From contig CASDTX010000058.1 of assembly GCA_949283695.1 (NCBI GenBank), positions 1 through 39,194 of the forward strand: DNA of 39,194 bases, read 5' to 3'. The translations under genes were made by a program, and so were the position numbers. The notes beneath the pieces were generated by a model. The model did not search any database and had not been told where the DNA came from. It worked only from the letters and a program-made list of their open reading frames with translations. This stretch comes from an uncultured Eubacteriales bacterium. Its GTDB lineage: Bacteria > Bacillota > Clostridia > Lachnospirales > Lachnospiraceae. Shown here one piece after another: positions 1 through 39,194 of the stretch; position 1 is the stretch's first letter; each line of letters opens with the position of its first letter.

Positions 1-158
1 ATCGAGAAAAGCCTTTGAAAGAGCCTTCTGCTAAAAGGAATGAAAAGTGATAGAAGAAGTTTAGGAAGAATTGTCCGAAAATAAGGATAATAAACTGACA
101 TTAATAAATGAAAAAACTGCCAACGATTACTTGACACATACCAATAACAGCGCAAACT

Positions 159-186
159 TTGCTTTACACAGATTTTGTGATATGAT
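159..186 (+). promoter_or_regulatory. Predicted sigma-A promoter of the gntR-transketolase operon
   Basis: A TATGAT -10 (181-186) is preceded by a TG one base upstream, giving an extended -10, with a weak TTGCTT -35 at 159-164 and a 16-bp spacer. It lies about 50 bp before the regulator start. A nearer-consensus TTGACA at 131 has no -10 at the right distance. The first 158 bases hold no gene I can support, only possible tails of an upstream reading frame. Confidence 0.4.
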
Positions 187-238
187 TAAAAAAGATTAAA
201 ATCTTGGAAACAGGTGGAAAAGCAAGGAGAAAAGGACA

Positions 239-934
239 ATGGGAGAAAACTTTGCGCCGATCAACAAAGAGAATGTAGTGGATCAGATCATAAGAAGGAT
301 CACGGACTCTATCGTGAGCGGAAAATATAAATCAGGAATGAAGCTTCCCAACGAATATGAATTGATGAAGGAGCTTCAGGTGAGCAGGAACTCGCTTCGA
401 GAGGCGATGAAGATCCTTTCGGCGATGGGGATTGTTGAGATAAAGAGAGGCGACGGTACATATATCTGCACCCAAACGAATACTTCAATGTTTGATACGG
501 CGATCTACAGCCTGATCTTTGATATCAGTACGAATTCCGAACTTCTGGAACTCAGACAAATCATCGATGAAACGATCGTGCGTCTGGCAATGCAGAAGAT
601 CACAGAGGAAGAAATAGAGAAACTCAAGGAAAATATCGAAGCAATGGATCGGGCGATACAGGAGGAACAGTACGAACAGGCAGAAAGACTGGATTTTGAT
701 TTTCATGTGATGCTGATTGATATATGCAAGAACCGATTTTTCAGCAGGATTATGAAAGGGGTATACGGAATATTTGAAAAGTCGATTATGAATACCGTAG
801 AGTATGAAAAAGACCAGTCGCAGGTTGTGGACCATCACAAAGAGATCCTTCGGTGCATCATAGAAAAGGATGAGAGCCGTGTCAGCCAAACGATCAGAGA
901 TTCGCTTGAAACATGGCAGGAGATTGTAAAATAA
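239..934 (+). CDS. FadR-type GntR transcriptional regulator (FCD domain)
   Basis: The 231-residue protein has an N-terminal GntR winged helix (about residues 12-78, with the typical 'LPNEYELMKELQVSRNSLREA' region) and a C-terminal all-helical FCD domain (about 85-225) with the acidic/His pocket residues (D and H near 151-155, HH near 200) that bind metal and a small acid or sugar-acid ligand in this family. AAGGAG at 224-229 places the ATG at 239. It is the first gene of a same-strand run ending at 6151, so it is probably the local ligand-responsive repressor or activator of the transketolase/ROK/GH1 genes. The ligand cannot be told from sequence. FCD regulators usually sense organic acids or sugar acids, which would fit the dehydrogenase in this operon. 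Confidence 0.9.
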   Translation: MGENFAPINKENVVDQIIRRITDSIVSGKYKSGMKLPNEYELMKELQVSRNSLREAMKILSAMGIVEIKRGDGTYICTQTNTSMFDTAIYSLIFDISTNSELLELRQIIDETIVRLAMQKITEEEIEKLKENIEAMDRAIQEEQYEQAERLDFDFHVMLIDICKNRFFSRIMKGVYGIFEKSIMNTVEYEKDQSQVVDHHKEILRCIIEKDESRVSQTIRDSLETWQEIVK

Positions 935-954
935 TTCTTCAAATACAGCAGAAG

Positions 955-996
955 AGCTGCGGGCAGATCTCAGGCATCAGAAAACGACCCGCAGCT
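955..996 (+). other. Stem-loop between regulator and transketolase genes
   Basis: A perfect 9-bp inverted repeat, AGCTGCGGG (955-963) and CCCGCAGCT (988-996), has a 24-nt loop and is followed by A residues rather than T. It is not a normal intrinsic terminator. It could be an mRNA processing or stability hairpin separating gntR from the catabolic genes, or a regulator site. An inverted repeat of this size can also occur by chance. Confidence 0.3.
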
Positions 997-1026
997 TAAA
1001 AAAGAAAATGAAAGGTAGGATGTAGT

Positions 1027-1878
1027 ATGAATGAGACGCGAAAAGTCCAGGTTACAGACTCAATCGATGAGCTGAAAAATAGAGCAAAAGAACTTAGAAA
1101 AACACTGCTGACTATGATCTATACCGCGCAGTCGGGACACCCGGGGGGATCACTGTCAGCGGCAGATATTATAACAGTTTTGTATTTCCATACCCTGAAT
1201 CTTGACCCGAAAGATCCAAAATGGCAGGACAGAGACCGGTTTGTACTCTCGAAAGGACATATTTGTCCGGCCTTATATTCTGCGCTCATTATGCGGGGGT
1301 TCCTCGAGAAAGATGCAGTATACACCCTGAGAAAGCAGGGATCGCTGCTCCAGGGGCATCCGGATATGAAACGGTGTCCGGGAATCGAAATATCGACAGG
1401 CTCTCTTGGACAGGGCATCTCCTGTGCAGTCGGTATGGCTGTCGCAGGAAAGCGGGATGAAAGAGACTATATGGTATATACCCTTCTCGGAGACGGAGAG
1501 TGCAACGAGGGGCAGGTATGGGAAGCAGCGCAGGCGGCAAACAAGTATGAACTGGACAACCTGGTCGTGATCATAGACAATAACGGACTGCAGAATGACG
1601 GCAGGGCGGAGGATATCATGCCGACACTGGATCTGAAGAAGAAGTTTGAAGCATTTGGATTCCAATCTGTTCGGATTGACGGACACAGTGTTGAGGAGAT
1701 CAAAAGTGCACTGGACTTTATGAAAACACAGAAAAACGGGCGCCCCAAATGTATCGTGTGCAATACAGTGAAAGGAAAAGGTGTTTCCTTTATGGAAAAT
1801 GTTCCGTCATGGCACGGAGTGGCACCGAATAAAGAACAGTTTGAACAGGCAGTCAAAGAGATCGAGGAGGGATTCTGA
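1027..1878 (+). CDS. Transketolase, N-terminal (TPP pyrophosphate-binding) subunit
   Basis: The 283-residue protein is the N-terminal half of a split transketolase. TPP and substrate residues are visible: the SGHPGGSLS stretch (H38), SKGH (H78), and the GDGECNEGQ Mg/TPP motif at 155-163 followed by the N-N pair near 185. The full-length enzyme has about 650 residues; here the pyrimidine-binding half is the next gene, one base downstream, so the two form one heteromeric enzyme. AAAGGTAGG precedes the ATG. Transketolases move a two-carbon ketol unit from a ketose phosphate to an aldose phosphate. Split copies inside catabolic operons often serve unusual ketose phosphates (apulose-4-phosphate transketolase AptAB, sulfofructose transketolase SqwGH), so a dedicated rather than housekeeping role is likely here. 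The substrate is inference. Confidence 0.93.
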   Translation: MNETRKVQVTDSIDELKNRAKELRKTLLTMIYTAQSGHPGGSLSAADIITVLYFHTLNLDPKDPKWQDRDRFVLSKGHICPALYSALIMRGFLEKDAVYTLRKQGSLLQGHPDMKRCPGIEISTGSLGQGISCAVGMAVAGKRDERDYMVYTLLGDGECNEGQVWEAAQAANKYELDNLVVIIDNNGLQNDGRAEDIMPTLDLKKKFEAFGFQSVRIDGHSVEEIKSALDFMKTQKNGRPKCIVCNTVKGKGVSFMENVPSWHGVAPNKEQFEQAVKEIEEGF

Positions 1879-1879
1879 C

Positions 1880-2809
1880 ATGGAAAAAAGAGCGACAAGA
1901 GAAGCACTGGGGGAAGAGATTTTAAAACTGGGAACAGAGCATGAGGATGTATTTGTGGTTGACTGCGATGTGGCAAAATCATGCAAGACACTTGAGTTTG
2001 CGCAGAAGCTCCCAAAGCAGCATCTGAATGTAGGAATCTCTGAGCAGAATGCCATGGGCATAGCGGCAGGGCTGGCAGCTTCAGGGAAAGTTCCCTTTGT
2101 GGTCACTTATGCGATCTTCGGCAGTATGAGAGCCTGTGAGCAGCTCAGACAGGAAGCATGTTATACGAAATTAAATGTAAAAGTACTGTGTTCACACGGC
2201 GGATTGACGCCGGCTAATGACGGGGCCTCTCACCAGTGTATTGAAGATATGGGCGTGTTAAGGACGATCCCTAATATGACAGTGATCATGCCGGCAGACT
2301 ACAACTCTGCAAGAAAACTGATTGCCAAAGCATACGAGTATCCGGGGCCGGTATATCTGAGGTTCACCAGAGACGCGATTCCCTGCATCTATGAGGAAAC
2401 AGAGGAATTCGAAATCGGAAAGGCTAAGAAACTCGCAGATGGAAGCGATGTCACAATCTTTGCCAATGGAGATACACTTTCTATCGCTGCCGAAGCGCGA
2501 AAGATGCTGGAAAAAGAAGGCATCTCCGCCGGGCTTTATGATGTCCATACAATCAAACCGATGGATAAAGATGCAGTAGTTGAGGCAATTGAAAAGACAG
2601 GGAAGGTGATCACGGTAGAGGATCATAACATTTATAATGGATTGGGCTCAGCAGTCTGTGAGATCGCGGCAGAAGCCGGAAAGGGAAAAGTTGTGCGCAT
2701 TGGTGTCCAGGATCAGTTCGGAGAGTCAGCGCCCTATGAAGAACTGCTCAAGAAGAACGGAATTACAGCGGAGAACATCTGTAAACAGGCGAAAAAAATC
2801 TTAGAATGA
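1880..2809 (+). CDS. Transketolase, C-terminal (pyrimidine-binding) subunit
   Basis: The 309-residue protein carries the Pyr domain, with the conserved catalytic glutamate in NVGISEQNAMG (E55), followed by the transketolase C domain (about 190-305). The ATG at 1880 is one base after the upstream stop and has GAGGAGG at 1864-1870. An earlier in-frame start at 1781 lies inside tktN and gives an unrelated leader, so it is rejected. The protein must pair with the upstream subunit to form active sites at the interface. Its stop overlaps the sequence leading into the dehydrogenase, consistent with one transcript. Confidence 0.93.
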   Translation: MEKRATREALGEEILKLGTEHEDVFVVDCDVAKSCKTLEFAQKLPKQHLNVGISEQNAMGIAAGLAASGKVPFVVTYAIFGSMRACEQLRQEACYTKLNVKVLCSHGGLTPANDGASHQCIEDMGVLRTIPNMTVIMPADYNSARKLIAKAYEYPGPVYLRFTRDAIPCIYEETEEFEIGKAKKLADGSDVTIFANGDTLSIAAEARKMLEKEGISAGLYDVHTIKPMDKDAVVEAIEKTGKVITVEDHNIYNGLGSAVCEIAAEAGKGKVVRIGVQDQFGESAPYEELLKKNGITAENICKQAKKILE

Positions 2810-2835
2810 AGCAGAAACACAGGAGGTTGGATAAA

Positions 2836-3788
2836 ATGAAGATCGTAATATTGGATGGATATACGGAGAATCCGGGAGATTTGAGCTGGGAGGGATTTGA
2901 GAAACTGGGGGAACTGACCGTGTATGACAGGACTCCTGAGAATGAGGCCGCGGACAGAATCGGGGACGCACAGATTGTGATTACGAACAAAACACCGATC
3001 AGCGAAGCGGTTCTGGAGGCATGCCCTTCTATAAAATATATCGGAATCCTGGCTACCGGCTACAATATAGTAGATGTGGAAGCAGCGAAGAAGCGCGGGA
3101 TCCCGGTATGCAATATCCCGACTTACGGAACCGCCGCGGTTGCTCAAATGGTATTTGCGCTTTTACTGGAAATCTGTCATCACGCAGGCGCACATTCTGA
3201 CGCGGTGAAAGAGGGCAGGTGGTCAGCGAACAAGGATTGGTGTTTCTGGGATTATCCGCTGATTGAGCTGGCAGGCAAGACCATGGGCATCATCGGGTTT
3301 GGCAGAATCGGCCAGGCTGCCGGCAGTCTGGCCAGGGCGTTTGGCATGAATGTGCTTGCGTTTGACAGTATGCCAAATGAGAGCGGGCGCAGGATCGCGG
3401 AATATGTGTCCCTTGATGAGCTGTACAGCCGCTCCGACGTGATCTCTCTTCACTGTCCGCTCTTTCCGGCGACGGAGAAGATGATCTGCCGGGAAAGCAT
3501 TCAGAAGATGAAAGACGGCGTCATATTAATCAACACCAGCAGAGGCGGGCTGATCGATGAGGATGATCTTGCAGAGGCTCTGCAGGATGGAAAGGTGTAT
3601 GCAGCAGGATGTGATGTTGTGTCTACAGAGCCGATCAAAGAGGAGAATCCGCTTTTGAAGTGCGCGAATGCGATTCTCACACCGCATATTGCATGGGCTC
3701 CGAAAGAGAGCAGACAGCGGCTGATGGACATCGCAGTGGATAACCTGGAGAAATTTATGAAAGGAAATGCCCAGAACGTGGTAAATTT

Positions 3789-3792
<4 letters not shown>
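2836..3792 (+). CDS. D-isomer-specific 2-hydroxyacid dehydrogenase (glycerate dehydrogenase/hydroxypyruvate reductase-like)
   Basis: The 318-residue protein has the family's two-domain layout: catalytic halves at about 1-98 and 287-318 around an NAD-binding Rossmann domain with GFGRIG at 154-159. The catalytic triad is present as R236 (NTSRGG), E265 and H284 (TPHIAW). AGGAGG at 2821-2826 fixes the ATG at 2836. The protein interconverts a 2-keto acid and a D-2-hydroxyacid with NAD(P)H. It resembles the glycerate dehydrogenase/hydroxypyruvate reductase branch more than D-lactate dehydrogenase, but substrate assignment in this family from sequence is unreliable. Next to a transketolase, hydroxypyruvate (a transketolase donor), glyoxylate or a ketose-derived keto acid are plausible substrates. 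Confidence 0.88.
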
Positions 3793-6151
<2,359 letters not shown>

Positions 6152-6172
6152 TGTTATGCAGATCATGTGTCA

Positions 6173-6201
6173 AAGGCAGATCCTTCGGGATCTGCTTTTT
6201 T
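6173..6201 (+). terminator. Rho-independent terminator of the transketolase/GH1 operon
   Basis: The 8-bp stem GCAGATCC/GGATCTGC (6176-6183 with 6188-6195) closes a TTCG tetraloop and is followed directly by six T residues. It is a textbook intrinsic terminator 25 bases after the GH1 stop. Confidence 0.95.
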
Positions 6202-6459
6202 CAGAAGAAAATGCAGAGCGCTGTTTCGTCAGGAAAGTCCTTCTTATATCGGTCTTGCCGTTGGGGACATGACGTGCTATTCTTATATTATAATGCGAGG
6301 GGCAGAAGAGCTTCTGTCCTGCGTATAGGATACATGTAATTTGCGGCTGATTCAGACCGCAGGTGGAGTCTCACAGACAGATACAAGGCGGACAGGGGAA
6401 CCGGGAAAGGAGGAAAAAGTAGAAATTGTCAAAAATGCACAAAGGGCATTAGAAAAATA
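6202..6459. other. Intergenic stretch without a supportable gene
   Basis: No credible coding sequence lies between the terminator and the adhE control region. A small open frame starting at 6151 runs through the terminator and is not protein-like. A TATAAT at 6289-6294 lacks a good -35. Short hairpins are visible, for example GGGCAGA with TCTGTCC near 6299-6319 and GCGG with CCGC near 6342-6360, but they match no RNA class I recognise. The segment may be an extended upstream control region for adhE. Confidence 0.5.
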
Positions 6460-6503
6460 ATGTTAAAATATTAACAAATGTGGTATTGACAAATATTTAA
6501 CGA
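6460..6503 (+). promoter_or_regulatory. Two Rex-like operators upstream of and overlapping the adhE promoter
   Basis: Positions 6460-6477 match the clostridial Rex consensus TTGTTAA-N4-TTAACAA at 13 of 14 fixed bases, with perfect TGTTAA/TTAACA arms. A weaker site at 6486-6503 matches 11 of 14 and includes the -35 hexamer. Rex is a redox-sensing repressor that releases DNA when NADH/NAD+ rises, and adhE is a classic target in clostridia. The placement therefore predicts NADH-induced adhE. The sites are seen directly; binding by Rex is inference. Confidence 0.75.
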
Positions 6504-6515
6504 TTGGATTATACT
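6486..6515 (+). promoter_or_regulatory. Predicted adhE promoter
   Basis: A consensus TTGACA (6486-6491) and TATACT (6510-6515) are separated by 18 bp. Transcription should start near 6522, giving a leader of about 45 nt with AGGAGG at 6552-6557. The -35 lies within the second Rex-like site. Confidence 0.8.
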
Positions 6516-6567
6516 AGTTGCTGTGGGAACAAACCAGATTGATTTAATTACAGGAGGAATTATCAAA

Positions 6568-9186
6568 ATGGCAGAGAAAGAAAAAGCAGTAGTGCCCGGG
6601 ATCATCGACAGCGTAGAAACGCTGGAAGCAAAGATGAAAGAAATGCGCGAGGCACAGAAAATCTTCGCTACATTCACACAGGAGCAGGTAGACAAGATTT
6701 TCTATGAGGCAGCTATGGCAGCCAACAAAATGCGTATACCGCTTGCTAAGATGGCAGTGGAAGAGACGCAGCGCGGTGTAATGGAAGATAAGGTGATCAA
6801 GAACCATTACGCAGCTGAGTACATCTATAACGCATACAAGAACACAAAGACCTGCGGCGTGATCGAAGAAGATCCGGCATACGGAATCAAGAAAGTTGCA
6901 GAGCCGATCGGTCTTGTTGCGGCTGTTATCCCGACTACCAACCCGACTTCAACAGCGATCTTTAAGACGCTGATCTGTCTGAAGACAAGAAATGCCATCA
7001 TCATCAGCCCCCATCCGGCGGCAAAGAAATGTACAATTGCAGCGGCAAAGGTTGTTCTTGACGCAGCTGTGAAGGCAGGCGCTCCGGAAGGCATCATCGG
7101 CTGGATCGACGTTCCGTCTCTGGAACTGACCAACACGGTTATGAGAGACGCAGATATTATCCTGGCTACAGGCGGCCCGGGAATGGTGAAGGCTGCTTAC
7201 TCTTCAGGAAAACCGGCTCTGGGCGTTGGCGCCGGCAACACACCGGTTATCATTGACGACACAGCTGACATTAAGATGGCAGTAAACTCCATCATCCATT
7301 CTAAGACATTTGACAATGGTATGATCTGTGCTTCCGAGCAGTCTGTAACTGTTATGGAGAGCATATATGAGGAAGTGAAGAAAGAGTTCGCTTACAGAGG
7401 ATGCTACTTCCTGAAACCGGGCGAAGAACTGGACAAAGTGCGTAAGACCATCATCATCAACGGCGCGCTGAACAGCAAGATCCCTGGAAAATCTGCATAC
7501 GAAATCGCGAAACTTGCAGGAGTAAATGTTCCGGAGAACACAAAGATCCTGATTGGTGAGGTAGAGTCTGTAGATATTTCCGAAGAGTTTGCTCACGAGA
7601 AATTATCTCCTGTACTTGCTATGTATAAAGCGAAAACATTCGATGAGGCGATTGCGAAGGCAGCTCAGCTCGTAGCTGACGGCGGATACGGACATACAGC
7701 ATCTCTGTACGTTCACCCGGCAGAGAAAGAGAAGATCCAGAAGCACTATGAGGCTATGAAGACCTGCCGTATCGTGATCAACACACCGTCTTCACACGGT
7801 GGTATCGGCGACCTGTACAACTTCAAGCTCGCTCCGTCACTGACGCTTGGATGTGGTTCATGGGGCGGAAACTCTGTATCAGAGAACGTTGGAGTAAAAC
7901 ATCTTCTGAATGTGAAGACAGTTGCCGAGAGGAGAGAGAATATGCTGTGGTTCAGGACACCTGAGAAGGTATACTTTAAGAAAGGCTGTATGCCGGTAGC
8001 TCTGGATGAGCTTGGCACAGTAATGCATAAGAAGAAAGCATTTATCGTAACAGATACATTCCTTTACAAGAACGGATATGTGAAACCGATCGAAGAGAAG
8101 CTTGATCAGATGGGCATCCAGCATACATGCTTCTACAATGTAGCTCCGGACCCGACACTTCAGTGCGCGCAGGAAGGTGTTGCTCAGATGAACGCATTTG
8201 CTCCTGACACCATCATCGCACTCGGCGGCGGTTCCGCTATGGACGCAGCGAAGATCATGTGGCTGATGTACGAGCATCCGGAAGCAAACTTCGAAGACAT
8301 GGCTATGGACTTCATGGATATCCGTAAGAGAGTATTTACATTCCCGAAGATGGGCGAGAAGGCTTACTTCGTAGCAATCCCGACATCTTCAGGTACAGGT
8401 TCTGAGGTTACTCCGTTCGCGATCATCACAGACGCTACAACAGGCGTGAAATGGCCGATCGCTGACTACGAGCTGCTTCCGAACATGGCGATCGTAGACG
8501 TTGACAACGCAATGACAGCTCCGAAGGGACTGACAAGTGCATCCGGTATCGACGTTATGACACACGCGATCGAGGCATATGTATCCATCATGGCTACAGA
8601 CTACACAGACGGTCTCGCTATGAAGGCTGTTAAGATGGTATTCGAGAACCTTCCGTCTGCATACGAGAACGGAGCAAATGATCCGAAGGCTCGTGAGGCA
8701 ATGCACAATGCTTCCTGTATGGCAGGTATGGCATTCGCAAATGCGTTCCTTGGCGTGAACCACTCCATGGCTCATAAGCTGGGTGCATTCCACCATCTGC
8801 CGCACGGCGTTGCAAACGCACTGATCCTGACAGAGGTTATGAGATACAACGCAGCGGAAGTTCCGACAAAGATGGGAACATTCTCTCAGTATCAGTATCC
8901 GCACGCTCTTGCAAGATACGCAGAGCTCGGACGCTTCGCAGGCTGCACAGGCAACACAGATGAAGAAGTATTCGAGAACTTCATCGCAAGACTGGAAGAC
9001 CTGAAAGAGAAGATCGGCATCAATAAGACAATCAAAGATTACGGTATCGACGAGAAATACTTCCTGGATACTCTGGATGATATGTGCGAGCAGGCATTCA
9101 ACGACCAGTGTACAGGAGCGAACCCGAGATATCCGCTCATCAAGGAGATCAAAGAGATCTACCTGAAATGCTACTATGGCAAATAA
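6568..9186 (+). CDS. adhE: Bifunctional acetaldehyde-CoA/alcohol dehydrogenase AdhE
   Basis: The 872-residue protein is a full-length AdhE. The N-terminal aldehyde dehydrogenase domain (about 1-440) has the thioester cysteine C254 in NGMICASEQS. A linker and a C-terminal iron alcohol dehydrogenase domain (about 460-872) follow, with TSSGTGSEVTPFA and the Fe-binding His-rich NHSMAHKLGAFHHLPHG segment. It reduces acetyl-CoA to acetaldehyde and then ethanol, regenerating two NAD+, and family members form cytoplasmic spirosomes. AGGAGG at 6552-6557 selects the ATG at 6568 over an upstream in-frame ATG at 6523 that lies at the predicted transcription start. Codon choice is strongly biased compared with its neighbours, as in highly expressed genes. 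It is monocistronic, with its own promoter, Rex-like operators and terminator. Confidence 0.98.
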   Translation: MAEKEKAVVPGIIDSVETLEAKMKEMREAQKIFATFTQEQVDKIFYEAAMAANKMRIPLAKMAVEETQRGVMEDKVIKNHYAAEYIYNAYKNTKTCGVIEEDPAYGIKKVAEPIGLVAAVIPTTNPTSTAIFKTLICLKTRNAIIISPHPAAKKCTIAAAKVVLDAAVKAGAPEGIIGWIDVPSLELTNTVMRDADIILATGGPGMVKAAYSSGKPALGVGAGNTPVIIDDTADIKMAVNSIIHSKTFDNGMICASEQSVTVMESIYEEVKKEFAYRGCYFLKPGEELDKVRKTIIINGALNSKIPGKSAYEIAKLAGVNVPENTKILIGEVESVDISEEFAHEKLSPVLAMYKAKTFDEAIAKAAQLVADGGYGHTASLYVHPAEKEKIQKHYEAMKTCRIVINTPSSHGGIGDLYNFKLAPSLTLGCGSWGGNSVSENVGVKHLLNVKTVAERRENMLWFRTPEKVYFKKGCMPVALDELGTVMHKKKAFIVTDTFLYKNGYVKPIEEKLDQMGIQHTCFYNVAPDPTLQCAQEGVAQMNAFAPDTIIALGGGSAMDAAKIMWLMYEHPEANFEDMAMDFMDIRKRVFTFPKMGEKAYFVAIPTSSGTGSEVTPFAIITDATTGVKWPIADYELLPNMAIVDVDNAMTAPKGLTSASGIDVMTHAIEAYVSIMATDYTDGLAMKAVKMVFENLPSAYENGANDPKAREAMHNASCMAGMAFANAFLGVNHSMAHKLGAFHHLPHGVANALILTEVMRYNAAEVPTKMGTFSQYQYPHALARYAELGRFAGCTGNTDEEVFENFIARLEDLKEKIGINKTIKDYGIDEKYFLDTLDDMCEQAFNDQCTGANPRYPLIKEIKEIYLKCYYGK

Positions 9187-9203
9187 TACACGGTAAGTGT
9201 CAG

Positions 9204-9240
9204 AAGGGAGACGTATCACAATGGTGCGTCTCCCTTTCTC
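9204..9240 (+). terminator. Terminator after adhE
   Basis: The 10-bp stem AAGGGAGACG/CGTCTCCCTT (9204-9213 with 9227-9236) is followed by a T-rich tail (TTCTCTGTCT) and starts 17 bases after the adhE stop. Confidence 0.8.
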
Positions 9241-9276
9241 TGTCTGATGTGTGCGCAAAAAGCAATTTCTTACAAA

Positions 9277-9332
9277 ATGATAAAAAATTAACAATAAAAT
9301 AACTGAAAAAAAGATAGTTAAAAATTGCACAA
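9277..9332 (+). promoter_or_regulatory. Two weaker Rex-like sites upstream of the APH-fold kinase gene
   Basis: Positions 9277-9294 match the Rex consensus at 12 of 14 fixed bases and 9315-9332 at 11 of 14. The region is very AT-rich, so some similarity is expected by chance. If real, the kinase gene would share redox control with adhE. Confidence 0.3.
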
Positions 9333-9348
9333 AAATGTTCCGGAGGGG

Positions 9349-9377
9349 TTACATTTCTGTTTTTCTTGCTGTATAAT
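9349..9377 (+). promoter_or_regulatory. Predicted promoter of the APH-fold kinase gene
   Basis: A perfect TATAAT -10 at 9372-9377 has a poor TTACAT -35 at 9349-9354 with a 17-bp spacer. The predicted leader is about 42 nt and carries AGGAGG at 9411-9416. Confidence 0.55.
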
Positions 9378-9425
9378 GACACCATCGAAAACGAAACAAA
9401 ATGTAGAGCAAGGAGGACACTGTAC

Positions 9426-10181
9426 ATGAAACTCGAAGAAAAAAATATTATCGTAACTCGTCCCTATAAAGCTGTATACAAATGTGACGACAGCATTGTA
9501 AAAGTATTTGCAGAGACGCATCCGAAGTCAGATATCTTCAACGAGGCTCTGATCACTGCCAGAATCGAAGAGACCGGACTGGATATTCCGAAGGTAAAAG
9601 GGGTTACCCAGATCGACGGAAAATGGGCGATTGAGATCGAATATAAAGACGGCAAGACACTGGAAGAGATGATGAACTCTGACAAGAAGAATATTGAAAA
9701 GTACATGGAAGACTTTGTGGATCTGCAGCTTCAGGTACACAGCATGACTTCTCCTCTTCTGAAAGGAATGAAGGATAAGCTTTCCCGTCAGATCAACAGC
9801 TTAAAAGAGCTGGATGCAACGACGAGATATGAGCTGCTGACCCGTCTCGAGAGTATGCCGAAGCACAATAAGGTCTGCCACGGTGACTTCAATCCGAGCA
9901 ACGTAATCGTAGGAAAGAACGGAAAGATGACCGTTGTTGACTGGGCACATGCAACACAGGGAAATGCAAGTGCAGACGCAGCTATGACCTATCTTCTGTT
10001 CGCTCTGAAGGATCAGGAGACAGCAGATCTCTACATGAACCTGTTCTGCAAGAAGAGCGATACGGCAAGACAGTATGTACAGCAGTGGCTTCCGATCGTT
10101 GCAGCAGCTCAGCTTACAAAGGACAATGAGCTGGAGAAAGAATTCCTCATGAAGTGGATCGACGTAATTGATTATCAGTAG
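9426..10181 (+). CDS. Aminoglycoside phosphotransferase (APH)-fold small-molecule kinase
   Basis: The 251-residue protein has the APH/choline-kinase signature: the catalytic-loop motif CHGDFNPSNV (H152, D154, N157) and the metal-binding VVDWAHA motif (D172). The N-terminal lobe around 20-80 is reduced. These enzymes transfer phosphate from ATP to hydroxyl groups of sugars, choline, homoserine or antibiotics. Nothing here points to antibiotic resistance, and chromosomal members in gut Firmicutes are usually uncharacterised housekeeping kinases. AGGAGG at 9411-9416 supports the ATG at 9426 rather than one at 9366. The adjacent AdhE gene is separated by a terminator, so a functional link is only suggested by the weak Rex-like sites. 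The substrate is unknown. Confidence 0.82.
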   Translation: MKLEEKNIIVTRPYKAVYKCDDSIVKVFAETHPKSDIFNEALITARIEETGLDIPKVKGVTQIDGKWAIEIEYKDGKTLEEMMNSDKKNIEKYMEDFVDLQLQVHSMTSPLLKGMKDKLSRQINSLKELDATTRYELLTRLESMPKHNKVCHGDFNPSNVIVGKNGKMTVVDWAHATQGNASADAAMTYLLFALKDQETADLYMNLFCKKSDTARQYVQQWLPIVAAAQLTKDNELEKEFLMKWIDVIDYQ

Positions 10182-10199
10182 AATCAGAAGAATAATATA

Positions 10200-10229
10200 C
10201 AGCCCCCGGAAGTGATCTTCCGGGGGCTG
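10200..10229. terminator. Bidirectional terminator between convergent genes
   Basis: A perfect 13-bp stem, CAGCCCCCGGAAG with CTTCCGGGGGCTG, encloses a 4-nt loop. It sits between the APH-fold kinase (plus) and the wall hydrolase (minus). Both flanks are only moderately T-rich in the reading direction, so its efficiency is uncertain. Confidence 0.75.
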
Positions 10230-10243
10230 ATTCGCGTCCTGAT

Positions 10244-11335
10244 CTACCAGGTCTGGAAAAATACGTTATTGCCGATATTTACACCGGCATGTCCTGTCCC
10301 TGCATATAAGAAATAGTAGCAGTCGGCCACAGCCGCAAGGCGGGCACCGTTGATTGCATCCTGTGCTACCTGATAAGAGAGGTTTGTAGGCCCTTTCTTA
10401 AGTACAGAATCCAGTCGGCCGGTCCATACGGGCTCGAACTGTCCGGCGGCGTAGACGACTCCGCTGATTGTGTTCGGGAAACGCGGGCTTTCTACCCGGT
10501 TCATAATGACTGTCGCAACGGCAAGCAGGGAATCATAATCCTGATATGCTTCGCATTCAATAATAGCAGCCAGCAGTGTCAGGTCATCTGCAGAGACTTC
10601 ATGGCTGCCGCCGTTGACGACGGAATTATCATAGCCGCCGCCTCCGCCGCTGCCGACAGATGCAGCAGCCTGCTGAGCGGCCTGCTGAGCAGCAAGTTCA
10701 GCCGCGATACGGGCGGCTTCTGCTTCCTCTGCTTTCTTAAGCCGGGCCTGAACGTCCGCCAGGTTTGTCGATGTGGCTTCTGCCTTGGCCTGGAGTTCTT
10801 CCTGCTGGGATTCCAGGCTGCTTTGGAGTTCGGTCAGAGAAGCCTGCTGGATTTCCAGTGTGTTCTTCTCATCCGCGATCTGCCGGTGAATATTTTCCAG
10901 GTTGTTCAGTGCATTTCTGTCATATTCACTGAGGTTTTCAATAAATTCCGCTTTGTTCAGAAAATCGGTCATGTCTTCTGCGGAAAAGAGCATTTCCAGC
11001 AGTGTTGCATTCCCGTGTTCGTACATATACTTAATGCGGGCCTTCATGTCTTCATACTGCTTAACCTCGTCAGCTTCAGCTGCAGCCAGCGCATCGGATG
11101 TACGTTCGATCTCTCCGTTGAGGATTTCAACCTGCATTTCCGTGGTGGAAAGCTGGGTGGTAAGCTCCAGGATCTCTTTGTTGATTCCTGCGAGTTCGTC
11201 TTCCAGATCGGAAGTCTGCCCTTTCAGGTCGTCAATACTGTCATCAGCAAAGACAGGGAAAACTGAAAGTACAATTGCCAGTGAGCAGAAAAGGGCAATC
11301 CCTGTCTGCACCCACCTCTTTTTGTAGGGTTTCAT
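10244..11335 (-). CDS. Secreted cell-wall hydrolase: CwlO/PcsB-like coiled coil plus SleB-type (Hydrolase_2) domain
   Basis: The 363-residue protein has a Sec signal peptide (basic start, hydrophobic core about 10-28, cleavage near FADD at 30). A long heptad-rich coiled coil (about 33-215) resembles the N-terminal regulatory region of PcsB/CwlO hydrolases. An Ala/Gln-rich and then Gly-rich linker leads to a C-terminal SleB/CwlJ-like domain (about 250-363) starting at DDLTLLAAIIECEA, whose glutamate fits the catalytic acid. SleB-type enzymes are lytic transglycosylases best known from spore germination. The coiled coil instead suggests a vegetative enzyme held inactive until activated at the membrane, for example by FtsEX, which is inference. 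AAAGGA precedes the ATG. The gene is transcribed alone from a strong promoter divergent from the HAD-uppP pair. Confidence 0.87.
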   Translation of the reverse strand: MKPYKKRWVQTGIALFCSLAIVLSVFPVFADDSIDDLKGQTSDLEDELAGINKEILELTTQLSTTEMQVEILNGEIERTSDALAAAEADEVKQYEDMKARIKYMYEHGNATLLEMLFSAEDMTDFLNKAEFIENLSEYDRNALNNLENIHRQIADEKNTLEIQQASLTELQSSLESQQEELQAKAEATSTNLADVQARLKKAEEAEAARIAAELAAQQAAQQAAASVGSGGGGGYDNSVVNGGSHEVSADDLTLLAAIIECEAYQDYDSLLAVATVIMNRVESPRFPNTISGVVYAAGQFEPVWTGRLDSVLKKGPTNLSYQVAQDAINGARLAAVADCYYFLYAGTGHAGVNIGNNVFFQTW

Positions 11336-11437
11336 ATCTCTGAATCCTTTCTGAAATCTTAGTTGGCGCAGCGGTTCGGCCGTGGTTTCCCAGGCGTTTA
11401 GAACTGTAATCGAACGGCTGCAGGTTGCCGAATAATT

Positions 11438-11466
11438 ATTATACTACAAATTGCACTCTTTGGCAA
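11438..11466 (-). promoter_or_regulatory. Strong promoter of the wall hydrolase gene (minus strand)
   Basis: On the minus strand, TTGCCA (11466-11461), a 17-bp spacer and a perfect TATAAT (11443-11438) match consensus at 11 of 12 bases. It overlaps the plus-strand promoter of the HAD gene almost completely, so polymerases must compete for the site. Confidence 0.8.
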
Positions 11467-11479
11467 ACTCTGATAAAAT
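11451..11479 (+). promoter_or_regulatory. Promoter of the HAD-uppP pair (plus strand)
   Basis: TTGCAC (11451-11456) is followed by a 17-bp spacer and an extended -10, TG-A-TAAAAT (hexamer 11474-11479). It lies 28 bases before the HAD start and overlaps the divergent hydrolase promoter. Confidence 0.6.
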
Positions 11480-11506
11480 AAAAAGCAATAATCAGGGAGG
11501 AAAGAT

Positions 11507-12334
11507 ATGGGACATAGGATAAGAATGGTCGGCGTGGATCTGGACGGTACACTGCTGACAGATAAGAAGGAGATCACTCCGCGGACAGCGAACGTGATTC
11601 AAGAGGCGCTTAAGCAGGGCATTATCGTCCTCGTCGCAACAGGAAGACCATGGACAGGAGTTCCGGAGGAACTGAGACAATTTCCGGGAATGAAATATGC
11701 GCTGACTTCAAACGGCGCCAGGATCATAGAGACAGAGACCGGACGGGTGCTGGAAGAACACCTTCTTTCGCCAGAACTGGCAAAAAAAGCATTGGAAATC
11801 TGCGGAAGATATGATACGCTACAAGAAGTATATTTTGACGGTCAGGGATATGCCGAAGCGGAGAAGATGGGTCGGATTGAACGCTATCACAAGAATCCGA
11901 ACATGTGGGAGTATATGCGCAGAACGCGGATCCCGGTGGAGGACGTTGTGGACCTGGTGAGCAGAGAAAACCGCGGACTTGATAAAACACAGGCACTGTT
12001 TGCGGATATGGAGGAGCGGCAGAAAGCGTGGAGAGAACTTCAGGACGAGGGCGGACTGGAACTGGTCGGATCGCTGAAATATAACATTGAGATTAACGCC
12101 GCAGGGGTAAATAAAGGAATCGGGCTTGTGAATCTTGGGAAAATGCTGGGAATTGCCCGGGAGGAAATCATGGCCTGCGGAGACGGGGACAATGATACGG
12201 TGATGCTCAGGGAGGCCGGCTTCGGCGTCGCCATGGGCAATGCGGAGGAACAGGTCCGGGAAGCAGCAGATTATATTACCCTGTCGAACGAAGAGGAGGG
12301 CGTGGCGTATGCCATTGAAAAATTTGTTCTCTAA
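11507..12334 (+). CDS. Cof-type HAD-IIB family phosphatase
   Basis: The 275-residue protein has HAD motif I DLDGTLL (nucleophile and acid aspartates near residues 10-12), motif II with the ATGRP stretch (about 44-48), the C2B cap insertion (about 85-190) and motif IV GDGDND. These are typical of Cof/YkrA-like sugar-phosphate or FMN phosphatases. It is cytosolic. AGGGAGGAAAG precedes the ATG at 11507. The next gene, uppP, starts 15 bases downstream with its Shine-Dalgarno at this gene's stop, so the two are co-transcribed. The physiological substrate is not predictable. Linkage to uppP and the divergent hydrolase gives a loose cell-envelope context. Confidence 0.88.
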   Translation: MGHRIRMVGVDLDGTLLTDKKEITPRTANVIQEALKQGIIVLVATGRPWTGVPEELRQFPGMKYALTSNGARIIETETGRVLEEHLLSPELAKKALEICGRYDTLQEVYFDGQGYAEAEKMGRIERYHKNPNMWEYMRRTRIPVEDVVDLVSRENRGLDKTQALFADMEERQKAWRELQDEGGLELVGSLKYNIEINAAGVNKGIGLVNLGKMLGIAREEIMACGDGDNDTVMLREAGFGVAMGNAEEQVREAADYITLSNEEEGVAYAIEKFVL

Positions 12335-12349
12335 GGAGGTAGTTGGGTT

Positions 12350-13177
12350 ATGTTAGACGTGCTGAAGGTAATCATACTCGGAATTGTGGAAGGAATAACG
12401 GAATGGCTTCCGGTCAGCAGCACCGGGCATCTGATCCTGATGGATGAGTTCCTGAAACTGGGACAGAGTGATGCCTTTACCGAGATGTTCAATGTCGTCA
12501 TTCAGCTAGGAGCGATTATGGCGGTGGTAGTGATCTATTTTCATAAGCTGAATCCGTTCTCGCCGAAGAAGACAGAGAAACAGAAGATGATGACCTGGCA
12601 GATCTGGATCAAGGTGGTGATCGCCTGTCTGCCGGCGGCAGTGGTGGGACTACTCTTTGACGATATTATAGACCGGGTGCTGTATCACTGGTATGTGGTC
12701 GCTGCGACGCTGATCATATATGGAATTCTGTTCATCATCGTGGAGAACTGGCAGAAGGGCAAAGAGCCGAAGGTTAAGAAGATTTCTCAGCTCACGATCC
12801 CTATGCTGCTGATTATCGGTGTGTTTCAGATGCTTGCCCTGATCCCGGGAACATCCAGATCAGGCGCGACGATCGTAGGAGCTCTTCTGATCGGGGTGTC
12901 CAGGAGCGTGGCGGCTGAGTTTACGTTCTTTCTCGCGATTCCGGTTATGGCCGGGGCGAGCCTGCTGAAGCTGTTCAAGTACGGGGCTGCTTTCACAGCG
13001 GTACAGGCCGGGCTTCTGATTCTCGGGATGGCCGTATCTTTTGCCGTATCAATTGTGGCCATTAAGTTCCTGATGAAGTATATCAAGAATCACGACTTTA
13101 AAGTGTTCGGCTATTACCGGATCGTGCTTGGCGTAATCGTATTCCTTTATTTCGGCATTGTAGCGCTTCTTGGGTAA
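12350..13177 (+). CDS. uppP: Undecaprenyl-diphosphate phosphatase UppP (BacA)
   Basis: The 275-residue polytopic membrane protein has both family signatures: the glutamate-rich EGITEWLPVSSTGH (14-27) and PGTSRSG (166-172), which form the active site. It dephosphorylates undecaprenyl diphosphate on the outer membrane face so the lipid carrier can be reused for peptidoglycan and other glycans. High activity gives bacitracin tolerance. AAGGAGG at 12333-12339 supports the ATG at 12350. No normal terminator follows: a truncated copy of the interspersed palindromic repeat starts six bases after the stop. Confidence 0.97.
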   Translation: MLDVLKVIILGIVEGITEWLPVSSTGHLILMDEFLKLGQSDAFTEMFNVVIQLGAIMAVVVIYFHKLNPFSPKKTEKQKMMTWQIWIKVVIACLPAAVVGLLFDDIIDRVLYHWYVVAATLIIYGILFIIVENWQKGKEPKVKKISQLTIPMLLIIGVFQMLALIPGTSRSGATIVGALLIGVSRSVAAEFTFFLAIPVMAGASLLKLFKYGAAFTAVQAGLLILGMAVSFAVSIVAIKFLMKYIKNHDFKVFGYYRIVLGVIVFLYFGIVALLG

Positions 13178-13183
13178 AACAGA

Positions 13184-13318
13184 AGCCGCACTGACGTGCT
13201 AATTGCGGCTGCGCCGCTCCTTTGCTCATGAACTGGCGCTCAGCACATCTGCCTGTCAGCCGCCGGATTCTTATGAAAGCATAAATCCGTCTTCTGACGC
13301 AGATGGCTGAACTGATAC
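13184..13318 (+). repeat. Interspersed palindromic repeat, copy A (5'-truncated)
   Basis: The 135 bases differ from copy B (18055-18189) at only five positions with no gaps. The copy lacks the first about 27 bases of the element and abuts the uppP stop. It contains the stem AGCCGCA/TGCGGCT (13184-13190 with 13204-13210), a second stem CATCTGC/GCAGATG, and the right terminal repeat CTGAACTGATAC (13307-13318). It ends 22 bases before the -35 of the downstream ABC operon. No protein is encoded. Confidence 0.93.
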
Positions 13319-13340
13319 ACATAATTTTAGAGTGTGGGAC

Positions 13341-13368
13341 TTGTATTTTGCAGAAAACGTGATAAAAT
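13341..13368 (+). promoter_or_regulatory. Promoter of the amino-acid ABC transporter operon
   Basis: TTGTAT (13341-13346), a 16-bp spacer and an extended -10, TG-A-TAAAAT (hexamer 13363-13368), lie just downstream of repeat copy A. The leader is about 50 nt with a purine-rich GGAGGAA at 13410-13416. Confidence 0.6.
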
Positions 13369-13422
13369 TAGGAAGATAGTCTGTATGATTATGCAAAAGA
13401 AATGATTATGGAGGAATGAATC

Positions 13423-14310
13423 ATGAAAAAGTTATTGGCTGCAGCGCTGTGTGCTGTGCTGGCTGTCGGCACGATTGCAGGATGCGGAAGCAAGGATAAC
13501 AATGACACAGGCAATGAAGGCGGTTCCGAGGGCAGCAGTGCAAAGACTGCAAAGGTAATTGACGTTGATCTTACGGAAGAAGAGTATGCCTTCGGCGTCG
13601 ACAAGACACAGCCGGAGCTTCTGGAGCAGGTGAATGCGTTCATCGGCAAGATCAAAGAAGACGGAACTCTGGATGAGATCTGTGATAAGTATTTCGGCGG
13701 CGGAGATCCGACACCGGTAGAATCTGCGGAGCTCGATGCTTCCAAGGATCAGCTTGTAGTTGCCACAAACGCGGCGTTCGAGCCGTTCGAGTACATGGAA
13801 GGCGATAAGTATGTGGGGATCGACATGGAGATCGCAGCATTACTTGCTGAGGAACTGGGACAGGAGCTGGTGATCCAGAACATGGATTTCGATGCAGTGT
13901 GTTTGTCAGTCGGACAGCAGAAGTGTGATATCGCTATGGCCGGACTTACGGTCAGCGAGGACAGAAAAGAGTACGTTACATTCTCAGAGTCATACTATCA
14001 GGCTTCTCAGAGACTGATTGTTCCCAGTGATGATACATCGTTCGACGATCTGACAGACGCAGATTCGATCGCGGCAGCACTGGCAGAGCTTGATTCATCC
14101 GTTAAGATCGGCGTACAGCAGGGCACGACAGGAAACAGCTATGTAGAGGGCAGCGAGGATCTCGGATTCCCGGGTCTTGAAGCAACATGCCAGACATATA
14201 AGAACGGATCTCTGGCAGTGCAGGATATGCTCAACGGCAATATTGATTATGTGATTATCGATGCGGCTCCGGCGGCAGCAATTACAGAATCCATTAACGA
14301 GATGCAGTAA
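13423..14310 (+). CDS. Amino-acid ABC transporter substrate-binding lipoprotein, apparently circularly permuted
   Basis: The 295-residue protein has a lipoprotein signal with lipobox TIAGC (lipid cysteine C21) and a low-complexity linker to about 43. Residues about 44-92 (KVIDVDLTEEEYAFGVDK onward to DKYFG) correspond to the C-terminal segment of polar amino-acid binding proteins of the SBP_bac_3 family. The normal N-terminal start (QLVVATNAAFEPFEY) follows at about 110. The chain then ends at INEMQ, where a canonical member would continue with exactly the segment found at the front. The order of the fold is therefore permuted, not duplicated. It should capture amino acids at the membrane surface for the permease and ATPase that follow. 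A long hairpin separates it from the permease. Ligand unknown. Confidence 0.88.
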   Translation: MKKLLAAALCAVLAVGTIAGCGSKDNNDTGNEGGSEGSSAKTAKVIDVDLTEEEYAFGVDKTQPELLEQVNAFIGKIKEDGTLDEICDKYFGGGDPTPVESAELDASKDQLVVATNAAFEPFEYMEGDKYVGIDMEIAALLAEELGQELVIQNMDFDAVCLSVGQQKCDIAMAGLTVSEDRKEYVTFSESYYQASQRLIVPSDDTSFDDLTDADSIAAALAELDSSVKIGVQQGTTGNSYVEGSEDLGFPGLEATCQTYKNGSLAVQDMLNGNIDYVIIDAAPAAAITESINEMQ

Positions 14311-14339
14311 AATAACAGATAAACAGGACTTGAGCGCAG

Positions 14340-14397
14340 GAAGGAAAATACAGGCATTGATGGCAGCGGTCATGGATGCAGGCATTTTCCTTCTTTT
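14340..14397 (+). terminator. Long-stem partial terminator between binding protein and permease
   Basis: A 10-bp stem, GAAGGAAAAT (14340-14349) with ATTTTCCTTC (14384-14393), is followed by TTTT. Located inside the operon, it probably lets only part of the transcripts continue, giving excess binding protein over permease and ATPase, as is common in such operons. Confidence 0.6.
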
Positions 14398-14411
14398 GAG
14401 AAGGGAAAACA

Positions 14412-15122
14412 ATGGGTAATTTTAGTCAGAAGATAGATAAATTCGTAGAGATCTTTATAGAGCAGAACGGCTATACAAGAGTCGTGGTAGGTCTGCAGAA
14501 TACACTTCTTATCGCGATATGCGGTCTGATCATCGGAACGCTGATCGGAACGCTGATCGCGACGGTGAGAGTGCTTCCCAAATATAAACTGCTCCCGCGG
14601 GTACTGAACGGGATCTGCAGTTTCTATGTGGCGCTGTTCCGCGGTACTCCTATGGTGGTACAGCTCCTGGTGTTTTATTATGTGCTTCTGCCGCTGATCG
14701 GCTGGAACATTACCGGAGTCCAGGTATCCATGCTTGTGTTCGGTCTGAACAGCGGAGCATATATATCTGAGATCATGCGAAGCGGGATTCAGTCTGTTGA
14801 TCCGGGCCAGATGGAAGCGGGACGTGCTGTGGGCTTAAGCTTCGGCGCAAGCATGACGAAGATTGTGATCCCGCAGGCAGTGAAGAATATCCTGCCTACA
14901 CTTGGAAATGAGTTCATAGCCCTGATCAAGGAGACGTCGGTCGTAAGCTTCGTCGGCGCGGCGGATCTGTATGTGGCGTTTAACTATATCGGAACGAATA
15001 ATTATGAATTCATGGTTCCGTATCTGGTGATGGCGCTGATTTATATCACAATTGTACTGATAATTACCTTGTTGGTTAAGCTGCTGGAAAGGAGCCTGAA
15101 GAAGAGTGATAGACGTAATTAA
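14412..15122 (+). CDS. Amino-acid ABC transporter permease
   Basis: The 236-residue membrane protein belongs to the His/Glu/Gln/Arg/opine permease family. It shows several hydrophobic segments, an internal GLQNTLLIA start of the transport domain and the EAA loop that contacts the ATPase ([22 protein letters not shown] region, about 137-158). It forms the membrane channel, probably as a homodimer because only one permease gene is present. GAAGGG precedes the ATG. The 3' end overlaps the ATPase gene by 17 bases. Confidence 0.94.
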
Positions 15123-15930
15123 TCTTAGGAAAAGTTTCGGGGATCTTGAGATCCTGAAAGGAATCAATATCACCATAAACAAAGGCGATATCGTCGCCGT
15201 GCTCGGACCTTCCGGCTCCGGCAAGAGTACATTTCTCCGATGCCTGAACTGTATGGAAGACCCAACGGCAGGAAGCATTGTCTTTAAAGGGGTTGACATT
15301 GCCGATATGAAGGTGGATATCAATCTTCACCGGCGTCACATGGGCATGGTGTTTCAGCATTTTAATCTGTTCAATAACAAGACCGTTCTTCAGAACGTGA
15401 TGATGGCTCCGGCGTATCTGCGGTGTCAGGACCTGAAGAAGGCAAAGCGCAGGAACCGGATGATCAGCCTGAAAAATGTTTTCCGCAGTCAGAAAGAAGA
15501 ACTGATTCCCATCCGGGAGACGAAGGAACAGATTCGGAATGAGACAAAACAGCAGGCATTGGATCTGCTGAAGCGCATCGGTCTTGACGATAAGGCGGAC
15601 GTTTATCCGTCTACACTGTCCGGAGGACAGAAGCAGAGGGTGGCGATTATCCGCTCGCTGGCCATGAATCCGGACGTGATCTTATTCGACGAGCCTACGT
15701 CAGCGCTGGACCCGGAGATGGTCGGGGAAGTGCTTGATCTGATGAAGAAGCTTGCGAAAGACGGCATGACGATGGTGGTTGTAACACATGAAATGGGGTT
15801 TGCCCGCGAGGTGGCCTCGAGGGTGATCTTCATGGACGACGGACAGATCCGTGAGGAGGCTCCGCCGAAGGAGTTCTTTGAACATCCGAAGGATCCGAGA
15901 CTGAAAGAGTTTCTGTCCAAGATTCTGTAA
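15106..15930 (+). CDS. Amino-acid ABC transporter ATP-binding protein with a helical insertion
   Basis: The 274-residue ATPase of the GlnQ/HisP type has Walker [10 protein letters not shown] (34-42), Q-loop Q84, signature LSGGQ (171-175), Walker B ILFDEP (192-197) and H-loop H228. Family members usually have about 240-250 residues. The extra length is a basic, probably helical insertion at about 114-145, between the Q-loop region and the signature, where the domain contacts the permease. It starts at GTG 15106, inside the permease gene, with AAAGGAG at 15088-15094. The overlap implies translational coupling. It energises uptake by the upstream binding protein and permease. Confidence 0.95.
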
Positions 15931-15937
15931 GAACGAC

Positions 15938-16154
15938 AGCGTCAGTGAACAAGGGGAAACAAGCACCTTGTCCACCAACGCTAAGAGAGAAAAGCAGAAA
16001 TGTCTCAGAGATAGAAGGAGAGACAGAAGCGGAAGAAATCTACGCCGGGAATATGCAGAGAAGCAGACCAGGAGGGGAAGGGCTTTTCCTCTGGATTGTG
16101 AAGGCATAAGCCCGGCGTATTTGCGGAGAATGCCTGTCTCCGGGGGGAAGGAGA
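15938..16154 (+). other. Structured intergenic segment upstream of the sfsA-mutY fusion
   Basis: The 288 bases between the ABC ATPase and sfsA-mutY hold no credible gene; a possible 84-residue frame is Arg-rich and unlike any family. Several hairpins are visible: 15938-15954 with 15966-15982 (17 positions, 14 complementary), 16001-16006 with 16020-16025, a perfect 9-bp outer stem TACGCCGGG/CCCGGCGTA (16041-16049 with 16111-16119) around an inner CCAG...CTGG stem, and TCTCC/GGAGA at 16137-16154. This may be an operon-end hairpin plus a leader RNA. No known riboswitch is recognised and no clear promoter is seen. Confidence 0.35.
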
Positions 16155-16218
16155 GCAAAGGAGTGACTTTCCTGCAGATGGAAGATGAGACAAAAAATGA
16201 CAGACAGGAGCAGAACAG

Positions 16219-17997
16219 ATGAAATATGAACGGATGCAGAAAGCCGTATTTTTGGAACGGCCCAACCGGTTTATCGCCTATGCCGAGCTGGACGGGAAGA
16301 AAGAGACCGTCCATGTGAAAAATACCGGGCGCTGTGCAGAGCTGCTTGTGCCCGGAGCAGTGATCTATATCCAGGAGAGCGACAACCCCGGGAGAAAGAC
16401 CAGGTGGGATCTGATTGCTGTGGAGAAGGCGGAAGGCAATCAGGTACGTCTTATCAATATGGATTCCCAGGTGCCGAACCGGGTCGTGCAGGAATGGATT
16501 GAGCGAGGAGCGCTCTTTGAGGATGTGACCATGGTAAAGCCGGAGACGGTTTACGGAAGTTCCCGCTTCGACCTGTACGTGGAGGCAGGAGTGCGGAAGA
16601 TCTTCATCGAGGTCAAAGGGGTGACGCTGGAAGAAGACGGCGTCTGCCGATTCCCGGACGCACCCAGCGACCGGGCGGTGAAGCATATGGAAGAGCTGAT
16701 CCGGGCAGTGAAGGAAGGCTATGAGGCATATGTATTCTTCGTGATCCAGATGAAGGGGGTACGGTACTTTACGCCCAATACGGACACCCACCCGGCGTTT
16801 GCCGATGCACTGAAGCAGGCGGAGGCCGCAGGGGTCAGAATCCTTGCGTATGACTGCGACGTGGAGCCAGATGCAATCGCTGTGCGCAGCCCGGTAGATG
16901 TGGTGCTGAAGAGTCCGCGGATGAAAGAGTGTGTGCCCCTGCTTACGGAGTGGTTCCGGGAGAATAAGCGGGACCTGCCCTGGCGCAGGCACATGAATGC
17001 GTACCGGGTGTGGATCTCGGAGATTATGCTGCAGCAGACGCGGGTGGAGGCTGTGAAGCCTTATTACGAGCGGTTCTTACAGGAACTGCCGGATGTGAAA
17101 GCACTGTCTGAAGTGCCGGAGGACAGGCTGCTCAAACTGTGGGAAGGACTGGGATACTATAACCGGGCCAGGAATTTAAAGACGGCTGCCTGCCAGATCA
17201 TGGAAGAATATGGGGGCCATTTCCCGGAGAGTTATGAGGAGATCCGATCTCTTAAGGGGATCGGGAATTATACAGCAGGCGCGGTCAGCTCTTTTGTCTA
17301 CAATATCCCCAAACCAGCGGTGGATGGAAATGTTCTGCGGGTTGTGACCCGGATTCTCGCAGACGGAGATGATATTGCGAAGGCAGGAACGAAAACCAAG
17401 ATCGAAGCACTGGTTGAAGAGGTGATTCCTGAGGATGAGGCCGGAGATTTCAATCAGAGCCTGATCGAGCTGGGAGCGATCGTCTGCGTGCCCAACGGGG
17501 AACCCAAATGCGCGGAATGTCCTGTAAACGGGCTCTGTCTGGCGCATGAGATGGGAAGAGAGGCTGAATTCCCGGTCAAGACAAAGGCCAAGAGCCGGAG
17601 GATTGAGAAGCGAACGGTCCTGATTTTCCGGGACCGGGGGAAAACGGCGGTCCGGAAACGTCCGGACACGGGGCTTCTGGCAGGACTGTATGAGTTCCCG
17701 AATGTGGAAGGACATCTGAAGCAGGCGGAAGTCATTGAATATGCAAAGCGCCTGGGGCTGATGCCGGTCCGGGTGAAGCGGCTTGGCAGTGCGAAGCATA
17801 TCTTCAGCCATGTAGAGTGGCATATGACAGGGTATGAGATCCTGGTAGATGAGCTGGAGCATCATATGGAGACGGCGGAGACAGAGGAAACTGCGGCAGG
17901 AAAAGAGAAAGGAGCGATCATTTTCGCGGGCATCACTGAACTCAAAGAGCAGTATCCCATGCCGTCAGCGTTCGAGGCGTATTCATCCAGGCTGTGA
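16219..17997 (+). CDS. SfsA-MutY fusion: SfsA nuclease domain plus A/G-specific adenine DNA glycosylase
   Basis: The 592-residue single chain contains a complete SfsA (about 1-225) and a complete MutY (about 233-592). SfsA shows an N-terminal OB-like part (VHVKNTGRCAELL) and a PD-(D/E)xK-like core with D118 and E131-x-K133. MutY shows catalytic E268 (SEIMLQQT), the helix-hairpin-helix LKGIGNYTAGA (345-355), D369 in VDGN and the [4Fe-4S] cysteines 423, 431, 434 and 440. The first cysteine spacing is seven residues rather than six. A NUDIX-like 8-oxoG-recognition domain follows (about 464-590). MutY removes adenine opposite 8-oxoguanine. SfsA is historically a 'sugar fermentation stimulation' protein that binds DNA. 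No stop or frameshift separates the halves, and the linker is under ten residues. Confidence 0.95.
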   Translation: MKYERMQKAVFLERPNRFIAYAELDGKKETVHVKNTGRCAELLVPGAVIYIQESDNPGRKTRWDLIAVEKAEGNQVRLINMDSQVPNRVVQEWIERGALFEDVTMVKPETVYGSSRFDLYVEAGVRKIFIEVKGVTLEEDGVCRFPDAPSDRAVKHMEELIRAVKEGYEAYVFFVIQMKGVRYFTPNTDTHPAFADALKQAEAAGVRILAYDCDVEPDAIAVRSPVDVVLKSPRMKECVPLLTEWFRENKRDLPWRRHMNAYRVWISEIMLQQTRVEAVKPYYERFLQELPDVKALSEVPEDRLLKLWEGLGYYNRARNLKTAACQIMEEYGGHFPESYEEIRSLKGIGNYTAGAVSSFVYNIPKPAVDGNVLRVVTRILADGDDIAKAGTKTKIEALVEEVIPEDEAGDFNQSLIELGAIVCVPNGEPKCAECPVNGLCLAHEMGREAEFPVKTKAKSRRIEKRTVLIFRDRGKTAVRKRPDTGLLAGLYEFPNVEGHLKQAEVIEYAKRLGLMPVRVKRLGSAKHIFSHVEWHMTGYEILVDELEHHMETAETEETAAGKEKGAIIFAGITELKEQYPMPSAFEAYSSRL

Positions 17998-18027
17998 GAC
18001 TAAACGGCGACAACTGCTGCCCAGGAT

Positions 18028-18189
18028 GTATCAGTTCAGGAGCGCCATTCGCAAAGCCGCACTGACGTGCTCATTGCGGCTGCGCCGCTTCTTTGCTCGT
18101 GAACTGGCGCTCAGCACATCTGCCTGTCAGCCGCCGGATTCTTATGCAAGCATAAATCCGTCTTCTGACGCAGATGACTGAACTGATAC
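18028..18189 (+). repeat. Interspersed palindromic repeat, copy B (full length, 162 bp)
   Basis: The element has perfect 12-bp terminal inverted repeats, GTATCAGTTCAG (18028-18039) and CTGAACTGATAC (18178-18189). Flanking octamers CCCAGGAT (18020-18027) and CTCAGAAT (18190-18197) match at 6 of 8, consistent with a decayed 8-bp target duplication. Nested stems are GAGCGCC/GGCGCTC (18040-18046 with 18106-18112), GCAAAG/CTTTGC (18051-18056 with 18091-18096), AGCCGCA/TGCGGCT, and a second arm CATCTGC/GCAGATG capped by TTATGC/GCATAA. It lies 30 bases after the sfsA-mutY stop and 29 bases before the tetR -35. Confidence 0.93.
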
Positions 18190-18218
18190 CTCAGAATAAC
18201 CGAGCCCGCTCTGTTTTC

Positions 18219-18247
18219 TTGAAACTGGAGATGAACTGTGGTATACT
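18219..18247 (+). promoter_or_regulatory. Promoter of the tetR-dagK pair
   Basis: TTGAAA (18219-18224), a 17-bp spacer and TATACT (18242-18247) give a good sigma-A promoter. The leader is about 28 nt with AGGAGAG before the tetR ATG. Confidence 0.75.
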
Positions 18248-18281
18248 GTGCAGGACAGAAGAGACAGGAGAGTAGCAGAAT

Positions 18282-18890
18282 ATGAGTGAAAAGGTACAGA
18301 TGTCCAGACAGCAGCAGAAATCGAGGGAGACTAAGGAAAAGATCTTCCAGGCGGCGAAAAGCATCCTTCAGAAGCAGGGCTATGAGGAACTGTCGATTAA
18401 AAATATCTGCGAGGAGGCAGGCGTTTCCAACGGAAGCTTCTATCACCACTTTAAGACGAAAGATGATCTGCTGTCCTACTATATCGAGGACCAGCCGCAG
18501 ATGGATCCGGATCTGCTGGAACTGCCGGACAATGTGGCAGGGGTTAAGCGGGGCATTATCCAGGTATATATGAATTATGTGAAGTACTGCCGTGAGCTGG
18601 GCGTGGAGTTTATGGCTGAGTACTATGATACGAAGAATCAGGCGCTGAACGCGGAGAGCCGGGCGGAGCGTCCCTATCCCATTGTGACGGTTCAGACATA
18701 TGTAGAGAAGGCCGCGGCGGCGGGCATTGTGAAGCTGAATGTAACGATCAGTGAGTTTACTACAGATATCCGGATGATTGTGATCGGAAATGTATTTGAA
18801 TGGTGCGTGAAGCACGGGAAAGCTGATTTTGAAGGGAATATGAGCCGCTCCCTGGGGAAATATCTGGATGCGGTTCTGTGTGGGCCTTAA
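18282..18890 (+). CDS. TetR/AcrR-family transcriptional regulator
   Basis: The 202-residue protein has an N-terminal TetR DNA-binding domain (about 10-65) with the helix-turn-helix SIKNICEEAGVSNGSFYHHF and a divergent C-terminal ligand domain of helices. The ligand is not predictable. It is followed 29 bases later by a lipid kinase gene on the same strand, so it may control membrane-lipid genes including itself; this is inference from position. The promoter sits just after repeat copy B. The ATG at 18282 has AGGAG upstream. Confidence 0.9.
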   Translation: MSEKVQMSRQQQKSRETKEKIFQAAKSILQKQGYEELSIKNICEEAGVSNGSFYHHFKTKDDLLSYYIEDQPQMDPDLLELPDNVAGVKRGIIQVYMNYVKYCRELGVEFMAEYYDTKNQALNAESRAERPYPIVTVQTYVEKAAAAGIVKLNVTISEFTTDIRMIVIGNVFEWCVKHGKADFEGNMSRSLGKYLDAVLCGP

Positions 18891-18919
18891 GATTTGAGCG
18901 AAAATGCGGGGATAAATCT

Positions 18920-19882
18920 ATGAGGACGGAATATGATTTTATTATAAACCCAAAGGCGCGCTCCGGCATGGGAGAGATGGTATGGCATATGCTGGAGCCG
19001 GAACTGAAGAAACAGCGTGTGATCCATCATGTGCATCTGACTGCACGAAGGAGACATGCGGAGGAGATCGCAGCAGCGATCACTGCGGACCGCCAAGAGC
19101 ATACCATTATCGTTCTGGGCGGGGACGGCACGGTGAATGAAGTGGTGAATGGGATCCATGATCCGGGGAAAGTGACCCTTGGTTATATTCCCATTGGTTC
19201 CAGCAATGATTTCGCACGGGGGCTGGGAATCCCCAGGGATCCTGCCAGCGCACTCAGGGCAGTGCTCAATCCCCGGAAAATCGTGAACATGGACATCGGA
19301 GTTCTGACCCGCGAAAGCCGGCAGGAAATGGGCGCAGAGCCGGGGAAGAGGCGGCACAGCCGCCGGTTTGCCGTCAGCGCCGGCATGGGATTCGATGCCG
19401 CTGTCTGTCATGAGGTATGCGTTTCCCGCTGGAAAGTCATTTTGAATAAACTGGGGCTGGGAAAACTAAGCTATGCCGTGGTCGCACTGGACCGTTTGGT
19501 GAAAGACCGTCCGGTGCGGATGACGCTGACGCTGCCGGATGGCAGCAGTCAGGTGTTTGAGAGGACGTACTTCGCGGCATTTATGAATCTGAGGTACGAG
19601 GGCGGCGGATTCCAATTCTGCCCGCAGGCATCTCCGGACGATGGGATGCTGGACGTGATTGTAGCTCACGGACTGTCCCGCATTAAGATTCTGTTCCTTC
19701 TGCCGACAGCGTTCGCAGGGGAACATGTCAGATTCCGAGGAATAACCATTCAGAGATGCCGCCGGTGCTCGGCGGAGGCGGAACGGCCCCTTGCCCTGCA
19801 TACAGACGGAGAGCCGGGATTCCCCAGGAGAAGGGTGGAAGTGTCCGTGATGGAGGAAAAGCTCCGGGTGATTGCCGGATAA
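18920..19882 (+). CDS. Diacylglycerol kinase-family lipid kinase (DagK/YegS/BmrU type)
   Basis: The 320-residue protein has the DAGK catalytic GGDGT motif (67-71) in a VLGGDGTVNEV context, the IPIGSSNDFAR nucleotide-binding segment (about 90-100) and the C-terminal beta-sandwich (about 150-320). It phosphorylates diacylglycerol or a related lipid to phosphatidic acid at the membrane. The ATG at 18920 is chosen because the protein then begins directly at the domain (EYDFIINPKARSG). A GTG at 18878 would overlap tetR and add an unrelated leader. The Shine-Dalgarno is weak (GCGGGG). A short repeat fragment (copy E) begins right after the stop. A PAP2-type phosphatase, which could catalyse the reverse step, is the next gene. 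Confidence 0.9.
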   Translation: MRTEYDFIINPKARSGMGEMVWHMLEPELKKQRVIHHVHLTARRRHAEEIAAAITADRQEHTIIVLGGDGTVNEVVNGIHDPGKVTLGYIPIGSSNDFARGLGIPRDPASALRAVLNPRKIVNMDIGVLTRESRQEMGAEPGKRRHSRRFAVSAGMGFDAAVCHEVCVSRWKVILNKLGLGKLSYAVVALDRLVKDRPVRMTLTLPDGSSQVFERTYFAAFMNLRYEGGGFQFCPQASPDDGMLDVIVAHGLSRIKILFLLPTAFAGEHVRFRGITIQRCRRCSAEAERPLALHTDGEPGFPRRRVEVSVMEEKLRVIAG

Positions 19883-19883
19883 A

Positions 19884-19937
19884 CGGCCTGATGCAGGCAG
19901 AAAGCAGCCGGCCTTAAGCATACGTGTGAACTGTAAC
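19884..19937 (+). repeat. Interspersed palindromic repeat, copy E (3' fragment)
   Basis: Positions 19901-19937 match 29063-29099 of copy D at 35 of 37 bases, including the right terminal part ending GTGTGAACTGTAAC. The left part is rearranged into a short GGCC-bounded hairpin (near 19885-19914). The fragment touches the dagK stop and ends 39 bases before the predicted -35 of the PAP2 gene. Confidence 0.8.
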
Positions 19938-19976
19938 GGATTATCAAAAGATTTGATTAAGGTTTTGTGAACTTGG

Positions 19977-20005
19977 TTGTTGTATATTTTGAATCGTGCT
20001 ATAAT
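19977..20005 (+). promoter_or_regulatory. Promoter of the PAP2-trpS pair
   Basis: An extended -10, TG-C-TATAAT (hexamer 20000-20005), has a TTGTTG -35 at 19977-19982 and a 17-bp spacer. Confidence 0.7.
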
Positions 20006-20058
20006 GACTGCGCAAAGCTGGGGAAAACAATATTGCAGTTTAGAAGGGGCATCATAGT

Positions 20059-20745
20059 ATGAATTGGAAGAACAAACTGGCCGGGCTGGCAGGAAAATAT
20101 AAACATGCGTGGGTATTCTTGTATATCTTTCTGTATATGCCGTGGTTTCTTCTGCTGGAGCGGCATGTTACAACACGCTATCACGTGATCCAGACATGGG
20201 TGGATGAACAGATTCCGTTTATCGAATATTTTATCGTGCCATATTTGCTGTGGTTCGTATTTATTATCGCGGCATTTTTATACTTTTTCTTTACGGATGT
20301 GCCGGGATTTTATAAGATGGCAAGATTTATGTTTACGGGGATGACCATATTCCTGATCATCTCCACGATCTTTCCGAACGGCCAGGATTTGAGGCCGGTC
20401 GTATTTGAGAGAGATAATATTTTCGTAGATTTGGTAAGGGCGTTATATCGGGCAGACACATGTACCAATGTGTTCCCAAGCCTGCATGTATTTAATTCTC
20501 TGAGTGTGTGTATCGCGGTTTACAACAGCAGTGAACTGAGGAAGCACCGCGCGGTGTGCACCGGAGCATATGTACTTGCGGCTTTGATCATCCTTGCCAC
20601 GGTATTTTTGAAGCAGCATTCCATTCTGGATGTGCTCGGCGCGTTCTTTATGGCGTATGTGCTGTATCAGTTTGTATATGTGACGGAGAAGCGCAGACTT
20701 CCGCATTACGTGAAGCAGAAGCGGCCGCTGCTCCAGAATAAATAA
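20059..20745 (+). CDS. PAP2-family membrane phosphatase
   Basis: The 228-residue integral membrane protein has about six hydrophobic segments. The PAP2 core is visible as motif 2 PSLH (140-143) and motif 3 KQHSILD (H187, D191). The canonical first motif K-x6-RP is degenerate: an FPNGQDLRP stretch (about 105-113) is its likely equivalent. Such enzymes remove phosphate from phosphatidic acid, undecaprenyl diphosphate or related lipids. Next to a DagK-type kinase, a phosphatidate/diacylglycerol cycle is an attractive reading, while carrier-lipid dephosphorylation is the alternative. TrpRS starts 39 bases downstream with no terminator between, so both are probably on one transcript. Confidence 0.85.
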   Translation: MNWKNKLAGLAGKYKHAWVFLYIFLYMPWFLLLERHVTTRYHVIQTWVDEQIPFIEYFIVPYLLWFVFIIAAFLYFFFTDVPGFYKMARFMFTGMTIFLIISTIFPNGQDLRPVVFERDNIFVDLVRALYRADTCTNVFPSLHVFNSLSVCIAVYNSSELRKHRAVCTGAYVLAALIILATVFLKQHSILDVLGAFFMAYVLYQFVYVTEKRRLPHYVKQKRPLLQNK

Positions 20746-20784
20746 GAGCAGATGATGGTCTGAGAGAATGAGGAGGAAAAGAAA

Positions 20785-21873
20785 ATGAAGAAAATTATGC
20801 TTACCGGAGACCGCCCTACGGGGAAACTCCACGTGGGACATTACGTGGGCTCCCTGCGGCGCAGGGTTGAGCTGCAGAATACGGGAGATTTTGATGATAT
20901 ATTCATAATGATTGCAGATGCACAGGCCCTGACCGACAATGCGGATAATCCGGAGAAGGTGCGTCAGAATATTATCGAGGTGGCGCTGGATTATCTGGCA
21001 TGCGGGCTGGATCCGGAGAAATCTACCCTGCTGATTCAGTCGCAGATTCCGGAACTGTGCGAACTGTCGTTTTATTACATGAATCTGGTAACCGTATCCA
21101 GACTGCAGCGGAATCCTACGGTGAAATCTGAGATACAGATGAGAAACTTTGAGGCAAGTATTCCGGTGGGATTCTTTACTTATCCGATCAGCCAGGCAGC
21201 GGATATCACGGCGTTTAAAGCGACGATGGTTCCGGTCGGGGAAGACCAGATGCCGATGCTGGAACAGACCAGAGAGATTGTGCATAAGTTTAATTCTGTT
21301 TACGGGGAGACCCTTGTGGATCCGAAGATTCTTCTGCCGGAGAACGAGGCGTGCATGCGTCTGCCTGGAATCGACGGCAAGGCGAAGATGAGCAAGTCTC
21401 TGAACAACTGTATTTATCTGTCTGAAGAACCGGAAGATATTAAGAAAAAGGTGTTCAGCATGTTCACGGATCCGACCCATATTCGTATCGAGGATCCGGG
21501 GAAACTGGAAGGAAACACGGTGTTTACTTACCTTGACGCATTCTGCAGACCAGAGTACTTCCCGGAGTTCCTCCCGGAGTATCAGAACCTGGACGAGCTG
21601 AAGGATCACTATAAGAGGGGCGGTCTGGGTGATATGAAGGTTAAGAGATTCCTGAATCATGTGCTTCAGGCTGAGCTGGAGCCGATCCGCAGGCGCAGGA
21701 AAGAATTCCAGAAGGATATTCCGGCGGTGTACGAGATCCTCAGAAAGGGAAGCGAGAAGGCTGAGAAAGTGGCGGCAGAAACATTGAGAGAAGTGAAAGC
21801 CGCGATGAAGATTAACTACTTCGATGATGAAGAATTGATTCGGATGCAGACAGCGAAATATACAGAAGAGTAA
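20785..21873 (+). CDS. trpS: Tryptophanyl-tRNA synthetase
   Basis: The 362-residue class Ic synthetase has the HIGH-like motif (PTGKLHVGH, 12-19), KMSKS (201-205) and the TrpRS-specific segments around [12 protein letters not shown] (130-141) and [14 protein letters not shown] (152-165). It charges tRNA-Trp with tryptophan. GAGGAGGAAAAG precedes the ATG. Only 39 bases separate it from the PAP2 gene and no T-box leader fits in that space, so it appears not to be tryptophan-attenuated at this locus. A strong terminator follows. Confidence 0.97.
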
Positions 21874-21896
21874 TGGATTGGCATTCATGAAAACCA

Positions 21897-21927
21897 GCGG
21901 CAGAGATTGGTGTCTCTGCCGCTTTTT
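21897..21927 (+). terminator. Terminator after trpS
   Basis: The perfect 10-bp stem GCGGCAGAGA/TCTCTGCCGC (21897-21906 with 21913-21922) is followed by TTTTT. Confidence 0.95.
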
Positions 21928-22000
21928 ATCACGGTTAAGAAAGAACAGGCTGAAGGAACTTATGAATGAAATTGACTGTAATCAAGAAGGGATGATGGAT

Positions 22001-22600
22001 ATGCAAAATAATACACCTGCTTTAGAAACAGAGCGCTTAGTTTTAAGAAAATTCACAGAACAGGATCTGGAAGCATTGTTCTTTATACTTCAGGACGAGG
22101 AAGTTAATAAGTTTTTGCCCTGGTATCCTGTAACCAGCATGGAAGAAACAAAGAAGTTCTATGAGGAAAGATACGCTTCGAAATATGCCCGGCCGCAGGC
22201 ATATGCCTATGCGATCTGTCTGAAAGAGGACAATGCTCCGATCGGCTACATAAAAGTAGACATGGAAGAACATCATGATTTCGGCTATGGACTTCGCAGG
22301 GAATTCTGGCATCAAGGGATTGTTACAGAAGCAGCCAAGGCGGTTATAGAACAAGTAAAAAAAGACGGTCTGCCGTATATTACGGCAACACATGACAGGA
22401 ACAATCCCAGAAGCGGCAATGTCATGCGAAAGGTGGGAATGAAATACCAGTATTCTTACGAAGAACAATGGCAGCCAAAAAATCTTTTGGTTACATTTCG
22501 CATGTATCAGCTGAATCTCGACGGTAATGAAGACCGTGTTTATAAAAAATATTGGGATACTTCTGCCGTACATTTTATAGAACCGGATTTGCAGAACTGA
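22001..22600 (+). CDS. GNAT-family N-acetyltransferase (RimJ/RimL-like)
   Basis: The 199-residue protein starts with the typical LETERLVLRKFTEQDLEAL (about 8-26) and has a GNAT core with the acetyl-CoA-binding region around GYGLRREFWHQGIVTEAA and NPRSGNVMRKVGM, as in ribosomal-protein or small-molecule acetyltransferases. AGAAGG at 21985-21990 supports a start at 22001; ATGs at 21992, 21995 and 21962 are alternatives. A longer in-frame extension to 21878 would run through the trpS terminator and is rejected. It transfers acetyl from acetyl-CoA to an amino group; the substrate is unknown. It is a single gene convergent with tRNA-Arg, with which it shares a terminator. No good promoter was found directly upstream. 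Confidence 0.85.
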   Translation: MQNNTPALETERLVLRKFTEQDLEALFFILQDEEVNKFLPWYPVTSMEETKKFYEERYASKYARPQAYAYAICLKEDNAPIGYIKVDMEEHHDFGYGLRREFWHQGIVTEAAKAVIEQVKKDGLPYITATHDRNNPRSGNVMRKVGMKYQYSYEEQWQPKNLLVTFRMYQLNLDGNEDRVYKKYWDTSAVHFIEPDLQN

Positions 22601-22663
22601 ATTTCACGAGAGCCCTTGTCCACCGACGCTAGGGAGTCAGCAATAACGGAGAATCAGAGAACA

Positions 22664-22697
22664 GAAAAAGAGCATCTCGTTTGAGATGCTCCCTTTT
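22664..22697. terminator. Bidirectional terminator between the GNAT gene and tRNA-Arg
   Basis: The 9-bp stem GAGCATCTC/GAGATGCTC (22670-22678 with 22683-22691) has a GTTT loop, TTTT on the plus side (22694-22697) and five T on the minus side (22669-22665). It serves both convergent units. Confidence 0.88.
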
Positions 22698-22698
22698 A

Positions 22699-22772
22699 CG
22701 TGCGATAGAAGATTCGAACTCCCGACCTTCTGGTCCGTAGCCAGACGCTCTATCCAGCTGAGCTAATCGCAC
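22699..22772 (-). tRNA. tRNA-Arg (anticodon ACG)
   Basis: The minus strand folds into a standard cloverleaf: acceptor GTGCGAT/ATCGCAC with discriminator G, a D-arm with AGCTCAGCTGGATAGAGC, anticodon stem TCTGG/CCAGA around loop CTACGGA (anticodon ACG, read as ICG after deamination), and a TTCGAAT T-loop. CCA is not encoded. A consensus promoter lies upstream and an intrinsic terminator downstream. Confidence 0.97.
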
Positions 22773-22807
22773 ATATCGATTACTTTGTTCTCTTCAGAAC
22801 GAAAATT

Positions 22808-22836
22808 ATTATATTACATTTTCTGCGGCATGTCAA
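22808..22836 (-). promoter_or_regulatory. Consensus promoter of tRNA-Arg (minus strand)
   Basis: On the minus strand TTGACA (22836-22831), a 17-bp spacer and TATAAT (22813-22808) match sigma-A consensus at all 12 bases, as expected for a stable RNA gene. Confidence 0.93.
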
Positions 22837-22871
22837 TAACATTTTTGAAAAAATGTATTATCAAATCAGTA

Positions 22872-22917
22872 TTGACAAATATAAAATACTAGTGTACTAT
22901 CTAGCTATAGCACTAAT
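22872..22917 (+). promoter_or_regulatory. Promoter and palindromic operator of the ytrA-type GntR/ABC operon
   Basis: TTGACA (22872-22877), a 17-bp spacer and TACTAT (22895-22900) form the promoter. A 30-bp imperfect palindrome centred on CTAG (22888-22917), with ACTAGTG and CACTAAT outer arms, covers the -10 and the start site. This placement is typical of the self-operator of YtrA-type GntR repressors, so autorepression with relief by an inducer is expected. Confidence 0.7.
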
Positions 22918-22935
22918 GCACAAAGGAGGTATGTC

Positions 22936-23307
22936 ATGGAATACAATACAGGCGTGCCGATCTATCTTCAAGTGATCAATGAACTGAAGAAGAAGATGGT
23001 GAAAGGGGAACTGCGGGCCGGTGAGAAGATGCCGTCAGGCCGGGATCTGGCTGTTGAGTATAAGGTGAATCAGAATACGGCGGCGCGGATCTACCGGGAG
23101 ATGGAAATGCAGGGCTACTGTTTTACGAAGCGCGGCATCGGCACTTTCGTGTCAGAGGAGGAAAATATGTTTCAGGATTTGAAGAAAGAGATGGCTCAGG
23201 AGCTGGTCAGAAGTTTTATGCATGAAATGAGCGGACTTGGCTATGGGAAAGACGATATTATCGGTCAGATTGCAGATTATAAGGAGGAAGAAGACGATGA
23301 TGCTTGA
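22936..23307 (+). CDS. YtrA-subfamily GntR transcriptional regulator
   Basis: The 123-residue protein has the short YtrA layout: a GntR winged helix (about 10-75, beginning PIYLQVINELKKKMVKGELRAG) followed by a C-terminal tail of about 45 residues that forms a dimerisation helix, with no large ligand domain. These regulators usually repress an adjacent ABC transporter operon, as here. AAAGGAGG at 22921-22928 precedes the ATG. The stop overlaps the start of the ATPase gene by 11 bases. The acidic C-terminus (EEEDDDA) results from that overlap. Confidence 0.92.
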   Translation: MEYNTGVPIYLQVINELKKKMVKGELRAGEKMPSGRDLAVEYKVNQNTAARIYREMEMQGYCFTKRGIGTFVSEEENMFQDLKKEMAQELVRSFMHEMSGLGYGKDDIIGQIADYKEEEDDDA

Positions 23308-23983
23308 ATGCAGAGGACTGACAAAACAGTTTGGATCTAAGACGGCAGTTTCGGATCTGACGCTGAACATTCAGAAGGGAAAGATCTACGGACTGCTGGG
23401 GGAGAACGGAAGCGGCAAGACGACTTGGATGAAAATGGCGGCCGGGCTTACGCGGCCGGGGCGCGGGGAGATCCTTTATGACGGGCATCCGCTGATGTAC
23501 CGGGATAAAGCGAAGATCGCCTACATGGCCACAGAACCATTCTTCTATGACTATATGAAAGTAGAGGATGTAAGCGAGTATTATGAGGCGTTCTTTGAGG
23601 ACTTTGACCGCAGAAAGTGCACAGAGCTGGCCGGCAGGATGGGGATCACTCCGGACCTGAAGGTGCGGAACCTCTCCAGCGGTATGAGCGCGAAGCTGAA
23701 GCTGGCGGCTACGCTGTCGAGGAAGGCAGAGCTGTATCTTCTCGACGAGCCGCTCAACGGCATTGACTACAAGGCGCGGGAGGAGATCATTCAGCTGATC
23801 CTGGAAGAAGCCGGGGAGGAGAATACCTTTGTGATTTCTACCCATCTGCTGGAGGAGATCGAGAGCTTTATCGAATATGCCATATTTATCAAGGACGGAC
23901 GATTGGTCGACAAGGTCAATCTGGAGTCCGAGCGGATGAAGAGCGGCCGGTCTCTGACAGAGATTTATGTGGATCTGATGTAG
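23297..23983 (+). CDS. ABC transporter ATP-binding protein (exporter type)
   Basis: The 228-residue ATPase has Walker A GENGSGKTT, signature LSSGM and Walker B YLLDEP, and the compact layout of YtrB/bacitracin-type exporters. AAGGAGGA at 23281-23288 supports ATG 23297 (ATGATG, so 23300 is possible). An earlier frame start at 23237 is inside the regulator. It pairs with the permease gene that follows and probably responds to membrane or antibiotic stress via the YtrA-type repressor; this function is inferred from family context. Confidence 0.93.
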   Translation: MMLECRGLTKQFGSKTAVSDLTLNIQKGKIYGLLGENGSGKTTWMKMAAGLTRPGRGEILYDGHPLMYRDKAKIAYMATEPFFYDYMKVEDVSEYYEAFFEDFDRRKCTELAGRMGITPDLKVRNLSSGMSAKLKLAATLSRKAELYLLDEPLNGIDYKAREEIIQLILEEAGEENTFVISTHLLEEIESFIEYAIFIKDGRLVDKVNLESERMKSGRSLTEIYVDLM

Positions 23984-24022
23984 AGGAAATGACTGGATAA
24001 AAAGGGAGGAGGATTTGAAAAC

Positions 24023-24784
24023 ATGGGTAAACTGATTAAATATGAACTGAAGAAACAGGGGGCATCCCGAATGGTGATCTTCATTGCGCTGGCAGCTGCG
24101 CTCCTTGCGTTCTGGGTGGGATTCCTGTTTGAGAAAGAAACGGTACTGGCGATAAGTATATTGGCCATGGTATTCGGCGGAATGCTGGCATTTTTCTATA
24201 CGGGGATCGAGAGCATCCTTGTACTGAACCGTGATCTCAGGACGAGGCAGAGCTACATGCTCTGGATGCTGCCGAAGTCGATCTGGGAGATCCTGGGGGC
24301 GAAATTCATCTCTGCGATCCTGCAGATGCTGATCGTATTCGGCACCGCCGGCATTGCGGTAGGCGTGAGTATGGCGGCGGCAATATGGAAAATAGAAGGT
24401 CTTGATCGGCTGATTCAGGCGGGGCAGGAGCTCTCCCGCATCTTCATCCGCGGGGGTGTGCACTGGGGTGATTTTGTACTGCTTGCATTCGTGATATTCC
24501 TGGCCTGGACACTTGTGATTATGACCGGATTTCTGTCTGTGATCCTGTCCAGGACGGTTCTGATCCGATCGAAATTTGCGGGTTTGTTTGCGGTCATTCT
24601 GTTCTTTGTCATTACATTCGTGATTGAACGTCTGTATGAATGGATGTATCGGATTCCCGGGGTGATGGAGATGACATCCGGGCATCTGGAATGGAATGTG
24701 CCGGATACGCTGTACTATATCGCTGTCTGCGCGATCCTGTTCGGCGTGTCAGGGATGCTGGCAGAGCGGAAGCTGAGTGTATAG
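24023..24784 (+). CDS. ABC-2-like exporter membrane subunit
   Basis: The 253-residue protein is polytopic, with about six hydrophobic segments (near 20-35, 42-62, 97-125, 150-175, 185-205 and 232-250) in the ABC-2 permease arrangement. It begins with the amphipathic MGKLIKYELKKQG helix common in such subunits. It has no recognisable solute motif. GGGAGGAGG at 24003-24011 lies upstream. The last 36 bases overlap the 3' end of the convergent pseudouridine synthase gene. It should form the membrane part of the exporter with the preceding ATPase. Confidence 0.85.
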   Translation: MGKLIKYELKKQGASRMVIFIALAAALLAFWVGFLFEKETVLAISILAMVFGGMLAFFYTGIESILVLNRDLRTRQSYMLWMLPKSIWEILGAKFISAILQMLIVFGTAGIAVGVSMAAAIWKIEGLDRLIQAGQELSRIFIRGGVHWGDFVLLAFVIFLAWTLVIMTGFLSVILSRTVLIRSKFAGLFAVILFFVITFVIERLYEWMYRIPGVMEMTSGHLEWNVPDTLYYIAVCAILFGVSGMLAERKLSV

Positions 24785-25663
24785 CGGGCGCTGCATATCT
24801 TCCGGCAGCGGCGCAGTGAATTCCAGCCAGGCGGCGGTAATGGGGTGGCGAAACGCCAGGCGGTGCGAGTGCAGAGCCTGCCTGGTGATAAACTCCATGT
24901 CGGGATTGTACAGATAGTCGCCGATGAGGGGATGACCGATGGATTTCATATGGACACGGATTTGATGGGTGCGGCCTGTCTCCAGCACGACGGAGACGAG
25001 GCTGTGCCCGTTTCTTTCCTCTATGACCCGGTAATGAGTGACTGCTGGGAGGCCGTTTTCAAAGTCCGGTCTGCGCTCGATCAGAGAAGTCCCGGCTCTG
25101 CCGATAGGGACATCAATGGTTCCTTCCGCCGGGGAGACGGAGCCGCGGACTACAGCCAGGTATTCCCGGGTAATCTCGTGCCGGGCGCCCATACCGGAGA
25201 GGATACTGGAACTTACCATGTGTTTGGCGATCACGGTCAGGCCGGAAGTGTCCCGGTCCAGACGGTTCGTACACCGGAAGACAAAAGCCTGCCCCTGCTC
25301 CTGGTAGTAGTACATCAGGGCGCTGGCAAGGGAGTTCCGGTAGTTGTTAAGAGATGGATGAACCGGCATGCCGGCCGGTTTGTTCACCACCAGGATATCC
25401 TCATCTTCGTAGACAATGTCCAGAGGCAGCCTGGAAGGCGGGATGTTGGGGGAAGACTCGGTCTCCTGGATGTGGACTGTGAGCGTGTCTTCTGCTTCCA
25501 GGGGAGTGCGCATATAGGACCAGACACCGTTGATGCGGATGCTCTCCGGCATTTTCTTAAGCTGTGTCAGGTTCTGGTAGGAGTAGCCGCGGCGGCGCAG
25601 ATACTGTTCGACCCGCAGCCCGGCCGAAGGTCTGTCTATATGGTAAGTAATCGTCCGATTCAT
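24749..25663 (-). CDS. RluA-family RNA pseudouridine synthase
   Basis: The 304-residue protein has a short S4-like N-terminal region (about 12-65) and the RluA catalytic core with NRLDRDTSG (catalytic D136), where the usual leading His is Asn. ILVVNKPAGMPVHP (90-103) and the GRTHQIRVHM motif follow. It isomerises specific uridines in rRNA or tRNA; the target cannot be told. AGGAGG on the minus strand at 25674-25669 sets the ATG at 25663, and longer frame extensions upstream enter repeat copy C and the tex region. The stop lies inside the convergent ABC permease gene, a 36-base tail-to-tail overlap. Confidence 0.92.
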   Translation of the reverse strand: MNRTITYHIDRPSAGLRVEQYLRRRGYSYQNLTQLKKMPESIRINGVWSYMRTPLEAEDTLTVHIQETESSPNIPPSRLPLDIVYEDEDILVVNKPAGMPVHPSLNNYRNSLASALMYYYQEQGQAFVFRCTNRLDRDTSGLTVIAKHMVSSSILSGMGARHEITREYLAVVRGSVSPAEGTIDVPIGRAGTSLIERRPDFENGLPAVTHYRVIEERNGHSLVSVVLETGRTHQIRVHMKSIGHPLIGDYLYNPDMEFITRQALHSHRLAFRHPITAAWLEFTAPLPEDMQRPLYTQLPLCQHP

Positions 25664-25774
25664 GAGGGCCTCCTGTTTTCTGATCCTGTGATCGGCATGG
25701 CCCTGTACAGGGCAGGTATCCCTATTGTGCAGAATTCGGGCGGGGATGTCAAGTCCTGCAGTCTGCCCATTTCT

Positions 25775-25844
25775 GCGCGCCATCCGCAAAGCCGCACGGA
25801 CGTGCGGATTGCGGCTGTGCCGCCGGTTTGCCATGAACTGTAAC
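25775..25844 (+). repeat. Interspersed palindromic repeat, copy C (degenerate 5' half plus terminus)
   Basis: The copy shares GCGCCATcCGCAAAGCCGCAC with copies B and D and keeps the stems GCAAA/TTTGC (25786-25790 with 25827-25831) and GCCGCA/TGCGGC (25791-25796 with 25810-25815). The second arm is deleted, and the copy ends with GAACTGTAAC, the same terminus as copy E. It lies between the divergent rluA-type gene and tex, about 60 bases before the tex -10. Confidence 0.75.
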
Positions 25845-25903
25845 GAACTGCTGCGATATAGGCGCTGTTTTCTGATGAACATCTTTCTTCTGGGGATGGA
25901 ACG

Positions 25904-25912
25904 TGGTAAGAT
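25904..25912 (+). promoter_or_regulatory. Extended -10 promoter element of tex
   Basis: TG-G-TAAGAT (25904-25912) is an extended -10 element. The -35 region around 25884-25889 is poor. Transcription would start near 25919, giving a leader of about 33 nt. Confidence 0.4.
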
Positions 25913-25951
25913 ATAGGCTGGAACGAAAAAGACAGAGAGGATAAATATTTC

Positions 25952-28108
25952 ATGGATATTAACCAGAAACTGACAGAAGAACTGAATGTGAAGCGGTGGC
26001 AGATTGACGCCGCGGTGAAATTGATTGATGAGGGAAGTACCATCCCCTTTATCTCGCGATACAGAAAGGAAGCGACAGGTTCGCTCAATGATGAACAGCT
26101 CAGGAAACTCCACGAGCGTCTGTTGTATCTGCGCAATCTGGAAGAGAAGAAGGAGCAGGTGATCTCCAGTATTGAAGAACAGGGGAAGATGACGGAAGAG
26201 CTGCGCCGGCAGATCCTTGCGGCGGAGACGCTTGTTACAGTGGAAGATCTGTACCGCCCGTACCGGCCGAAGCGGAGAACCCGTGCCACGATTGCCAGAG
26301 AGAAAGGGCTGGAACCACTGGCAGTCTATATCCTGGCGCAGAATGCGAAGGAGCCGCTGGAGAAGACGGCGGAGCAGTACCTGTCGGCAGAGAAAGAAGT
26401 TGCATCCGTGGAAGACGCCCTGGCGGGGGCAAAAGACATTATCGCAGAGATGATTTCTGATGAAGCGGACTACCGGAGCTGGATCCGGAGAACAACGATG
26501 AAGAAAGGGAAAGTCATTTCCACGGCGAAAGATCCGGATGCCGAGTCTGTGTATGAGATGTACTATGAGTTCGAAGAGCCTGCGTCAAAGCTGGCCGGGC
26601 ACAGGATCCTGGCATTGAACCGGGGAGAGAAGGAGAAGTTCCTTACCGTGAAGGTGGAGGCGCCGGAGGAGGAAATCCTGCGCTATCTGGAGAAGAAGAC
26701 AATCCATAAGGACAATCCCTATACAGCGCCTGTGCTGAAGGAGACCGTGGAGGACAGCTACCGCCGGCTGATCGCTCCGGCCATCGAGCGAGAGATCCGC
26801 AGCGAACTGACCGAGAAGGCAGAGGACGGAGCCATCGAAGTGTTCGGGAAAAACCTCCATCAGCTTCTCATGCAGCCGCCTGTGGCCGGGAAAGTCGTAC
26901 TGGGCTGGGATCCGGCGTTCCGTACAGGCTGTAAGCTGGCGGTCGTGGACCCGACGGGAAAAGTGCTGGGGACGACGGTGATCTATCCGACTGCGCCGAC
27001 CACGCCGCAGAAGATCAAAGCCAGCAAAGATCTGCTGAAGAAGATCATTCCCAAGTACCATATTTCCCTGATTTCGCTCGGCAACGGCACCGCATCCAGG
27101 GAGTCTGAGCAGTTCATTGTGGAACTTTTAAAAGAGATCCCGGAGCAGAAGGTGCAGTATGTGATTGTCAATGAGGCCGGGGCTTCTGTGTACTCCGCAA
27201 GCAAGCTGGCCAGCGAAGAGTTCCCGAAGTTTGATGTGGGCCAGCGGAGCGCGGCTTCGATCGCCCGGCGCCTGCAGGATCCGCTTGCCGAGCTGGTGAA
27301 GATCGATCCGAAATCGATCGGAGTCGGCCAATATCAGCATGATATGAACCAGAAGAAGCTGGGAGGATCCTTAAACGGAGTCGTGGAAGACTGCGTGAAT
27401 AAAGTGGGCGTGGACTTAAATACAGCGTCAGCGCCGCTGCTTTCCTATATCTCAGGAATCAGCGCCGCAATCGCCAAGAATATCGTGGCATACCGTGAGG
27501 AGAACGGTCGGTTTATGGACCGGAGGGAACTTCTGAAGGTGCCGAAACTGGGCCCCAAGGCGTATGAACAGTGCGCCGGCTTTATGCGCATCCAGGGCGG
27601 GAAGAATCCGCTGGATGCCACGGGTGTTCATCCGGAATCCTACCAGGCGGCGGAGAAACTGCTGGAGAAGCAGGGCTTCCGAACAGAAGATATCACTGCC
27701 CATCGCTTAAGCGGACTCTCCCTCACCATCAAAGACTATAAGAAACTGGCGGAAGAACTGGGAATCGGGGAGATTACCCTGCGGGATATCGTGAAGGAAC
27801 TGGAGAAACCGGCCAGAGATCCCCGGGATGAGATGCCCAAACCGATTCTGCGGACCGATGTTCTGGATATGAAAGACTTAAAAGAGGGAATGATCCTCAA
27901 AGGAACCGTGAGAAATGTCATTGACTTCGGCGTGTTCGTAGACATCGGCGTACACCAGGACGGACTGGTCCATATCTCTCAGATCACAGACCGCTTTATT
28001 AAACATCCGCTGGAGGCAGTGAGCGTGGGTGATATCGTAGATGTGAAGGTCATGAGTGTGGATCTGAAGAAAAAGAGGATTCAGCTGACAATGCGGGGGA
28101 TCCAGTAA
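25952..28108 (+). CDS. tex: RNA-binding transcription accessory protein Tex
   Basis: The 718-residue protein is full length, with the Tex N-terminal helical domain (STIPFISRYRKEATGSL at about 29-45, a family hallmark), a YqgF/RNase H-like domain (about 320-450, GWDPAFRTGCKLAVVD), helix-hairpin-helix repeats (about 490-560, NTASAPLLSYISGI and VPKLGPKAYEQCAGF) and a C-terminal S1 RNA-binding domain (about 645-715, LKGTVRNVIDFGVFVDIGVHQDGLVH). Tex proteins associate with elongating RNA polymerase and influence transcription and virulence gene expression; their exact activity is not settled. GAGAGGAT precedes the ATG. The gene is single, with repeat copy C upstream and a long hairpin downstream. 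Confidence 0.97.
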   Translation: MDINQKLTEELNVKRWQIDAAVKLIDEGSTIPFISRYRKEATGSLNDEQLRKLHERLLYLRNLEEKKEQVISSIEEQGKMTEELRRQILAAETLVTVEDLYRPYRPKRRTRATIAREKGLEPLAVYILAQNAKEPLEKTAEQYLSAEKEVASVEDALAGAKDIIAEMISDEADYRSWIRRTTMKKGKVISTAKDPDAESVYEMYYEFEEPASKLAGHRILALNRGEKEKFLTVKVEAPEEEILRYLEKKTIHKDNPYTAPVLKETVEDSYRRLIAPAIEREIRSELTEKAEDGAIEVFGKNLHQLLMQPPVAGKVVLGWDPAFRTGCKLAVVDPTGKVLGTTVIYPTAPTTPQKIKASKDLLKKIIPKYHISLISLGNGTASRESEQFIVELLKEIPEQKVQYVIVNEAGASVYSASKLASEEFPKFDVGQRSAASIARRLQDPLAELVKIDPKSIGVGQYQHDMNQKKLGGSLNGVVEDCVNKVGVDLNTASAPLLSYISGISAAIAKNIVAYREENGRFMDRRELLKVPKLGPKAYEQCAGFMRIQGGKNPLDATGVHPESYQAAEKLLEKQGFRTEDITAHRLSGLSLTIKDYKKLAEELGIGEITLRDIVKELEKPARDPRDEMPKPILRTDVLDMKDLKEGMILKGTVRNVIDFGVFVDIGVHQDGLVHISQITDRFIKHPLEAVSVGDIVDVKVMSVDLKKKRIQLTMRGIQ

Positions 28109-28123
28109 GAGAATAAAGACAGT

Positions 28124-28182
28124 GAAGCGGCTGTCTGTCCGGCGGAATATCCTGTGATGCCAACGGACAGAGCAGCCGCTTC
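28124..28182. terminator. Long hairpin between convergent tex and acetyltransferase genes
   Basis: GAAGCGGCTG-t-CTGTCCG (28124-28141) pairs with CGGACAG-ag-CAGCCGCTTC (28164-28182), giving 17 base pairs with a small internal bulge. It has no strong T tail on either strand. It probably separates the convergent transcripts. Confidence 0.6.
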
Positions 28183-28188
28183 GTCAGA

Positions 28189-28800
28189 TCAGAGATCTTC
28201 CCAGTTGATCTCTCTGTCTTTGTAATAGTATTTCCGATCATGATCAGAGATCTCTCTTAAGACCCGGCAGGGGTTGCCCACTGCTACTACATTCGCGGGG
28301 ATGTCTTTCGTCACGATGCTTCCGGCTCCGATCACCGTATTGTCGCCGATGGACACTCCGGGGAGAATGATGGCTCCGGCTCCGATCCAGCAGTTACGTC
28401 CGATATGTACCGGAATATTGTACTGGTAGGCTTTCTCCCGAAGCTCGGGAAGGATCGGATGACCGGCAGTGGCGATCGTAACGTTGGGGCCGAACATGGT
28501 ATAGTCGCCCACATAGATATGGGTGTCGTCGACCAGAGTCAGATTGTAGTTTGCATAGATCCATTTCCCGAAGTGGACATGATGGCCCCCGAAATTGGAG
28601 TGCAGCGGGGGTTCGATGTAGCAGCCCTCTCCCAGTTCGGCAAACATTTCCTTCAGCATCTGGAAGCGCTTTTCCCCTTCTGACGGACGCGTCATATTAT
28701 AGTCATAAAGGCGTTCCATGCATGCGGTCTGTTCTTTCAGTATTTCCGGGTCTCCGGGGTTGTAGATCTTTTCACTGTGCAGTTTTTCGTATTCTGTCAT
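28189..28800 (-). CDS. Maltose/galactoside-type sugar O-acetyltransferase (left-handed beta-helix)
   Basis: The 203-residue protein is a typical LacA/Maa/NodL-like member. It has an N-terminal helical cap (EKLHSEKIYNPGDPEIL, about 4-20), hexapeptide repeats through the middle, the catalytic His in TAGHPI, and the C-terminal GAIILPGVSIGDNTVIGAGSIVTKDIP coil region with GNPCRV. It transfers acetyl from acetyl-CoA to a sugar hydroxyl, probably to detoxify non-metabolised sugars; the trimer is cytosolic. AAAGGAGG on the minus strand (28816-28809) fixes the ATG at 28800 rather than an earlier frame start at 28896. It stands alone. Confidence 0.93.
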   Translation of the reverse strand: MTEYEKLHSEKIYNPGDPEILKEQTACMERLYDYNMTRPSEGEKRFQMLKEMFAELGEGCYIEPPLHSNFGGHHVHFGKWIYANYNLTLVDDTHIYVGDYTMFGPNVTIATAGHPILPELREKAYQYNIPVHIGRNCWIGAGAIILPGVSIGDNTVIGAGSIVTKDIPANVVAVGNPCRVLREISDHDRKYYYKDREINWEDL

Positions 28801-28866
28801 AAGGGTTCCTCCTTTACCGATTCGGTGTCCGCCGGACCGCTGCGGCACGGCAGAAACTCTGACTTC

Positions 28867-28895
28867 ATTATAGGGCATCTGCAGGGGAAGCGCCA
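28867..28895 (-). promoter_or_regulatory. Possible promoter of the sugar acetyltransferase gene (minus strand)
   Basis: A perfect TATAAT lies on the minus strand (28872-28867), with only a weak TGGCGC -35 (28895-28890) at 17 bp. Confidence 0.4.
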
Positions 28896-28934
28896 TCCTA
28901 AATTTTCAAACAATTCCGGTTGTGCCCAGCATCT

Positions 28935-29099
28935 GTTGCCGTTCACAGGAGCGCCATTCGTAAAACCGCACTGCGTGCTTATTGTGGCTGACGCCACTGT
29001 TTTACTCATGAAAAGGCGCTCCCTACGTCTGCTATAAGGCCGCCTGCCCCTTATGCAAACATAAAGCAGTCGGCCTTAAGCATACGTGTGAACTATAAC
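28935..29099 (+). repeat. Interspersed palindromic repeat, copy D (full length, 165 bp, with target duplication)
   Basis: The ends GTT...GTTCACA (28935-28947) and TGTGAAC...AAC (29087-29099) are inverted. The element is flanked by an exact 8-bp direct repeat CAGCATCT (28927-28934 and 29100-29107), extending to nine with CC at the left. Stems are GGAGCGCC/GGCGCTCC (28948-28955 with 29015-29022), GTAAAAC/GTTTTAC (28960-28966 with 28999-29005), and a second arm GGCCG...CGGCC containing CTGC/GCAG and TTATG/CATAA. The sequence is diverged from A and B but the fold is kept. It ends seven bases before the dnaJ -35. Confidence 0.9.
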
Positions 29100-29106
29100 C
29101 AGCATC

Positions 29107-29135
29107 TTGACATTGCGAAAATTAGTTGTTATATT
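29107..29135 (+). promoter_or_regulatory. Promoter of the dnaJ-like gene
   Basis: TTGACA (29107-29112), a 17-bp spacer and TATATT (29130-29135) match 11 of 12 consensus bases. The first T of the -35 is the last base of the repeat D flanking duplication. The predicted leader is about 140 nt and contains a TCTGG-g-AGA/TCTCCAGA hairpin (29211-29219 with 29236-29243). No CIRCE heat-shock operator is seen. Confidence 0.8.
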
Positions 29136-29281
29136 ACAAGTAGAACAATATGCGCTGCGTAATGTTCAGCAGGAAATTGTTGGATGAATGCAGAAGAAAG
29201 GAGAGGAAACTCTGGGAGATTCCGGGAACGTGATTTCTCCAGATCTGCTGCATGGAAATAGATAGACGGAGGGTGATGATT

Positions 29282-30337
29282 ATGGCAGGGAAAAGAGATT
29301 ATTATGAAGTGCTCGGCATCGCCAGAAGCGCGGATGCCGCACAGATCAAGAAAGCATACCGGAAACTGGCGAAGAAGTATCATCCGGATACGAATCCGGG
29401 GGATGGAGAAGCGGAGAAGCATTTTAAAGAAGTTACGGAAGCGTACAATGTGCTGAGTGATCCGGAGAAGAAGAAACTGTATGATCAGTTCGGCCATGCG
29501 GCCTTTGATCAGAGCCAGCAGGGCGGAGCTGGATCTTACGGCGGATTCGGCGGCGGATCGGCATACGCGCATGGCGGCAATGGCGGGCAGGGCTTCTGGA
29601 AGACAAACGGCGGCTCTGGAAGTTATCAGGAATATTATTTTGACGGCGGGAATATGGATGACCTGTTCCAGGATCTGTTTGGCAGCAGCGGTTTTGGCGG
29701 CAGCGGATTCGGCGGCAGCGGATTCGGCAGCAGCGGATTCGGCGGGTTCCATGATTTCGGCGGAAGAACGGGGAGTTATCAGACCCGCGGCTCAGACCTT
29801 CGGGCAGAAGTGGCGGTGTCATTTGAGGAGGCGGCATTCGGATGCGACAAGCTGATCCACCTTCAGGATCCGTCCGGTGCGAAGAACGGGAATCAGACAC
29901 TGCAGGTGCACATTCCGGCGGGGATCGATACGGGCAAGACAGTCCGGCTGAAAGGAAAGGGGATGCCCGGTGTGAATGGAGGCGGAGCGGGCGATCTGCT
30001 TCTGACGGTCACAGTGGGAGAGCGGCCCGGATATGAGCGGAAGGGGCAGGATCTCTATACGTCGGCGTACATTCCGTTTACGACGGCGGTTTTTGGCGGC
30101 GAGGCGGTGGTAGATACGCTGTACGGGAAGGTGATCTGCAAGATTCAGAAAGGGACCCGCTCGGGGATGAAGATCCGCCTGAAAGGCAAAGGAATTGTAT
30201 CTATGAAAGATCCGTCCGTGCACGGCGATCAGTATGTGACGGTTCAGATTGACGTACCGCGGAACCTGAGCCCGGAGGCAGAACAGAAACTCCGGGAGTT
30301 CGAGGCAGTGTGCGCGGGAAGGGCGAAGACCGCGTGA
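29282..30337 (+). CDS. DnaJ-family co-chaperone without zinc-finger domain (CbpA-like)
   Basis: The 351-residue protein has a J domain (about 5-70) with the HPD motif (34-36) that stimulates DnaK ATPase, a long Gly/Phe-rich linker (about 78-180) with tandem GSGFG units encoded by near-identical 15-nt repeats around 29690-29750, and two C-terminal substrate-binding beta domains (about 185-345). The four CxxCxGxG zinc motifs of canonical DnaJ are absent, so it is a class B/CbpA-type protein and probably not the main heat-shock DnaJ. GGAGGG at 29268-29273 favours the ATG at 29282. It is monocistronic, with a terminator downstream. Confidence 0.93.
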
Positions 30338-30346
30338 TCAGGAAAT

Positions 30347-30411
30347 GATTCCGGAACGGGAAGTTCAGAAAAGAAGTTCGGAAGAGAAGTCCAGAAGGGG
30401 AGCTCGGAACG
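30347..30411 (+). repeat. Imperfect 13-nt tandem repeat after the dnaJ-like gene
   Basis: Units of about 13 bases follow one another at 30360, 30373, 30386 and 30399, with a diverged one at 30347. The first two, GAAGTTCAGAAAA and GAAGTTCGGAAGA, differ at three positions. The last unit merges into the left arm of the terminator. Confidence 0.6.
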
Positions 30412-30448
30412 GGACGGCAGAGCCGCCGGTGTTCCGGGCTTCTTTTTT
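30401..30448 (+). terminator. Terminator after the dnaJ-like gene
   Basis: AGCTCGGAAC (30401-30410) pairs with GTTCCGGGCT (30431-30440), including one G-T pair, with an inner GGC/GCC stem. It is followed by TCTTTTTT. Confidence 0.85.
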
Positions 30449-30456
30449 CTGTCTGG

Positions 30457-30485
30457 TTGCTTTCAAAGAATGAATTTGCTATGAT
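30457..30485 (+). promoter_or_regulatory. Promoter of the rpiB-nth operon
   Basis: TTGCTT (30457-30462), a 17-bp spacer and an extended -10, TG-C-TATGAT (hexamer 30480-30485). The same hexamer pair appears at 159-186 and 35649-35621. Confidence 0.65.
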
Positions 30486-30520
30486 AGAGACATCAAACAC
30501 AGGAAAAGAGAGGACAGTAT

Positions 30521-30967
30521 ATGAAAATTGGAATTGGCAATGACCATTCAGCTCTGGAGCTGAAGGCGGAAATCATGGATTTCCTGAAGGAAAAGGGACA
30601 CGAAGTTGTTGATTATGGCACGAATTCTGCGCAGAGCTGTGATTATCCGGTATACGGAGAACTGGTGGCGAGAGCCGTGGCGGCAGGAGAAGTGGATCAG
30701 GGGATCCTGATCTGCGGAACCGGGCTTGGAATCTCTCTGGCCGCAAATAAGGTCAAAGGAATCCGTGCTGCCGTGTGCAGTGAGCCATTTACGGCAAAGA
30801 TGGCGCGGGCGCACAACAACTGCAACATCCTTGCGTTCGGCGCCAGAGTTGTGGGCGGCGAGCTGGCGAAGATGATGGTGGAGACATGGCTGAATACAGA
30901 GTTTGAAGGCGGACGCCATCAGCGAAGAGTGGATCTGATCATGGAGATTGAGGAGAAGGAGCAGTAA
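30521..30967 (+). CDS. rpiB: Ribose-5-phosphate isomerase B (RpiB/LacAB family)
   Basis: The 148-residue protein has the RpiB signature: the phosphate/substrate loop IGNDHSALELK (5-15), VDYGTNS, and ICGTGLGISLAANK with the catalytic cysteine, then AHNNCNILAFGARV. It interconverts ribose-5-phosphate and ribulose-5-phosphate in the non-oxidative pentose phosphate pathway. Related LacA/LacB or sugar-specific isomerases share this fold, but a single stand-alone gene of this length fits RpiB. The stop codon overlaps the next start (TAATG), implying coupling with the membrane-protein gene and nth. Confidence 0.92.
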   Translation: MKIGIGNDHSALELKAEIMDFLKEKGHEVVDYGTNSAQSCDYPVYGELVARAVAAGEVDQGILICGTGLGISLAANKVKGIRAAVCSEPFTAKMARAHNNCNILAFGARVVGGELAKMMVETWLNTEFEGGRHQRRVDLIMEIEEKEQ

Positions 30968-32037
30968 TGCATTCGTATCAGCTGTCACAGTGGATCCTGT
31001 TTTTCTTTCTGTATAGTTTCGTGGGATGGGTCTGGGAGAGCTGCTTTGTGTCTGTCCGGAAACACCGGTGGGTGAACCGGGGATTCTTGCACGGACCGAT
31101 TCTTCCGATCTACGGAACGGGCGCGCTGACCGTCCTGATCAGTACGATTCGGGTGCGGGATGAAATCTGGATGGTCTTCCTGGTCGGGATGCTGGCGGCC
31201 ACTGTGCTGGAGTATCTGACAGGAGCTGTGATGGAGCAGCTGTTCCACGTGAGGTACTGGGATTACAGTCATCAGAGGCTGAATGTAAACGGATATATCT
31301 GTGTGTCATCCTCCCTGTGCTGGGGATGTTTCTCTGTACTTCTTGTAGACGTGGCCCATGTGCCGGTGGAACGGGCGGTGCTGGATCTGCCGGTGATTGT
31401 GGCAGAGGGCCTTGCCCTGGTGATGACGGCGGCAGCGTCGGTGGATGTGACGCAGTCCTTCAACGAGGCGATGGATCTCAAACGGATCCTCGTTCAGCTG
31501 GAAGAAAGCAGAGAACAGATCAGGAAGATCCAGGAGAAGCTGAAACTGACATCAGAAGAAAGGCTGGCGGATTACCGGAGGCATTCTGCGGAGCTGCGGG
31601 AAGAGTACCGCAGATTCGCGGACGAGGCGTCTGAGCGGAATCGCTCACGCAAGGCGGCCTATCTGGAACGCATTCACATGAGACGGATCCAGAGGAGACT
31701 TCAGCTGGAAGAACTTGCCGCGCGGGTGGAATTCCTGATGAAGGATGAGCTGCCGGCCAAGGTGGATGAATTGATCGGGGCAGAGCGCCGGGAAGAGCTT
31801 GCGGATCTGAAGAAGACCATTGTGAAAGAGGTGCACAGAATGACCGCCCGGACAGACCGCAGCTACCTCCGTATTGCGGGCCAGCTGAAGCGGAATCCGA
31901 CGGCGGCTTCGAAGAGATTCGCAGACGTGCTGGAGGAGCTGCGGAGTTTGCTGGATCCGAAGGAAGCAGCAGAGGATGGAAACGACGATCAATCAGCCGT
32001 AAAAACAGACAGAGACAGAAAGGAAACAGACAAATGA
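30967..32037 (+). CDS. CmpB-like membrane protein (putative ABC-transporter type IV family) with coiled-coil tail
   Basis: The 356-residue protein has an N-terminal membrane part (about 5-160, four to five hydrophobic segments) with the motifs SFVGWVWES, NRGFLHGPILPIYG and EYLTGAVMEQLF characteristic of the family annotated 'putative ABC-transporter type IV' (CmpB-like). A long charged, Arg/Glu-rich cytoplasmic region follows (about 165-330), predicted as coiled coil, then an acidic/polar tail. No ATPase partner is nearby, so a transporter role is doubtful. The start overlaps rpiB, and the stop overlaps nth (ATGA), so the three are translated from one mRNA. Function is unknown. Confidence 0.8.
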   Translation: MHSYQLSQWILFFFLYSFVGWVWESCFVSVRKHRWVNRGFLHGPILPIYGTGALTVLISTIRVRDEIWMVFLVGMLAATVLEYLTGAVMEQLFHVRYWDYSHQRLNVNGYICVSSSLCWGCFSVLLVDVAHVPVERAVLDLPVIVAEGLALVMTAAASVDVTQSFNEAMDLKRILVQLEESREQIRKIQEKLKLTSEERLADYRRHSAELREEYRRFADEASERNRSRKAAYLERIHMRRIQRRLQLEELAARVEFLMKDELPAKVDELIGAERREELADLKKTIVKEVHRMTARTDRSYLRIAGQLKRNPTAASKRFADVLEELRSLLDPKEAAEDGNDDQSAVKTDRDRKETDK

Positions 32038-32672
32038 CAAAGAAACAGAGGGCTTTAGAAGTAATTGAACGGCTGAAGAAAGAGTATCCGGATGCCGGAT
32101 GTACGCTGGATTATGATCAGGCCTGGAAACTGCTGGTCAGTGTCCGGCTGGCCGCCCAGTGTACGGACGCCCGCGTGAATGTCGTTGTGGAAGGATTATA
32201 TGAAAAGTATCCGGATCCGAACGCACTGGCGGATGCGGATGTCAATGATATTGAAGAAATTGTACGTCCGTGCGGCCTGGGACGCAGCAAGGCAAGGGAC
32301 ATCAGTGCATGTATGAAAATGCTGCGGGACGAGTACGGCGGGAAGGTGCCGGATAACTTTGACGCCCTCCTGAAGCTCCCGGGAGTGGGAAGGAAGAGCG
32401 CCAACCTGATTATGGGAGATGTATTCGGCAAGCCGGCGATTGTGACAGATACCCACTGTATCCGTCTGGTGAACCGGATCGGTCTGGTGGACGGCATCAA
32501 AGAACCGAAGAAAGTGGAAATGGCATTGTGGAAGATCATACCGCCGGAGGAGGGGAGCGATTTCTGCCACCGTCTGGTGTATCACGGAAGAGATGTCTGT
32601 ACAGCCAGGACAACGCCGCACTGCGAGAAATGCTGTCTGGCGGATATCTGCAAGAAGAATGGCGTAAAATAA
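32034..32672 (+). CDS. nth: Endonuclease III (DNA glycosylase/AP lyase)
   Basis: The 212-residue protein has the HhH-GPD fold with LPGVGRKSAN (catalytic lysine K121), the catalytic aspartate D139 in VTDTH, and the C-terminal [4Fe-4S] cysteines 189, 197, 200 and 206. The first spacing is seven residues instead of the six in E. coli Nth, the same expansion as in the MutY domain of this window. It removes oxidised pyrimidines and cleaves the AP site in base-excision repair. The start overlaps the upstream stop (ATGA). With the SfsA-MutY fusion it is the second iron-sulfur glycosylase in 16 kb. The flavodiiron gene follows 63 bases later. Confidence 0.96.
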   Translation: MTKKQRALEVIERLKKEYPDAGCTLDYDQAWKLLVSVRLAAQCTDARVNVVVEGLYEKYPDPNALADADVNDIEEIVRPCGLGRSKARDISACMKMLRDEYGGKVPDNFDALLKLPGVGRKSANLIMGDVFGKPAIVTDTHCIRLVNRIGLVDGIKEPKKVEMALWKIIPPEEGSDFCHRLVYHGRDVCTARTTPHCEKCCLADICKKNGVK

Positions 32673-32735
32673 GAAGCAGGAGGACACGGCCTGAAAGTGA
32701 AGCGTGCGGCAGAAGGAAAGGGAGGCAGAACAGAG

Positions 32736-35270
32736 ATGAAAAGTATCAGACTGAGAGAAAACTTCTACTGGACTGGGATTATCGATGATCAACTGAGAGT
32801 TTTTGACATCATTATGTACACGGAATTCGGCACTACCTATAATTCTTACGTGATGAAAGCCGGGGACAAGACGGTCCTTTTCGAGACGGCCAAGGCAAAG
32901 TTTTTCGATGAATATGTGGAGAAGCTGAAGGAAGTCATGGATGTGCATGCCATTGATTATCTGGTAGTCAGCCATACGGAGCCGGATCATGCAGGCAGTG
33001 TGGAGCAGCTTCTGGAATTCAGCCCACAGACGAAAATCATTGCCACAGGCTGTGCGCTGGGATTTCTGAAGGAGATCGTAAACAGGGATTTCGTGGGGAT
33101 TCCGGTGCGGGACGACGAGAAGATGACCATTGGGAATCGGACACTTCATTTCCTCCTCGTGCCGAACCTTCACTGGCCGGATACGATGTATACATTTATT
33201 GAGGAGGAGCAGATCCTTGTGACCTGTGACTGTTTCGGCGCCCATTATTGTCTTCCGGGAGTTGTCTCATCTGAGATTCAGAATGAGGCGGATTATCAGA
33301 GCGCGCTGAAATATTATTATGACTGCATCATTGGACCGTTTAAGCCATATATGCTGAAGGCGCTGGACCGGGTGGAGGAGATGGATATCTCTATGGTGTG
33401 TACCGGGCACGGGCCGGTGCTTGTGGGCAGCCGGATCCGGGAAGTGATGCGGCAGTACCGGGAGTGGTCCACAGTTGTGAATCCGAATCCGCGGAAGACG
33501 GTGATCATTCCTTATGTCAGCGCTTACGGATATACGAAGTCTCTGGCAGAGAACATCGCCGAGGGCGTGCGCGGCAGCGGAGACATTGATGTGCGTCTGT
33601 ATGATATGACAGAGGCGGACGCAGCGAAAGTAAATGAAGAACTGCTCTTTGCCGACGGGATCCTGCTGGGAACGCCGACCATTGTAGGCGAGGCGCTGAA
33701 GCCGATCTGGGATCTGACGCTGGGGATGTTCCCCGCCACACACGGAGGAAAGTACGCAGGCGCGTTCGGCAGCTACGGCTGGAGCGGCGAAGGGGTGCCG
33801 AACATTACGCAGAGGCTGCGGCAGCTGAAGATGAAAGTTTCTGACGGATTCCGCGTCCGGTTCAAGCCATCAGAAGCGGATCTGGTCAGCGCCTATGAAT
33901 ATGGCTATCAGTTCGGATGTACGGTGCAGAATAAGGAACCGAAACAGCGGAAGAAGAAAGGGACAAGAAGTCTGGTGAAATGCCTGGTGTGCGGAGAGAT
34001 CTTTGATTCTTCTCTGGAGATCTGTCCGGTGTGCGGCGTGGGCAGAGAGAACTTCGTCCCGGTGGAAGCCGAAGAAACAGGATATGTCAACAATACACAG
34101 GAATATTATGTGATCCTTGGAAATGGAGCGGCTGGATTCCAGGCGGCGAAGGCGATCCGGGAACGGGATAAGACAGGAGCGGTGGTTCTGATTTCGAATG
34201 AGCCATATCCGGCGTACAACCGTCCCATGCTGACGAAATCCATCGTGGCAGGACTCAGTGCGGAACAGATCGCGATCGAAGGCCCGGACTGGTATGAAGA
34301 GAACAAGGTCTATCAGATGCTCGGGAAAGAGATTGCTGCTGTTGACAGGAAGGCCCGGGAAGTGATCCTGGAGAGTGGAGAGAAGGTGCACTTTACCCGG
34401 CTGATCTACGCGCTGGGCAGCGAGTGCTTTATCCCGCCCATCGAAGGAAGTGCTCTTCCGGAAGTGGTGGCTGTCCGCAGACTGAGCGATGTGGAACGGC
34501 TGGAACAGGTGATGAAGTCCGCAGAACAGGCAGTTGTGATCGGAGGCGGAGTGCTTGGACTGGAAGCGGCATGGGAACTGAAGAAAGCAGGGCTGAAGGT
34601 TCAGGTGCTGGAGGCGGCGCCTGTGCTGATGGGGCGTCAGCTTGATACGGGATCCGCGGAGATCTTAAAGGAGATTGCAGAAAAGAATGGCGTGAAGATC
34701 CGGACCGGAGTTTCGATTGCAGCCATAGAAGGGGATGAACATGTGACCGGGGTGCGCCTGGCAGATGGGGAAGTGATCCCGGCTCAGGTTGTCGTTGTCT
34801 CGGCGGGAGTGCGGGCCAATACAGCACTGGCAGAGAAACTGGGGCTTGATATCGGGCGCGCGGTGAAAGTCAGCAGCCGGATGGAAACAAGTGTACCGGG
34901 CATCTATGCATGCGGAGACTGTGCAGAATATGAAGGAATGAATTATGCGATCTGGCCGGAAGCTTCTGAACAGGGACGGATCGCAGGGGCCAACGCTGCG
35001 GGAGAGCAGCTGGAGTATGAGCCTGTGACGGCCGCGCTGACATTCCATGGGATGAATACAGCGCTGTTTGCGGCGGGAGACAACGGGAAGAACCCGGATC
35101 TTTTGTACAAGACTGTGGAATACCGGGATATGGGCAAAGGCCAGTACAGGAAATATTACTTCCTCAACAATCGGCTTTCCGGAGTGATCCTGATCGGGGA
35201 TCTGTCCGAAATGGCGAAGATGACAGAAGCGCTGCAGAAACACGCGTTATACAAAGACGTGATCGGATAA
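32736..35270 (+). CDS. Class F-type flavodiiron protein: diiron/flavodoxin core, short-spacer rubredoxin and NAD(P)H:rubredoxin oxidoreductase
   Basis: The 844-residue chain contains a metallo-beta-lactamase-like diiron domain (about 1-245) with ligands H80, E82, D84, H146, D165 and H225, and a flavodoxin FMN domain (about 254-395). A rubredoxin-like knuckle follows with C416-x2-C419 and C430-x2-C433 (only ten residues between pairs, the short-spacer type). Last is an FAD/NAD oxidoreductase (about 455-840) with GNGAAG (462-467) and GGGVLG (603-608). Electrons can thus pass NADH to FAD to Fe to FMN to the diiron site, reducing O2 to water and/or NO to N2O. A comparable class F protein is known from Clostridioides difficile. 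GGGAGG at 32719-32724 fixes the ATG at 32736. Adjacent nth suggests a shared oxidative-stress theme. Confidence 0.95.
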   Translation: MKSIRLRENFYWTGIIDDQLRVFDIIMYTEFGTTYNSYVMKAGDKTVLFETAKAKFFDEYVEKLKEVMDVHAIDYLVVSHTEPDHAGSVEQLLEFSPQTKIIATGCALGFLKEIVNRDFVGIPVRDDEKMTIGNRTLHFLLVPNLHWPDTMYTFIEEEQILVTCDCFGAHYCLPGVVSSEIQNEADYQSALKYYYDCIIGPFKPYMLKALDRVEEMDISMVCTGHGPVLVGSRIREVMRQYREWSTVVNPNPRKTVIIPYVSAYGYTKSLAENIAEGVRGSGDIDVRLYDMTEADAAKVNEELLFADGILLGTPTIVGEALKPIWDLTLGMFPATHGGKYAGAFGSYGWSGEGVPNITQRLRQLKMKVSDGFRVRFKPSEADLVSAYEYGYQFGCTVQNKEPKQRKKKGTRSLVKCLVCGEIFDSSLEICPVCGVGRENFVPVEAEETGYVNNTQEYYVILGNGAAGFQAAKAIRERDKTGAVVLISNEPYPAYNRPMLTKSIVAGLSAEQIAIEGPDWYEENKVYQMLGKEIAAVDRKAREVILESGEKVHFTRLIYALGSECFIPPIEGSALPEVVAVRRLSDVERLEQVMKSAEQAVVIGGGVLGLEAAWELKKAGLKVQVLEAAPVLMGRQLDTGSAEILKEIAEKNGVKIRTGVSIAAIEGDEHVTGVRLADGEVIPAQVVVVSAGVRANTALAEKLGLDIGRAVKVSSRMETSVPGIYACGDCAEYEGMNYAIWPEASEQGRIAGANAAGEQLEYEPVTAALTFHGMNTALFAAGDNGKNPDLLYKTVEYRDMGKGQYRKYYFLNNRLSGVILIGDLSEMAKMTEALQKHALYKDVIG

Positions 35271-35286
35271 CTGCAGTGATCAAAGG

Positions 35287-35532
35287 CTACCTGCGGGAGG
35301 CGCTGAGCTCCTGCAGGGCCTTCAGAAATTCCAGGTCGTCTTTCTGAAGTTTCAGGTTGGTGACGAAGTGCCTGCCCTCCGGGGAAGTGGCAGTGATCTC
35401 AATGACGGTCCCTTCCTCCAGGGCCTCCCGGCATACGGCGCCCAGGAAAGCCGGTAATTTCGGATGATTTTTCTGAAAGTTTTCAAGATGTTTTTTCAGC
35501 GCCTGCGCTTTGGCGATCTGAGACAGATTCAT
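35287..35532 (-). CDS. Small uncharacterised protein (81 residues)
   Basis: I do not recognise a named family. The protein starts with a helical, basic segment (LSQIAKAQALKKHLENFQKNHPK), followed by ALEEGTVIEITATSPEG, which looks like two beta strands, and ends in a helix (KDDLEFLKALQELS). It has no signal peptide or membrane segment, so it is cytosolic. Coding is supported by the minus-strand AAAGGAA Shine-Dalgarno before the ATG, by a clear minus-strand promoter (35649-35621) and by balanced codon use. The 5' leader carries a GCAGTG/CACTGC hairpin. It is convergent with the flavodiiron gene. Function unknown. Confidence 0.75.
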   Translation of the reverse strand: MNLSQIAKAQALKKHLENFQKNHPKLPAFLGAVCREALEEGTVIEITATSPEGRHFVTNLKLQKDDLEFLKALQELSASRR

Positions 35533-35620
35533 GCTGTGAGTTCCTTTCTATAGTTGAAATTGGTTTTATGAACGTATGCTTAACCGTGCAGTGAAGAAAC
35601 ATCCACTGCTTATATCGGGT

Positions 35621-35649
35621 ATCATATAGCCGCGGATGCAAAAAAGCAA
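35621..35649 (-). promoter_or_regulatory. Promoter of the small uncharacterised gene (minus strand)
   Basis: TTGCTT (35649-35644), a 17-bp spacer and TATGAT (35626-35621) on the minus strand, the same hexamers as the rpiB promoter. Confidence 0.6.
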
Positions 35650-35669
35650 GGGGAAATATAAAAAAGTTC

Positions 35670-35698
35670 TTGCAATTCCTTCTGACATGTGATATTAT
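35670..35698 (+). promoter_or_regulatory. Promoter of tRNA-Gly
   Basis: TTGCAA (35670-35675), a 17-bp spacer and an extended -10, TG-A-TATTAT (hexamer 35693-35698), lie 21 bases before the tRNA. Confidence 0.7.
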
Positions 35699-35719
35699 AC
35701 TATTCGTGTCAGAGATGAT

Positions 35720-35790
35720 GCGGGTGTAGTTCAATGGTAGAACACCAGCCTTCCAAGCTGGATACGTGGGTTCGATTCCCATCACCCGCT
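35720..35790 (+). tRNA. tRNA-Gly (anticodon TCC)
   Basis: The acceptor stem GCGGGTG/CACCCGC, D-arm with GTTCAATGGTAGAAC, anticodon stem CCAGC/GCTGG around CTTCCAA (anticodon TCC) and T-arm with GGTTCGATTCC form a complete cloverleaf with discriminator T. CCA is not encoded. A T-rich tract (35793-35810) follows and probably helps end transcription. Confidence 0.97.
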
Positions 35791-35815
35791 CTATTTTTTT
35801 ATCTTTTTTTACGCA

Positions 35816-35844
35816 TTGTGCCGAACTTTCTACTGTGATATACT
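35816..35844 (+). promoter_or_regulatory. Promoter of the yesL-like/xpt pair
   Basis: TTGTGC (35816-35821), a 17-bp spacer and an extended -10, TG-A-TATACT (hexamer 35839-35844). The leader is only about 25 nt, which leaves no room for a purine riboswitch. Confidence 0.65.
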
Positions 35845-35876
35845 TGTAGAAAAGATTCAGAAAGCAGGAGTTGGAT

Positions 35877-36524
35877 ATGAGATTTAATACTGATAATGTT
35901 GTGATGCGTGCTCTTTCGAAAATCTGTGATATGGTCTGTCTTAATATCATGTGGCTGGTCTGCTGTATCCCCATTGTTACAATCGGAGCTTCGACGACGG
36001 CTCTGTATACGGTTATGCTGAAGATGGTGAAGAATGAAGAAGGCTATATCTTCCGGGGATTCTTTCAAGCGTTTAAGTCCAATTTTAAGCAGAGCACAAT
36101 GATCTGGCTGATCCTGATCGCCCTCGGCGTGGTGTGGTTCATTGATTACCGCGTGTCGGGGATGATGCCCGGAATGGCGGGAACAGTGATGGGAATCGTT
36201 TTCCTCGCGGTAGGTTTTCTGCTTCTGGCAGTGACGATCTATGTATTTCCGCTGACTGCCAGATATGAGAATTCGATCAAAAATACGTTTCGGAATGCAT
36301 TGATCCTCACAGTCGGCAAGCTGCCGTATACGCTGCTGATGATCGTAATCCTTGTAGCAGCGATTTTCGCTTCTTTCTGGAATACGGTCACTCTGATGAT
36401 GGCAATTCCGCTCTGGTTTATTGTCGGCGGAGCGTTGATCGCATGGGTGAATTCGTATATACTGCGGAGAGTATTTTTGATATTTGGAGAAGAGAATCAA
36501 ACGAAAGAAGAGGGGCAGATATGA
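35877..36524 (+). CDS. YesL-family (DUF624) membrane protein
   Basis: The 215-residue integral membrane protein has about five hydrophobic segments. The family signature is at the N-terminus: [37 protein letters not shown] (split here by position, about 3-39) with [31 protein letters not shown] after it. YesL-like proteins occur widely in Firmicutes, often near sugar-uptake genes; the molecular role is unknown. GCAGGAG at 35864-35870 supports ATG 35877; a TTG six bases earlier is less likely. The stop overlaps the xpt start, so the two are co-translated. Confidence 0.87.
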
Positions 36525-37177
36525 ATTTCTTGGAAGAACGGATTGTAAAAGACGGTGTAGTAAAAGAAGGAAATGTACTGAAGGTTGACAGCTTTCTGAA
36601 TCATCAGATGGATATTGGCCTTCTGGATCAGATGGGGGCAGAGTTCAAGCGCAGATTTGCGGATAAGCCGATTAACAAAATCCTGACCATCGAGGCGTCC
36701 GGAATCGGGATTGCCTGTGTTGCCGCGCAGCATTTTCATGTTCCCGTAGTGTTCGCGAAGAAATCTCAGAGCATCAATCTGGACGGAGAGATGTATGTTG
36801 CGGAGGTGGAGTCTTTCACCCACAAGTGCATCAACCATGTGATTGTGGCTCAGAAGTTCCTCGGACCGGAGGATCATGTGCTGATTATTGATGATTTCCT
36901 TGCAAACGGATGTGCGCTGCAGGGGCTGATCCAGATCGTGCAGTCAGCCGGAGCGGTAGTAGAGGGGATCGGCATTGCCATTGAGAAAGGATTTCAGTCC
37001 GGAGGAAGAATGATCCGGAATCTGGGATTCCAGCTGGAATCTCTGGCGATCGTGGACGGAATGAATGCAGAAACCGGAGAGATCCAGTTCAGAGAGCAGA
37101 AGAAGGGGCCGGCAAAGGCGGAGCCTAAAGAGGCGGCTGATGAAGAGAGCATCTGCAGAAGTTCTACGCTGGACTGA
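36521..37177 (+). CDS. xpt: Xanthine phosphoribosyltransferase
   Basis: The 218-residue protein has the PRPP-binding loop [11 protein letters not shown] (121-131), the N-terminal [12 protein letters not shown] (20-31) typical of Xpt, and IEASGIGIA (58-66) for purine recognition. It makes XMP from xanthine and PRPP for purine salvage. Typical members end near residue 190; here about 25 charged residues ([14 protein letters not shown]) form a disordered tail. AGGGGCAG precedes the ATG, which overlaps the YesL-like stop. An earlier frame start at 36443 lies inside the previous gene. A 16-bp terminator follows. No purine riboswitch precedes the operon. Confidence 0.95.
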
Positions 37178-37268
37178 AGATGGAATCCATCATAGACATA
37201 GAGAGAAAAGCGGGACGCGTGCGGCAGGTGCGGTATGGACTGGAAATATGGCCCGGGAGCCTTTCATT

Positions 37269-37316
37269 GAGAAGGGGCGGCGGAATGAAATCCGCTGCCC
37301 CTTCTCGCACTTTTTT
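37269..37316 (+). terminator. Terminator after xpt
   Basis: A 16-bp stem with one G-T pair (37269-37284 with 37291-37306), a 6-nt loop and TTTTTT at 37311-37316. Confidence 0.92.
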
Positions 37317-37327
37317 GTACCAGTCCT

Positions 37328-37369
37328 GTTAAGTTTCGGATGTTAAGTTCCGGCTGTTTAGTTCCAGAA
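37328..37369. repeat. Three 14-nt tandem repeats across the AGCS stop codon
   Basis: Units GTTAAGTTTCGGAT (37328), GTTAAGTTCCGGCT (37342) and GTTTAGTTCCAGAA (37356) are adjacent and diverged at three to four positions. On the minus strand the first unit encodes the last codons and TAA of the symporter, and the other two repeat that stop region downstream. Confidence 0.75.
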
Positions 37370-38761
37370 GTCTGTCTTGTCTTTCAGACCGATCGTTTTG
37401 GCTTTGAATAGAGGGTTCTTTCCCTCTTTCTTCTGTCTTGTATAATCATGCAGGCAGTGAAGAGCAGGCTTGCAGAGGATGATGATCACCGGGAGATTGA
37501 TCAGCGCCAGGCATCCCATGATCACGTCTGCAGTGCTCCAGGCCACACTGAATTCCATGAGTGAGCCGCCGAATACGATCAGCGAGGCAAGGATGCGGAA
37601 GGCAGTCAGAAGGCCTTTGCCGGGATCTTTTCCGCACAGGTAGCGCAGTCCCATCTCTGCATAGAAGAAGTTTCCGATCAGAGTGGTGAATGCAAAGAGA
37701 AACAGAGCCACTGTGATAAATGTGGTGCCGAAACCGCCCAGCGTTTCTGTGGCTGCGGCCTGTACCCAGGGCATTCCCTTCAGCTGTTCGCTGGGAGCCA
37801 CGCCGGAGCAGAGCAGCATGAAAGCAGTTGCAGAACAGATGAGCAGGGTGTCGATAAATACCGAGAGCATCTGCACAAGGCCCTGCTTCACCGGGTGGGA
37901 GACGGACGCACTGGCTGCGGCGTTCGGCGCAGAACCCACACCGGCCTCATTGGAGAACAGTCCTCTTTTAATACCGTGCATTACGCAGGATCCCGTGAAT
38001 CCGCCGAAAATCGCCTGAAGATCAAAGGCATTTGAAAAAATGTCGGCAAACATCTTCGGAACCAGATTCAGATGGGTTACGACAATGAACAGAGACAGTG
38101 CCAGGTAGAAAACGCCCATCAGCGGAACGAGGATTCCGGTTATTTTCGAGATCTGCTGGCTGCCGCCGAAAATGCAGATACAGAAGATCACAGCCAGAAT
38201 AAAGCCGATAATGGCCGGGGTGGTTCCTTCCTGAAAGAAGCTGTATGCACGGAAGGTATCCGTGATATTAAAGGAAGCAACCATGTTAAATCCGACCATG
38301 TAAGTCAGGATCAGGAATACGGCGAACAGGACACCCAGCCACCGCCGCTTCAGGGCCGCCTGGATATAGTAGGCGGGACCGCCGTAACAGGTTCCGTCAT
38401 CAGCGCGGTGCTTGTAGATCTGGGCCAGTGTACTCTCGATGAACGCGGAAGCACTGCCTAAGATGGCGGTGACCCACATCCAGAATACAGCGCCTGCACC
38501 GCCCAGGCAGATGGCGGTGGAGATCCCCGCGATATTGCCGGTGCCCACGCGGGAAGCAGTAGAAACCATCAGGGCCTGAAAAGAGGAAAGCCCCTTCTCG
38601 TCGTCTTTGGGTTCCATGACCACGCGGATCGATTCGAGGAACAGACGGAACTGTACGAAATGTGTACGGATTGTGAAATAGATTCCTGTGCCGAGCAGCA
38701 GGATGATTAGGATGTAGCTGTAGAGCAGATCGCTCAGTGAGTTGATGAGTTGTGCGAACAC
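37358..38761 (-). CDS. AGCS-family alanine/glycine:cation symporter
   Basis: The 467-residue membrane protein has about ten to eleven transmembrane segments and the AGCS signatures: STASRVGTGNIAGISTAI (about 67-84), ATRVGTGN-type Na+/substrate site, GGPAYYIQAAL and the GLFSNEAGVGSAPNAAASA loop (about 265-285). It imports alanine, glycine or D-alanine with Na+. The start is a GTG at 38761, preceded by GAGAGGA on the minus strand; no nearer ATG conserves the N-terminal FAQLINSLSDLLYSYILI start. It is a single gene behind a leader of about 140 nt with several hairpins. No glycine-riboswitch core is recognised there. Confidence 0.95.
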   Translation of the reverse strand: MFAQLINSLSDLLYSYILIILLLGTGIYFTIRTHFVQFRLFLESIRVVMEPKDDEKGLSSFQALMVSTASRVGTGNIAGISTAICLGGAGAVFWMWVTAILGSASAFIESTLAQIYKHRADDGTCYGGPAYYIQAALKRRWLGVLFAVFLILTYMVGFNMVASFNITDTFRAYSFFQEGTTPAIIGFILAVIFCICIFGGSQQISKITGILVPLMGVFYLALSLFIVVTHLNLVPKMFADIFSNAFDLQAIFGGFTGSCVMHGIKRGLFSNEAGVGSAPNAAASASVSHPVKQGLVQMLSVFIDTLLICSATAFMLLCSGVAPSEQLKGMPWVQAAATETLGGFGTTFITVALFLFAFTTLIGNFFYAEMGLRYLCGKDPGKGLLTAFRILASLIVFGGSLMEFSVAWSTADVIMGCLALINLPVIIILCKPALHCLHDYTRQKKEGKNPLFKAKTIGLKDKTDFWN

Positions 38762-38908
38762 GATGTTGTCCTCTCTTTCTTCTTAGATTGAAATGTGCCC
38801 TGCCGGGGAAGGGCAGGAATTCTGATAATGCACAGCCGGCAGTGTGAGAGTGATGTGCTGCATCGCAGAAGTCTGACAGAGATCGCCGCCGGTGCGCAGA
38901 CGATTATT

Positions 38909-38937
38909 ATTATATCCCAGGATCTCTCACTGTACAA
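38909..38937 (-). promoter_or_regulatory. Promoter of the AGCS symporter gene (minus strand)
   Basis: TTGTAC (38937-38932), a 17-bp spacer and a perfect TATAAT (38914-38909) on the minus strand. Transcription from here gives a leader of about 140 nt containing the hairpins CACA/TGTG and CCTGCC/GGCAGG. Confidence 0.65.
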
Positions 38938-38939
38938 GA

Positions 38940-39194
38940 GTACTTTTGCCTGGCAGCTTTATAATCGTATCAGTTCCAGTCATACAGATGTCTGCTCGCA
39001 AAAACATGCAAGTATGTTTTGTGCTTCCCGTACACTGTATGGCGAACTGACACGTTAGTGTATAATTATTATTGGCAAAGATAGGAATTATTCCTAAATA
39101 AAAAGGAAGTAGAGAAAATCCCCACTTCCCAATCATACAGTTTTTCTTTATGATGTTAGTTGCTAATCAAACACGTAAAGGAGACTGTATGATG
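38940..39194. other. Right-edge intergenic region with a possible gene start
   Basis: No complete gene is visible. A TATAAT (39061-39066) could drive plus-strand transcription. A 6-bp stem GGAAGT/ACTTCC (39105-39110 with 39124-39129), read on the minus strand, is followed by TTTTTATTT and could be a weak terminator for a minus-strand unit. The window ends with AAAGGAGA (39177-39184) and ATGATG (39189-39194), which looks like the start of a plus-strand gene cut by the window edge. A perfect 10-bp inverted repeat ATCATACAGT/ACTGTATGAT (39132-39141 with 39184-39193) spans that start. Confidence 0.35.

Follow-up and report, generated by a model that had tools for sequence, protein, structure and literature searches.

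Repeat loci in the window

The window (the whole 39,194-nt stretch of DNA that was analyzed) holds five loci of one repeat family, all of them real: two full-length elements (copies B and D) and three shortened ones (copies A, C, and E). Their coordinates, with terminal inverted repeats (TIRs), flanking octamers, and matches to our covariance model of the element (R1), are as follows:

13183..13318, plus strand: copy A, lacking about 26 bp at its left; right end at 13308-13318; R1 match at 13160-13318
18020..18027, no strand: left target octamer of copy B, CCCAGGAT; 6/8 against the right octamer; empty sites in congeners
18028..18189, plus strand: copy B, a complete 162-bp MITE with B-type ends; R1 match of 176.4 bits, model positions 1-164
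18028..18039, plus strand: left TIR of copy B, GTATCAGTTCAG; perfect 12-bp inverted ends
18178..18189, minus strand: right TIR of copy B, GTATCAGTTCAG as read on the minus strand
18190..18197, no strand: right target octamer of copy B, CTCAGAAT; 6/8 against the left octamer
19887..19937, plus strand: copy E, a D-type hairpin 2 reduced to its right half, followed by the right end at 19927-19937
25775..25844, plus strand: copy C, only hairpin 1 and the right end at 25834-25844; R1 match at 25781-25840, model positions 20-80
28927..28934, no strand: left target octamer of copy D, CAGCATCT; 8/8
28935..29099, plus strand: copy D, a complete 165-bp MITE; R1 match of 130.6 bits
within 28935..29099, minus strand: D-type right end of copy D, GTTATAGTTCACAC as read on the minus strand
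29100..29107, no strand: right target octamer of copy D, CAGCATCT; 8/8

The original prediction described five copies of 162 to 165 bp; the loci stand, but two copies are complete, three are truncated, and the ends fall into two subfamilies (B-type and D-type). Its coordinates hold for copies B, C, and D, whereas copy E begins at 19887 rather than 19884 and copy A at 13183. The near-identity it reported for copies A and B is confirmed (96% across 136 bp), as are the perfect TIRs and 6/8 octamers of copy B and the exact octamers flanking copy D. The right octamer of copy D overlaps into a TTGACA box, which is also present in the congeners compared. At the gathering score, Rfam finds two tRNAs across the window and nothing else; the repeats have room for at most about 55 codons, and their non-coding status is judged from this size only.

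Distribution and insertion

The family is present far beyond chance in its own genome. At E ≤ 0.001, copy B matches 40 places in the 2.9-Mb draft and copy D matches 37, amounting to at least 73 distinct places after overlaps are merged; copy C lies outside these 73 and was found through the end pattern and the covariance model. Contig ends account for 14 of the 73 copies, so the repeat breaks assemblies. Smaller forms of 44 to 98 bp also occur, with duplications matching at 7 or 8 of 8 positions, and copies are often inserted beside other copies (an observation made without a chance comparison). Beyond this genome, the MITEs are present in 17 of 24 congeners sampled, R1 finds the folded element in 28 of the 199 further Lachnospiraceae genera searched, and the folded core also appears in two further families of the same order.

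Target duplications accompany the ends at each of these distances. In the genome itself, 18 of 54 end pairs (a set that includes chance pairs and two readings of one locus, L006) agree at six or more of eight flank positions where 0.9 are expected, and exact matches between the flanks are most frequent at a length of 8 bp, in line with the 8-bp duplications originally predicted for a MITE-like element. Duplications flank 11/55 end pairs in congeners (1.15 expected) and 9/32 in other genera (1.1 expected), all three counts lying above shuffled pairing. Empty sites were sought by comparing congeners of different species. Copy B is absent, leaving a single octamer, from two of the seven congeners compared (G002 and G060); of the other five, one has a scrap of an end, and in four the spacers have diverged too far for a call. 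Copy E is absent from 4/4 congeners compared, and copy A has left no trace in three (G002, G004, and G024). The duplications and empty sites together show that the repeats insert. The original prediction would have been refuted by a lack of further copies in the genome or of empty sites with a single octamer, and both are present.

A folded, strand-specific core

The element folds (z ~ -8) into a stem and two hairpins, the hairpins forming a three-way junction with the paired ends. Both sides have changed in 22 of 46 pairs, against 9.1 in shuffles, in a comparison where the structure came from the same alignment, which favors it over slid versions of itself, and where related copies can exceed shuffles without any structure. 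One of the two alignments (A1) comprises 49 of 65 rows, picked by hand; the other (A2) was fitted to the model and is biased toward the model's structure.

On one strand, the fold carries the motif ATGA-RNA...TNY-GAAT, in which ATGA opposite GAAT leaves two positions without standard pairs; we read this core as a helix that would contain tandem G.A pairs. Such tandem pairs are stable, and so are the loops C(GNA)G and G(CUUG)C. Defined here (and not by Rfam) as ATGA-xyz...x'y'z'-GAAT, the core is found in 43/49 copies from the genus, 29/32 copies from other genera, and 29/30 copies of the Rfam family RF01699 (Clostridiales-1 RNA), but in 0/32 on the opposite strand and in 18 of 855 background windows. 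By this definition the core of copy B is not intact, having a single change on the minus strand (ACGA instead of ATGA). The 32 copies from other genera leave out four second copies (L304, L305, L307, and L312) and one of 60 bp (L338), while L308 is represented through another copy from its genome.

Relationship to Clostridiales-1 RNA

The covarying fold, its occurrence in many genera, and the core in common with RF01699 all go beyond the original prediction. The window's repeats and Clostridiales-1 (PMC2864571) are alike in core motif, GCTTGC loop, length, and junction. A permissive RF01699 search of seven loci matched 5/5 loci from other genera over their full length at 30 to 37 bits, below the gathering score of 48, and returned no match at E ≤ 0.1 for two copies from the genome itself (L001 and L031); since the gathering score is not reached, we do not file the repeats as RF01699. 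The two also differ in their ends (TGATRYYRGGGTCAAAAG in RF01699) and in their duplications, which are of 5 to 6 bp in RF01699 and of 8 bp in the window's repeats. These properties of RF01699 come from its 30 best-scoring loci, of which 23 entered the duplication count (L346, L350, and L367 yielded no ends; L352, L353, L360, and L362 are out of register). The best fit is 5 bp (10/23) or, after a one-base shift of the ends, 6 bp (10/23) or 4 bp (13/23). By ends and duplications, RF01699 copies thus also look like MITEs, and a core common to both repeats despite different ends makes them two MITE types with one folded core.

RF01699, which has matches in 161 of 299 genera sampled, is classed by Rfam as an sRNA family, and its discoverers listed it as a probable RNA that is probably not cis-regulatory; their main text, in the excerpts available, does not call it mobile (PMC2864571). 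Together with the strong covariation and the strand-specific core, this standing speaks for the repeats being primarily a family of structured non-coding RNA genes, like Clostridiales-1 RNA, whose mobility is incidental. The stems, however, show no preference for G-U over A-C on the core strand (33 to 27 among copies from other genera and 33 to 47 among those from the genus itself), and these counts show no strand preference on the elements; the tRNA control stands at 34 to 0, a figure biased by ARAGORN brackets, which contain standard and G-U pairs only. Nor are adjacent genes co-oriented with the core (upstream, 19 on the same strand and 38 on the opposite; downstream, 26 and 32), which disfavors a cis-acting RNA but not a separate gene. 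Insertion being evident from the duplications and empty sites, we regard an RNA gene family with incidental mobility as unlikely.

The stems pair almost perfectly by Watson-Crick rules, with G-U and A-C departures similar in number, a pattern that could also be left over from palindrome correction, in which replication errors copy one arm onto the other and pairing is kept without selection. This explanation is less probable still, in that the core is not palindromic and contains two nonstandard positions, yet is kept (29/32, 43/49, and 29/30) on one strand only. We infer instead that the folding of one strand is under selection.

A candidate driver

The same genome contains a 1820-bp IS66-like element (C32:149-1968) with ends as in the MITEs, the kind of insertion sequence with matching ends that the original prediction asked to be searched for. 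It is flanked on both sides by GTAACAGTTCA, with CGAAAAAA duplicated exactly (8 bp), and it adjoins a MITE; copies such as L008 have 14 terminal bases identical to its left end. Being short, with TIRs, target duplications, empty sites, and an autonomous element with matching ends, the repeats are MITEs.

The element's protein is the one IS66 Pfam match over cut-off in the draft genome (79% complete). Its DDE_Tnp_IS66 domain scores 75.5 bits against a Pfam cut-off of 23.1, but the protein falls below the NCBIfam IS66 equivalog cut-off (145.6 versus 180 bits), and for this reason we call the element IS66-like rather than that equivalog. IS66 transposases have a DDE motif, and here D251, D302, and E428 are invariant in 8/8 aligned relatives. 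The C32 element has a single ORF, GTAAC-type ends, and an 8-bp duplication, as in the ISBst12 group of the IS66 family, of which ISDge4 is an example; ISDge4 likewise has a single transposase ORF and an 8-bp direct repeat, with ends GTGACTACTCAGCA/GTAACTGCTCAGCA against GTAACAGTTCAGCC/GTAACAGTTCACCC here (PMC12898284, in the portion available). The MITEs differ from that group in encoding nothing and in carrying a folded core, the C32 element being the candidate driver and not the repeat.

Named genomes supplied 15 relatives of the IS. Of these, three (L177, L179, and L182) have GTAACAGTTCAG ends and one (L178) has GTAACTATTCAG ends, each with an exact 8-bp duplication; a fifth (L180) has a duplication of 7/8, and the remaining 10 yielded no clear end pair. 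Over 20 loci with the C32 IS or its relatives, the sole core found by R1 is in the MITE adjoining the C32 IS itself; the IS therefore needs no core inside its own body. Across the genus, any match to the IS protein occurs in 7 of 58 genomes, and, apart from the genome itself, none of the 58 has a match above 32% identity over most of the length. With MITEs in 17/24 congeners, most copies are thus without such a driver in the same assembly.

We also scanned 33 loci in the genus with other IS66-family pieces for GTWWCAGTTCA-like ends, and in four of them the duplications agree at 7 or 8 of 8 positions. A 567-aa element accounts for three (L131, L170, and L171), with L131 and L170 representing the same copy; the duplication of the fourth (L151, 7/8) is probably due to chance, its ends being alike at just 5/14. 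A stricter end pattern gave no match on eight such IS66-family loci.

That a transposase other than the C32 one moves the MITEs is the least probable of the alternatives, and very improbable in itself: most MITE-bearing congeners lack the C32 IS, and several bases are different in the D-type ends, which resemble GTTACTGTTCA of the 567-aa element (G014/G049), but the 14 terminal bases in common with L008-like copies, the 8-bp duplications of IS and MITEs alike, and the position of the IS beside a MITE all argue for the C32 element, which is the best candidate driver.

Interpretation and comparison with known repeats

Considering the ends, duplications, empty sites, an IS with the same ends, covariation, and a common core, it is highly probable that these repeats are IS66-type-driven MITEs with a folded core common to RF01699. 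A single-ORF, ISBst12-like DDE transposase of the IS66 family, for which the C32 protein, encoded between matching ends, is the best candidate, would recognize the MITE ends (GTAWCAGTTCAGCC; in the D-type, GTTACAGTTCACAC) and move the MITEs in trans, inserting them mostly between genes with duplication of 8 bp. Between the ends lies the folded core, with two hairpins and the paired ends in a three-way junction and a strand-specific motif. RF01699 repeats carry the same core between other ends, and the core would thus be a passenger that has been joined to two or more sets of transposon ends.

REP elements (repetitive extragenic palindromes) accompany RAYT genes. They are palindromes of 20 to 40 bp (PMC3733652, as excerpted), and we rejected this identity for repeats of 162 to 165 bp with 8-bp duplications. 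Closer in kind are BOX and RUP of Streptococcus pneumoniae, short structured MITE-like repeats with mutually pairing ends, of which BOX is modular and RUP has ends resembling those of IS630-Spn1 from the same host; they differ in their ends and IS family, and the excerpted account describes no core common to different-ended repeats (PMC3049150). MITECca01 of Cardinium is likewise a MITE whose parental IS can be identified in the same genome, but that IS is of the IS982 family, and a conserved internal fold is not described in the available part of the report (PMC9769881). We recognized no IS66-driven MITE among the papers that our searches of the open-licence PMC library listed.

A broader proposal, to which we give an even chance, is that the core is a folded nucleic-acid module, conserved on one strand in many Lachnospiraceae genera and present in two other families of the order, and that the MITEs carrying it have two or more sets of ends that are unrelated to each other (IS66-type with 8 bp and RF01699-type with 5 to 6 bp), the Clostridiales-1 "RNA" being one such carriage. 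The module would then have its own function, perhaps in replication or transposition as single-stranded DNA that folds, rather than as RNA. If the MITE reading is true, a candidate RNA class found in more than half of the sampled genera would have to be reinterpreted as mobile DNA, and the benefit of keeping a folded core across elements with different ends would become a testable question.

Copies in the window and in the genome

All five places at which the original prediction put a repeat in the window are real, and of the five copies two are complete, the other three (A, C, and E) being truncated:

18028-18189: copy B, complete, with perfect 12-bp inverted ends and flanking octamers alike at 6 of 8 positions
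28935-29099: copy D, complete, with the exact octamer CAGCATCT on both flanks

Further copies are present in the draft assembly of the same genome (G000; 66 contigs, 2.9 Mb, 79% complete), where B matches 40 places and D matches 37 (E ≤ 0.001), corresponding to 73 distinct places once overlapping matches are merged. Copy C, absent from the B and D searches, was reached through the end pattern and the covariance model. Shorter copies in G000 include a 79-bp form with hairpin 2 only, an 84-bp form with hairpin 1 only, and forms of 98, 61, and 44 bp, with duplications agreeing at 7 or 8 of 8 positions. The 79- and 84-bp lengths sum to 163 bp, comparable to the long form, which may consist of two short forms joined or may have given rise to them by deletion.

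The repeat breaks the G000 assembly, and more copies probably exist than were counted. Fourteen contig ends carry a copy (C2, C15, C16, C17, C21, C22, C29, C32, C36, C39, C40, C46, and both ends of C47), mostly of about 141 bp, as expected from k-mer overlap. Head-to-tail copies or part-copies occur in several genomes (loci L256 to L260; G085:C3:77376-78020).

Target duplications and empty sites

End pairs were collected from the fetched G000 loci and the window with the pattern GTWWCAGTTCA (≤2 mismatches per end, spacing of 30 to 300 bp). The resulting 54 pairs, chance pairs among them, have flanking octamers alike at six or more positions in 18 cases, versus 0.9 with randomly paired flanks; eight of these 18 are exact, and exact flank repeats in G000 peak at 8 bp, with eight cases as opposed to two for 7 bp and one for 9 bp. 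Like octamers also flank 11 of 55 pairs in congeners (1.15 expected; 68 loci scanned, 13 without an end pair) and 9 of 32 in other genera (1.1 expected). Exact octamers are rarer among congeners (3 of 55), which fits older insertions.

At the B site, the window reads CCCAGGAT-[162 bp]-CTCAGAAT-AACCGAGC, and two congeners have the empty site with a single octamer (GACAGGAT-AACCGAGC in G002 and GGCAGGAT-AACAGAGC in G060), in line with the mobile element originally proposed. Of nine congeners retrieved for the B site, seven were compared, and four of these have spacers too diverged to read; the scrap GTAACAGTTAC at the insertion point in G052 (L230) is perhaps what remains of a lost copy. Among the seven congeners compared for copy A, G002, G004, and G024 show no trace of it, G069 retains the end scrap TGAACTGTCAC, G070 and G042 retain a hairpin-2 remnant, and G052 has a different sequence; the scraps and remnants indicate that some insertions are old. 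Copy E was seen in none of the four congeners compared, of which G007 aligns best. The genes flanking the D site are separated by 12 to 70 bp in six of nine congeners, which lack both D and the neighboring open frame, and by about 0.8 kb, with no similarity to the window's own stretch, in the other three; element scraps or end-to-end remnants lie in this gap in five of the nine. In the window, the corresponding ~1 kb (28102-29099) includes the open frame (28189-28896, reverse strand) and copy D.

IS66-like elements as candidate drivers

The original prediction invoked a transposase acting in trans, and an insertion sequence with matching ends does exist in G000. It and a second element are as follows:

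C32:297-1064: IS66-family match, the sole one in the draft genome, part of the 485-aa frame
C32:149-1968: IS66-like element, 1,820 bp, containing a 485-aa frame
L170 (G014) and L171 (G049): second IS66-family element, 2,358 bp, 567-aa frame

The C32 element has ends GTAACAGTTCAGCC and GTAACAGTTCACCC and an exact duplication, CGAAAAAA; 14 terminal bases of its left end recur unchanged in MITE copies, L008 for example, and a MITE lies 7 bp away. Its protein contains an IS66 domain above the Pfam cutoff, falls under the NCBIfam equivalog cutoff, and has D251, D302, and E428 invariant across all eight aligned relatives. The closest relative across most of the protein is from Candidatus Eisenbergiella merdavium (84%). 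Among 15 IS relatives in named genomes, four (L177, L178, L179, and L182) have similar ends and an exact 8-bp duplication, L180 has a duplication agreeing at 7 of 8 positions, and ten, of which some are truncated at contig ends, yielded no clear end pair. The ISBst12 group includes a published active element, ISDge4, with ends GTGACTACTCAGCA/GTAACTGCTCAGCA, a single ORF, and an 8-bp repeat (PMC12898284). The IS66-like element is followed on its right, after 100 bp, by a tRNA-Glu gene (L061 2068-2140, at identical coordinates in L116).

Counting against the C32 element as driver, any match to its protein occurs in just 7 of 58 genus genomes (others, short pieces excepted, at ≤32% identity), whereas the MITEs are present in 17 of the 24 congeners sampled. 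D-type MITE ends (GTTACAGTTCACAC) resemble those of the 2,358-bp element (written GTTACTGTTCACAC or GTTACTGTTCA), which has exact 8-bp duplications and may drive the D-type MITEs. Within the portions consulted of the open-license PMC literature on IS66 and MITEs (including PMC3189936, PMC9769881, and PMC3281130), no IS66-driven MITE was recognized.

Structure and spread

Copy B is predicted to fold, on either strand, into two hairpins plus a stem formed by both ends, as is D (fold z of −6.4 to −8.1 for the two). In an alignment of 49 copies picked out of 65, 97.1% of cells form standard pairs under the consensus structure, and none of five measures was reached by any of 500 shuffles. Both-sided changes affect 22 of 46 pairs, versus 9.1 (SD 1.7) in shuffles and 4 to 9 in slid versions, a control that flatters the structure because the structure derives from the same alignment. 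The covariance model (R1) matches 29 of 200 family genomes (one per genus, own included; up to 14 candidates scored per genome), mostly across its full 164 positions, and a plain DNA search finds the element in 14 of 200. Across the order, R1 matches 13 of 295 genomes drawn, seven of them from two other families. Ends such as GTAACAGTTCAGCC are retained in many of the elements from other genera.

A core shared with RF01699

When seven loci were searched permissively against Rfam, all five from other genera gave full-length matches to RF01699 (Clostridiales-1 RNA), at 30 to 37 bits (below the gathering score of 48) and on the strand opposite to the listed strand of B; the two G000 loci gave no match at E ≤ 0.1. 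The published account, as far as available, describes Clostridiales-1 as a probable RNA, probably not cis-regulatory, from Clostridiales and the human gut (PMC2864571), whose Additional File 1 discusses motifs outside the main text and may say more on it.

Alignments of the two groups have common motifs in the same places. The core, ATGA-xyz...x'y'z'-GAAT, with complementary triplets, is present in 43 of the 49 copies from the own genus, 29 of the 32 from other genera (spanning 27 genomes), and 29 of the 30 RF01699 copies; it occurs in 18 of 855 background windows and on the opposite strand in none of 32 copies. R1 matches are biased toward the core, since R1 was built from core-bearing copies, a bias from which RF01699 copies are free. 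With a stricter, fixed pattern, the counts are 26 of 32, 23 of 30, and 13 of 853 for other genera, RF01699, and background, respectively. The triplet xyz varies (GCA, GTA, GGA, ACA, ATA, GAA, and AAA), and its partner letters covary. In the window, D has the core intact, B has ACGA instead of ATGA, and A lacks one side.

RF01699 matches occur in 161 of 299 family genomes (130 above the gathering score) and in none of 14 control genomes. They are repetitive, with many genomes matched at all nine places scored per genome; 27 of 30 loci (L339 to L368, other genera) have inverted ends TGATRYYRGGGTCAAAAG, and among 23 in-register rows, 10 are flanked by an exact 5-bp repeat (1.07 in shuffles), a count that is again 10 for 6 bp when one end is moved by a base. 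From these properties, RF01699 looks like a second class of MITE, whose ends differ but whose core is the same. G000 holds one RF01699-type copy, which has AAAAA on both sides and adjoins a window-type fragment.

RNA or folded DNA

An RNA under selection should favor G-U pairs. Departures from Watson-Crick pairing on the core strand comprise 33 G-U and 27 A-C in other genera and 33 G-U and 47 A-C in the own genus. Insertions avoid open frames: 10 of 60 lie inside one, versus 84 to 86% of random positions under naive frame calling. The orientation of neighboring genes does not follow that of the core strand (upstream, 19 same and 38 opposite; downstream, 26 same and 32 opposite), so a cis-acting RNA is not supported. 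By R1, none of 20 IS loci (the IS and its relatives) contains the core, except in the MITE beside the own IS, and the IS thus does not carry it. On the basis of the G-U and A-C counts, the insertion and neighbor data, and the IS loci, we favor the reading in which the core is a passenger or has a helper role as a folded single strand.
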